Shown piece after piece: positions 1 through 64,000 of a stretch of DNA of 64,000 nt. Position 1 is the stretch's first letter; each line of letters begins with the position of its first letter. The notes beneath the pieces are model-generated. The model did no database searches. It saw only the letters and a program-made list of their open reading frames with translations, and had not been told where the DNA came from. Made by a program: the position numbers and the translations under genes. This DNA comes from Salminus brasiliensis (taxonomy: Eukaryota; Chordata; Actinopteri; Characiformes; Bryconidae): positions 32,045,680 to 32,109,679 of the forward strand of contig NC_132896.1 in NCBI RefSeq assembly GCF_030463535.1, given 5' to 3'.

Positions 1-1189
1 ATTATTTAATATCAAATTTGGACCCAATTTCGACCACCTATTACCCACGTACCCCCCCCACAGCGCATGCAATGCCCCCATTACTAGTGAGTGGACCAAC
101 ACACACCCCCCCTCCGATGCGTGTGCCTCTCATTTTTAGAGATGAAGATTTCAAGATGAAGTCAGGTTGACTTTAATGGTTGTAAATATTGTCTTATTTT
201 CACTGTGATATTCATAGAAATGATACTGTATAGTATGAAACATTGTAAGTTAGCTTTGATGTGCGGTTTATTAATAAAAATATATATAAGAATGTATTCA
301 AAATGAAAAGGACAATAAATAAACTGAGTAAAAACATGGAGATGCCCTGACCCAGACCAAATGAACTCAACGTTTATATGGAGAGCAGTCGCAATGCAGT
401 CATCTCCAGCACGGTAATCAATCAATCAGTCAATCAATCAATCAATCAATCATTCAGATTGAGAGTTAAAGATTTATACTGAGTGCATGTCCTGCTTCTC
501 ATAGCCCACTCTGTGTCTTCAGTCTGAAATACAGGGCAGCAAAAAAGACCTCGTAAAGACGTTCAGTCCAAAAAAGAACACATCGCCTGGTTTCATGGTG
601 TTTAATCTTTAACCCACTTTAACAGTTGGGCAAGAACATGTGAGGAACATCCTCAGATAGGACATTTCCCAACTCCTAAAGAAGTTAGGAGAGGTAATGT
701 ACATGTGTCTCCACTGGCGGGTGCCATTTAGCTTCAGGGTAATCTGTAAGGATCCTCAGATCAGTGGATGCAGCATGCGTAACACTAATGTTACTATAAA
801 GGAAATTTGTCCAGTACCGGACTGGTCAGAGTTTAGGGGTTTAGGGTTTATGCTCTGGGAATATTATGCTTGAAAAGTTCAGCATCAAAGATCTTCTATA
901 AATGAATTGTTGACTGCTAGTGTGTGTTTTAGAAATGGTATAGATCAAAAAGTATCAGAATATACAAATATAATATATATATATAGATGTATTAACATGT
1001 TAAATTCTTCATAAACGTATTAACATTATTCATAGCATACATCATTTGTCAAGTTTCAGCAAATTAAGTTATTTTTTCTTCATTTTGAAGCTGAATTTGA
1101 AGTTACCCTGCAGATAATGACAAATTTTCTAGTCTATATATCCGATAATTCTACTAATAATTAGATTTTCAAATAATTTTTATTTTCAT

Positions 1190-1550
1190 AAAAAAAGTTT
1201 ATGTTTTCATTTTAAGATTTGACGTATATCTAGGAATTTTACCAAGTTACATTTCTTGGAACAAGCAAATTTGTCTTGATAAAGGTATTTATTTGTAGAT
1301 ATTGTGCAGTAAAGAATTTTAAAGTAGTCTCACATGCAGGAGATTTTTTAGGGCAGAAACAAACGTTTACATCTAAAAGTAATAATTACAGATACACTTA
1401 AATTGAGTTAAGCGAAGGGGGGAAAAAACTGGTGGATTCTCATGAAATTCACTCAAACATTAAATATATTTAAGAAATTGTTGCTTTCGGACAAAAACCT
1501 TGTATCTCCATTGTTTATGTTTTTCACTTTTTGACATAAAGTGAATCTGG
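1190..1550 (+). repeat. Copy 1 of a ~340-bp repeat shared with lipocalin gene 1 intron 3
   Basis: This stretch is clearly similar to 3420-3765. Both share the words GATGTATATCTAGG (here GACGTATATCTAGG), GGAACAAGCAAATTTGTCTT, CTAAAAGTAATAATTACAGA and ACTCAAACATTAAA in the same order and spacing, in direct orientation. One copy lies 0.6 kb upstream of the first lipocalin gene and the other inside its third intron. It may be an old transposon copy or a local duplication. Confidence 0.7.
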
Positions 1551-1632
1551 CAGTTGTTCTTTAAATTGTGTCAAATCGTCAAGATGAACGGACCAATAGA
1601 AACGCTCCAAAATGACCTTTTAGAAGTTAGAA
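1490..1632 (-). mobile_element. Fragment of a dispersed MITE-like family (minus copy)
   Basis: Read on the minus strand, this has the block 'cattttggagcgtttctatt-ggtcc', then a sequence ending in a conserved 'ggagata'. The same block occurs in plus orientation at about 22470-22570, 62497-62600 and, partially, 23325-23425. Four related copies in two orientations and three genes indicate an interspersed element. No coding capacity is visible and the class is unknown. Confidence 0.55.
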
Positions 1633-1665
1633 GTCTTCTGTAAAGCTGCCATTTTGCATATATAG

Positions 1666-1670
<5 letters not shown>

Positions 1671-1715
<45 letters not shown>
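1671..1715. repeat. (AT)n microsatellite
   Basis: An uninterrupted AT dinucleotide run of about 45 bp upstream of the first lipocalin gene. Confidence 0.9.
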
Positions 1716-1717
<2 letters not shown>

Positions 1718-2082
1718 GTATGTAATTTTATAATATCTATATATATAGATAGATGTCTGCAGTTACTGTAATCTGCATGGTCCTATGTTTCTTAACTTGT
1801 GGACTTCGTGTAAAATCCAGTGGTCAAAAAAAAAAAAACACTACCATGGTACCTGACCCTGACCCTTGCTCCCTAAACTCATCAAACCCACGCTATCTGA
1901 TTATACTGCAGCTTAAACTAAGGTTACTGGAAGAGTGACTGGAACGTTGTCACTTAGCCACCTAAACCGCTGGTTGAGAGACATAGTGGATTTTCAGAAT
2001 TTACAAAATTCCAATATCAGGCTGCCAGGTCGACCTCTGGTGCTGTTGCATCACTCTGGAAGGGCCAGGAGGAACTGTGGAG

Positions 2083-2089
2083 TATAAAA
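2083..2089 (+). promoter_or_regulatory. TATA box of lipocalin gene 1
   Basis: TATAAAA lies 71 bp before the start codon at 2160. That spacing fits a transcription start near 2113 and a short 5' leader. The tandem paralogue has a TATA-like box 44 bp before its own ATG. Strong TATA boxes are usual for liver-secreted plasma protein genes. The assignment is inferred from position and motif only. Confidence 0.65.
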
Positions 2090-2159
2090 CCCTCTACAGT
2101 GCAGGAGTCCTGTACGAAGATAAGCAGACGCATCTGAAGAGCTCCACCATCTGACCACC

Positions 2160-5100
2160 ATGGCCGTTCTAGTCGTCTCCACTCTGGCTTTTCTCAGCCT
2201 GCTGGTCGCCAACCAGGCCGCTGACCCCAAGTGTGAGGATCTCACCAAGCCACTGGCGCTGGAGGACGACTACAGTTCAGTAAGTGTCCTCAAATACAGA
2301 CACGTCTTCATTTCATATGGGGGACACATTTAAATGCATGTGAGGTCCCTCAACTCTGTCTCTGCTCACTTGTAATGGCATGAGGACATGAGGCAAGAGC
2401 TCGTAGGACACTTCAGTGCAGTAGGAGTCTCAAGGTTCTTCTGTCCTGCAGCTCGGCATCCAACCGTTCTCATGTTGATGTGTTTTAGATCATGGGGAAG
2501 TGGATCTTCGCTGAAGGGATCGCTAATCACGTTTTGTTCAAAAACATCTTGAATACAATCAACAGCTCTAGAATCGAGTTCGCCCCCAGTTCCTTAAAAG
2601 ATACAGTCATTCTCAGACAATGGAACATGCTGTGAGTCTCTCTGTTACTCTCATAATCTCATATCGGCTTTAGATAGCTTACTTCAAACGCATGCTGAGC
2701 TATCATAGCTTCTACATATGAGCTTCACCTGTGATGTGTGTCCTTCTGTCCCTCAGAAACGGCAAGTGTGAATTTGTGACCATCAATGCAACTATCAAAA
2801 ACACCACCATCTATGTTTCTGGTATGTCGAAATTCCTACATCATCCCTATAACATCTGTGTCAAGCATCAAGTGCTAAACAGCATAGGTACTGTTACCCC
2901 TATGGCTACCTATGCTGCTTAGGCTACGGAATAAAATAGATTTTTAAAATTGTTTTCTAGCTTAATAATTCGCTTCTTAAATAAAATAGCCATCGTCCAA
3001 CGTATTATCGAAACCATTTTATCCTAAAATACTGTAAAAAAATCATATAAAAATACTGTGAATTGTTCTGTATCTGTTATTAATTATTCAGTATTTGCTA
3101 TGCATTATTTAGTAACCAGTATGTATTAATCAAAAGTTATTTGGTTATTTGGTATTAATTATAAATGATTCTGTATCCAGTATTAAATATGTAGTAACCA
3201 GTATGTATTTTGTAGATTATTTAGTAACCAGTATGTATTATTCAGAATCTACTCATTTTTATGTGCTTAGTTTAAAAATAAACTAAGAACAACACTAAAG
3301 CAAGACTAAAAAGGTTTATATGAGCCATAATTATTAGCAATTAGGACCAGCATGATTAAATTAAATGTTAAAATATTTTTTATTTTAATAATAATAATAA
3401 TAATAATAGTACAAAAAGATTGTTTTAATTTTAATATTTGATGTATATCTAGGCATTTTACCAAGTTATATATATTGGAACAAGCAAATTTGTCTTGATA
3501 AAGGTATTTATTTATGGATATTATGTAGTAAATAATTTTTAATAAGTCTCACAACACTCTCTGCATGAGAAATGCATGACGTGCAGGAGGTTTTTTTTAA
3601 GGCAGAAACAAACTTTCAAATCTAAAAGTAATAATTACAGATACACTTGAATTGAGTTAAGCAAAGGGGAAAAAACTGGTGGATTTTATTGAAATTCACT
3701 CAAACATTAAACATATTTAATACATTGTTGCTTTTGGACAAAAGCCTTGTATCTCCATTTATATGCAAGTCTAAATACTAAATTATTTCTTAAAATACTG
3801 TAAAAATGACAATGAACCAATAACAACACTAAAGCAAGATTAAAGAAGTTTATATGAGCCGTAATTATTAGCAGTAATTATTAGGACCAGCATGATCAAG
3901 CTTGGCCAAAACCAAACCAAATGCAACATTTACTATGTAGAACTTACCAGCATGGGGTATGCTTTCGTCTGGATGACCAGCTTTTCAACCACCTTGCCCA
4001 TCAATTATCTCTCTTATCCTACAGTTACTGCATTACTGCACCATTATTCACTTCACATGTGTGTACACTGCTGTGTTTACACAGTATTTCATCTGTACAG
4101 AGCTGCATACGGCTGTTCTGTGAATAACACTGTAAGGCACACTGTATAGGTCCTAAGTCCTCGTCCTAAGTCCTCGTAAAAAATATGTATGGTGGGTATA
4201 CTATAGTTCTCTGTATAGTGTGCATTGTCTGTAAATTATATGTAGAGTAGCTGTATATTGTCAATACTAGAGAGAAACGAATTCCTTGTGTGTGTGAACA
4301 TATTTGGCCAATAAATCTGATTCTAGGTTGGCAAAAGCTGAGTCTTGAGCTGGGTCTTTTAGCCTGGGGGGTAGTCACTGTTCCATTTGGCCTAATACCA
4401 CTTATGGGAACTCTACCTTCGACACGGACGTCTGTAGCTTATAAAAAGCTTTCAAGTAACGTCCTTTAACTACATGCTGCTGCTTTAATGATGCGTGGCC
4501 TTTTGTCGCTTGTTTCCTCTCTGTCAATAATGCTAAGGACCCCCTTGTGGACAATCTTCAGACTGCTCAATGTGAGAGAGTGACTTAGTGAGTTATAAAG
4601 TGAGGCAGTATATACAGTCAAATGTTTGTAAGAAAATACAGTATTTATTATAATAATTAGCTTCATTGTTTTTGGGTTGTTTTTTAGGCCCAACGTCCAA
4701 ATCCAGTCCAAACCTGCAATGTTCTGTCTACTATTTCTTGCACGTTCAGTCCTGGGTTTTCCAAATATCCTCTGTCTGTCTGTTTTCAGAAAAGGGCGTC
4801 TCAACAGAGGGCGATTTCCTGCAATCCAGTCCTGGCTGCCTCTCTATTAGCTTCACCAGTCATGCGCAAAATGAGACCATCAAATCTATCTACCTCTTCA
4901 GTAAGTCATGTTGCTCCATTACACTGCAGTAATGCATTGGGTCTGCGATTCATTGTGCAGGCGACTGTACTGTAGCTGTAGACCACCAACAACGTCCAAA
5001 GCAAAAGGTTCCGTTCAGATTATCCTCAGGTGTGGCGGTCAAATCAGTACAAGGTTACTTGTATTACAGAGGAGGGCCAACCTAGTGTTAGGAGTCTTGC

Positions 5101-6702
5101 CCAAGGTTGCGCCACACCAACCACACCAACCACCAGTGTTGCAAGTGCCAGGTGGAGTCCTAGTGAGTGGGTGGGTTAGTTGTCTCAGCTAAAATTGGAC
5201 CACAATCCAATACAAACCTCACATACTATTGACTACGTTAGCAGATTGTATACTTAGACCAGAACATAGATAATACAGCCCTAGCTTATAAATATGACTT
5301 ATTATGACATATTTATGTATGTGTGATCTTTCAGCGAGGAGCCCCAAAGCATCTGAAGCTGAGACGGATCTGTACTGGAAACAAGCGACCTGTCTCGGAT
5401 TTAAAAAAGAACCACAGTACTCCTACGACGGTGTGACAGGTCAGTACTGACCACAGTGGACAGGTCTTGGGGGTCGGGATGTCCCGATCTGATCCAGGCA
5501 GTTTTTTAATGAATCGGGTATTGACTCTTAAGGTTCTGATCCACTTCCGATTCTTAGGTTTCGCCATCTGGTGTCCTCTACGCGCCATTAAAATACATGA
5601 GGAACTTTTTTAGAAAACTAACCCAGACAGAGTTAATCTGTGACATGATTTCAGCGAGCAAAACCAAACCGGGCTTTATTCTAACTGACAAGACGGGGAT
5701 GTTACCAGTTAGCCGCCAAAACAAAAGCTTAAGTTGGCTCTAATGCTAACTCTCCATTCCACCTTAAATACAGCCGCAGTCACAGTGGGTACAGCTCAAC
5801 AGCAGAGCGAAACTGCTGCAGTATTTAAGGTGGAACAGAAAGTTCGGGGAAGAGGAAAACTTTAGCTTAGCGTTAGCTCAGAGCCTCGCTGTAAAAATTA
5901 CCCAGCAACAGCAGACGGCCACAAAGTGAGTTAGTTAATCTGTCAGAAGAGTCTTTAGTCTTTAATCACGCCTGATTAGAAACCAGACTATGGTATTAAA
6001 TGCTCTGTTCTACCAGCGAGAGAACCACGCTCCTTTCTATGGTTCTAAACCAGCTCTGAACGGCCTATTCAGAACCGAGGATGAGGCTAATGCTAATGCA
6101 CATGCACTGTGATTAGACTGCAGAGCTGTAAAGGAGCTGAGAGCTGAAAGGTCAAGGAGGTCAGTCAGGCTGGACTGTAGATATTAAAGACTATAGAGTT
6201 TAAAACAGTCGTTTAAAAAGACGCTCCAAACAAAGTAGATCAGATTAGAATTTCGTCTGATTTTAGATTAGTCTGATTGTAAAAACTGTTATTAAAAATA
6301 GATTTATTAAAAATAGAGACTTGACTGCTGTTTATTATTATGTTTTAGCACATCTTACCTAAGTTGAGGGGCTGTATTATTATTTATAGAAACACAAAGA
6401 TCGGTATTGACTTATAGTCAGCGTTAAGAGATTCGGATCGGATCAAGGCATTAAAAAAACTTGATTGGGACATCCCTACTTCGGGGCATTCTAAATAATA
6501 ATAATAATATTTAAATTGGCAAATTAAGACATGCATTAAAAGCCTTATTTTTATGTTTAAAAATTTTATTATTATGTTTTTTGTTTTTTTGCTAATTTTG
6601 ACGAATAACTCTGTTTTCTGTGAAGAATTCTGTAAAGATGGTGATGAGAAGGACGGTGCATCTGCCGACCAGACTAAACCTGAGGACAAAAAGGAGGAAT
6701 GA
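2160..6702 (+). CDS. Secreted lipocalin, orosomucoid / saxitoxin-tetrodotoxin-binding-protein-like (copy 1)
   Basis: Six coding exons joined at GT-AG sites: 2160-2279, 2489-2631, 2757-2821, 4790-4900, 5335-5439, 6626-6702. They give an uninterrupted 206-aa protein. Residues 1-20 are a signal peptide with a Leu/Val/Ala core ending VANQA. The lipocalin Gly-x-Trp motif is G43-K44-W45, just after the first intron. Sequons are N65, N98, N103 and N137. Mature cysteines are 25, 92, 126, 166 and 184, and the protein ends in a charged tail rich in Glu and Lys. This layout resembles fish proteins annotated as saxitoxin and tetrodotoxin-binding protein-like or alpha-1-acid-glycoprotein-like. Those are plasma carriers of small hydrophobic ligands, not toxins. 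The ligand here is unknown. Intron 3 is enlarged by repeats and intron 5 by a hAT-type MITE. A paralogue follows 0.9 kb downstream. The family call is from memory of its motifs. Confidence 0.82.
3285..3960. repeat. Repeat cluster in intron 3 of lipocalin gene 1
   Basis: This contains copy 2 (3420-3765) of the repeat seen at 1190-1550. It is bracketed by two similar blocks (3285-3360 and 3815-3900) that share 'aacaacactaaagcaag', 'tttatatgagcc' and 'aggaccagcatgat'. The bracketing pair may be parts of one element or the result of a local duplication. A following 'accagcatggggtatg' block (about 3950) is the same family as the repeat at 12.6-13.0 kb. Confidence 0.6.
5474..6478. mobile_element. 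Non-autonomous hAT-type element in intron 5 of lipocalin gene 1
   Basis: The left end starts TCGGGATGTCCCGATC. The reverse complement of the right end starts TAGGGATGTCCCAATC. The inverted similarity continues inward through a 'gatc(c)...ttttttaatg' block. Immediate flanks are CTTGGGGG (5466-5473) and CTTCGGGG (6479-6486), an 8-bp target duplication with one mismatch, as expected of hAT transposition. The roughly 1.0-kb interior has no transposase frame, so the element would depend on an enzyme from elsewhere. It lies wholly in an intron. Confidence 0.8.
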
Positions 6703-6796
6703 AAAGTGATTGATTTTGCACTTGTTAATGTGTTGCATTCGGCCCTTTTTAGGCCAGAGTGTCCTTTGACCAAATGTAATGCAGGATCCACAGCAT

Positions 6797-6813
6797 AATA
6801 AACAGTGAATAAA
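6797..6813 (+). terminator. Polyadenylation signals of lipocalin gene 1
   Basis: Two AATAAA hexamers (6797-6802 and 6808-6813) lie about 100 bp after the stop codon, the expected place for 3'-end formation. Confidence 0.7.
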
Positions 6814-6849
6814 GATCAATGGGATTTAATGATTTACAGTGTCTGGCAA

Positions 6850-7530
6850 ATTTCTTGCATCTGTCTACGTTCTCTAGTCCAGGTCTCATCTTCTTAATAT
6901 TGGGTTTGTATAACGTATATGAGTTTATATAATATATGAGTGTGTAGGCAGTGATGCAGAATCATTATTAGATGTGTACACGCAGCAGCAATTCTTTTAT
7001 TTAACACTTCAATTGGTACAATTCTTACATCCTCAATCTATGATCCATACTTGTTCTCAGTCTGAAGCAGATGGCCAGGGCTTCATGAAGCTGCAGGACT
7101 GTGATAGTCACCACAGTTCAGAATGCTCTGATTAGTGTTAAAGGTAAAGTTAAGGCCTAAAGCAGGTGTTTAGTAGCTGAGGATGTGCAAATACACTCCA
7201 AATGCATTCCCATCCTTATGGTTTGTTTGGCCTGGACAAATCCATGTGATGAACTTGAAGATTTTGTTGTGTATTTACCCAAATGAAATTGGTGACAATC
7301 TGAATCCAGTGTTTGTTAGCAATGTTAGCCTAGTTTACAATCTCCTATTGTAAACAAACTTAACTCATGTTCATCAATGAATCTAAACGTGTCACCATCT
7401 GGCATTTTGGGGGGAATTTTGGACTGAATGTCTTTCAAATGGTTGTTAGGAAATAGACAAATACATTTCTCAATACCCCGTAGTTCTGTCCCTCCGGACT
7501 AGAGTTCAGAGCAGGAGGGACGTTCAATAT
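6850..7530. other. Intergenic spacer between the two lipocalin genes
   Basis: About 0.7 kb separates the polyadenylation signals of copy 1 from the promoter of copy 2. No open frame, SINE or clear repeat was recognised. It should hold the regulatory sequence of copy 2. Confidence 0.5.
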
Positions 7531-7537
7531 TAAACAG

Positions 7538-7544
7538 TATAAAG
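7538..7544 (+). promoter_or_regulatory. TATA-like box of lipocalin gene 2
   Basis: TATAAAG lies 44 bp upstream of the ATG at 7588, a similar position to the TATA box of the first copy. Confidence 0.5.
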
Positions 7545-7587
7545 TGCAGGTGTCCAGTTTGCAGCCTAGCAGAAGCATCTGTCCAGT

Positions 7588-10500
7588 ATGGCTTTCCTAA
7601 TCAGCTCCTCTCTGGCCTTTCTCGGCCTGCTGGTCATCAGCCAGGCCGCTGACCCAACTTGTGAGGATCTCACAAAGCCGGTGGAACTGGAGGACGAACG
7701 TTCAGTAAGTTTATCCATTAAGTCTTGGTCAGTAGTCTCATTTATAAAGGTACAGAATGCTGCAGATACAAATGCTATCTATAGTTATCTATTAAAATTT
7801 GAATAACGACATGTCTGATAAGCTCACAGTTTTAAACACGTATAGATACAAATTGCAAAATTTGGTCCAGATTGGGAAGGAAAGATATGTTTATTTGTAT
7901 AGTATGTTCGTACAAAGTGGCAATTACATAATATAATATAATATAATGTAATATAGAAAGAAAAACAAAAATAAAAAATAAAAAAATCCAAATTAAATTA
8001 AATTAAATTAAATGTCATTTGTTATTTAATTTCATTTAATTTAATAGTTTTTAATTAATAGTTACTGCTTTCCCACTGGCTAGTAGACATAACTAAGCAA
8101 AATTAAACCTGAAGAGGGCCCTACAGCACTTAAAAACACTATCAGAAATTGGACTCTGTTATTTGCACTTATTTGTTGAAAGACTATAAATGATATGTAT
8201 TATTATTATTATTATTATTGTTTATCTTCAATATATTATTCAACCTATTTACAGAGAGACTTTCCTCCATACACAGTACAGTACGATTCAATGAATTCAC
8301 TCTCATCAGTGAATCACTAGTTGTAACTATTTGGCACTTTATTGATATTACTGTATTTAATTTGAATATATTTTGATATATTATTTATTGTGAACATTAC
8401 AGGCACCTCATTTTCAGATTAATGATAGGCCATATTATTAATCACTTTTACTTCTTCTCGTTTTTCATTTTGCTTTTTTTTTACTATATTTTCAGATTAT
8501 TGGAAAATGGGTTTTCCAGGAAGGAATCACGAATAGTCCGAGACTTGGAAATGTCTTCAAAACAATGAACAGCTCTTGGATGGAGTTTACTCCCAGCTCT
8601 CTCACAGACACACTGGTTCTCAGCCAAGGGAGCTTGATGTGAGTTACTCTCATCCTCTTAAATCTGGAAAAAAAAAGGTTCCTCAAAGGTTTTTAGGAAA
8701 GGCAGTGGTTCTCGGACTCTTATATGATGCGTATCTATTCCCCCCTCAGACATGGAGGTTGTCAGCTTACCAGCAAGAACGTAACCTTCCAAAACAGCAC
8801 CATACATGTTTCCGGTAAGCCTGAGTCCTACATGTACATATGGGGCCTGTATCAGTAGCCCAACTGGGAACCAGAGGGTTTTGTCCTCACTGTTCTGTGT
8901 TGGCCCCACCTATGGATGCCCACCAGGGTCAGTCAGTGATGGGACCAGGAGGGGTTAAACATGGGCACCATCTGGGTTGTACATCGCATGGAGCCAAGAT
9001 GGTACCCATGTGAGATTAGGGTGGGCTGTAACATTGAGGCCCATGCCCGCTCAGGGCCCATACCCACCTGGAAACCATCTAGCCCACGTTCCAGCCAGGT
9101 GAGCCCCACTGGGACTGGAATGGGTTCTTCTGAATAACCTTCACTCAGTAGCATACCTGTCTGTTCACAGTACACAATATAACAACCGTGATCAATCTAC
9201 TGCCGTCCTGTGCTCACTGCCTCACCCTGAGCTTCTGCAGAGAGATGGCGGATGAGACGCTGAGGTCCATCTACTTCTTGAGTAAGTCACTTTCTCGTTT
9301 CTGCTTCAGAGGTCAGTTTAGTGGTCAGCTATTTAAGCTGTAAACCATTCGCTAAACCATGAGACCAAGACACCTTTCAGCTAAATGTAGTTAAATCATG
9401 CTTAATAAAGACGTTATCGCTAGCTATTCTGGCTAAACGTAGCGTAAATTAACCGAAAGAAGAATATAACTTTGTATATTAGCAAGTGTTTGATGATTTA
9501 TTGTGTTTGATGGTTTATTACACAGCATTTAGCATTATGCTAACATCGTTTGTAGCATAATACAAACGATGGCATACCCATAATTCATTGCGTCATTTGG
9601 TTTGAAGACACTGCTTACAAGCATAACAGTGGGATTCTGTTCCCCATAATAGTGCTCTATATAGGGATCTAGGGGATATGGGCTAGGGAACTTGGCCCAG
9701 TTTCGGGCCCTAAGTATAAAGGGGACGTTTTCCACCCTGAGGTCCACCTATGGCACCAAAAACAGACAGACAACAATTCATTTTCCAAAATTTGGACTTG
9801 CTGTTTCTGTATCAGTGTGCCTGTAAAGAATAGTATATATGTAAATAAGCTGTGTTCTGATTGGCTGCCCTATTTTAGTGTACTAAAAAAAAAGATCTGA
9901 AATTCTCCTTTTAACTTAAACTTCGGAAAAGTCTTTCTTTTTTTTTTAGAAACAATGTTTATATACATTTGACTTAAAAGTGAGGTCAATCTTCTGTGAT
10001 TTAGTCTAGTTAAGTCCTGTGGAGATGATATGATCAATGCGCCTCTAGGTGGCACTGCGTACACACCTAAATCTCCAAAGATCTGAGGTTCAAGGTGGAG
10101 GCCGTACTTTGTTAGCACTAGTTAATTAAAAAAATAAATAAAAGGGGGGGATGGGGTTCATTTATGTGTGTCCCATGACCATCACCTACAAGGGTATCTG
10201 TAAGGCACTCAAGTTTGCTTCCAATATTTCAGCAAAAGAACCCAAAGCACCTGAGACTGCTGTGGAGCTGTACAGGAAACAGGCAGCGTGTTTGGGGCTC
10301 AAAGAAGAACCTCAGTTCTCCTATGATGGTGTAACAGGTCAGTAAGGCTGTAATACAAGGTGTATGTACTAAGACTAATGATAATTAAGCTAACTATCAG
10401 GGAAAATGAATGTTTCGGCCTAGTTTGAGGTGCTTTATGTTGTAGTTGGGAGGGATTTGGGTCATGTATTGAGCAGATGCACATGACCTAAGGATTGTAT

Positions 10501-10628
10501 GGGTGAAAAAGCTGGATTCAGGCATTTTCTCCTGCTAATTTCTCTCTTTTCTTATCACAGAGCTCTGTGGCAAGACTGATACATGTGAAAGCCAGACTAA
10601 ACCTGAACCGGAGAAGAATGCTACATGA
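7588..10628 (+). CDS. Secreted lipocalin, orosomucoid / saxitoxin-tetrodotoxin-binding-protein-like (copy 2)
   Basis: Six coding exons: 7588-7704, 8496-8638, 8750-8814, 9171-9281, 10233-10337, 10561-10628. They give 202 aa with no disruption. Internal exons 2-5 are 143, 65, 111 and 105 nt, exactly as in copy 1, with the same phases, so the two arose by tandem duplication. The signal peptide spans residues 1-20, and the lipocalin motif is G42-K43-W44. Sequons are N64, N97, N102, N111 and a C-terminal N200-A-T. There are eight mature cysteines (25, 91, 122, 125, 131, 165, 183, 189) against five in copy 1. The three extra ones (122, 131, 189) suggest at least one added disulfide or a dimer contact. 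The sequence around exons 3 and 4 has diverged strongly, whereas the exon 5 block K-E-P-Q-F-S-Y-D-G-V-T is conserved. It is presumably a plasma ligand carrier, with ligand unknown. Confidence 0.82.
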
Positions 10629-10727
10629 ATGCTGGATATCATGGTCGCGATTCTCCAGTTCTTCTTAACTGCTGATGCACCAGAAATCATTTTTGCTCAT
10701 TTTCTGATGTCTATCTTTCTCTTTTTC

Positions 10728-10733
10728 AATAAA
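10728..10733 (+). terminator. Polyadenylation signal of lipocalin gene 2
   Basis: AATAAA lies 100 bp after the stop codon at 10626-10628, the same spacing as in copy 1. Confidence 0.7.
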
Positions 10734-11379
10734 TCTCCTGAAATCAAGGATATAAAAGGGGGGTTGTAACTTTTCTTGTTGCAGGCCTTCTGGAAAGGCC
10801 TTACACTAGATATTGGAACACTGCTGTGAGGATTTGACTGCATTTAGCCACACAAGAGCGTCAGTGGAGTAAGGTACTCATACTAGATGAGTAGTTTTTT
10901 CCACTACACTTGGATGGATGTCTGATAGGCCTACCAAGCACTACCAAGGCTACGATCCTGACACCAGTACGTCTTGCATCCAAGGGAATGAAATTCCAAA
11001 TTACGGCTTCTGCATTTCTGTGATGGAGATGTTAGAGCCATTCAATGTTTTCAGGCGTCTGATAACAGGGACAATTCTGACCCTGTAACTGACTCTAAAC
11101 TGGTCTGCATTTCACACCAAACCTCACACACCAAATCTAAATTTATTTATTTTAATATTAGAAATTGATTTCAGTAGCATTGATATTGAGGACTGATTCT
11201 GAAAAAGACATGCCAGGATCGGAGATGTAGCTTAAGTATTAAGCCCAGAGTTGCCAGGTTTGTTATATTCCCTCCAAACTGGGCTAGTTGAAAAAAAAGG
11301 TCCAAATTGTTTGGGAAATAAAAAAGGACAGATATGCAGGGGTCATACACAGTAATGTGAACTCAAGGTGAAGTAAATG

Positions 11380-11752
11380 TTAGCTAGCTAACAGGGACAT
11401 AAAAGAATAAGCATAAAATATATATAATAGACCTAATGGTCCATTAGCTCTTGCTCACCTGGGATATGTTTTTGCTTGAGTTTGGTAGTCTAGATGGTCT
11501 CCAGGCATCATCAACCTCACCAAGATAGAGAAACAGTAAGACCAGTCTTAAAGTTGCCCCCGTTGCTGACACAGATGTGTTCTCTGGAATGATGCATGGT
11601 GCATGGTCATCCAACATTACCGTATCATATATGTCATGTAGCAATTTTTGGATTGCAAAGCAGTGAGGACAGCTGTTGTAGAAATGTCCCCATTGTAACC
11701 CTGCTAGCTAGCTAACAGGGACATAAGAGAATAAGCATAAAATATACATAAT
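11380..11752 (+). repeat. Segment bracketed by ~50-bp direct repeats and duplicated in mgat4 intron 1
   Basis: The bracketing repeats (about 11380-11430 and 11702-11752) share 'gctagctaacagggacata' and 'gaataagcataaaatat'. The material between them, 11440-11600 plus 11618-11712, matches 13477-13638 and 14046-14139 in direct order. About 410 bp present in the downstream copy is missing here. The breakpoint falls at a shared 'gatgcatggtgc'. Confidence 0.75.
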
Positions 11753-11769
11753 GCTGGAAGCGGAAACGC

Positions 11770-12010
11770 AGGATGGATAGAAGGCCGGGTCAGAATATCT
11801 CCAAAGCATCCGAAAGGTCCTGTAGATGGGGTTCTGGTATGCAGTGGTCCAGGGAAACCCCTTCAAGGGCCATTGATGTGATCCATGGATCTACCTACCT
11901 CACAACATACATGCCAGATACCACAGAGGCCACCTTCAGAGGTCTTGTGGAGTCCATGCCTCGACGGGTCAGAGCTGTTTTGGAGACACGTGGGGGACCT
12001 ACACAAAATG
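11770..12010 (+). mobile_element. Dispersed fish repeat (copy)
   Basis: This shares ordered blocks 'gggtcagaatatctccaaa', 'gcagtggtc' and 'tgatgtgatccatgga' with 39895-40180 and 50810-50985. The right part, covering the 'ggtcttgtggagtccatgcc' block, matches the reverse complement of part of 17650-17910. It is an old interspersed element with no coding frame. I cannot name the class with confidence. Confidence 0.55.
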
Positions 12011-12306
12011 TGGCAGGCAGTTTTAATGGCGTTATGGCTGAACTGGTGGGTGGGTGTTTTTCATGGATCTGGCAACCCTGATAATTCCGGCCACTCCTAC
12101 TGACTACTCAAGTATGGCAACAGGTAGAAGGAAGGAGGGAGGTGGCGCTGCACGTCCTCGGTCTGTCTGTCTGCTGAAGTTAGTGAGGGGGAAGATGAAT
12201 GGATGACACTTGTCTGAGACTCCTCACACCACCGGAACCGGCTCGAGGTGGACGCAATCCTCGAGAACTTGACCGAAATGCGCAGGACTGCGCCCGAAAC
12301 GCTCTG

Positions 12307-12342
12307 AGCTGGACGTGTAGCTGGACGTGTAGCTGGACGTGT
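12307..12342 (+). repeat. Three perfect tandem copies of a 12-bp unit before the mgat4-family start codon
   Basis: The unit CTGGACGTGTAG (or a rotation of it) occurs three times in a row, ending 15 bp before the ATG at 12357. If transcribed, it sits in the 5' leader of the glycosyltransferase mRNA. Copy number is likely to vary between individuals. Confidence 0.8.
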
Positions 12343-12356
12343 AGCCAAGGAGTGAG

Positions 12357-13367
12357 ATGAGGTGCATCCGCCTATTACCAGCAGCCCTGATCCTCTGCGT
12401 GTGTATGTTAATGCTGACCTCCTGGCACGCTTCTCAACCCGGTAAGTCTCAATGAAGCTGAAGTTTGAGTTCTAGTCTTCTCACATACTGAGCTTCTGAC
12501 GCCTTACTGCAGGACCTCCACAGTGGAGTCCAGTTAAATGATCTGAATGAGACTTTGGCCATCTGAGAACATCAGTTTCATCAACATCTGAGTTTCCTTT
12601 TTACTTCTGAGAAGGAAATACTCATAACTGGTCAAGCTGGTTGACCAGTTAGTCCCTTGACCAGCATGGGGTATGGTTTTGCTTAAGTTTGATGGTTTCG
12701 ATGGTCTACCAGCATGACCAAGCTCGTCAATCAGAATGTCCAATGCAAGACTTTCTCAAACAAGCTGGTTGACCAGCATGACCAAGGTGGTTAACCGGTA
12801 TGGTCAAGTTGTCCTCAATATCAAACTTGAAGTTTATCAAACTTTAGTCAGGAGCTAAACTGGTTAACTAGCTTAACCAGCTTGCTTACCCGCATAGGGT
12901 ATGGTTTTACGGCTTGGTGACCAACTATCCAGCCACATTGAAAATCAAAGACCATCAAAGACCATCTGAAACCAGCTACCAGCAATAATGGTGCCACAAA
13001 GGTGTTTTTGCCATTAATGAACAAGAACCATTGTTGGGTCCATTTTTGAGAACAAGGTGTGTGAAAAATATTTTAAAAGTTTAAGGAAGTGGATGTAGAT
13101 GTTCTTTACCCATGTAACATTTATTCACACTCGCATGTCTTTTATAGAAATGGTTTCTTACATACCCAAAAATGGTTCTTCTGTGGCTTCGCTTAAAGAA
13201 CCCTTTGCAGTACCTTTATTTGTCAGTGTTGGGTGAGTTGGGCCAATCAAATAAAACGGGGACTGTGTTCCCCAGTCTTTCCCTTTAGCTCCATCATCCA
13301 GCATGTGTGAGAACCTTGAACAGTACCTTAGCCTTCAGACCTCAACTTTATGTTTGTCTATCGATCG

Positions 13368-13404
<37 letters not shown>

Positions 13405-16400
13405 ATCTTTATTACCCTGTTGAAATAAACAGCCTGGTCAGCTCACACTGGTCAAGCTGGTTAAGCTGGTAGACCAGCTTAGCTCTTGCTCACCTGGGAT
13501 ATGTTTTTGTTTGAGTTTGGTAGTCTAGATGGTCTCCAGGCATCATTAACCTCACCAAGATAGAGAAACAGTAAGACCAGTCTTAAAGTTGCCCACATTG
13601 CTGACACAGATGTGTTCTCTGGAATGATGCATGGTGCTCCATCCAGTACTTTTGGGATGAGTTGGGGAGATGATAATCCAACATCTTGACCTCACTAACA
13701 CTCTTGGTGCTGAACGCAATCAAATTCTCACAGCAAAGCTCCTCCAAAATGTAGTAGAAAGCAGAATCCCAGCGTTGAACTGGAGCAACTCCAGGAGCCC
13801 TGAGTGAACAGTCTCAGCTTCAGTGTTAAACTCCTATAGAGAAGCTTCAGGTACTTTTGGATGCGTATTTATGTTGTAATATATCATATTGTTCTGCCTC
13901 TCGTTATGACTCGGATCATCTCTACACCAGAGCTGTAGGAGTACTTATTGAAACAGACGATCCAGAAGTTGCATCATCTTCACACCCCACCACGTTTTGA
14001 AATGTGTTGATGCGTTTCTAGGCCTTACGAGATTTCCGTCGGCTAACTTACCATATCATATATGTCATGTAGCAATTTTTGGATTGCAAAGCAGTGAGGA
14101 CAGCTGTTGTAGAAATGTCACCATTGTAACCCTGCTAGACAAATCACAGGCTAACAGTCAAAGCACTGAAACCAACAGGAAACGCGATACCTTAGTGTAG
14201 TGACCTGCTCAATAAGAGCCAGGGTCAACACGCTGTTTGTGCAAATCATAAAACCCATTCATAAAGTGAATACAGGCCCTAAAACCTGTCCCAAGGTCTG
14301 GTCTTGCACTTTGTGTACTGGGCGCAAATGCCTGCAACTCAAACCACTGAGTGGATTGAAATGTTTTCAATCAATCAATCAACTACATTTATTTATACAG
14401 GCTTTTCTTACAACGAATGTTCACAAAGCATCTTTACAGAGATTCGGGTCCGAGCCTCTTTAGAGCAAGCTAGTGTCGACAGTGGCAAGGATAAACTTCC
14501 TCAGGTCGAGAGGAAGAACCAAGACTCAAAAGGGGAACCCATCCTCCTCAGGTCGACAGCTGATCATAATAATAAAAATCAAAACAGGAACAAAAACAAC
14601 GATAAAACTGAATTAAGAAAAAAAGGTAAATGTGGCGTCAAGCCAAACAAGACGAAACCGTGAGTGAGATGATAAAGTCAGATAAACAGTCAGAACAGTC
14701 AGATTTACTTGCTCAAAAACAAGGAAACAGCGTCTAAGTCCCGGCAGACCAGTAAACAGTCACGGTGTTAAAACCTACATAGACTCTTAACTATCTGCCA
14801 CTATTAATATCATTACTATTAACTATCATTACTCTGACCATCACTGCCATGACTATATTCAGTTCTGCTACACCATGATTATTATATTATGATTAGGAAT
14901 ATGCTGCACACCTGAGCAGGAGAACAGTTTTAGTGGTTTGGTAACTTTTTTTCAATAATTAATAAATAGTTAGTTCGGATCAGAGGAGGATAGATGGGTC
15001 CCCCTGTGAGTCTTGAATCCTCTGAGGGAGGGAGTTGGCTGCTCACGGGGTCTTATATTTTTCATGTTTTTTCATGTTATCGATTTTTTTATTATTTTTG
15101 TGTCTTTTACTAATTGCTGATTGTGTAAAGCTGCACAGTCGTAATTTGATTTGATTTGACTTTGAACTGAGGGCTAAACCTACTTTTAAACCTAAATGGA
15201 CTCTTAACTATCTGCCACTATTAATATCACCACTATTAACTATCATTACTCTGACCATCACTGCTATGACTATATTCAGTTATACTACACTATGATTATT
15301 ATATTATGATTATGACCAGAGCAGTTCAGCAGTATAGATGGTTTGGTAGCTTTTATCAATAATTAATAAATAGTTCTGATCAGAGGAGGATGGGTCGGGT
15401 CCCCCTTGTGAGTCTTGGTTCCTCCCAAGGTTTCTTCCTCCAGCTCTGAGGGAGGTTCTCCTTGCCACTGTCGCCGTTGGGGCTCACTGGGGGTCTTAGA
15501 TCTTTCATGTCTTCTTATGTTATTTCTTTTTTTGTCTTTTATTAATGACTAATTATGTAAAGCTGATTTGTGACGACAACAGTTGTAAAAAGCTGTACAA
15601 ATAAATTTGACTTACCTTGACTTGAGATGGGCTTTTAGGCATCATGAGGTGAGCTTAAGCAGTGTTTGTAAGAGCTTGCAAACATATGCAGGTTTCTGGT
15701 TCTCTTTTTGATGGACGAGGCCTCTTCACCTCGGGTTATAAGCATGTTATGCACAATGTTAATGCTCTGACTGGCCCATTAGGGGAAGGTAAGGATTGCA
15801 TTAAATTACTAGAGATAGATGTTTAAATTTGTGTGACTTCAAGCTGATAGTGAAGGATGTATTTATTGAGCTGCAGAAGAGCAGAATGTTCGACTGCTGC
15901 ACTAAAATATCTGCATATTAAATTTGGGCCGATTTTCTAATAAATGTTATATTATATTATATTATATTTCTCTGTAATTTAGATTTTTTTTGTTTGTATT
16001 CCCAGATTCTACATTTTAGAAATGTTTACATATCAGCAAATACACTATATGTCCAAATGTCTGTGGACACCCCTTCTAAGGAATGCATTCAGCTACTTTA
16101 CGTTGCCCCCGTTGCCGACACAGATGTGCAAATGCACACATACACACACAGCTTGTCTAGTCCCTGTAGAGAAGAAGTACTGTCAATGGAATAGCACTGA
16201 GCTGTGGAGCAGTGGAGCTGTGTTCTCTGGAATGGTGGAGCTCCATCCAGTACTTTTGGGATGAGTTGGGGAGTTGGGGATGATGAGGCGGGGTGATGAT
16301 CATCCAACATCTTGACCTCACGAGCGCTTTTGGAGCTGAATGCAATCAAATCCTCATAGCAATGCTCCTCCAAAATCTAGTAAAAAGCCTTCTTCCCTTT

Positions 16401-19400
16401 AATAGCCTTGATTTCAGAAGAAACAATGAATGAGCAGGTGGCCAAATACTTTTGTCCATACAGTGTATGTATGTGGGAAATTTCGTTCAGATGTCGAGTT
16501 ATTGGACAAAGGTCTTGGACTGGCTGATGAGAGCCCAGCAAGATGGAGAGGCCTTGTCAAAGTGCATTACTAGTGATTATTGATAAGAGTTAAGAGAGCG
16601 CTATTAAAGGTCAAGTCATGTAATACAATAAATGGTCAAAAGTATTGGGACACCTGCTCATTCATTGTTTCTCCTCAAATCAAGGCTATTAAAAGAGCTT
16701 ATCCTGCTTTTGTTGGAGATATTGTCTCTACTGTCCAGGGAAGAAGGCTTTCTATCAGATTTTGGAGGAGCATTGCTGTGAGGATTTGATTGCGACAAGA
16801 GCATTAGTGAGGTCAGAATGTTGGATGATGTTCACTACCTCACCTCATCATCCCCAACTCCCCAACTCATCCCAAAAGTACTGAAAGTATCGTTATCCCA
16901 CTTGCCCACATCTGGCATTAGGCACGGTGCCATTATGTTAATGTTTACTCAAAAACTTCAAAGATCGCTGGTTCAAATCCTGGGTTACGCTGCTTGCCAT
17001 CAGCAGCCGGAGTCTGAGAGAGCACAATTGGCCTTGCTCTCTCAGGGGTAGGATGATGGCATTTCCTCCCCACATCGCTTCTGGTGTGTTGTTGGTTAGC
17101 ACAGGCGTCGGATTAGAGATGTGCTAGTCTTCATCCTCTTAGTATTGGGGGGCATCGCTAGTGCTGGGGCGGTCACGTGAACAGGGATTGAGTAATTGGC
17201 CTGCCAAATTGGGTAGAAAATGGTGTAAACATGGTGTAAACATGTTTGATCTGGTTCTGCTGTCTAGAAACCGTAGATCTCGAAAAGGTCTATGAGAGGC
17301 TGGTGAGAGCTGAGCAACGTGGAGAAGCCTTGTCGTACAAACTGCTTCAGGTGCTGGAGAACCTGCAGAACTTGACCTACCCTGCTAATCTCACTTTCAA
17401 CAGCTCTTTGGGTAAGCCTCACTCTCATATCAGTCATACATTTTGCATAACTTTGTCATGCAAACACCACTAACTCTGCCCACACTCTCTTATTTTGCCT
17501 TCCAGCTAAATGGCCAGAAGGTGTTTTATCTGTAAACCCCAACACTCTCCTTTACCTGCCCCACCTGAGACGGCACCAGGACAGCCTGAAGCCCCTTGTT
17601 CATCTGGGCCAGGGACGCAATGGAGGTCAGTCTCTGCCATTCTCTATTTCCTCCAGTGACCATAACATTAGCACCACCTGCTTAACAATGAGCAGGTCCC
17701 TGTTGTCCTGCCACAACAGATCTGACCCGTCAAGGCATGGACTCCACAAGACCTCTGAAGGTGGTATCTGGCATCAAGACAATTGCAGCAGACCCTTTTT
17801 AAGTCCTGTAGGGTGGGAGATGAGGCCTCCATGAGTATCAGTATGATGAGCCTTAGTGTTTTACATGTCACCTGTCAGTGGTGCTAATGTTATGGCTGAT
17901 CAGTGTATAGTCTAAAATGTGGATATACTGTGTCTAGCCTTTAGCAATGTCCAAAAGTTTGCAGACATCCAATGCTTCTGAAATGAAGGGTACTAGCCTG
18001 GAGGTTGTCCTTTCTTTTCTACACTAACAAGCTCTAGTCTTCTGACGAGGCTCAATACTACAGACTGGAACATTGCTGTAAGGATTTGGTTGCACTTGAT
18101 ATGTTATGCCACCACATTTGAACTAGTCTAAATGAACTCAAACTCAAGTCAAACTGGTTACCAGGAGTGAAGAGCATCTGCTCATTGGATCCGTCCAGAC
18201 CCTTCACCTCTCAATGCCTTATACTGTGTCTGTTTGGGTGTGTGTGACTTTACAGTGTCCCTAGTGTTGGGCATTCCCACAGTGCGCAGGCAGAAGCAGA
18301 GTTACCTGGTGAACACAGTGAGCTCTCTGCTCTTTGACCTCACACCTGAGCAGAAGTCGGACATTTCCATCGTCGTCTTTGTTGCCGAGGTAAGCCTGAA
18401 TTCGCGGTCTCAATCTCACCTACTTGCGGAGCTTCTGCAAGTCTGCATTCAAGCCAACGCTAGTTGATTATCATGTAGCGGTTGGCGTGAGACGAGACCT
18501 GTCCGGTACTTGACCTTCTGACCTTTTAGTGTGGGCGCTGTCCCTGCTGTACACATTGACTTGACAGGCAAGGATGCCCCACAGGGCTCTGGTTTAGGGT
18601 TTGTAGCTGATGCTAATTGTGGCAGTGCTGTAGTTGTGAGTGTGAACTGAAGTGGAGGGTTTAAGCGGTCCTCTCTGTGACCGTTCTGCTGCAGGCCTGT
18701 CTCCGATAGGCCTTCCTCGTGACTGTAAACAAAACAAAGCTGTCATAATGCAAGACTTTGGACCGTCCTTCTAATCACGGAGATATCGGCACTATGATAA
18801 CCGAAGTAGGACAATCATCAATCATTAATCCACATCAGATCCACATCACTTATAGACGAGAGGACACCTAGAGGAAGTGCATTCCCAGAAGGAGCATGCA
18901 GTGATTTGGGATCCTACTTCCAGGCAGCTGCTAGGCCGTTACTATGTGGTCACTATGCTGAAGTTGGTTTTGCTAGGTGGTTGCTAAGCTATGCAAGATG
19001 GTTTCTTTGGGTTTGCTTTGCAGTTGATATAGTATTGTAGGTGGCTGCTGTGGTATACCAGATGGTTGCTATTGGGTTGCTAGGTAGTTGTTCTGGTATT
19101 CTAGGGGGTTTCTATGGTATAACAGGTGGCAGCTATGGGTTTGCGAGGTAGCTGCTATTGTATTGTAGGTGGTTGCTCTGGTACACCAGATGTCCGAAGT
19201 GGGGTTGCTATGTAGTTATGTTAATCCAGGTGGGTGCTATGGTGTTCCTAAGTGATTGCTATGCGGTTGCTAGGTTATACCAGATAATTGCTATTGGGTT
19301 GCTGACTAGTTCTTATGGTATTGTAGGTATTGTAGGCTCTGGAATAACAGATGTCTGCTGTAGGTTTGCTATGTAGTTATATTATTCCAGGTGGTTGCTA

Positions 19401-22400
19401 TGGTGTTGCTAAGTGATTGTTAGGTGGTTGCTTTGGTATACTGGTCTTACTTTGGTTACTTTGGTTGCTGTGGTCAAGTATGGGGTTCTTAGGTATTTGT
19501 TATGTTAGGCTGTTGCTATGGTGTTGCTACGTAATTGCTAGGTAGTTGTTGTTGTACATCAGATGGTTGCTATTGAGTTGCTAGATGGTTGTTGTGGTAT
19601 TCCAGATGGCTTCTTTGAGGTTGCCAGGTTATTGCTAAGGTATAGCAGATGGCTGCTATAGTCATTTATAAATAGTTTTTAGATGGTTAGTATGGTGTTG
19701 CTAGGTGGTTGCTGTAATATTCCAGGTGGTTGTTATGATGATACTAAATGGTTCCTAGGTGGTTCTTATGATATTGCTACGTGGTTGCTATGGTGTTGCT
19801 AGGTGTTTGTTAGGCAGTTCTTATAGTACCTCGGGAGGTTGCCTTTTAAAACAATGCAGTTCATTGGCTTTACAGATCTTCGAGAAAGTACATGCCAGCT
19901 TTTAACCTCTCGGAGTGTAATGGCTGGCGGACGGGACTTGGCAACATGCAAGTTTGAAGAAAATGGGGAAAACATCTACAAAAAAGCTCAAGCAGGCATC
20001 AGGCAGAGGAACCACCTTTCAGTTTTTCCGCAGAATTGCACAGGGGAATAAAATAGTCCACATTGCCACCCTGGAGCCGTCTAGTCAGCCCAGTATCTCC
20101 AGGTAGAACTTGCATCTCTCACACGCAAAAAATGGAGAAGCTCTGTTACTGTAAAGACAGTGTGAAGTTTCGGAACAACGCCCATGCACATACGAAAACA
20201 GTTTCTGTTTCAGCCACCAACGGCTTACAACTTACTGAGGGGTGTTTGTTTCTGCAGGGTGGGCTCTCCTGCTGCACTCATCCAGCTGGGGTCGAGAGGC
20301 CTTCGCACACTCGCTGCCTTCAGTCTCCAGTGCTGAATTAACTGTTGCAGTGTTCGTTTGTGTCCAGCTACAGTTAATTGAACAGTGCAGAGGATCATCT
20401 GACGCTGTGATAATTAAACACGGGGGGGTTTTTCTCACTACAGAAGAATAACACGCTAATGTGACCCAGGAGAGTCCTGTTCCTTCAAAGCAGGATGTGT
20501 TACAGCTAAGTGGAGTGGAACTAAAGGAGACAATGACGTTAGCTCATATGAGCAGCTGATAATTACAGCCTCTGGAAGCGAAGTGATTTTCCCATATTTT
20601 CCCATGTAGTTTGTTAACAGTTGGCATAGGTTACTCAGCAACATGGTGCTTATTAGGGCATTCCACCAACAGCACAATGCTTCTACTGACTCATTTAGAA
20701 CTGGTTCAGTTTGGGGATTTTGAACAATGCCTCAGCCACTCGTGTGTTTGTTTATGGACAGGTGCTAACGCATGTTGATGACGTAGCTCCCCCTAGCCTT
20801 GTTCGGTACATGCAAAGCCAGCTACCGTCTCTTTACGAACCACTGCCGAAGCAGAACTGCCGGGCAGCCAAAACACTCAGCCAACAGGGCGCCGGTGCCG
20901 GCCAGCGTCACTTAAGAGCACCATCTACCCAGTTGTACATCTAGTTGTGCTCTCTCTCGGACTCCGGCCACTGATGGCAAAATGGCTTTGCTCAGGATTT
21001 GATCTAGCAACCCCCGGACCATAGTGGTTGTGCATTAGACCGCTGAGCTACTTGGAAACATTTATGTGTGTTTCTAGAATTAAAAAATGTAGTCGTATGA
21101 ATCCTGGCACCATGAACTGAACTTTGACCCGAATCATGAGTTGCCTATGAGGATCCTACAACAAATATGACCTTAAGATATACATTTCTAATGCCTTTAA
21201 AGTCTTATAATATGAATTTATATAAAAATTTTGGGTTTGAATTTAGTGCTTCAGTAGTATTAACATTACTGAACAGAGCTGACTGATATGATCCTTGTTT
21301 CTAAATCGTCTCAAATAAACGACAGAAGCTCAAGTTCTGTGACTAATCGTATGTTTATGGGCATTTACAGGGCGTTTCAGTGCTGATTGAAGCTTGCTTT
21401 GCTTTAAAGCAGCGTTATGTGCAAATTTGTATTTTTTGCTTTTGGGCTCCCGCTACAGTTGGGGAGTGTAACTCACTTTCACCCCCCTACCATAAATACA
21501 AATCTGCTTGAGTACAGACAGCATGGACAGCTGTACACATGCATTTGTTGACAAGCGGAAGGTAAAGAAGCATGTGGACTGAGGCAGTAGAGTAATATTA
21601 CAGGATTTTACACAAATATCAGTTCCACCAAAGTTCAAAGTGGCAACGACAGAGATGCCATTCTCCCTTTTCCAGTCAGTGGAGCATCAACATGATTCTG
21701 AAGCTTCTGATTTCTGGTAAAATTGATAAATAAGTTGATACATAAAGTTGCTTTAAGTTACTCCTACTCTCTCTGAAGCATGCCTTCATATTGCTTATCA
21801 TGGTGCCTCTAGATCTGGCACGTAAAAAGTTGATGAGCTCCCTCCCAAAGTGAAGGTCAGCCATCAATCAAATGCATCAATAAAACAAAAAACATCCTTT
21901 AGAAGATTGTTTAGGGGATCAAAAGAGTTCCTTGTATTTCATTGCTTCCAAGACCCTTTTATTTTTAAGCGCAGTAGTGTCTATGATGCACGGTTTGGTG
22001 AACATGCTCATATCCGTGTGTCCTTACATCACAGCGTTGGCTCGGAAAGTTTCAAAAGCTTGTGTTTTTTCCTTTTTTTTTCTTTGTGCCTTTCCTGTTT
22101 TTGTCCCTCAGTCACAGGCCTTTCTTCTGTTCCCTTCACAGACTGACAGCACGTTTGTGAGCAGTGTGGCAGAAAGCATTCAAAAGAAGTGAGTGATAGT
22201 TTCTCTTTTCTTCTCTTTTTAAACAACATTTTTGATGTTTTATTATTAATTCTATAAAATCTATATTTCTATAAATTATATTATTAAAGTCTATTAGCTC
22301 TATGTGGGTCCTCACTCTGCATGAAAGTTGATAAGAACACAGTAACAATAGGAAACTATAGTTATAATGAAGTTTATATTGAAGTTGTATTTATAGAATG

Positions 22401-23742
22401 GCAATTTTACAGGAGAAGGAAAAATCCTGCCTAACATTCAGTGGAAGTCAGTGTAAAAAGGTTTAGTTTTAAGTCATTTTGGAGCGTTTATATTGGTCCA
22501 TTCATCATAAGATGCAGACAGAATGTAAAAAACAGCTGCTAGATTCACATTATGTCGAAAAGTGCAAATAGACATTGACAGTGACGATATAGTACTGATT
22601 AATTAACTGACTAATATACTGTATGCAGAGTTCATGGGATTAATGCAGGTCACACTGAAGGTTACAGTGATTTTGCAAGTAACTGTTCCACATTTAAGGC
22701 CTTCCCCACCGTGCAGAAAGCTATGCTCTGCAGCTTTTTGCAATGTTGCAGTTGAAAATCTTAGAGGTTAGAAGGAAGTGAGTTGGGGGAAATCAAGAGA
22801 CAAACAGCTGTGACATCATACACCACAAATGCCGAACAGTACATGATGTGACGATTATAATGAGTACTGCTTGATGAATCAAACGTTTTAATGCATTTCT
22901 AAACCTGATGCACAATCCCACAATCTTTATACCTATTTATCTGTAAAGATACAACAACAGGGCACTGATGGCTGGATTAATCGTAAATAGCACAGCACAC
23001 CCAGGAAGGGATTACGTGTAGTCCTAGTCCAGTTCTAATTAAATAAATCAAGTAAATCATTGCTGCCTTCAAAAACTCGAATCTCCTAAATGTTAACTCT
23101 ACAGTACTCTGCAGTAATTTTTACTGGACATTAATGTAGAACGATTTTATTTCATTTACATTTACATTTGCGACATTTAGCAGACGCTCTTATCCAGAGC
23201 GACTTACAAAAGTGCCTCACTGTTTACTCAAAAATAACCTCAGCTAGTTTCAATAGACTAAAATTCAAAGATACCTACAAGTTACCTCCAAACTAAATGT
23301 TTCTATTAATTGTTCTACATTTCTGTTCATTCATCATGAAATTCTGATACAAAGTAATGAACAACTGCCAGATTCAGATTATATCAAAAAGTGCAAACCA
23401 GTAAAAATGGAGATACCCTGTTCTGCTGGAGTTAGGGTTTTTGTGGGACAGTGAAAATATGTGATTGACAACATTGTCTTAGGCCTCTGAACAGTGATTC
23501 CAAACTTTTGAACCGAAGCGTATAGTAGAAATAAGCCAATAAGAATGAATGAGCTCATTTTAAGCCTTAAGCCTCTGACACATCAAGCCGACTGTCGGCT
23601 GCTGGATCAGGACGTCAGTGAGCACAGGCAATACTGACTGGTTTTGCTATTCAAATGTGCACCTTTTTAAAACTGGTAGTATTTGAATATCTCATTTGAC
23701 CCGGGATTTGAACCAGTGATCTTGGAGCCAATTTTTTTTTTA

Positions 23743-23807
<65 letters not shown>

Positions 23808-26800
23808 CAGAAACTTTCACCAGACATCACCAGAAGTCACTGATTCAGAATGTAATGATATTAATAATGCACTAATCATGCATTAAAAATAAGTAAAACT
23901 CATGATATTGGGCAGATATATTCTACCTCTGGTAGATCTGTCATGGAAAACTTTCCTATCATATAAAGCAGCAAAAAAGGCAATGCTGAAACACTATATT
24001 GAGCAGCCCTAATATAAAGGCCGATATACAATATAGCATTAGATACTCAATCATTTCATGCTTTTGTTCATGTACAAATGACATTTGAATTACTGCCTCT
24101 TCACTCGCCCAGTACTTTGTACTCCAGTGGTTTTCTGTCACTTTCTTCTGGCATATTTGCCTTAAACACATCGAAAGCCTAATATTCAAACAGGTACTTC
24201 CACCCCTTTCGGGCCTGAGGGTCAGAGAACTAAAGCAAACAGAGATAACCTTACAAAACCATCCATTGTGCAGACATAGGCCTATTAAAGCATGCACTTT
24301 CTAACCCCTCGAAGTCAGTATTGGTGTCAGCCACAGTCTTTTATATTGGTTAGGCCTGAAAAGTTGACAATGCTAATAACGATTCCAAAACGTGTACCAG
24401 GTTATTTGTCCTAATAACTCTGGAAAGGTTAAAAGGTCAGAGGACAATAGGATCCATCGTTATAAGAGTAGAGCTTTGAACAGTTGAGGTTTTTGTTCTG
24501 ACTTTCTCAAAAACAAATTTAAGAAAATTATCAGGAAAATACACAATGTGTCCAAATACTTATGGACACCCCTTCTAATGAATAAATGCATTTAGCTACT
24601 TTAAGTGGCACCCAATGTTTACACAGATATGCCAATGCTTACATATACACAGCTTGTCTAGTCCCTGTAGAGAAGAAGTATTGCCAATTGAATAGGACTC
24701 TCTGGAGCAGATCAACATGAACCTATCAGCTCCATGCTGCCTAATAATCCCAGGTGTGGGCCAGAGGGGTATAAAGCCCCCCAGCATTGATTGAGCTGTG
24801 GAGCAGTGGAAGAACTGTGTTCTCAGGAATGATGGACGGTGCTCCATCTAATACTTGAGATGAGTCTCAATAAATGCATATGAATGAAATCCTCACAGCA
24901 ATGCTCCTCCTCCAAAATGTAGTAGAAGGCCTTCTTCCCTGGACAGTGGAGACAGATACTCCAACGAAAGCAGGATCACCTCTTTTAAATACCCTTGATT
25001 TCATTTCCTTGTCCCAATACTTTTGTCCATTTTGTGTATTAGTGAATGAGGCCTAATGTTCCTGACTGTACAGTTTAATTTCCATACTTCCGCACCTCTT
25101 AAAGCTGGATGCTCTGGATGTTCTGGCAAGTTCTGGAGAGGGTTTGCAATTCTGTTTCCGAAAAGGTGTGAGAACCTGTGGAAGGAACCTGACACACTGT
25201 AGAAACAGAGGGCTGATCATGTGTCAAGGGGATAAATCAGTTATGAGGGTCAGACACTAATCCTCTGTGGTCTATTGCCCTAGAGAGTGTTTGGGTGTCA
25301 TAGTGTGTGTGAGAGTCTGTGTACGAGACAACCGAGACAACTGAGACAACTGAGATAGGGCAGATAACAGAGCAGATAGCGAGGAAAAATGCGCGTGTGT
25401 GTAGGTGTACGTGTGTGTCTTCTATATTTACAGGCCCTGTCATATCTAGCTGGTACTTTCCCTTTCCTTCAGTGTGTGTTTGTCTGTGAATCATTTCGGC
25501 TTTCAGTGCAGGATGTAGGCATGTACCCTCACTGAGCACTTGTACTCTACTCAGGTTGCAGATCTTAAATCGGATTGGCTCCATATACGCAGACCTATGA
25601 CCACCTCACAACATCTGGATTCCCTAATTGAGATTGCAGCATTGTTAGTGATGTTTACATATTATTTCTCAGATGAGATTTTTCACAAGATTTAAGTTTA
25701 AGAGCCTCTCTAAGGTGGGAGCTCATGTCTTTTTGAATTTCATCCATCATTGGCAAAGAGAGGGGGCAGAAATGCGCAATACGCGGAAGTGGCCGATATT
25801 GGGACGGCTGCTAAATAGTGTCTAGACGGTGTCCGGATTCCGTCTGTGTCCAACTCTATTGGTGATTGATTGTCTTGTCTTGTCTTAACAAAGATTCTGA
25901 CGTTCACCAGTGTTTTCTTACTTGGGCTTTGTTCCGTTTCTGAGGATGGTGGGATCCGTCGTTAAAACAGTTCTCATCATAAATGTGATGTAGACTTTTG
26001 TTTTAGCTAAAAAAAGCACAGCCCTAAGCCAGCCCTTCTTCAGTGGGGCACTTCCTGCGACTTTCGGAATGAGGGAAAATCTGTGCATTTCTCCTCAACT
26101 TAACAAACCTTGAATACACATGGATACAGTTCGTTTAGTGGAGCGGCTACCCTACATTATTAGAGCTAGCTAAACCTTGCCGTCATGCTGCCTATCCACA
26201 GAGCTCACGGTTCACGGACTACATCGTGTGGAGGAAGAATAGTTTACTGTAAATATTTTGGGGGGTTTTTTGTATCTGAATTTTTTTTTACAGTTATTAT
26301 ATTGTTGCTGTTTAATAATAAGCAATAACTGAAGCTAGTGGTTGGTGTGGCACAACAGATAACACCACTACCTGCCAGTGAGCTATTACACCATGTAGGA
26401 GACCGGGGTTTGGGGGGACTATGCAGCGCTACACCAATATGAGTCCTTGGGCAAGACTCCTAACACTGCATTGGCCCACCTCTGTAATGCGAGTGACCTT
26501 GTAAGTCGCTCTGGATAAGAGCGTCTGCTAAATACTGTTAATGTAAATGAAACTGATGTGCATCGTGCCAAAAACACCCTTCCTCATTTTTAATTAATTT
26601 TATATTGAACTTTTATTTTGGTTAGGCCTGAATAGTGACAAAGTTAATGGTAGCAGCAATTCCAAAATGTGTACCAGCTTATTTATCCTGGAAAACCTGG
26701 AAATTTATTTATGAATGTTGGCGCTAATTCCTTCACCAACCGTTCTATAGAAGAGCTTCACAAATGCTACTCAGTCAGTTTCTCAAGCTAAGGGCTAAAA

Positions 26801-29800
26801 ACACAGCCCCAGCCCAACACTCCCTGCGACTTCTCCTTTAGAGTCTCTTTAGAAAGATGCGAAATCTGTGCATTTCTAATATTTAATATAAATCATATTT
26901 TTAATTGTTATAAATTCATTATAAATGTTTTATTTGTAAATTGGCATAGTTGATCATAATTAACATTAACAGGCTTTTTATAAAAACAATAAGCCACTCA
27001 AAATCCACTTCAAATCTAATCAGCCAATTAGTGTTGTAACGTGTCACCCAGAATCAGATGCTCACAGAGTGGAAAGGAAAAAGAGGCTTTAATAAAAATA
27101 TTCATAGATTCGTAATCACAAAACAGGCAAGGATCACTTTCCAGAAGGCAAAAGATAATAAACAGAGGAAGAGAACATATCCGAATGGTCAAGGCAAACT
27201 CGTAGTCACAAAATCAGGCAATCGGTGTAAATCCAAGGCAAAACACACGGGCAGCAAGTCCAAAGGGCAAGACAAAAAAAACAAGGTCGATACAATACAA
27301 AATAACTCAGTAGTTCACCAGAATAGAGATACAGTACTTCACAACCAGCCTGAACTAAAGCCCGGGCTTATATACTAAACTAGAGAGCAGACACAGGTGA
27401 TAGCAATCAGTATTCGGGTGTCTGGAGACGTGGAGGGATGGGAGGAGTCATGTGATCACACCTACGGTCACCTGAGTGATTCTAGGACATGGAATCTAGA
27501 GTCGTGACAGGTGTGCGTATAACATAATCTTGCATGTACGGGTCAGCAGCCTCAGGTGTTATTTACATCCATCATCAGAATGAGGGGAATCGTTGGTGTC
27601 AGAAGTGGTTTTAGTATTTCTTGAACTGCTGAGCTGTTCAGCAGAACGGTCTCTGAAGTTTGCTCCGAAAAGCAGAAGACCACATCAGGTTCCTAGTAGT
27701 GTTCCTAATAAAGCGCCTTGTGAGTGTTTATGTACTTGATGTTTCTGCAGTTTTCCAGATGATGTGAGTTCAGGCCTGGTTGAAGTCATCTCCCCCTCTC
27801 CCTACTACTACCCAAACTTCTCCAACCTGAAGGAAACCTTTGGCGACTCCAGAGAAAGAGTCAAGTAGGAGCTTTTTCTCACCTCCTCGCCGGCATTAGT
27901 GCATACATTGCTGACTATGGCTGTCATTAGTGTTTTTGTAGGTATGTTTGCATACAGGAAATGGCAAATATTTGCTTATATGCTTATCTTTCCAGATGGA
28001 GGACCAAGCAAAACCTAGACTATGGCTTTCTTATGCTGTATGCTCAACAGAAGGGCACGTATTACGTTCAGGTAAGAGTTTACCTTGGGCCAAAGCCTCA
28101 GTGCAGACTTTGAGTGGCTGTTTCCATCATCACTTTTATTAGATTTACAAAGAATGTAAACTAATACAATCCTCACACTTCAGTGGCCTTTACAGTACAT
28201 CCAACAATAAAGGTAGCACAGGTACCGTATTTCTATAGCAAAAAAAAAAGCTGTAGCACATAGAAAGCTCCAGTTAAACGTGATGGAGGAGTGTTTTACC
28301 ATCCCGAACGTGGTCACACAGGTCGTTGATTTGTTAGGTAAGACTTAGGCGACTGTTATGAATGATGATTGGGTAACTGCTATGAATCTAGAGCACTGTT
28401 AGAGCTGGACTGGTTTTACTAGAGGAGATTTTCTAATGGGATGTGTGGGATTGTCTGATTAGTCTGAAGAAGTCAGTGGAGCTTTATGTTTCAGTTCTGT
28501 AGTTGGGGAAGACAGTGGACATTGTGGGGAATTGAAGTGGGATCCCAGTCTTTCAAGGGGTCGCTCTGTGTTTGTGTGTGTTCCAGCTGGAGGACGATAT
28601 TGTGGCAAAATCAGGATACCATGAGTCTATAACAAAGTACGTCCAAGAGGTGATCACACAGCAGTGGCTCTACCTGGAGTTTTCTCAGCTGGGCTTTATT
28701 GGTAAGTCTGTGTTTTTCAATATTCACTTATCCGAACTTTTCGAACTCCTCTTCTCCTTTCTCCTCTCTTCTCTCCTCTCATCTTTTCTTACCTTCTCTT
28801 CTCCTCATTTCTCTCCTCTTCTATTCTCTTCTCTTCTCCTCATTTTTGTCCTCTTATCTTCTCTTCTCCTCTCTACTCTACTTTCTTCTCCTCATTTCTC
28901 CTCTCTTCTCTTCTCTTCTCCTCTCTTTTCTCCTCTACTCTCTCCTCTCTTCTCTTCTCCTCTCTTTTCTCCTCTACTCTCTCCTCTCTTCTCGTCTCCT
29001 CTCTTCTCTCCTCTCCTCTTTTCATTTCTTCTCTCCTCTTTCTCCTCTTCTCTTCTCCTCATTTCTTTCCTCTTCTCTTCTCTTCTCTTCTCTTCTCTTC
29101 TCTTCTCTTCTCTTCTACTTTCTTCTCTCTCCTCTTTTCTTATCTTCTCTTCTCCTCATTTCTTTCCTCTTCTCTTCTCTTCTCTTCTCTTCTCTTCTCT
29201 CCTCCTTTCGTCTCTTTCTCCTCTCCTCTTCTCTTCTCCTCATTTCTATCCTCTCCTCTTCTTTCTTCTCTCCTTTCTTCTCTCCTCACCTTTTCTCTTC
29301 TCCTCTGTTCTCTTCTCCTCTCAATACACATAAGAAATAGAGAACCTGAGCCCAACTCAAGTTTAATCTTCCTGAATGTGGCCCAAAAGTCTAATATTTG
29401 GTCTCGGCCCTCAGGGCTTGGGTTGGGTAGCAAAACTATTCTTTCCCCAGTCCTCTCTTCTCCTCCCTTCTCCTCTCCTCTCCTCTCCTCTTCTCTCCTC
29501 TTCTCTCCTCACTCCTGTCCTCCCTTCATTCTCCCTTCTCTTCATTTCCCTTACCTTCTCCTCTCATCAACACTCTCATTCTCGTCCAATCACGGCTCTT
29601 AAGACTGCATCTGCAAGCAGGACAGAGTTCTCAGTCTCATCAGAGCGTCTCTCTCTCTTAAGAGAGTCTCTTAAGAGTCTCTCTTACTACGAACTAGCCG
29701 CTGGATGAGGTTTGTCTCAGTGGTACATTGGGGTTCGAGTGATCACTGGGACAGAAAGTCTTTGTCTCTGTGGTTCTCAGGTGTCCAATAGCGTTCAGGT

Positions 29801-32800
29801 TATAGGCGAAGTGGCGTCAGTGGTCACAATAGCGCACAGGTCCATTCCAACCCAGTTTTCACAAAGCAGGGGGGTAAAAGAAGTAAACCGACACCAGCGA
29901 AGGAATCTTCTGTTATCTGCTCTTAAAGAAGATCCCACACACAAACAGGTCTCTCTCACACACACACACTTTAATTCTCACACTCACATCAGAAGCACAC
30001 AGTGTTCTGGTTTCCTGTCATGAGAAATAAATAGAAAGTAGGAACACTCACCCACCCTCACACACACACACACACTCCCTGGGCTTTTCTAAGAAAAGTC
30101 ATGACTGCCTTATGGTTTCTCTGTCCACCCAAACTGCTTTTTTTTTTTACAGGTAAGCTTTTCCGAGCTTCAGATCTGCCCATGATTGTGGAGTTCATTC
30201 TGATGTTCTACAAAGACAAGCCCATTGACTGGCTGCTGGATCACCTCCTCTGGGTCAAAGTGTGTAACCCAGAGAAGGACAGTGTAAGATGATAGATCTT
30301 TCATTACAAAAGGTTCTAGGTCTGGTTGTAATGCTAAACAGTACCCACAAGAGGTTCTTTGTTCCAGTGGCAGTGAGACAGCTGGACAGAACACAAATTA
30401 TTCTTATTGGATGTCCTTTTCTTATAATTGGTTCTGCGTATTAACCCTCTGGAGTTTAAGGACATTTGCTCAAGGCACCTGAGCTCTCTCTGTAATGAGA
30501 CCCCATGTGACCTAGAGCACTGTGTGAGGAGATACTCTAACCCTAACCTGAAAAATGAAAGTCAGGTTTAGGAAATTCTTCATATTTCCTTTTAAAAACA
30601 TCCCTTTACTCATATGGACAAATTGTTCTGGTGCCTGAAACAGGTTTACCAGAGTCTTAGCTTCACAAACTATACAAAATGAATATAAACAGCGAGAGGC
30701 AGAAGACTCTGCAGTAGTCTGTCCAGTTTCTGAGTGTCCACTCAGTTTCTCAGAAAGATGGACATAGATACATGCCTGAATTCAGCAATTACAGATGAGA
30801 GGCAGATGATGGACACCAGTTAGACTGGGTGAGAGAAAGAGATGAGAGCCTCGTATCTCCAGGTGTGAGTGACATACAACAACAACGATGAATTTTCAAC
30901 AGGATACAGCGTAATATTTACCCACATGTTGTTTCACGTGGGATTAATACAGCCTGAGGTTAGTTTCACGGCTAAAGAGGGTAAAGGCAGCAGATTCTTT
31001 ACTGATGCAGGAGAGCGATGTCCGTAAAAATGACTGACATGGCGCAGCATTCGGACGGGACTAAAATCACTGAGAAACTCAGGTAATAATTACATCACCC
31101 CACGTCCCCACGTAGAACCAGTCCCGTCCCAATACAGCTTTAGAAAGTCAGACTCAGTGAATGCTCCCAGGTTTTAGAAAGTCAGACTCAGTGAATGCTC
31201 CCAGGTTTTAGAAAGTCAGACTCAGTGAATGCTCCCAGGCTTTAGAAAGTCAGACTCAGTGAATGCTCCCAGGTTTTATAAAGTCAGACTCAGTGAATGC
31301 TCCCAGGCTTTATAAAGTCAGACTCAGTGAATGCTCCCAGGCTTTAGAAAGTCAGACTCAGTGAATGCTCCCAGGTTTTAGAAAGTCAGACTCAGTGAAT
31401 GCTCCCAGGTTTTAGAAAGTCAGACTCAGTGAATGCTCCCAGGTTTTAGAAAGTCAGACTCAGTGAATGCTCCCAGGTTTTAGAAAGTCAGACTCAGTGA
31501 ATGCTCCCAGGTTTTAGAAAGTCAGACTCAGTGAATGCTCCCAGGCTTTAGAAAGTCAGACTCAGTGAATGCTCCCAGGCTTTAGAAAGTCAGACTATGG
31601 GGTGAATGGTCGTGGTGGATTAGAGAATGTTGCCTTATTCGTTTTTCCTTGTCCACAGAAACACTGCGGTGCTGAGAAGGCCAAACTCAGGCGCACTTTC
31701 AAGCCCTCGCTGTTTCAGCATGTGGGTCTGCACTCCTCCCTGCCTGGAAAAATACAGAACCTGAAAGTTAGTCATGATTTTCGCTTCTTACTCTCACATT
31801 TCTGAAATTTCCTAGTGATTCATAGTCATTTCTCCAACTGTTCAGCAATCAGCAAGTTTTACATTACCTAGAAATTGAATCATGTTTTGTTGTGCTGGGT
31901 GTGTGCTTGTCTGTGTGTGTGTGTCTGTGTGTGTGTGTGTGTGTGTGTGTTGATTAGGATAAAGACTTTGGAAAACAGGTTCTGTTCAAGGCCCACTCCA
32001 ACCCTGATGCTGTTCTGAGCAGCAGTTTGAAGGATTATCAGGGTCACTCCTTGGAGAAGGCTTACCTGGGACAAGACTTCTTCTGGGGTTTCACTCCTAC
32101 CAAAGGGGATTACATCCTCATCACCTTCACAACACCTCAGATCATTAAAGGGTGAGAAAGTAACGCCTTGTTTTTGCACAAACACATGTATAGATTTTTC
32201 TTTATACTCCAGAAGTAATTAGTCGGGCCAAGCCCTGTTCAGGAATCTGAAAAAACTGAAAATATATGCTACATTCATGCTACATTGTCCCTATAGCAGA
32301 GAGTTATAAGTGCCTTGCTCAAGTGACCGACAGTGACAACTTAACAGGCCTGGGTATCGAGCCCACAACCCTCTGATCAATGAGCCAGAAACATAGGTCT
32401 TCTCTTCACATATAGCAGCTAAAAAGAAAAAAAGCCAGACTCTGGAACAGAGACAGTATGAGCTTAGATGATTTGGGTATTGAACCTACAACCTTGTGAT
32501 CAATAACTCAGCACTGTAAACCACTCTAAGACAAAAGTCTTTACTTCACATATACCAGTTAAAAAGGCCAGGCTCAGCCATGCTATAGAACCCCTGAAAA
32601 AGAGACAGTAGCTTAGTGGACCCGAATATCGACCCCACAACCCTGTGATCAATAACTTAGCACTGTAAACTGCTCAGCCAGCCTTAAAAAGAAGTCTTTA
32701 CTTCACATATACCAGCTAAAAAGGCCAGGCTCAGCCATGCTATGGTACCCCTGGAACAGAGACACACTGATTAATAAACCAGCACTTGTGATTCATCATG

Positions 32801-35800
32801 TCAAAAAAAGAGAACCTTGTTTTTTGTATTGGTGCAAAGCCTCAGCATCTTAAATGGGGAAGATAATCTGATTTGTAAGCACAAACTGGAAGGGTGGATG
32901 AGGGGAGACAGGATGTTGTTCCATCCCTGGAGACTTGCTCTGGTCTAAAATGGGAGTGGTGACAGGAAAAACACTTGAACTTAGAGCCTTCTACAACTAG
33001 CTTAACTATATGCTACCCATACCTAGACACTGAATCATAAACCTTCTGGGTGCACTTTCTTGAAGGTTTGGGTAGGGCATAATAGTGTGTACGTGCCCAC
33101 ATGCCTGTGCCTTCAGAAGCGTTCGGCATAGCTCTGCATTCACTGTAAATAGTCAGGCCTCTAGTTTGTAAGGGTTGTATTTGCTGGTAGTTCACATGAA
33201 TGAGGTTTAGAGGTTGTTAGTTGAGTTACTACAGTGAAGGTTTAATTACAGGGGATAATTTATCAGCTGTCAAATGTTTTGATAAATCTGGGCCAGGCTT
33301 ATTAAATATACTGGAGCAAACTACACAGCTGTATTTGAAGACGGCTTGCCTTTGTTTGTTCGCCATGTACTTTTGATAAGCGCTGTATTAGTATATGGCC
33401 GGAATGATGTTTAATGGCACTTCTCAAACAAAGTCCAGTGGTGTGTGCCAGCAGTGACATTCCCATGGGTTTCTTTATAGGCTTATATAGGAAGCCTGTT
33501 CCTAGTACTGGGTTTACTGTAAGGCATTTTAAAGGCAGAATGTAGTGTTTGGAAAGATGAACTCTGGGCATGGTTGAGTGTGCATTTCCTGAAAAAATGT
33601 GAACTCTGACGAATCCTGTTTAAGCTTATTGTACAGGAAGTGTTTGGAGTTTGAGTCAGCTGTTTTGGTTGTGCTTAAGCAATTCAGACGGTAAAAACGG
33701 TCATACACAATTTGTTGGTCATGTACTATCAAACACACTCTTTCACACACTCTTACACGGATTTGGGCCTGTACTGCCAGGCAGCTTTTATAGTACAGGC
33801 AAAAAGCTTTTACTATAAATGTGTATCTGATTGTACAGGACTAAAACAATTAGTGTGGTGCAGGCCCAAAGTTTTTGCTGTATAAGAGTGTCTAATAGTA
33901 CAAACCCAAAACCTTGACTGTAGGAGTGTGTCCAATAGTACAGGCCAAAAACCTTGACTGTAGGAGTGTGTCCAATAGTACAGGCCAAAAACCTTGACTG
34001 TAGGAGTGTGTCCAATAGTACAGGCCAAAAACCTTGACTGTAAGAGTGTGTCCTATAGTGCTGGCCCAAATCTTTTGTTGAAAGAGTGTGTCTGATTTTA
34101 CAGGACCAAATCTATTACTGTAGTGCAGGGCACTGTCTTTACTTTAAGAGTGTGTCAAATAGTACAGGCCCAAAACCTTGTCTGTGAAAGTGTGTCCAAT
34201 AATACAGGCCCAAAACCTTGACTGTAGGAGTGTGTCCAATAATAGAGGCCCAAAGTCTTTACTGTAAGAGTTTGTCAAATAGTACAGGCCCAAATTCTTG
34301 ACTGTAAGAGTGTGTCTGATTGTACAGGACCAAATCCATTACTGTAGTGCGGGGCCCAAAGTCTTTACTGTAAGAGTGTGTCCAATAGGACAGGCCCAAA
34401 ACCTCATAGGAGTGTGTACAATAATACAGACCCAAAGTCTTTACCTTAAGTGTGTGTCCAATAGTACAGGCCCAAAACCTTGACTGTAGGAGTGTGTCCA
34501 ATAATAGAGGCCCAAAGTCTTTACTGTAAGAGTTTGTCAAATAGTACAGGCCCAAATTCTTGACTGTAAGAGTGTGTCTGATTGTACAGGACCAAATCCA
34601 TTACTGTAGTGCGGGGCCCAAAGTCTTTACTGTAAGAGTGTGTCCAATAGGACAGGCCCAAAACCTCATAGGAGTGTGTACAATAATACAGACCCAAAGT
34701 CTTTACCTTAAGTGTGTGTCCAATAGTACAGGCCCAAAACCTTGACTGTAGGAGTGTGTCCAATAATAGAGGCCCAAAGTCTTTACTGTAAGAGTGTGTC
34801 CAATAGTACAGGCCCAAAACCTTCACTGTAAGAGTGTGTCCAATAGGACAGGCCCAAATTCTTGACTGTAAGAGTGTGTCTGATTGTACAGGACCAAATC
34901 CATTACTGTAGTGCGGGGCCCAAAGTCTTTACTGTAAGAGTGTGTCCAATAGGACAGGCCCAAAGTCTTTACCTTAAGTGTGTGTCCAATAGTACAGGCC
35001 CAAAACCTTGACGGTAGGAGTGTGTCCAATAATAGAGGCCCAAAGTCTTTACTGTAAGAGTGTGTCCAATAGGACAGGCCCAAAACCTCATAGGAGTGTG
35101 TACAATAATACAGACCCAAAGTCTTTACCTTAAGTGTGTGTCCAATAGTACAGGCCCAAAACCTTCACTGTAAGAGTGTGTCCAATAGGACAGGCCCAAA
35201 TTCTTGACTGTAAGAGTGTGTCTGATTGTACAGGACCAAATCCATTACTGTAGTGCGGGGCCCAAAGTCTTTACTGTAAGAGTGTGTCCAATAGGACAGG
35301 CCCAAAACCTCATAGGAGTGTGTACAATAATACAGACCCAAAGTCTTTACCTTAAGTGTGTGTCCAATAGGACAGGCCCAAAACCTTGACTGTAGGAGTG
35401 TGTCCAATAATAGAGGCCCAAAGTCTTTACTGTAAGAGTGTGTCCAATAGTACAGGCCCAAAACCTTCACTGTAAGAGTGTGTCCAATAGGACAGGCCCA
35501 AAACTTTGACTGTAGGAGTGTGTCCAATAATACAGGCCACAAATCTTGACTGTGAGAGTGTGTCTGATTGTACAGGACCAAAACCATTACCAGTATTGCG
35601 GGCCCAAAGTATTTACTGTAAGAGTGTAACCAATAGGACAGGCCCAAAAACTGGACTGTAAGAGTGTGTCCAATAATACAGGCCCAAAGTCTTTACCTTA
35701 AGAGTGTGTCCAATAATACAGGCCCAAAACCTTAACTTTAAGAGTGTGTCCAATAGTACAGGAACCATTACAGTAATATCCGTGTTGTTGGTCAGCAGTA

Positions 35801-36848
35801 GGAATACACAACACTTTCAACAGTCTCAGACAGATGGGAAAACCTGTATAACTGCATTGTATCTGAACAGTGTATATTTGTCTTTATGGTGGAGATTACG
35901 CTGAGCGTCACAGAATACTGCTGTGCTTTATGGTTCAGTAGGCTTCAAAGACAGAGGCAGTTCAGTAAAGCTTATTGTACATTTACTCAGCTGCCTACAT
36001 CTTCTGTTGACTGTTAGAGTGAGTCTCTGGCAGGGCAGGCCCAAAGGCTTGACTGTGAGAGTGAATCTGCTAGTTCAGGCCTCAGCCCTTTACTGTGAGA
36101 GTGTGTCTAATAGTACAGGCCCAAAGCCTTTACTGTAAGTTGCCATACCCAGCTCAGGTCCATCCAGAACATAATCCCATCATTTTGATGCTTGACTTGG
36201 ACTTAGAACATCAACTTAGAATTTAAAATATATATAAAAAAAATAATAAAAAATAATAAAAAATAAACTCAATTTAGTTGCAGATAATTAATAAATAAAT
36301 AATAACAAATAAACGGAGAAGGTTAGGAGTACAGAATGATGAACAGAGCTGTATATGCTTCCGAAATGACCAAGAAAGCTGTAAAATATCAAGAATGAAG
36401 ATGGTGGCAAACCTGATGCTAAATACACTATGTGTCCAAAAGTTTGTGGACACCTCTCCTAATGAATGCATTCAGCTACTTTAAGTTGCACTCATTGCTG
36501 ACACAGAAGTGCAAATGCAACATGAATCTATCAGCACCATGCTAATGTCTAATAATGCCAGGCGTGGGCTATAGAGGGGTATAAAGCCCCCCAGCATTGA
36601 GCTGTGGGAGAACTGTGTTCTCTGGAATGATGGATGAGTTGGGGAACTGGGGGTGGTCCAACATCCTGGCCTTGCTAACACTTTTGTCACTGAATGCAAT
36701 CAAATCCTCGCAGCAGTGTTCTCTTCCCTGGACAGCAGAGACAGTTACTCCAACAAAAGCTGGATCAGCTCTTTTAATAGCCTTGATTTCAGAAGAAGCA
36801 GTGGATGAGCAGTCTATGTAGTCTAGTTATTATATGACACTAAGGGTG

Positions 36849-36895
<47 letters not shown>

Positions 36896-37075
36896 AGGTA
36901 CATCTTTCGGACTGGAAGCATCGAGACGAATGGAGACAAGTTTTACAACACCACCGTGGAGGTGCTGCCTAGTGACGTAGGTGCCCTAGGAGTCATTTTA
37001 ATGCTCAGATTTCCAGGGTGACACTGAGAGTGATAAGGCTGACACACTGGATCCTGTGACACATCTCACCTCATG

Positions 37076-37113
<38 letters not shown>

Positions 37114-37202
37114 CCATCCACCCACTAATTATGACCTTTACCTTAACTACAGCTGCAACCTTTACTCCCCATCTTACTAGAGAGAGAGAGAGAGAGAGAG
37201 AG

Positions 37203-37257
<55 letters not shown>

Positions 37258-38896
37258 AAATGCACACTTCCTCATTCCCCGTCACTGAGCGAGGAGGACA
37301 CTCCTCCGCCTGGTAGCTTCCACCATGCATCCCTGCTTATGGCTGCAAGTAAACCCTCACAAGAGGTTCCTCCACTGTTTCAAATGGGAGAGCCTCCAAA
37401 AGTTCCTGAAGGATCTCTAACAGTGTAGTTGGGTTCTCTTGGGTCGGACCAAGCACTGAAATGACACACTGCAGAGAAAAAGGTGAGGCAGGACGTTGGT
37501 GGAGTGAGTGGACAGGGTTGTGAGAAATTACACCTGGATTAACTCTTCTTAATTTCCTTGATTTTAGAAAAAGAAATCATTAATGAGCAGGTGTCCCAAT
37601 ACTTTTGTCAACACAGTGTAGCAACAGCATGACAGGGGATCTTTTCAATCGGCTTTATAAAAAAAAATTAAGGGGGGGGGGGGGCTTTGAGGGGGACTAA
37701 GGCGCTGTCACTGTGAACAGAGGATCACTGGGTCGAATCCCGGTCATGCTGCTAGCCATCGGCAGCCGAGGCCCAGAGAGAGGGTGAGTAGATGGCCGTC
37801 GCTGCTGTCTGCAGGCTGGTGCATTGGAGCCGGGTATGCGGCGCTTCCCTCCAGGCGCGTTGGTTGGATGCCTGGGGATGCTGCAACGGCAGCAGTCGGA
37901 AAAATGAGCAGCTTGAACGTGCACGCGTAGTGTGTTGTGTCAGGGGGCATCATGTATATTGAGGGTGGGGGTACATATAGGTACATATAGGTTGGGTAAT
38001 ATAAAAAAAGTGTGAATGCAGTGTGAATGTGTGCAAAATTAGACCATTTAAAATGTCAAATTAAATTTTAAAATTCTATTTATGGTATTTTATATATTCT
38101 TATATATGGTATTTTTAAAAACTTTAGCCTCAAACATGACGGAGCTCGAACACAGAAGCTTTAATAGAGAAAAAACTTCACCTACTTTTTAGGAGATAAA
38201 TGGACGATCAGTCATTGGGCTGGATTAAGCTAAGAGCTAGGAGAGGAGCAGCTGTGTGTGTGTGTGTGTGTGTGTGTGTATAAGAGAATGAAAGGTACTT
38301 AGTTATATGATTTAATCCATATTTCATCATAAATAATAATAATAATAAAGTGTAATCTACCCTCTGAGCTCAACAGTAGTGACGCTGTGTTTACATCGCT
38401 AAATAAAAGCCCTAATACATCACTAGTCTCTGTAAAGAGAGAGAGCTAGGTAAGGAAGTTAAAGCCGAACTTGATAAGATTAGTCTGATTCATTTGTATT
38501 TATTTATGTATTTTTAGTTATTATCACATGATACACTTTCCATTATCACAGGGGAGTGATTTCAGGCCTGCAGAACGGGATCCAGCATGTTTTGCTGGTA
38601 TCAGGAGAGTATTTAACCCACCATGCTGTGACGCTTTCAAACACACTTGCTTTCCCGTAGCTGCTGACACACACCGGTTACCCTGCGTGTGACGTAACAG
38701 CCACAGAACGTGTGAAGAAGGGTTTTGACACTTAGTTGTTTCACACTGTGTGTTTCAGGCCTCTGTGAGCGAGCGGGTGGAGAAAGGACTTCTGCCATGC
38801 TGTAGACCTTCGTCCGATGGCTTTGTGGTGATAGGTACTCACACGTCATTTACATTTCACCTGTTCATTTACATAAACACAAGAAGGATTTGAATG

Positions 38897-38939
<43 letters not shown>

Positions 38940-39002
38940 GAGATACTAGTGAAAAATAGAGAGCGTGAAGAACTGGTGAAATTGGAGGTAGAATTGTGTA
39001 AG

Positions 39003-39056
<54 letters not shown>

Positions 39057-42000
39057 TGCCAGCGGATTAACTGTCGTTTGAGGAAGGCTGCAGTGCGGCT
39101 ATTTATTTGGAAACCGAAAATGAATACTACACTGGACTGGATTCTCATCTGCACTCTCAGAGCCCCCGTGTTCAGTAGTAATTTAAGGATTCCTGTAATC
39201 ACCAACATATTTATACATAAATACAGAAATGACACAAATTTGCTTCGGTAATTTCAATAATTAACATTTTTTCAGAAGTAGATTTTAACATGTCTACGTT
39301 TTAACCAAGACAGGGTCCCATAAAAACCCACCTTGTAGATAATTGCTGAACCCCACAGTTCCTGCACATTCACACAGACTCTCAAACTTTACAAAATATA
39401 CTATATTCTAGCTTCAGCTGCGTTCAGCCTCTTCACTGGCTTCCTGTAGCTTGAAAACCTTGACTCTGGCCTACAAAGCCAAGACTGGACCATCCAGCCC
39501 CTCCGTACTTGATAGCGATGGTCAAAAGCCAATCCTCACCAAGAGCCCTTCGAGCTTCAAGTGCGGCTCGGCTCGACCCGCCATCCCTCAAAATCCACTG
39601 AAGACGAGCGTCCAGGCTTTTTACTGTCCTGCTCCAAAGTGGTGGAACGAACTTCCCCTGGGTGTCCGAACAGCAGAGTCCAACGCTCGCTGTCTTCAAA
39701 CCCAGACTGAAGACCTTCCTCTTCTGAGAGGACTTGGTCAGCAGAGTGTGTAGAGTACTGTGGTCTCCGTACTGACCTCTGTATTCTGTACTCTGTATTC
39801 AAGATTAGAGGGATCTTTTGGATTCTAGTCTGTACAAACTATATAAGGGTATTTTCTGAGTAAACAGAATCTGAGACACTTTGACAAGAACCAAACTGTG
39901 AGGTTCTGGACGACTGGGTCAGAACATCTCCAAAACGTCAGGCAGCTCTTGTGGGGAGTTCGAGGTGTGCAGTGGTCAGTACCTACCAAAAGTGCTCCAA
40001 GAAAGGAACCACCAGTGAATGAACAACAGCTTCACGAGCAGCTAAGGGCTCACTGATGTGATCCATGGAAACCTTAATGGATCTGCTGCTAACGTTAGTC
40101 TTGGTGTCAGATACCCCAGGACCCTTTCAGGGGTGTTGTGGGGTTCACTGTATTAGGTTAGGTTGTGCTAATGTTATGGCTGATATGATAAAAGTGCAAG
40201 TATTGCAGGTATACAATGTAAGAGCATTTCATTAAACGTGTGTGTGTGTGTGTGTGTGTGTTTTTGTTTTGCACAGGAACCTTTGTGAACGGACTAGCAG
40301 AGGGAGAGGTAGATGGAGCGCTCCGGGAGATGGATGCCTTACGTCTCCTCGTTCATTCAGACTCAGATGTCTGGGTCCTTCTGAGCGAGGTGAGGCTCAG
40401 TAATACTGCCAGCTGGTTTATATGGGAATCTGTAGACATTATACAGTATGTAGTCAAAAAAGAAACATTACCTGTCCAAATGTTTGTGGACACCCCATCT
40501 AATGAATGCATCCAGCTACTTTAAGTTGGTCCCACACAGCTTGTCTCGTCCCTGTAGTGAAGTATTGATAATGCAATAGAACTCTCAGCACCATGCTGCC
40601 TAATAATGCCAGGCGTGGGCTAGATAGAGGGGTATAAAGCCCCCCAGCATTGAGCTGTGGAGCAGTGGAAGAACTGCGTTCTCTGGAATGATGGACTGTG
40701 GTGCTCCATTTAATACTTTTAGGTTGGGGATGATGAGGTGGGGTGGTGATGATCATTATTCAACATCCTGACCTCACTAACACTCTCGTTACTAAATGCA
40801 ATCAAATCCTCACAGCAATGCTCCTCCAAAATCTAGTAGAAAGCCTTCTTCCTTGGACAGTAGAGACAGTTACTCCAACAAAAGCAGGATAGAGTCTTTT
40901 TAATAGCCTTAAAATTTGAATGAACAAGTGTCCCAATACTTTTGTCCATATAATGTACCAGCTTAGAAAGCCAAAGTCGACCATGCTGCCGTGCCCCATG
41001 AGCAGAGAGGGTTAAATGCCTTGCTCAAGATCTCAAGAACAGAAGCAGCTTAGTGGACCTGGGTATCGAACCCACCACCTGTATAGACATATGAGCAAAA
41101 GCACCTCACCTGTAAGTTTTCTGATATATCTTTGGAACCTCAACATTATTCTGGGCTATCAACCAAGCCATAAACATGTCAGGCCTCTGTAATCTCCCCA
41201 ACTCCAAACCCCTTTGCCTTTGTAAAGCATCTGCAGTCTGGGACATCTGTTGAGACTCGCAGCTCATTTAAATAGCCTTGCATTTTTATCTAAGGCAAAC
41301 AGTCACTCAGTCATAGCGGGCAGTTATGGGATGCACTAAAACATGTGACAGACTCTCAGAGGAGCAGAGCTGGTTACACAGGTGGGCGATTTCACAGGAA
41401 AATCAACAGCTCGCTTGAAGCTGCAGTTCCAGTTTAGGCTCCAAGTTTACTGGAGGTGTGGTAATAGCGTTGAGGACCGGCCTGCATGGTACTGCAGTTC
41501 CAGACTGGTGCGTTGAAATACTCGTATGAGCCAAAACATTCTTGTCGCTGTTGGTAAAAAAGGTAAAGGTGCCTGTATTTGTCACTTCACTACATACAGA
41601 GAAACGTGTCCTCTGCTTTCGACCTATCTGTGATAGTGAACTAGGGCCAGTGATCACACACACACCCAGAGCGGTGGGCAGCCAACTCCAGCACCCAGGG
41701 AGCAGAGGAGGTGAAGGGCCCTGCCCCTGGTATATTACGTGGCCTAGTCCTGGTATCTGGCACCAAGGTGTTACAGCAGATCCTACAAGTTCTAGATCCT
41801 TCAGACCTAGCGCATCCACATGCATGTAATGGAAACGAAAACAGGGGCAGGTGACCTTCTGAAATTACTCCCGAGTCCAGGTTTGACTCGCACCCATTGT
41901 TGGTGCACATAGGTTAGAACTACTCAACTCCAGACACAGCATCAGTCCCAGTATCATCGACCTCATATTTCTGACCTTCATGAAGGAAACTCAACATTAC

Positions 42001-43993
42001 TATCTTCATCAAGCTGGTCATTTTACTGTGGCTCATGGGTCTACAGCTCTGGAAAAATGAAGACCACATTTTTTTCTTAACTTTGCATCTCTACGTCTAT
42101 GGCAACCATTAAATTCCAGGCATTTCATCTAACAGAGCTGAGGTAGCTGAATCTGCAGAGTATAAATGGCATAAAGTCCCAACAGCAATGTGAAAGACTA
42201 GTGGAGAGCCGGCTGAGACATGAGAGCTGTGATTGACCGTCAGGGTTATTGCACCATAGTGATTTCTGAATGCTCTCAAAGTTCAGATATTAGTCCTGTG
42301 TTGGTTAAATTGAATAATAATGTCATTGCATTTTAATTATTATAATAATTCTTCTTTGCATTGTTTGAGCAGTTGTTTTTGAGCAGCTGTCATTTCTGTA
42401 AATCAATAAAATAAATGATAAAATAAATTCATAAATAAATGCTCAAAATAGTAATATTCTTATTTGGAATTTAGGAGAAATGTTGTCCATGGTTAATGAA
42501 ATACACCGCAAATATACCTTAAACTTATTACCTATAAATAGTAAAACCAGAGAAACTAATAATGTAGGGTGGTCCTTTATTTTTTCCGGAGCTGTGTAGT
42601 GTGGGCTGTGTGATGTCAGATAGCCTCGTTTGCTATTTTGCAGTTTGGGAATGACTTTATCTTCATTAAAAGGACGATAAGGTTTTTCTAGCATGACAAA
42701 CCTGTGCAAAGCCTTGGTGTGTCATACAGGTGCATCTGGATTGTTTGGATTCTCTAGACGTTTTGCAACACTGGTTTTCCAGTATTATTCTAGTCACTAA
42801 AGAAGCCTAGCAAATAACGTCACTGCCCAGAAACATTTACACCACTTACATAATTTCCTGGTTCTTTTCTCATTAGTCAGACGTTTACATACACTCTAAC
42901 TGGTCTTTATTTGGGCTAAATCAGTTACAAAATAAGTCTTTAATAGAAAAAAAACAAGAACTTGGTCACAAATTTTAATTTTGGGGGTTTTCTGAACTCA
43001 ACACACGATCAGAATTATACACACAGGTCAAAAATATACATACACCTACATCGATTATTCATTCAGAGGTGCAAGGAGCTCAGAGCAGATCTGAGAAAGA
43101 CAATCGTAGATTTACACCAATCATGAACATCTCTTGTAGCCGTTTCTAATTAACTTCTCTGCCAAGTTCTGGAAGAAGACCCAAGCTGTCACCCTCAGCT
43201 GAGAGGTTATGGGTTCGGATAGTCAGGAACACCCCAAGAACCTCCTAGGCCCAAGCTGTTGTCCAAGAAAGAAGCTCCTGCTCTGAAATCTTGACACCTT
43301 CGAGCTTGGCTGAAGTTTGCAGATGAAAAAAAAAGCTTTCTAGAGAAACGTTATAAGTTGTTTGGCCACAGTGGGTATGCCTGGAGGTGTGAAGAGTAAA
43401 GATTCAACCACAAGACCACTGTAAACCACTGCTGAGCAGAGGTGAATAGAGGAGAATCATGCTCTGGGGGGTTGCTGCCAGTGGAACTGGTTGGCCTACA
43501 TTGCACAGTGAATGGAATGAGGATGGTGGAGGACTACCTCACAATTCTTCAGCATAACCTTCAGCATAATCAGCAGCTAGAGAGTTAAAACTTGGACACA
43601 ACTGGCTGTTCAAGGTGCAAAATGACCCCAAATATAAACCAAATACATATACTGTGCTCAAAGTTGGGTCTATTCGAGGAAACCAACTAATTCAACCGAA
43701 TTCAACCAATTCTGCCAAGTAGTGAAGGTCAAATATCCAACCAGAAGCTTGAAGCTAAGCTGTTGAAGGTACCACGTGCTAAGAGACATTTACCCAAATA
43801 TTAAATGTGCTGTATGTCTAATTCTGGCCTTGTGTTGACCTCAGAAACCCCTTCCCCCAATCAAATTTAAACAGATGTACAGTGGAAACATCTGCGTCTC
43901 ATCTGCGTGGTTGTCCAGCAGTGTGGTCACCAGAGATAAGGTTTGATTAAGAGTCTCGTCTTCTCTTTCTGACAGATCTTCATAAAAGTTTGA
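12357..43993 (+). CDS. mgat4d: GT54-family N-acetylglucosaminyltransferase-IV-like protein (MGAT4 family, probable mgat4d)
   Basis: Fifteen coding exons joined in phase: 12357-12441, 17268-17411, 17506-17625, 18256-18389, 22142-22188, 27751-27864, 27996-28071, 28587-28701, 30153-30283, 31659-31766, 31958-32151, 36898-36976, 38759-38834, 40277-40389, 43976-43993. They give 517 aa with no stop or frameshift. Residues 7-22 are a signal anchor, so this is a type II Golgi membrane protein. A short coiled-coil-like stem follows (residues 32-64), with sequons at N63, N69 and N73. The GT54 core runs from about residue 117 to 358. It includes W-R-T-K-Q-N-L-D-Y, the acidic L-E-D-D (EDD at 242-244), E-F-S-Q-L-G-F-I-G and S-L-F-Q-H-V-G blocks typical of GnT-IV. 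A C-terminal lectin-like region spans residues 359-517. Family members add beta-1,4-GlcNAc to the alpha-1,3 arm of N-glycans. Mammalian MGAT4D is recalled as an inhibitory, shorter relative. The name rests on linkage to scoc, mgst2 and setd7; an mgat4b-like label is the alternative. D-Y-G replaces the usual D-Y-C of MGAT4A/B. Confidence 0.85.
12590..12990 (+). repeat. Dispersed 'ctggt(t/c)gaccagcatg' repeat in intron 1
   Basis: Many near-copies of 'gaccagcatg' and 'aagctggttgaccag' are scattered over about 400 bp, and again at 13435-13485. The words are nearly self-complementary (CTGGT...ACCAG), so the region is rich in short inverted repeats. It is the same family as the block at about 3880-3985. 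Confidence 0.65.
13368..13402 (+). repeat. (TTA)n microsatellite
   Basis: A run of about eleven TTA units in intron 1 of the mgat4-family gene. Confidence 0.9.
13477..14139 (+). repeat. Longer copy of the segment duplicated at 11.44-11.71 kb
   Basis: The two ends (13477-13638 and 14046-14139) match the upstream copy closely. The middle of about 410 bp, absent upstream, contains mariner-MITE sequence ('ctccatccagtacttttggg', 'cctcactaacactc') and unrecognised sequence. Confidence 0.7.
14370..15610 (+). mobile_element. Two related, degenerate copies of a dispersed fish repeat
   Basis: It starts with 'caatcaatcaatcaa..tttatttatacag', followed by 'gtggcaaggataaactt' and 'accaagactcaaaaggggaa', a pattern common in fish genomes. 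Blocks at 14790-14905 and 15200-15320 are near-identical ('atctgccactattaatatca', 'tatattcagtt'). Both are followed by 'gatcagaggaggat' and 'gtgagtctt', with the second copy keeping a longer 'ttggttcctcccaaggtttc' tail. This looks like a tandem or nested insertion of one element family. Its class is uncertain. Confidence 0.6.
16041..16468 (+). mobile_element. Mariner-like MITE, full-length copy
   Basis: It runs from 'tacactatatgtccaaatgt' (followed by 'tgtggacacccc') to 'aatacttttgtccatacagt', with related termini in inverted orientation. The interior has the family blocks 'gttgccgacacagatgtgca', 'gtagagaagaagtact' and 'ctccaaaatctagt'. No transposase frame is present. It lies in intron 1 of the mgat4-family gene, immediately before the decayed exon-2 copy. 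Confidence 0.75.
16491..16568 (+). pseudogene. Decayed duplicate of mgat4-family exon 2
   Basis: This matches exon 2 (17268-17411) over its first half. From the shared word AAGGTCT to GCCTTGTC, 51 bp align without a gap and differ at about 10 positions. In the matching frame it reads [18 protein letters not shown] against [17 protein letters not shown] in the real exon. An acceptor-like 'ttcgttcag' ends at 16490. However, entry in the phase-1 frame left by exon 1 would be out of register, the frame stops at TGA soon after, and no good donor follows. It is most likely a dead tandem exon copy stranded between two MITEs. Confidence 0.65.
16632..16935 (-). mobile_element. Mariner-like MITE, partial inverted copy
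   Basis: It begins 'ggtcaaaagtattgggacacc', the complement of the family's right end, and continues through 'tttggaggagcattgctgtg' to 'catctggcattaggcac'. It is truncated at its far end by a SINE-like sequence. Confidence 0.7.
16955..17225 (+). mobile_element. tRNA-derived SINE-like element
   Basis: An RNA polymerase III B-box-like GGTTCAAATCC (about 16971-16981) is followed by 'gccatcagcagccggagtc' and 'tggggcggtcacgtgaacag'. The same arrangement is seen at 37685-37960 and, inverted, at 20935-21056. It ends about 40 bp before exon 2 of the mgat4-family gene. Confidence 0.65.
17650..17912. mobile_element. MITE-like repeat with 'ccataacattagcaccac' ends
   Basis: The left end reads 'ccataacattagcaccacct'. 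The right end is its inverted counterpart, 'gtggtgctaatgttatggc'. This gives terminal inverted repeats of about 19 bp around a 260-bp non-coding body in intron 3. The interior shares sequence with the repeats at 11.8 and 39.9 kb. Confidence 0.75.
18890..19840 (+). repeat. Degenerate minisatellite of 'ggttgctatggt' words in intron 4
   Basis: About 0.95 kb is built from diverged direct repeats such as 'aggtggttgctatggtgttg' and 'ttgctaggt'. Units of roughly 20-40 bp are irregularly arranged. It is an old tandem array with no open coding pattern. Confidence 0.85.
20935..21056 (-). mobile_element. tRNA-derived SINE fragment, minus strand
   Basis: The reverse strand shows an A-box-like TAGCTCAGCGG, then a degenerate B box and 'tggccggagtccgagagag'. 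This is the same family as 16955-17225 and 37685-37960. Confidence 0.65.
22420..22575 (+). mobile_element. Plus-strand copy of the 'cattttggagcg' dispersed repeat
   Basis: This shares 'aagtcattttggagcgttta', 'ttggtccattcat' and 'agattcacattatgtcgaaa' with 62497-62600, and in inverted form with 1490-1632. It lies 230 bp after exon 5 of the mgat4-family gene. A partial sister lies at 23325-23425. Confidence 0.6.
23154..23232 (-). mobile_element. Fish SINE tail fragment, minus strand
   Basis: The reverse strand reads 'taagtcgctctggataagag' then 'cgtctgctaaatg', the conserved 3' tail of fish V-SINE/L2-related elements. Only the tail is present. Confidence 0.75.
23747..23803. repeat. (AT)n microsatellite
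   Basis: About 57 bp of pure AT dinucleotide in intron 5 of the mgat4-family gene. Confidence 0.9.
24541..25039 (+). mobile_element. Mariner-like MITE, full-length copy
   Basis: The left end is 'acaatgtgtccaaatac..ggacacccc' and the right end 'caatacttttgtccattttg'. The interior has the family block 'ggtataaagccccccagcat'. It lies in intron 5 of the mgat4-family gene. Confidence 0.75.
26337..26549 (+). mobile_element. Fish tRNA-derived SINE, near full length
   Basis: The head 'gtggttggtgtggcacaaca' with a promoter-like region is followed by 'gggcaagactcctaacact'. The conserved tail runs through 'gtaagtcgctctggataaga' and 'gcgtctgctaaat'. It is closely related to 50427-50669. Confidence 0.8.
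27035..27509 (-). mobile_element. Solo LTR of a Ty3/gypsy-like retrotransposon
   Basis: The 475-bp unit begins TGTAACGTGT and ends GTGACA on the plus strand. On the minus strand it begins TGTCACGACTC and contains a TATA-like 'gtatataagcccgggc' (27361-27376), as expected of an LTR promoter. Flanks are AGTGT (27030-27034) and GGTGT (27510-27514), a 5-bp target duplication with one mismatch. No internal retroelement genes are adjacent, so this is a recombined solo LTR, in intron 5. The one open frame across it is not a gag or pol gene. Confidence 0.65.
28745..29330 (+). repeat. 0.6-kb polypyrimidine (CTCTTCTC)n tract directly after exon 8
   Basis: Beginning 44 nt after the exon 8 donor, nearly every base is C or T for about 585 bp, in imperfect 'ctcttctc' and 'ctcctcattt' units. 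Long pyrimidine-rich open frames on + and purine-rich frames on - are by-products of the repeat. Homopurine-homopyrimidine mirror repeats of this kind can form triplex DNA. A shorter sister tract lies at 29450-29570. Confidence 0.9.
29450..29570 (+). repeat. Second polypyrimidine tract in intron 8
   Basis: About 120 bp of 'ctcctctcct'-type repeat, separated from the larger tract by 120 bp of ordinary sequence. Confidence 0.85.
31136..31594 (+). repeat. 34-bp minisatellite, about 13 copies, in intron 9
   Basis: The unit runs 'ttttagaaagtcagactcag' then 'tgaatgctcccagg', repeated head to tail with very few differences (mainly gtttta/gcttta and taga/tata). The array ends 64 bp before exon 10. 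High homogeneity implies recent expansion. Confidence 0.95.
31911..31951 (+). repeat. (GT)n microsatellite at the exon 11 acceptor
   Basis: An interrupted GT run ends just 6 nt before the exon 11 boundary at 31958, so it replaces the usual polypyrimidine tract of that acceptor. Confidence 0.85.
32280..32760 (+). repeat. Three to four diverged tandem repeats, SINE/L2-like, in intron 11
   Basis: Blocks with 'gggtat(t/c)ga(a/g)ccaca(a)cc(t)', 'gtgatcaat' and 'cttcacatatacca' recur at about 32340, 32470, 32625 and 32700. The 'gccttgctcaag' word also appears at 41020 and 45252. It is an old SINE-derived segment that later multiplied locally. Confidence 0.6.
33770..35770 (+). repeat. 2-kb minisatellite with ~40-bp unit and higher-order structure, intron 11
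   Basis: About fifty 37-40-bp units of the form 'caatagtacaggcccaaa', 'nccttgactgtaggagtgtgtc' run head to tail. Variant units recur in a fixed order: the segment at 34220-34481 is repeated almost exactly at 34482-34743 (period 262 bp). A related multi-unit block recurs near 34840-35100 and 35160-35430. Three outlying units lie at 36010-36135. The repetitive proteins read from it are artefacts. Confidence 0.95.
36424..36815 (+). mobile_element. Mariner-like MITE, right end lost
   Basis: It starts 'tacactatgtgtccaaaagt' with the family interior through 'gccttgatttcagaagaagc', then breaks off before the terminal repeat. It lies in intron 11, 80 bp before the CT tract and exon 12. Confidence 0.7.
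36851..36891 (+). repeat. (CT)n microsatellite serving as the exon 12 polypyrimidine tract
   Basis: About twenty CT units lie immediately before 'tgtgcag' and exon 12 (36898), so the microsatellite forms the splice acceptor's pyrimidine tract. Confidence 0.9.
37081..37254 (+). repeat. Compound (GT)n-(GA)n-(GT)n microsatellite
   Basis: GT run 37081-37110, GA run about 37179-37204 and GT run 37205-37254, all in intron 12 about 100-280 bp after exon 12. Confidence 0.9.
37685..37960 (+). mobile_element. tRNA-derived SINE-like element
   Basis: A B-box-like GGGTCGAATCCC is followed by 'gccatcggcagccgaggccc' and 'tgcattggagccgggta'. It is the same family as 16955-17225. A mariner-MITE right-end fragment (about 37545-37620) and a poly-G run precede it. 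Confidence 0.6.
38898..39054. repeat. Paired (AC)n and (GT)n microsatellites forming an inverted repeat
   Basis: An AC run (38898-38936) and a GT run (39005-39054) are separated by about 70 bp in intron 13. They are complementary, so the transcript or single strand could fold into a roughly 40-bp hairpin. Confidence 0.85.
39418..39752 (+). mobile_element. 3' end of a degenerate LINE (L2/CR1-like reverse transcriptase C-terminus)
   Basis: The plus-strand translation carries the family's terminal pattern: L-x-W-L-P near the start, P-S near 39497, then [13 protein letters not shown] and S-N-A-R-C near 39620-39700. It ends near a TAG at 39751. This corresponds to the conserved 'AP.LWN.LP' region of non-LTR polymerases. 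The frame is broken upstream and only the last part survives, in intron 13. Confidence 0.7.
39895..40185 (+). mobile_element. Dispersed fish repeat (copy)
   Basis: This contains 'gggtcagaacatctccaaaa', 'gtggtcagtacctacc' and 'gctcactgatgtgatccatg', and ends in 'gtgctaatgttatggctgat'. Its relatives are at 11770-12010, 50810-50985 and 17650-17912. Confidence 0.6.
40471..40958 (+). mobile_element. Mariner-like MITE, full-length copy
   Basis: The ends are 'cctgtccaaatgtttgtgga' and 'aatacttttgtccatataat'. The interior family blocks are intact. It starts about 80 bp after exon 14 of the mgat4-family gene. Confidence 0.75.
41530..41800 (+). repeat. Dispersed fish repeat in intron 14
   Basis: It carries 'gtcacttcactacatacaga', 'gccagtgatcacacac', 'gcggtgggcagccaactcca' and 'gggagcagaggagg', a layout I recognise as a common teleost interspersed repeat. 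Overlapping open frames on both strands are not supported as genes. Confidence 0.5.
42041..42599. mobile_element. MITE with ACAGCTC(T/C)GGAAAAA terminal inverted repeats
   Basis: The left end is CTACAGCTCTGGAAAAATGA. The reverse complement of the right end reads CTACACAGCTCCGGAAAAAA, and both continue to a GACCAC-like block. The 559-bp body is AT-rich and non-coding. It lies in intron 14. Confidence 0.8.
42876..43860. mobile_element. Degenerate Tc1-like transposon
   Basis: It opens with 'gtcagacgtttacatacact', a Tc1-type terminal repeat. The long inverted-repeat sequence has 'cttggtcacaaattttaatt'. A counterpart, 'ttctggccttgtgttgacct', is near 43820. Between them is a transposase-like region with many stops (for example the 'atcatgctctggggggttgc' and 'gaccccaaatata' blocks). 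The coding region is dead and the right terminal repeat is truncated. Confidence 0.8.
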
Positions 43994-44558
43994 TCAGCAG
44001 TGAAGAGCAGAGAAAGCGGAGAGTAGGATGGACTCCATCGGCGCCACAGCGCAACAGCACACCCTGCTGGCCAGGAGGCATTCGTTGAGGAGACTCCAAG
44101 AGATGAGAGAGGTCATCTGCTCTGCTTCTCTCAGTGGGCAGCACTAGTTGCGAGTAATGTCACAGGAATGATGGCTTTAATTTTTGGATGGATGGCGCAT
44201 GCAGGGATCTGCAGACTGACTGCTGAGTGTGTTCAACAGGATGTTCAGCAGGATGGATATGGCTGATGAAGCCACACACTGAAGCACAACACTGGAAGAA
44301 AGGTGGTGTAGATGGACCCTTGAGGGACAGCACCCTTTCTAATACTGAATTTCTGATCATAAGCTAAGTTGGTGAGTTTAGAGCAGGCCTGTGATTATGG
44401 GGGGGAAACTCAGCCGACTCAGACTGCACACCATACACTAAACAACCCTAGATTTGTTTATTGTTCAATATATTTGATATATTGTTCTCTAGGGCCAAAG
44501 TATCTGTTATTTAAATACGATTTATTGACATAGGACCATGCAAATCAATCAGTCTTCC

Positions 44559-44564
44559 AATAAA
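44559..44564 (+). terminator. Candidate polyadenylation signal of the mgat4-family gene
   Basis: AATAAA lies 566 bp after the stop codon. It is the first clear canonical hexamer I noticed downstream. Confidence 0.4.
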
Positions 44565-45383
44565 GTTCAACATACAGCCGTTCGTTACCATCAGCACTCA
44601 GTTTCAGTGCTGCCTGTAACTGTCCTGGATGGTCAGATTTATTTTTATGAGTATATTTTTGGAAGTTGAAAGTAAATGGTTTCCTTTATGTTGACGACTG
44701 GCTTGGTTTCATTTAAAAAAAAAAGGAGGAAACCAGATGGTTTCAAGGAATTGTTTACTTGTTGATACCAAGCGGCTTTATTTCTCCTTCCGAGCACCTT
44801 TGGAAGCCCTGTGGAAGAGCGAGAATGGAGATGGAGGTGGAGGTTTAACGTGAAACAGGGAGGTGGAGGTAAGGCATGGGGAGAAGGAAGGGTATGTTGC
44901 GTTCTACTGCGGCTAATTCAGTTCTTCACTCCTCGGGCGCTAGCAGATAGAGGCTAACACTTGGTCTTCTCCTACTCCTCCAGTCTCTAAACCAAATGGG
45001 TTCACCTGGACACCTGGAGGCCCATTAGCACCGCACAGGTCAGCAACAGAGGGCAGCGTCTGTCGAGTGGGGCTACCTTGTCGTAGCATACTGCCGTAGT
45101 GTACATTTATAGGTAAAGCTGCCTCAGTAAACCAGTAGCGCTAGGTAGTATTTTCCGAGAAGCTAATGGCATCAGAGAATGCTCCCAGCAGAAGGATAGT
45201 GTAAAATCTGAGATCAGAGTAAATACGGTAAAAGCGGAGAGGGTGAAGGGCCTTGCTCAAGGGCCTAACAGTGGCAGCTTGTAGAGTCCGGGTATCGAAC
45301 CCACAACCCTGTCATTAATGATGTGATTCTGGTTTTCCTGCATTGACTTAACAGAAAAAACAATGAATTCAAACTAATGTCGT

Positions 45384-45780
45384 TTAAAGCGACAGTCCGT
45401 AAGTTTGTGGGCTTTGGGGATTTAGAGACCTCTCTGGTGAGCATGTGTAAGTGCATCAATCATGCAGAGGAGCGCTTTTAAACTGTGCATTGTGGTGTGA
45501 CCTCCTTTCAGAGCGGATGATTCAGTGGGTGAACGAGGAGATGAAGACTCGATTTGCCGTTCAGATATCTCCATGTTCACAGCATCCGAACTTCCACGAA
45601 ACCTACCAGAGCGCTGTGATTTTAGAATGAATATATTAGGTGTTCCGGGGACGGTCACGCAGGCAGCACACTGACACCATTTACCATTAACTAAATAAAA
45701 TTTTCACGCCTCCCCACTCAGAAAGACCACTGCTTTCAGTTGAAAACAAAAAAAAAAAAAATTAGGGACTGCCGCTTTAA
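45384..45780. mobile_element. MITE with TTAAAGCG(A/G)CAGTCC(G/C)TAA terminal repeats
   Basis: Left end TTAAAGCGACAGTCCGTAA (45384-45402). Right end TTAGGGACTGCCGCTTTAA (45762-45780), its inverted match with two differences over 19 bp. The interior is 359 bp and non-coding. Confidence 0.8.
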
Positions 45781-46738
45781 GGTAAGCTCTAAAATGCAGA
45801 TTTAAGGCTGTTACAAACATACATAAAAAACAAAGATATTTTAAAGAAAATAATCAAATTTTAAGATAGTACTTGAGAATGCAAGTTTTTTTCTTATGCA
45901 CTGCTGTGGGTTTATCTTAAGAGTCTTCGTACATGTTTGCCTGTGAATTGTATTGCTAGCTAATAACGATGCTCTTCAGAAACTGACTGAAAATGCCCAG
46001 GCGAGAGGAGACTGAATGAAAACTCAGAAGACTTAATGTCAACATAAACACACACACACACAAGGGTACTCTCAGTGCTAGGACTAGAGCGAGGACTCGT
46101 TCAAAGGCAAATAAAATTGATTTATTCAAACAGGCACTAAAAGATACTGAACAACAGTAAAACGCTACACAGGCATGAAATACTCGCACACAGCTGTGAT
46201 GCAGACCTGTAAAACTCTGTAGTGAAAAGCACCAGGAAAGAGGGTCACGGATTCCATTCCCTGAATTACTGTTACCTAATTTCTCAGGTTAGTTATTATA
46301 CATGGTGACACACAGGCAGTACAGCAGCAGACAGTTCTGCAGGTCACATCAGAGCTGTGCTCCCGTCTACAAAAGTAAAACAGCTAAACATAAAATATAG
46401 AAGCTCATAGAACATCTAATGAAATAAAACACAAGTCAATGCAGTTCGTTTAGTTGTCTGTAATGATCTTGTTGGTCTTGTTAATATCCTGCCCTAACAT
46501 AAGGCAACAAACTAGAATAGAAAATATAAATAGGAAAAAAAAACATGATCTTTAAAAGCTGCCCCGGTACTCTTCAAAATAAAGGAGCTTCAGGTTCTTT
46601 TGCTAGCATGGATCAGGCCCATGGAGCTGGAACAGGGAGGCGAACTCTGGGCTGGAGTTTATGGTGGCTTTGAGGTGGGTGAACAAAGCCAAGCCTCCTT
46701 AAAGCTCAGGTAAGCAATGGAGAGGAAGGGATGGGACG

Positions 46739-46761
46739 GGGTGGGGTGGGGTGGGGTGGGG
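46739..46761 (+). repeat. (GGGGT)n microsatellite
   Basis: Four to five GGGGT pentamers. The G-runs could form a G-quadruplex on the plus strand. Confidence 0.8.
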
Positions 46762-47259
46762 TCAGGTGAGGTGGAGGAGTTGCGGCATGGTCCATCCCCA
46801 AAAGTTGAGCACTGGCATAATTCCACTTGGGAAATGCCATAGATGGACCAGTTTTGGTTCCACAGTGCGAGTGAGTGTGAAGCACCTTCTCTTGAGTTCT
46901 GAAGGTTCTTCACACTCGAACATCTCTCAAACCTAAAGTGGTTCCTTCATGGCATCTCCCAAAGAACCTTTAGAAGCACCATTATTTTGTAGGAGTGTGT
47001 GGTCATGGGATAGAACAGCTCTCCCTTAAGTCAGTGGATGTTTGAAGCACATAATCTATAACATACTAAATCAAGCAGCATCAAAATGAACCTAATAAAT
47101 TAAGAGTGGGGATCATGTGACGGAAACACACGCCAAGCAAATGTAAACATTAGCCGTTTTAGCTGCATGTGGGTAAGACTAGAAAGTAAACTGTGCTGAG
47201 ACGGCAGAGGGGTTTCTGACTCGAACTACACAGTAGGGGAAGAGGAAGGGGCTTCTCCC

Positions 47260-48803
47260 TTACTTCCGTTTGCTTTTGGAGTCAGTGGTTTGAAACACGC
47301 TGGACGCAGACATGAGGTTCTCTATGTACTGACCCAGAACCTGGTTTTCTGACTTAAGCTTCAGGTTCTCCTCCTTCACGGCATCCACCCGTGCCGAGAG
47401 GTCTGGGGAAAAAATGAGACAACAGGTTACAGATCGCAGGCATCGGTGGGACATGTGAAACATGAGGCCTCAGAAATTCATAGGTATTTGAAACTGGTTA
47501 TGAGAGTGACTCCTACCCTCGAGAGTGTTCTGTAGCTCCAGGACCTGGTTAATGAGCCTCGTCTTCTCCTCCAGCTCCACCTGATTTTCCATGTCACCTG
47601 AACAGAGGTGGAAAGGTCATGTGGGTGTAACATAAAACTGCCCTTACGTGCTGTAATTCCACTTTGTTCCACCCATTATCTTAAAGGGGTAAAAGACGAG
47701 GGATTAGGCAAGGCGGATTAGATCATCTGGAATACATAGGGAGTGTTGAGACATCATCCAGCTCTGAGGTGTAATACACCCTAAGGCTTATTAGTCAATA
47801 AATACATGGAAAATAAGGCATTATTATTTGTTTCAGTTGTGCTTTATACTATACTTGATTATAGATGGAGCAAGCTGCAAGTTTTGGGAAATATGTCCAA
47901 ATATTTGTGGACACCCCTTCTAATAAATCCATTCAGCTATTTTAAAGTGCACCTATTGCTGTCACAGATCTGCAAATGCACACAGACTGCTTGTGTACTC
48001 CCTGTAGAGAAATACTGCCAATAGAATAGGACTCTCTGGAGCAGATAACAAGAACAACCTATCGGCACCATGCTGCCTAATAATGCCAGGCGTGGGCTAG
48101 AGGGGTATAAAGCCCCCCAGTACTGAGCTGTGGAGCAGTAGAAGAACTGTGTTCTCTGGAATGATGGACAGTGCTCCATCCAGCACTTTGGAGTGAGTTG
48201 GGGATAAGATGGGGTGGTGATCATCATCCGGCATCCTGACCTCACTAACACTGCTCTTATCACTGAATGCAATCAAATCTTCACAGCAATGCTCCTCCAA
48301 AATCTAGAAGAAAAAAATCTAGCCTTCTTCCCTGGACAGTAGAGACAGTTACTCCAACAAAAGCAGGATAAACATGCGTAATAAGCTTTATTTAGTAAGA
48401 AACCATGAATGAGCAGGTGTCCCAATATTTTTGTCAATTTAGTGTACTTTTACTTTTTGCTATTACACTGCTATTCACAAATCATGAAACAAATCCCAGG
48501 CATGGCTGTACAACTATTTTGTTAGTCAGCCTTCAGATAAACAGTAGGTCTCAAGGAAGCTTAGAATAAATGGTAGATGTGCCCAGAATGATGAACAGAG
48601 CTGTGCATGAATCTAAAACTGACATCAAGAATGAAGTTCAAATAAAATAAATATCCAGGATACAGAAACATATTTTAAAAGTTAGTCATAATTAATTTCT
48701 CAGGCAATTAACCTCACATAAAACTGTCCTCTAACTTAACCAAGATCAGTAACCCTTCTCTAACCACCAGAGCGGCTCTCTTACCGTCCACGTCGGAGTT
48801 CAT
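47260..48803 (-). CDS. scoc: Short coiled-coil protein SCOC
   Basis: Three coding exons on the minus strand: 48785-48803 (ATG at 48801-48803), 47517-47597 and 47260-47402 (stop TAA at 47260-47262). Together they encode 80 aa. The protein is almost wholly a leucine-heptad coiled coil: an N-terminal M-N-S-D-V-D, then helix blocks with [12 protein letters not shown] and V-K-E-E-N-L-K-L-K, ending K-S-K-R-K. From memory it matches the human short isoform except for a few positions. SCOC binds the Golgi small GTPases ARL1/ARL2/ARL3 and takes part in Golgi-endosome traffic and, with FEZ1, autophagy control. The gene is tail-to-tail with the mgat4-family gene. A non-coding first exon is inferred at about 50001-50090. 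Confidence 0.95.
47890..48446 (+). mobile_element. Mariner-like MITE, full-length copy, in scoc intron 1
   Basis: The ends are 'aatatgtccaaatatttgtg' and 'ccaatatttttgtcaattta'. The interior family blocks include 'ggtataaagccccccagtac'. It lies in the intron between the first two coding exons of scoc, on the opposite strand. Confidence 0.75.
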
Positions 48804-49009
48804 GGTGAAATAATCGTCTTCCTTTTTGGAATGCAGGGCTGCGACTCAGGAGCACTGAAAGACCAAAGCACAACACGTTACCCCCCAAATCTGCGGTTTC
48901 CATTCTCTGCTGCTTACTTATTTTAGACGACACACTGCAGAAACCTCCAGTGACAGAGCTGAGGTGCTGAAGACTGAAGGTGCTGTGTCTCAGGGTTAAC
49001 ACCGGAACC

Positions 49010-49335
49010 TACTGTCCTAAAGTCTGCAGACACCTGCTCATCCTTCAGCATCTCTCCTGAAATCAATTAGAGCATTTTAAGGGAGTTTGTTTCTGCTTTA
49101 CTCCAGTAACCGCCTCTAACCTTCTGAGAGGCTTTACACAGTACATGCTGCTGTGTACAATGCTGTGAGGAATTGATTGCATTCAGCCACAAGGGCAGTA
49201 GTGAGCTCCATAGCTCCATAACTCCATAAAAGCAGCGGTGGGCTGTATACCCCTTTATCAACACCTCTGTCACACTTCTGAGGATTTGATGGCATTCGGC
49301 AAGACAGAGCAAGTTAGTTAGTGAGGTCAGGATGT

Positions 49336-49370
<35 letters not shown>

Positions 49371-49442
49371 CACCACCCCACCTCATCATCCCCTCAACTC
49401 CCACAGCTCAATGCCCCTGTAGTCCACGCCAGGTCAGGATGT

Positions 49443-49475
<33 letters not shown>

Positions 49476-49573
49476 CCTGGCATTAGGCATGGTGCCAATA
49501 GCTTCATGTGTATCTGCCCCAGCAGCTGAATGCATTGGTTAGAATGGGTGTCCACAAATATTTGGACGTATTG
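49010..49573 (-). mobile_element. Mariner-like MITE, inverted copy with two (GAT)n expansions
   Basis: It runs from 'taaagtctgcagacacctgc' to 'tgtccacaaatatttggacg' in inverted orientation. The family word 'atgttggatgatgat' has expanded into (GAT)n tracts twice, at 49335-49370 and 49444-49475. The part around the second tract is a duplicate of that around the first. It lies in scoc's 5' intron. Confidence 0.7.
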
Positions 49574-50000
49574 GGTATCAGAGAGCAGGTTTAAGGCCTG
49601 ACCTCTAACATCAAACGTCAGAAGATTAAAGCAGCTGTTAGCAGGGCCAGTCGCTATGCTAAGCTAAGCTAACACTCGCTAGATAGAAAACAGCGACGAT
49701 TTAGGGCCAGAACCAGAGACCAGGACTAGCAGACGATCATTTCACACTTTGAGGATGATGTCTAACACGAAATATCCTCATAATGCCGGAGACAGAGCCG
49801 AAAACACACCTATAGGTCTGGAGATCTGCGCTAGCTACTGCTAGCTAAGCTAGCGCTGCCTGAGCGGCCTGACCCACAGCTGACACCATAAACAAACGGG
49901 CTCCTCTCCTCAGCATCCCGCCAGTTTCGCTCTGCAGATTAATACAAACACCCAGACATCCCCAACCACCCAAATACACGTTTAATAGCTGCATACGTAC

Positions 50001-50210
50001 CTTATAAAGAGAATAAAAATGATTAATTGTTAATGTTTATGTCTAACGGGCCGGTCAGTTTAGCGCTCTACTTTTCCCACCTGTACTCGTACAAGTCCCG
50101 ACCGTCTACGCCGGGATTGGCTGGTAGTTTATGCTCAAGAAGCGGTACACCAATCATAGCGCACGGGATTAGCCGGCAGTAGCCAATCGTCGCGCAAAAG
50201 GGGCGGGATT
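50001..50210 (-). promoter_or_regulatory. scoc: scoc promoter and non-coding first exon (inferred)
   Basis: On the minus strand a donor 'ttataag|gtacgtatg' lies at about 50000. A matching acceptor 'tttcag' precedes the ATG exon at 48854, implying a non-coding first exon. Upstream (50090-50210) there are several CCAAT/ATTGG boxes, among them 'gggattggctgg' and 'gccaatcgtcgcgc', in CpG-rich sequence without a TATA box. This is typical of a housekeeping promoter. Confidence 0.6.
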
Positions 50211-50426
50211 AGTCGGAATAGAGGCGCAAAATAAAATAAGAAAATACTGATTGATTTAACAACGTAAAAATGACTTTCTTTAAACACGTGATCCCCAATC
50301 CTGATATATCTCTCATAAAGTAGTATATATTTGTATTATAATTTATTTTATATTAAAGTATTATAATTTGGTTGGATGAAAGCACTGACAAGTTGAATTT
50401 AATTGAACACAAATTGAATTTAATTG

Positions 50427-50669
50427 TAGTGGTTGGTGTGGCGCAGCAGATAACACCACCACCTGCCATTGAGTTACAACAACAACACCATGTGGGAGAC
50501 CAGGGTCCGATTCCCGGTCTGGGTGACTGGGTGCTGTGCTACACCAATAACCACTACACCAGTCCTTGGGCAAGACTCCTAACACTACATTGGCCCTCCT
50601 CTGTAATACGAGTAACCTTGTAAGTCGCTCTGGATAAGAGCATCAGATAAATACCGTAAATGTAAATGT
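50427..50669 (+). mobile_element. Fish tRNA-derived SINE, near full length
   Basis: The head 'gtggttggtgtggcgcagca' is followed by a B-box-like GGTCCGATTCCC and the tail 'gtaagtcgctctggataaga'. It is the sister copy of 26337-26549, in the scoc-mgst2 intergenic region. Confidence 0.8.
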
Positions 50670-50809
50670 AACACTGATAATTTGGCACCTCTCAGATGGT
50701 GGATATATTAGGCAGCAAGTGAACAGCCAGATTTTGAAGAGCTGATGTGTTGGAGGCAGGATAAATGGGCAAGCATAAGAATCTGAGCCAAATTTTAACA
50801 AGTTAAAGT

Positions 50810-50985
50810 CTGGATAAGAACATCTCCAAAACATCCGGCAGGTCGTTCAAGGTATGCAGTGGTCAGTACCTACGAAAAGTGTCCCGAAAAGTACAACAGT
50901 GAACCAGCAAGAGGTGCATGGGTGTACAACGCTCACTGATGAGATCTATGGAGCCCCAACCTTACAACATACAGGACTTCAACAA
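50810..50985 (+). mobile_element. Dispersed fish repeat (copy)
   Basis: It shares 'aagaacatctccaaaacatc', 'tatgcagtggtcagtaccta' and 'gctcactgatgagatctatg' with 39895-40185. It is the third copy in the window. Confidence 0.55.
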
Positions 50986-51172
50986 TACATTTAAATTATT
51001 GTCAGGAAACAAAAGCAAATGTCATTATATGTAAGTTGTTTATTTTTTAAAACATTGTAAACAAATCCAAGCTCACATTGAGATCTAGTAAAATCTGTAA
51101 ATCTCTCCCTTCATGTCTGTAAAAATCAGCAGTGCAAAATGAGTTCATAGGTTCTGAATGAGACAAACTCGT

Positions 51173-54100
51173 TCATATAGATCTGGAGAAGATCTGGATG
51201 TTGAGATATTTATCCAGGAGTGAGAGAATGATGCCTGTGGCAGCCGTCAGAGCCATGGCGAGAAGAGCACAAATTGTCAGGTAAAACCCCGGCAGCCTGG
51301 AAAGAGACAGATCATAAGTAGGCCTCAGAGATGCAGTATGTCTAAACAAGCCAGACACCTCTCTTAAGTGGGAAATTCATGTATTATAACAAGACAAGTG
51401 CATTTTAGTACATCAATGTTGATGCCATACCAAAGCTGCCATGGCCTATTTAAAAAAGCAGTTCAGTTACAAAGTTTTATTAAAATACTTTTTTATCTGT
51501 GTGAAAAAAGTTAGGACATTTTACTACTTTTAAAATCAGATGATTAAAACATCATTAGGGATTTTGGAGGAGCCTGTCTTATTTAAACTATGATGTCAAG
51601 AGACTGGTAGATCATTACAGGAAACCTCTACCTACAGTTATCATCGAGGGAGGGGGGGGGGTAGCAGCTGTTAGGGCATTGGGCGTCTTTATTCCATTAA
51701 TTACATTTTACAAGATTTTAAGAAGAAATTCAGTTTAATTGGTGTAATTATGTTACTTCTATCTCAAAATATTATTTAAATTATGATTTAATGTTCATAT
51801 GTTTAAATATATTTTAAAAAACAACAACAAAGGTTTTCATGGGGTGTCCTAACTTTCACACACACACATATATATATATACACATATATGAAGAAAAAGG
51901 GGCAAATGTGCCTCTATTATTATCTGAAATAGATGATGTAACGCTTGTATAATCCAGCTGATTCTGCACTGCACTACAGCCAAGAATAAACACAATACTA
52001 AGTAAACACACAAGCAAACATGTACTCAAGGGGTTACGAGTGGGGAGTGGAGAGACCAGAACAAAAATTTTTTCTCAGTCAGGGTGAATTACATTAATGA
52101 TAATAATAAATATTTATAATACTTTATTATAAATATAATTTCTGGTGGTAGAAGTAACAAACTACTAGTAGTAACTGCAATATAAACAATAGAAGTTAAA
52201 CAGAATAGATAGACATAATAGATTAGACTTAGTAGTGTCTGACATTAGTATAAACAGCGGTTGAAATGACTAGTAGAGGTAGTGCTAGAAGTAATAATAG
52301 AAGTAGAATTAACAATCACTGAAGTAAAAGTATTACTACAACCTTTACTACAGAATAATAGTAACAGATGTAGTTGAACTAGTAGTAGTAGCAATAATAG
52401 TAAACAGTAGTAGAAGTAAGAGTAGTCACAGCAGAAGAAGTAATGTAGAAATTGAAGTAGTACTAGTAGTAGTAATACTATTAGCGGTAATAAAAGTAGT
52501 AGTAATAGAAGTAGAGGTGTAGTTATTGAAGTTGTAGTAATACTATTAGCAGTAGTGTAATAGTAGTAGTTGTAGCTGGACACACAGTAATCGTAGTGTA
52601 GGTATTAAAATACTACTACTAGTTACTATTATACTACTATAACACTATAAGCGGGAATAATAGCAGTAGTAGCAGTGGTAGTAGTGTAGTTATTGAATTA
52701 GTAATAGTGGTAGTAATACTAATAGCAGTGGTATAATAAGAGCAGTAGTAGCAGTACACAAGTAAATGGAAGTAGTAGTAGTAGTACATAGGTAAATAGT
52801 AGTAGTAGTAGTAGTAGTGTATGTATTGGAGTAGTACTACTAGTAGTAATACTAACAGCAGTGGTATAATAGTAGCAGCAGTAGTAGTAGTAGTAGTAGT
52901 ACATAGGTAAATAGTAGTAGTAGTAGTAGTAGTACAGGTACATAGTAGTAGTAGTAGTAGTAGTGTATGTATTAGAGTAGTACTACTAGTAGTAATACTA
53001 ATAGCAGTGGTATAATAGTAGCAGCAGTAGTAGTAGTAGTAGTATATAGGTAAATAGTAGCAGCAGTAGTAGTAGTAGTACACAGGTACATAGTAGTAGT
53101 AGTAGTGTAGGTATTGGAGTAGTACTACTAGTAGTAATACTAATAGCAGTGGTATAATAGTAGCAGCAGCAGTAGTAGTAGTAGTAGTACACAGGTAAAT
53201 AGTGGTAGTAGTAGAAGTGTATGTATTGGAGTAGTACTACTAGTAGTAATACTAATAGCAGTGGTATAATAGTAGTAGTAGTAGTAGTGTATGTATTAGA
53301 GTAGTACTACTAGTAGTAATACTAATAACAGTAGTATAATAATAGTAGTAGTAGCAGTACACAGGTAAATGGTAGTAAGTAGTAGTAGTAGTGTAGGTAT
53401 TGAAGTAGTACTACTAGTAGTAGTAAAGTACTACTTTAAGTAGTATAACAGTATTACTATAATAGCAGTAGTACACATTGTTTATTTGCTGTAGTTATAA
53501 ATGGCTAAAAACCATATTCATAAGTGATTTAACTCCGAGTTGTTCTTACCTTCCTCTGGCAGACTTCGCATAGCCAGTAAAATACATCTCTCTGCCTGCA
53601 ATATACACCAGTCCACCCAGCGCAGCTAATGCTGCAGAAAGACACACAACACTAAAGCACATCTCTGAGACTGTAAGGTAATAATATAGCAATATTATTA
53701 ATATAATATAATATCCTGATAAACTGTGCTAAATACAAGCTGCAGACACCCTAACAGCACGGAGGGCAAGTGCAGTGAGCCTGGAAGAGTGCTGCAATAG
53801 TTATAATCCATTCTTATAATCAATATGTTATTGATCAATAACAAATATAACACTAAGTATAATAATGTAAACTAGCGTTAAGAATAAGGACGGAAAACAT
53901 ATGAAAAATATGTGCACAGATTTTCTGGAATAATAAAAACAGGACACACTGATATGGTCTTACATTACTGTCACTAATATGTAACCTAACATCACACATA
54001 CCTTCATTACCGAACAGGCCACACGTCCACAACACCACCTGAAACGTCGGGAAAAACTCCACTCCGTTCTGGCTGGGAAAAGGAGAGTGTCTTTTTACAC

Positions 54101-54601
54101 AGGCCGCATGCTCTGCATGTGAGTGGGGTTGAATGACCTCAGTTTATTTATTTATTTATTTATTTATTTATCTATTTACTTTATACACTGTCAAAGGTTC
54201 TGCAGCTGTCCAGACAAAACTGCCATAGTCTTATATAACCAATAGTGACCTTTCATCAGCACAAAATCTTTGCTGTATGTAACTCACTGTGCCCGAAACG
54301 TCCTCTCAAACTCTGGTGGTCCAGTCACTGCAGGGGGCATGATTTTATGCTTCATCCTGGACCAGCCAACACGTCTGGCCTGAAACCCTGCAGACACAGA
54401 ACTGCACTGTAACACTGCTACAAAGTCCACTGTCTCCATTCCAACTGTCTCAAGGAAAGCATTCACTTTTTATGACAGTAGCTACATTCTGGTCCCCCCA
54501 AAAATGCTCTCCAACCAAATGAGGCTCAGTCACTCACCCATGAGAAGAGCTGACAGTAGTGACACTGCTGCAAGCAGAACTGGTTGCTCTGTGGTGGTCA
54601 T
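51173..54601 (-). CDS. mgst2: Microsomal glutathione S-transferase 2 (MAPEG family)
   Basis: Five coding exons on the minus strand: 54538-54601, 54288-54387, 54002-54072, 53550-53631, 51173-51296. They give 146 aa (human about 147) with all phases consistent. Helix 1 starts right after M-T-T-T-E-Q. The MAPEG signature follows: [16 protein letters not shown], then N-x-V-E-F-F-P around residues 57-63. Helix 3 carries G-R-E-M-Y-F-T-G-Y (residues 91-99) with R104 nearby, the site of the active arginine in the LTC4S/MGST2 group. Helix 4 precedes a short tail. The enzyme is an ER/nuclear-envelope trimer that conjugates glutathione to electrophiles, including leukotriene A4, and reduces lipid peroxides. 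Exon 3 starts with a His codon where I recall Gln in mammals. It is head-to-head with setd7, 0.77 kb between start codons. Confidence 0.92.
51300..53549. other. mgst2 intron 4
   Basis: This 2.25-kb intron has a poly-G run near 51650, a short AC/AT tract near 51858-51890 and the long trinucleotide array at 52240-53480. No exon or SINE is recognised. Confidence 0.6.
52240..53480. repeat. 1.2-kb GTA/TAC trinucleotide array with ~110-140-bp superunits
   Basis: Read on plus it is (AGT)n and (GTA)n interrupted by 'taatactaatagcagtggta' and 'acaggtaaatagtag' words. From 52740 to 53350 these recur in order about every 110-140 bp, giving a higher-order array. On the minus (mgst2 sense) strand it is (TAC)n. 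Tyr- and Leu-rich long frames across it are artefacts of the repeat. It lies entirely in mgst2 intron 4. Confidence 0.95.
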
Positions 54602-55374
54602 TTTTCTTTTTATGTGAGGATATGCCTCTCAGCAAAGCTCTTTAGTCAGGTCAGCGTTACACAACTGGACAGGGTATGGGGCGGTGGTTGTAAAGGCTCC
54701 ACCTCCCATCTCCAGGTGTTCGGTGTTTGAGCTTATTTTATCCAAAACGGTGAAAAAAATATATTTTGCATTATTTATTAAATTTATAATTAAGCTATTA
54801 TTCTGTATTTGATAAAATAACGTTTAACAAAAAAAATAATAAATAGCTGCGTTTCGTTTAAAACACGCGTTTATGTAAAGCAATGATCTGTAAGTCATAA
54901 CCGCACTGAATTCACAGCGGTCGGTGGTGTGTAGATCGCTGAATTCGCACAACATCCGGGTCATTCCAACGCCACATTCCGGGCAGTGTACACAAGTGAC
55001 ATCATATCGCTAACGGTGCTTTTTTAAATCCTACCCGTATTCCGACGAAACCCGCCCACAGACGCTGCGATTGGCCGATAGTTTATATTTATAACCACTC
55101 TGCCGCCCCCCTCAGCGAAAACCCCGCCTCTGCTGCGCAACGATTGGTTGAAAATCTAGAACGGCGGATTAACTAGCCAGTCACTGCGTGTGAGGGGCGG
55201 GGCTATTCCGGAAAATAGGTGGGAAAAGAAATCGTAGCACCGTGTGCCGTGCTGTCTCACCCAAGTTGCTTGGTATGACCAAGCAAAGCAAACCGGACCG
55301 CTATCCGGACCGCTGCCTCGGTTCTGCTTATAGAGCCCAAGTGGAAAAACACCAGAACTGAACAACACCACAAA
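54602..55374. promoter_or_regulatory. Shared head-to-head promoter region of mgst2 and setd7
   Basis: The two start codons are 773 bp apart and divergent. The setd7 half (about 54950-55260) is CpG-rich, with inverted CCAAT boxes ('gcgattggccgata' near 55070, 'cgattggttg' near 55141), GC boxes ('aggggcggggc' near 55193) and no TATA box. The mgst2 half is more AT-rich. The arrangement suggests a bidirectional promoter, but co-regulation is inference. Confidence 0.6.
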
Positions 55375-58300
55375 ATGGACAGCGATGACGACAATGTGGA
55401 GGAGGTCGTAGAAGGTACGGCGTGCTGATCCGTATTCACAACACGTTAACGTGAGCGGAAGTGAAGGTGTTCGCGCACTTTCTGTAGTTAGCTACTGCCT
55501 TTATAGGCCTTTTAATGGCTGTTTATTTGGTATGCATGCATGCATGTGTGTGTGTGTGTGTGTGTGTGCTGTGGGGCCTGTCTTCATGGAAGCCCCCCCC
55601 CCTCCTCTCCAACACACCGAGTTCTATTTCGGCAAGACGTCCAGCCAACACTGCCCTACAGGCGGCTGGAGCGTTTGCCACACGCCGGCTGCGTCCTAAA
55701 CCGCAAAGTACCGTACTTAACAGGATGTCCCCGCTGTTAGTAGTACACTAGGGTATGTTGTTTTAGGTCTAGGTTACGTCTTCATAAGAGAGCAGGAAGA
55801 AAGAAGAAGACTATGGCTGTGTCCAAAATCACACACACAGCTGTAGCTCTAGCTACACACTCTACTAATGAATGCCTTTGTGGTGTAGTGCTCTGACGCA
55901 CTACTTAGTAGGGTAGTAGGGTAGTAGGTGGTTTGGGATGCAGCCTAATATTATAGCTAATATAACTGTAATCGACCAGTGGGGATTAAATCGAGCATCT
56001 ACCTGGGTTTTAAAAAGCTAATTTGCACAGAAGAATCTCTGCTATTGCCTCGTAATCACATAAAGATCATTTTTCACATTTACTAAATATACATATTTAT
56101 AATTACATTTTCCAAACCTAAATTCTTAGTAGAGATGCATGATGACATTTGTTGAAAACTGAATGTTATATTTCTATTTTCAGCACAATTTTAATTTAAT
56201 AAGTAGCTTTATCTAAAAGGCAATAATGTAAAACAACAAAATATGCAATATTAATATGAATCATTATTAATATTTTTATTCATATTAAAGATAAATAGGT
56301 AATGGAAGTAATACAAAATAAAATAAGCAATATATAATAACCTCTGGGTGGTCCAGTTTCCTTCCACCTCCCAAAACACATGGTAGGTGAATTGGTCTGG
56401 GTGAATAGCCACCCTAGGTGTGAGTGTCTGGGTGAATGGGTGTATGTGATACCCTGCGATGGACTGACCCATGTCCTGGGGGTATTCCCGCATTATTCCA
56501 AGCAGGTTTGGGATAAAGACTATTTTATGGTGCTTTTATATATTATTTTTATTTATAAATATATAAATAAATACATAATACAAAATAATATATATGCTAC
56601 TATTATTATTATTATTGTTGTTGTTATTATTATTATCCTTCAGTTACTACTTTCTCATGAAAGAGCAGTGCACTGACCGTAAAACTCAAGTATGTGCATT
56701 TTTTCTAAAGAAATATTTATTTATTGTATGTTTATCTTTTATATAACCAGGCAAAGTTTCTTAAAATGAAACACCTGAAATATCACAAATCACATTGAAC
56801 ATGTTCCCATCCGCACTCCTATAATGCTTTTGTCTAAGTGGACTGTCCATTCCTAACAGTTTAGGAGACACAACTGTTTTAAATTCTTGTTATTTTCACA
56901 TTTTTAAAAGCCATATTTCACCTAGATGCTCTGCACGTGTGCGTGGGTGTGTTTTCCATGGTGACTGACCACGTCCTTACTCCACAGGACCACTGGATGA
57001 CGATGAACTCCCCCACGGTTTCTGCACAGTCACATACTCCTCCAGTGACCGCTTCGAGGGGCACTTTGTCCACGGTGAAAAGAACGGGAAGGGCAAGTTC
57101 TTCTTTTTTGACGGCAGGTACGAGACAAAGCACCAACAAACAACACACACACACACACACACACTGAATATTTCCAGCTAGTTTGTGTTATTTTTAACAA
57201 CTATCCAAGACATGGCTCCCGAAGCTTCTCAGACACGATTATGAATCATTTTTAGATGAGTCAGTGTCTGACACACACATACACATATGTTGGTTTTTCT
57301 TTACTTGTGAGGACCTTCCATTGACTTAATGATTGCTGTAATTAACATTAACACTACAACTTAACTTCACCCAACCCTTACCTTAACTTTAGGAACCAAA
57401 AGTAAATCATTCCACAGCAGAAAGTACCAGATTATATAAAATGCATTAGACTTTGTGAGGACCATACCTAAAAAATATCTTCCCAAAACAACTAAATATC
57501 AGATGCTTCTATCCTTCCAAGGACATCTGGTCCTCACTAATATAGAAATACAAAATATATACACACACACACACACACATGCATGTTGTCCACAGCCTTA
57601 TTGGGTGTAATGGGGTCGGTGTGAGTCATGGGTAATGTGGCCGATATGCCAATCGTGTGAAGCAGTGCTTTTCTGACCCTGGCCATTGAGGATCAATGTA
57701 GAATTCTGTTCCACGGCTGTTACTGTATGTTATGTATTTTATAAGTTAATGTTATTTCTCTATAGTATTGTGATAGGAACCAAATCACAGTTTATATATT
57801 TATATTCAATACATACAGGTTGGCTTTACTTTAGAGTGTATAACAGCTGCTGGACGAGGCTCTGTGTTTAAAGAGGGCCCATATCATGCAAGTTTAGGGC
57901 TGTGTTTTGGCAAGAATCTGGCGATACTGTACTTATCATGATACTGGGGTTACAGTTCAATATATTGCAATATATGGAGATACTGTCGGCAAGGCAATAT
58001 AGCAATGATTTGATTTTAAGAAGCTTTGCCTGGTTATATAAAAGATAAATATAAAAACAAATATTGCACTTACTTGAGTTTCATGGTCAGTGTGCTGCTC
58101 GTTCATTAGAAAGTAGTAAATTAAATATAGTAATAATAGTAATAAAAATCATATATAATAATAATAATCATATATATAATCTTATATTTTAGTATAATCT
58201 TATCCTATATAATCTTATATAATTTTATATATATATATATAAACTGCCTGGAATCATCAAGAACAAGGCGGGAATACCCCCAGGACAGGGGTCCGTCCAT

Positions 58301-59836
58301 CGCAGGGTATCACATACACCCATTTACCTAGAGACTCACACCTAGGGTGCCTATTTAACCTGACCAATTCACCTACCAGGTGTCCTTGTGTTTTTGGGAA
58401 AAGTGGACCACCCAAAGGTTATTATACATTGCTGATTTAGTTGTTTTTATATTACTGCCTATTTAATAAAGCTAATTATTCTATTACAGTTGTGCTATAT
58501 TCTAGTAATAATAAATGTAGTAATCATTTATTTATTTATTTAATCAAATTTAAAGAAAATAGTTTTTAGCTTTTTATCCTATTAGAATAGTGGGATCTGA
58601 AGACTGAGTACAGCACTACTATCTAACCCAGATCTCCACATCGAGCGGGGCTTTCCCCACTAGCACGTTGACCCTCCTCTGCTTGCAGCATAACCAGGAA
58701 GCTGATTGGCTCTATTTAATAGGAAGGGCTGGACCATGTTGAGCGTTACGAGAACCCCCATTAATACTTCAACCAGTGGCTGGACTCCTTATTTATAGCC
58801 TCTGGGTCTATTGACAATCTTTGTGCAAATTTATGTTCCCGAAATGGTCAGAAATCATTTTTACCAAACCCTTTCCCAACATTTCACTAGTTTAGAATGA
58901 AACGGTCTGTCTCAGTTACTGTTACGACTGATGTAGGATCAATAAGCTCTGTTCTGATTGGCTGGACCTAATTTAAAAAGCACTGCTGAAGGTGGGTGGG
59001 ATTAAACTGTGGTAGGCTGAACAGTCAGAGATCCTCCATATGAATAAAGTGAGTAGACTGTAAGAGTTCATGTGTAAAGTGACTGGGTCCAGTAGGTCTA
59101 GTGCAGCTAGTGAAGGTCCTTCATTGCTGCTCAGAACCTCTTATTCATGTGTATCCTGCGGGTGTGTTTCCTTTGCAGTACGCTGGAGGGCTTCTATGTG
59201 GATGACGCTCTCCAGGGTCAGGGTGTGTACACGTATGAAGATGGCGGAGCGCTGCACGGGGCGTATGTGGATGGAGAGCTTAACGGTCCCGCGCAGGAGT
59301 TTGACCCAGAGGGCCGTCTGATCTTCAAGGGCCAGTACAAGGACAACATACGCTGCGGCCTCTGCTGGGTCTACTACCCGGTGTGTTTCTTTGCCATCAG
59401 CTTTACTATCAGCTTGCAGGCTTTGGAGGTTCCACCCACATTATTGTGATCTGGGTAAATCGACCACAAAAACCCCACTAGACCCCCACTAGATTTTGTA
59501 GGAGCATTGCTTGCATGTAGAGACAAGAGCTTTAGTGAGGTCCCCAACTCATCCCTAACGTATTAGATGGAGCACCACCATCCATCATTCCAGAGAACAC
59601 AGCTCCACAGCTCAATGCTGGGGGGCTTTATACCCCTTTAGCCCACACCTGGCATTATTAGGCAGCATGGTGCCAATAGGTTCATGTTGATCTGCTCCAG
59701 AGAGTCCTATTCTATTGGCAGTACTTCTTATATACAGGGACTAGACAAACTGTTTGTGTATTTGCACATCAGCGTCAACTAAATGCATTCATTAGAAGGG
59801 ATGTCCACAAACATTTGGACATGGTCATATAAGTGC

Positions 59837-59911
<75 letters not shown>

Positions 59912-62490
59912 CATTTGCATATCTGTGTCAGCAGTGGGTGATATCATATGGACTGACCCAATCAGAGCCAATGATGATTCCTCTCCTCTGCAGGACCGAG
60001 GCTGCGTGGTGGGAGAAGTCAATGAAGACGGGGAGATGACGGGCAAGGCTGTGGCTTACGTTTACCCCGACGGACAAACCGCCCTGTACGGCAGCTTTGT
60101 GGATGGAGAGCTGATCGAGGCTCGCCTGGCCACCCTGACCAACCAGGAGAACGGCAGACCTCACTTCAGTGTGGATCCAGACAGTCAGTAACTCCAGACT
60201 GCCCTCAGCTCTCATCTCTCAGCCTGAACATATTCAGTCCACCATGGCTGTCCCACTTTCAAGACTCTACACAACCCCACGTTTCTATGTATTTCTTCTT
60301 CTCTGTTATTACACTGTGTGAAATTTGTGTCCGCCACGTCAAGCGTAGGACTAATCTGCAAAGAAATTGAGTTTGTTTAAAAAGGAATAGCTCAAATTTA
60401 AGAAATAGCTCAGTTAGCTCAATCAGGGAGGACAATTGAGCAAAATGTATTTTTCCAAAAATCTATGGGATTAAGCTTGGAGCTTGGAAAATGGCTGTGT
60501 AAAAATAAATTATGGCCATTTTATGCACCTTAAACAATACAAATGTTGAGAAATGAGGAAAAAAAATAGAAAATACATGAAAAATGTTGAAATTAATTTT
60601 TTATTTTTTGCTGTAAACTACTAACACAATATATCCCAAGATCAGACGCATTTGGTGTGTAATAGCTGTAAAAAAAAATAGCCGTAAAAAGTTGTTTAGC
60701 TGAGCTAGTTCTTTAAAGAAACATCCTTTAATATCATCTCTCTCACTATCTCTCTCTCTCTCTCTCTCACTCTCACTCACTCACTCAGGTCCTGTTTACT
60801 CCTATGACAAATCCACTTCGTCCTGCATTGCTGGTCAGAAAATGCTGCCAGACCCCTATGAGAGCCAGCGGTCAGTACCCAGATAGTACTCGTATAGATA
60901 AAGGTCTACAGAACCTCTCCCACCAGTGCAAAGATGGTTCTTTCAGTTGTCATGGTTCTATATACACTGTACGTCCGAATGTTTGTGGACACCCCTTTGA
61001 ATGTGACTGCATTCAACTACTTTCTGGGTGCAAAACACACACTAACACAGCGTGTCTAGTTCCTGTAGAGAAGTACTGCCAATAGTATAGGACCCTCTGG
61101 AGCAGATAAACATGGCCGTGTTGGCACCATGCTGCCTAATGCCAGGCACGGACTACGGGGGCATTGAGCTGTGGAGCGGTGGAACTGTGTTCTCTGGAAT
61201 GATGGATAGTTTTAGGATGAGTTGTGGATGTTGAGGTGGGGTGGTGATCATCCAAGATCCTGACCTCACTAATGCTCTTGTCGCTGAATGCAATCAAATC
61301 CTCACAGCAATGCTTCTCCAAAATCTAGTAGAAAGCCTTGTTCCCAGGACTGTAGAAACAGCTGCTTGATTTCAGAAGAAACGATGCATAAGCAGGTGTC
61401 CCAATACTTTTGTCCATGTAGTGTAGAATCATTGCCTTAGTGTAGCTGTGCTTGGCCTTGATCCACAAAAGCACCACTTGTCGCTATTGGAGGTGAGCGC
61501 TACCCTCAGCTGTGCCATGTGCCAACTGTTCCTGTAGGTCCAGGAGAAAAACAATTGACCATGGTTTTGATCTGAAGGGACGACGACGGGGTACCCTGTC
61601 GCTAAGCAACAAATCAAGCAACTAGCAAGTGCTCACATTGTTCTCGACATCAACATCGCTGCTGTTTCTTCAGTCTGTGGCAAGTTTATGGACACAGGAC
61701 AGTATTTTAAGAGCATAAACTGTGTGCCTTGCACAGTTCAAGAATAAAGAATGCTGTGCCAGGAAGAACAGTGGTTCTCAACCCGGTCCTCTGAGCCCTC
61801 TGGCTGGTCCATGCTCCCAACACACCAGGGTACGGTATTCAGTGTTCTGATAGGGCCCGTGTCCCAGAAAACTGGACATGTTTCAAAACATACATATATG
61901 AAAAACAGCCAAATCCATTGCATTTATGATGTCGCAGAAAAAAACCCCCACTATGGTCAAAAGTATTGGGACACCTGCTCATTCATCGTTTCTTCTTAAA
62001 TCAAGGGTATTAAAAAGAGTCAATCCTGCTTTTGTTGGAGTAACTCTACTAGAGTTTCTACTGTCCAAGGAAAAATGGCATTCTGCTAGATTTTGGAGAA
62101 GCATTGCAGTGAGGATTTGATTGCAACCAGCGACAAGAACGTGGATAATTGCCACCCCACCACTTCCCCAACTCATCCCAAATGTATTGGATGTAGCCCC
62201 ATCATTCAAGGGGTGTAAGGAGTGTTTTAGCCCAGAATGCTTACTGCAACAACATGAGCCAATCAAGATAGAGGGCATTTACATATATCATGTATGCACT
62301 GTAATAGAACTGTAATAGAGTGGTAATAGAGCTCAATTATCAAACATTCCCACCTATATGTGTTTCTACCAGTGTGTATGTTGGACAGTCGCTGATTTCT
62401 GGAGCAGGGGAAGGACTGTTCGCCAAAACCGACGCTGACGCTGACACAGTAATGGCCTTTTACAATGGAGTGCGCATCACACACTCAGAG
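55375..62490 (+). CDS. setd7: Histone-lysine N-methyltransferase SETD7 (5' part, continues beyond window)
   Basis: Six coding exons: 55375-55414, 56988-57117, 59179-59380, 59994-60183, 60789-60870, 62373-62490. They give the first 254 residues with consistent phases. It starts M-D-S-D-D and has an acidic leader. MORN repeats span about residues 20-190 with [17 protein letters not shown] and L[11 protein letters not shown] patterns. The SET domain begins around residue 214, with the cofactor loop G-A-G-E-G-L-F (225-231) and the start of N-G-V-R-I-T-H (246-252). Y245, which I recall as a catalytic tyrosine in human SETD7, is present. SETD7 monomethylates histone H3K4 and many non-histone proteins in nucleus and cytoplasm. 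The remaining SET exons, with the rest of the active site, are not in the window. The roughly 1.5 kb after exon 6 is intron. Confidence 0.95.
56180..56766 (+). repeat. Left arm of large inverted repeat flanking setd7 exon 2
   Basis: This arm includes 'ggtgaattggtctgggtgaa', 'gtgataccctgcgatggact' and 'ttatcttttatataaccagg'. All of them recur in reverse complement and opposite order in 58013-58495. AT-rich stretches between these blocks also align, with an insertion of about 75 bp near 56250-56325. It is probably one copy of a fish transposon. See the right arm. Confidence 0.8.
57298..57545. mobile_element. MITE with 'gtgaggacc' ends, setd7 intron 2
   Basis: It begins 'acttgtgaggaccttccatt' and ends 'acatctggtcctcactaata', inverted ends around a non-coding body with 'cttacctta' and 'tttgtgaggaccata' words. 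It lies about 180 bp after exon 2. Confidence 0.6.
58013..58495 (-). repeat. Right arm of large inverted repeat flanking setd7 exon 2
   Basis: The reverse complement carries, in order, the blocks of 56180-56766, including 'tttatcttttatataaccag' plus 'gcaaag', and 'gtgataccctgcgatgga'. The arms are about 0.5 kb each, 1.25 kb apart, and enclose exon 2 (56988-57117). Confidence 0.8.
59485..59825 (-). mobile_element. Mariner-like MITE, inverted copy, setd7 intron 3
   Basis: In reverse, it has the family blocks 'ccaaaatct', 'ggggctttatacccct' and 'cattagaagggatgtccaca', ending in 'catttggacatg'. Its 'right end' part is truncated. Confidence 0.7.
59839..59910. repeat. (AT)n-(GT)n compound microsatellite
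   Basis: AT run 59839-59890 then GT run 59891-59910, ending 83 bp before setd7 exon 4. Confidence 0.9.
60962..61425 (+). mobile_element. Mariner-like MITE, full-length copy, setd7 intron 5
   Basis: The ends are 'acactgtacgtccgaatgtt' and 'ccaatacttttgtccatgta'. The interior family blocks are intact. Confidence 0.75.
61953..62240 (-). mobile_element. Mariner-like MITE, partial inverted copy, setd7 intron 5
   Basis: It opens 'tatggtcaaaagtattggga' and passes through 'tttggagaagcattgcagtg' and 'ccccaactcatcccaaatgt'. It breaks off before the other terminus. Confidence 0.7.
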
Positions 62491-62496
62491 GTGGGC

Positions 62497-62600
62497 TCAA
62501 GTCATTTTGGAGCATTTCCATTGGTCCATTCATTATGATTTTTTTAGGACAGTTTAAAAAAAAACAACTGCCAGATTTACATTATGTCAAAATGTAAAAA
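62497..62600 (+). mobile_element. Plus-strand copy of the 'cattttggagcg' dispersed repeat, setd7 intron 6
   Basis: It has 'aagtcattttggagcatttc', 'ttggtccattcatt' and 'agatttacattatgtcaaaa', as in 22420-22575. It begins only 7 bp after exon 6 of setd7, so the element almost abuts the splice donor. Confidence 0.6.
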
Positions 62601-62623
62601 GGGGAGGGGGTTTCCAGTCAATG

Positions 62624-63726
62624 GGCCTCATTCATGAAACGCAAGCAGAACGACTTTTGCATATGTTTAGCATGTCAAGTGTGCGCACCGTCTCTCTGAG
62701 AAGGGTCGCTCGCTGGTTAGTGACTTTAGACTACCGAGATCCAGCAGATCCCATGCTTACTTCCGTACCTGTACAGGTGCTGTCAGTGCTTGGATCCTTC
62801 TGGAACATTAGAGTGAGAGATGGGGATTCCTCAGCCCTCAGTCATCCCAGCATCATCCCAGGAGTTTATTCTTGACTCATTGCCACTGGCGTGAGGGTGT
62901 ACCTGCCAGAAATGACTCAATTGGCTCACTATTGATTTCCAGTAAATTATCTGTAACATTTCATGGCAATTTTTTTCATTCCAAAATGTAAACCTACCAT
63001 GGAGATTTTGGGAACTTTGGGGAATTTATGGGTATTTATTAGAGTTGATAGGAAATATTGGATCATTTAAAGGAACTATATCATGCACTATCATCAATGT
63101 ACTGTTTTTGTCAACAGCAGACATGAAGGCAAAATAATACAAATAATAACTATGACAGTTAGTTGTGCGCAAAACATAATTAAAAACCTAAAACATAAAT
63201 GGTTAATTCTTTCATTGAACAATTAAAAAAACAACAAAAACAACAAAAGAACGCAACTCCTGCTCAAATGAAATTGCTCATTAAGCTTGTGCTTTTATTG
63301 TCAATAAAAACATGATCCTCATTAAAACTTTAGGAAGACCTTAGGTTCAAATGTGTGCTTTCAGTAGTGGTGAGTGTCCGGTTTCTAGAAATCATCTAGA
63401 CATATGCTGTACATGTGATGGAGGAATGGACAGTGCATGCAGGGGGTGTGGTCTTCCTAATAGCCCTTCAGTGTGTAATGCGCCATGTGCCTGGAATTGG
63501 GGAGCAGCTTTGCTGTTCAATAGTTTTGGTCTAATATCTAATTATTTTAGCCAAGATTATGCCTCTGTATATATTTTTATCAACTATATGTAAGTTTCTC
63601 ACTTTTAGCTTTAAATATTCCCATTTTATTCCCACAATTACTTGCTAAATTTCCCAACTTTGAAAATTTCTGGAATTCCTGGAATTTTGCAACTGTAGTT
63701 TTTACGAAGGTTTCATGAATGAGACT
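62624..63726. mobile_element. Transposon-like unit with GGCCTCATTCATGAAAC terminal repeats
   Basis: Left end GGCCTCATTCATGAAAC (62624-62640). Right end GTTTCATGAATGAGACT (63710-63726), an inverted match with few differences. The 1.1-kb interior has no intact transposase and may contain a nested second element from about 62880. It lies in setd7 intron 6. Confidence 0.65.
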
Positions 63727-64000
63727 TTAAAATCTTTAAAATGATATGAAATGATGAGTTGTGTATAAGCCAGGGACATGAGGTATCATAAATACAGTCA
63801 GTCACAATTAATATGACTGCAGTTTGACCATACAAACCAGATTTGGACACATGGCAGGAAAGCCAAAGTGGACGGCTCTGTTAGTTTATTGGTCATTGCA
63901 ATTTGTGTACAGGGAAATGAGGGGAAAGTGAAATGCATAGCAACACCACCACCAATAATACTATTAATACTATTAATAATAATAATACATATTATGTTCT

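What the first reader, a model, noticed from the sequence alone, without database searches (positions are those of the whole stretch)
12357..43993. Full-length fish MGAT4D-type gene that keeps the GnT-IV acidic motif
Seen: 15 in-phase exons give 517 aa with signal anchor, GT54 core, an EDD motif at 242-244 and a complete C-terminal domain. Known (from memory): mammalian MGAT4D (GnT1IP) is shorter, testis-biased and inhibits GnT-I rather than acting as an enzyme. Inference: if this is the orthologue, as linkage to scoc/mgst2/setd7 suggests, the ancestral protein was a full-length, possibly active GnT-IV and lost length and activity in mammals. The D-Y-G in place of D-Y-C next to the motif is a divergent site to test.
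Basis: partly seen in the sequence, partly recalled or inferred. Interest (0 to 1): 0.7.

Follow-up and report, generated by a model that had tools for sequence, protein, structure and literature searches.

The report
Full-length fish mgat4d sugar-transferase gene
This is an intact fish gene for a Golgi enzyme that probably adds a branch to the sugar chains of proteins; its mammalian counterpart lost its tail and its activity, but that story was published in 2025, so the locus is an ordinary further example.

Summary
A search of this fish's genome found five GT54 loci: one mgat4a, one mgat4b, two mgat4c and this one. The inference is already in print: Morigo et al. 2025 (PMC12616123) report full-length fish MGAT4D, an active medaka enzyme, and loss of the 3' exons in mammals. 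Two emphases fall away: mammalian MGAT4D also keeps EDD, and the residue after L-D-Y varies (G here; S, C, A, A in this fish's other four). Verdict: real, well read, already known; low interest. Expression and activity of this protein were not tested.

The parts
12357..12441 (+). mgat4d exon 1: start codon, cytoplasmic tail and signal anchor, judged by eye (aa 1-29)
17268..17411 (+). exon 2: stem (aa 29-77)
17506..17625 (+). exon 3 (aa 77-117)
18256..18389 (+). exon 4, GIPTVRR motif (aa 117-161)
22142..22188 (+). exon 5, 47 nt (aa 162-177)
   Evidence: 47-nt counterpart in own mgat4a and mgat4b
27751..27864 (+). exon 6, start of FGD..WR motif (aa 177-215)
27996..28071 (+). exon 7, LDYGF (aa 215-240)
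28587..28701 (+). exon 8, EDD motif aa 242-244 and start of GFIGKLF (aa 241-279)
30153..30283 (+). exon 9, PIDWLL with D304, position of the putative catalytic D (aa 279-322)
31659..31766 (+). exon 10, HVGLH motif (aa 323-358)
31958..32151 (+). exon 11, start of lectin domain, Y385 and W401 (aa 359-423)
36898..36976 (+). exon 12, lectin domain, D436 (aa 423-449)
38759..38834 (+). exon 13, lectin domain (aa 450-475)
40277..40389 (+). exon 14, lectin domain, W507 (aa 475-512)
43976..43993 (+). exon 15, last 5 aa (513-517) and stop
47263..47595 (-). scoc (two coding exons seen), near MGAT4D in human and pig lists
51182..54433 (-). mgst2-like gene (MAPEG family), exons seen in pieces
55375..62508 (+). 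setd7, 5' part; continues beyond the window

Best explanation
The gene is this fish's mgat4d (the only one found), a member of the ABD subgroup of GT54. It encodes a type II Golgi membrane protein with a GT-A catalytic domain that most likely transfers GlcNAc from UDP-GlcNAc, held by the EDD motif and a metal ion, in beta1,4 linkage to the alpha1,3-mannose arm of N-glycans (GnT-IV activity). A C-terminal GlcNAc-binding lectin domain probably helps it on glycoproteins. Shown here: gene structure, domains, motif sites, the genome inventory and scoc linkage. Inferred from the medaka enzyme in print: activity and specificity of this protein. Not shown: Golgi location, expression and activity.
For: Intact 15-exon gene; PMC12616123 gives 15 or 16 coding exons in its text and 14 or 15 in a figure legend for MGAT4A, B and non-mammalian D. 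Catalytic and lectin domains. The nine motif sites printed in PMC12616123 can be placed: FGDX6WR, EDD, GFIGKLF, HVGXH and lectin motifs 1 and 2 fit as printed; GXPX2KR has R for K (GIPTVRR); lectin motif 3 is ETNGD for EHPGD; motif 4 has D for P and was placed by eye, since the pattern found nothing (the printed W-X3-E spacing does not fit recalled human MGAT4B either). All 4 GlcNAc-contact residues are kept (Y385, W401, D436, W507), and the putative catalytic D (D304). The genome search gave one mgat4a (84.5% to recalled human A over aa 88-449), one mgat4b (85.9% to recalled human B), two mgat4c, and this gene at 60.2-62.7% to the four A and B rows. With recalled human rows, 4A+4B is a clade without the window protein, 96/93, and the A clade is rejected (p 0.036); sister of own mgat4b alone is rejected (p 0.0225), of own mgat4a alone (p 1.9e-5) and of recalled human B alone (p 0.009). 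scoc is adjacent; human 4q31.1 lists SCOC, CLGN, MGAT4D and pig chromosome 8 ELMOD2, MGAT4D, CLGN, SCOC. Medaka MGAT4D is active.
Against: With the five proteins of this fish alone the tree is unresolved and weakly joins the window protein with mgat4b (63/63); neither alternative is rejected (p 0.19 and 0.30). Placement in the whole 4B clade is not rejected (p 0.0606), the 4B pair itself has only 77/84, and the program warned that a long branch (own mgat4c2) meets the A/B/D group. No other MGAT4D sequence was in any tree, and the human rows are from memory. ELMOD2, the other neighbour in pig, is not near: none of 10 ELMO_CED12 matches lies near C19:32 Mb. mgat4b lies 4.7 Mb away on the same contig. 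Lectin motifs 3 and 4 deviate; 48 of 230 columns identical in the four A and B rows are changed, and 3 of 79 columns identical in the other seven GT54 proteins, among them R335T.
Confidence: 0.9

Rival explanations
1. A lineage-specific or teleost-specific duplicate of mgat4b (the old name of fish mgat4d was MGAT4B-like) that has diverged quickly.
For: Nearest row is mgat4b (62.7% core identity against 61.3% to mgat4a); the own-fish tree weakly joins them (63/63); same contig; B-clade placement not rejected, p 0.0606.
Against: Own mgat4b is 85.9% identical to recalled human B, while the window protein is about equally far from all four A and B rows; sister of own mgat4b alone is rejected (p 0.0225), as a duplicate younger than the fish-mammal split should be; scoc is the MGAT4D-side neighbour in mammals.
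Confidence: 0.06
2. An mgat4d that has become catalytically weak or regulatory in this lineage, acting on GnT-I as the mammalian protein does rather than as a GnT-IV.
For: Altered lectin motifs 3 and 4 and changes at 3 of 79 otherwise identical columns, including R335T; the MGAT4D subfamily evolves fast; mouse MGAT4D has EDD yet is inactive, so EDD does not prove activity.
Against: Catalytic motif sites, the putative catalytic D and the 4 lectin contact residues are kept; medaka MGAT4D is active.
Confidence: 0.1
3. A pseudogene or mis-assembled composite.
For: No transcript evidence; long introns, two of them with minisatellites.
Against: 14 of 14 introns GT-AG, no stop in 517 codons; exons of the same phases can be fitted in the paralogues.
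Confidence: 0.02

Closest known systems
Fish MGAT4D (medaka, Oryzias latipes), formerly MGAT4B-like; GT54 ABD subgroup, PMC12616123
   Same: Full-length multi-exon gene with catalytic, linker and lectin (CBM94) domains
   Different: Medaka activity was measured; here it is inferred. Sequence identity to medaka could not be measured
Mammalian MGAT4D (GnT1IP)
   Same: Orthologous by the neighbouring scoc; both keep EDD (PMC9296478)
   Different: Mammalian gene has 10 coding exons, no lectin domain and no GnT-IV activity; the mouse protein inhibits MGAT1
MGAT4A and MGAT4B (GnT-IVa, GnT-IVb)
   Same: Same domains and motif sites, fitting exon phases; 60-63% identity over aa 88-449
   Different: Separate loci in this genome (C8 and C19:27.3 Mb); slower evolving
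MGAT4C (two loci in this genome, C13 and C14)
   Same: GT54 domain and EDD
   Different: 35.1% and 37.0% identity to this fish's two copies; their catalytic and lectin regions read through in one open frame; GnT-VI-like subgroup in print

Membership tests
GT54 / MGAT4 family | MGAT4 conserved region (PF04666) | tested here: met
   E 1.6e-120, aa 88-362
GT54 ABD subgroup | Multi-exon gene of about 15 coding exons with conserved boundaries | tested here: met
   15 exons; exons with the same phases fitted in own mgat4a (12 of 12 tried) and mgat4b (13 of 13 tried), the phases being imposed
GT54 ABD subgroup | Catalytic motifs 1-5 of PMC12616123 | tested here: met
   GIPTVRR (R for K), [26 protein letters not shown]
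GT54 ABD subgroup | Lectin motifs 1-4 (LX2YX1-2H, YXGXDFFW, EHPGD, DXPXWX3EX3K) | tested here: inconclusive
   Motifs 1 and 2 fit; motif 3 is ETNGD; motif 4 did not match by pattern and by eye has D for P; the four contact residues are kept
MGAT4D subfamily | Falls outside MGAT4A and MGAT4B and with other MGAT4D in a tree | tested here: inconclusive
   Outside 4A+4B at 96/93 with recalled human rows, B clade p 0.0606; unresolved with own proteins only; no other MGAT4D was available
MGAT4D subfamily | Conserved synteny of the MGAT4D locus | tested here: met
   scoc adjacent as in human and pig lists; but elmod2 not near, and clgn could not be tested
   20 PF04666 matches in 5 loci, the other four being mgat4a, mgat4b and two mgat4c; the tool calls such counts lower bounds
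Active GnT-IV enzyme | Forms beta1,4-GlcNAc branch on biantennary N-glycan | not testable with these tools
   In print for medaka MGAT4D

The most novel reading that the evidence does not exclude
In this fish lineage mgat4d is an active enzyme whose altered lectin rim (ETNGD for EHPGD, D for P in motif 4) and R335T give it a glycoprotein or acceptor preference unlike GnT-IVa and GnT-IVb, that is, a third specialised GnT-IV that mammals lost.
Probability: 0.12. Interest if true: 0.35.

Novelty: already known. Interest (0 to 1): 0.13.

Why it matters
It adds an intact mgat4d with its local context from a fish genome of 103 contigs and agrees with the published account that mammals lost a third GnT-IV. 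It changes nothing in that account.

Tried and rejected
Relatives in prokaryotic assemblies (contaminant contigs): genome-contig scan, 59 stretches matched a pattern, 0 confirmed. Linkage to elmod2: 10 matches, none near; recalled ELMOD2 also had no significant match in the window or in the 30 kb on either side. D-Y-G as a functional site: rejected, the position is G, S, C, A, A in the five GT54 genes of this fish. EDD as the difference from mammals: rejected by PMC9296478. Loss of the lectin domain as sole cause of mammalian inactivity: rejected in print. Passage searches of PMC4572887 and PMC7005853 for DXD, EDD and fish homologues gave nothing of use. Pfam on the upstream lipocalin-like exons: no match. 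No structure was predicted. Expression data, and vertebrate MGAT4D sequences, were not reached. The methods and supplements of PMC12616123 were not read (one methods passage was seen).

Full report
Observation. One search gives 15 exons from 12357 to 43993, 14 of 14 introns GT-AG, consistent phases, 517 codons without a stop, EDD at 242-244 and L-D-Y-G-F with G at 225. The signal anchor was judged by eye.

Domains. Pfam-A finds the MGAT4 conserved region at aa 88-362 (E 1.6e-120) and the MGAT4 C-terminal domain at aa 377-512 (E 6e-46). Among solved structures there are three matches, all within aa 363-516: the MGAT4A lectin domain (7XTL, E 5.7e-37; 7VMT, E 2.7e-33) and a lectin domain deposited as N-acetylglucosaminyltransferase IV (7XTM, E 1.8e-22; from silkworm according to PMC12616123).

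The genome. PF04666 gives 20 matches in five loci: one match each on C13 and C14, six on C8 (20.56 Mb), six on C19 at 27.3 Mb and six in the window gene (the tool warns that counts of large families are lower bounds). Comparison with the recalled human proteins names them: C8 is mgat4a, C19:27.3 Mb is mgat4b, C13 and C14 are mgat4c copies.

Relationship. Over window aa 88-449, the window protein is 61.3% identical to this fish's mgat4a, 62.7% to its mgat4b, 60.2% and 61.6% to recalled human A and B, and 35.1% and 37.0% to its mgat4c copies; own mgat4a against recalled human A is 84.5% and own mgat4b against recalled human B 85.9%. In the maximum-likelihood tree with the recalled human rows, 4A and 4B together exclude the window protein with 96/93 support; membership of the A clade is rejected (p 0.036), that of the B clade is not (p 0.0606), the 4B pair has 77/84, and the program warned of long branches meeting (own mgat4c2 with the A/B/D group). 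Sister of own mgat4b alone has p 0.0225, of own mgat4a alone p 1.9e-5, of recalled human B alone p 0.009. Without the recalled rows the five-protein tree does not resolve the question and weakly prefers mgat4b (63/63; the alternatives have p 0.19 and 0.30). This fits the published statements that fish MGAT4D, previously known as MGAT4B-like, remained relatively close to MGAT4B and that MGAT4D emerged before MGAT4A and MGAT4B. No other MGAT4D sequence was at hand, so the tree alone does not prove membership; the inventory and scoc carry the case.

Neighbourhood. scoc lies 3.3 kb downstream on the other strand, followed by an mgst2-like gene and setd7, which continues past the window. The human locus 4q31.1 lists SCOC, CLGN and MGAT4D (PMC11765965, table passage), and a pig list runs INPP4B, IL15, RNF150, TBC1D9, ELMOD2, MGAT4D, CLGN, SCOC (PMC10741191, table passage; a second pig list in PMC12937405, table passage). 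That SETD7 and MGST2 lie nearby in human is my recollection only. elmod2 was not found near in this fish; clgn could not be asked (service busy).

Function. PMC12616123 (Morigo et al., iScience, October 2025; outline, introduction and the whole results-and-discussion section read; one passage search; methods and supplements not read) answers the finding. Fish MGAT4D is full length with a lectin domain; mammalian MGAT4D has 10 coding exons and lost the lectin domain; medaka MGAT4D expressed in MGAT4A/B double-knockout HEK293 cells formed a product with the retention time and mass of that of mouse MGAT4A; and mouse MGAT4D joined to a lectin domain stayed inactive, so loss of the lectin domain is not the only cause. 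The window protein has the five catalytic motif sites, with R for K in the first, and the four lectin motif sites, with changes in the third (ETNGD for EHPGD) and fourth (D for P; placed by eye, the pattern found nothing). The four GlcNAc-contact residues, Y394, W410, D445 and W513 of mouse MGAT4A, correspond to Y385, W401, D436 and W507, and the putative catalytic D313 to D304, using the shift of 9 between the mouse isoform and the recalled human numbering that holds for the four lectin residues. Activity is therefore likely, and inferred.

What does not hold. Keeping EDD does not set this protein apart from mammalian MGAT4D: PMC9296478 states that all four members share it (passages). The D-Y-G is not telling: the position is S in this fish's mgat4a, C in its mgat4b and A in both mgat4c copies. 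Better sites to test are R335T, one of three changes among 79 columns identical in the seven other proteins aligned (the others are E149Q and T380S; three of the seven are recalled), and lectin motifs 3 and 4.

Verdict. A real, intact, correctly described mgat4d. The claim it was meant to open is already published with enzyme assays. Searches of the paper library: MGAT4D (34 papers hold it, 32 listed), SCOC / MGAT4D / CLGN (12 hold two or more) and MGAT4B-like / GnT1IP / mgat4d / fish (6 hold three or more). Interest is low.

Noticed in passing
window 2160-5444 and 7588-10342, + strand: Two tandem copies of a small secreted lipocalin-like gene (signal peptides followed by CEDLTKP); probes from one copy hit the other at 55-69% identity, and no further copy was hit in the 30 kb on either side of the window. 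No Pfam match; the lipocalin reading is from memory of fish orosomucoid-like proteins.
   Followed up: partly
G000 C19:27.3 Mb and C19:32.06 Mb: mgat4b and mgat4d lie on the same contig 4.7 Mb apart, whereas in human they are on chromosomes 5 and 4 (PMC12616123).
   Followed up: no
window 33881-35762 and 31139-31596: Minisatellites inside mgat4d introns: a 40-bp unit array with higher-order periods in intron 11 and a 34-bp unit of 13.5 copies, 98% matches, in intron 9.
   Followed up: no
G000 C14:499001-507000: The second mgat4c copy is much more diverged than the first (59.4% identity to the other copy; end branch 0.93 against 0.11).
   Followed up: no
G000 C8:20562288-20562371: This fish's mgat4a has L-D-Y-S-F, so the residue after L-D-Y differs among all three ABD genes of one genome.
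   Followed up: yes
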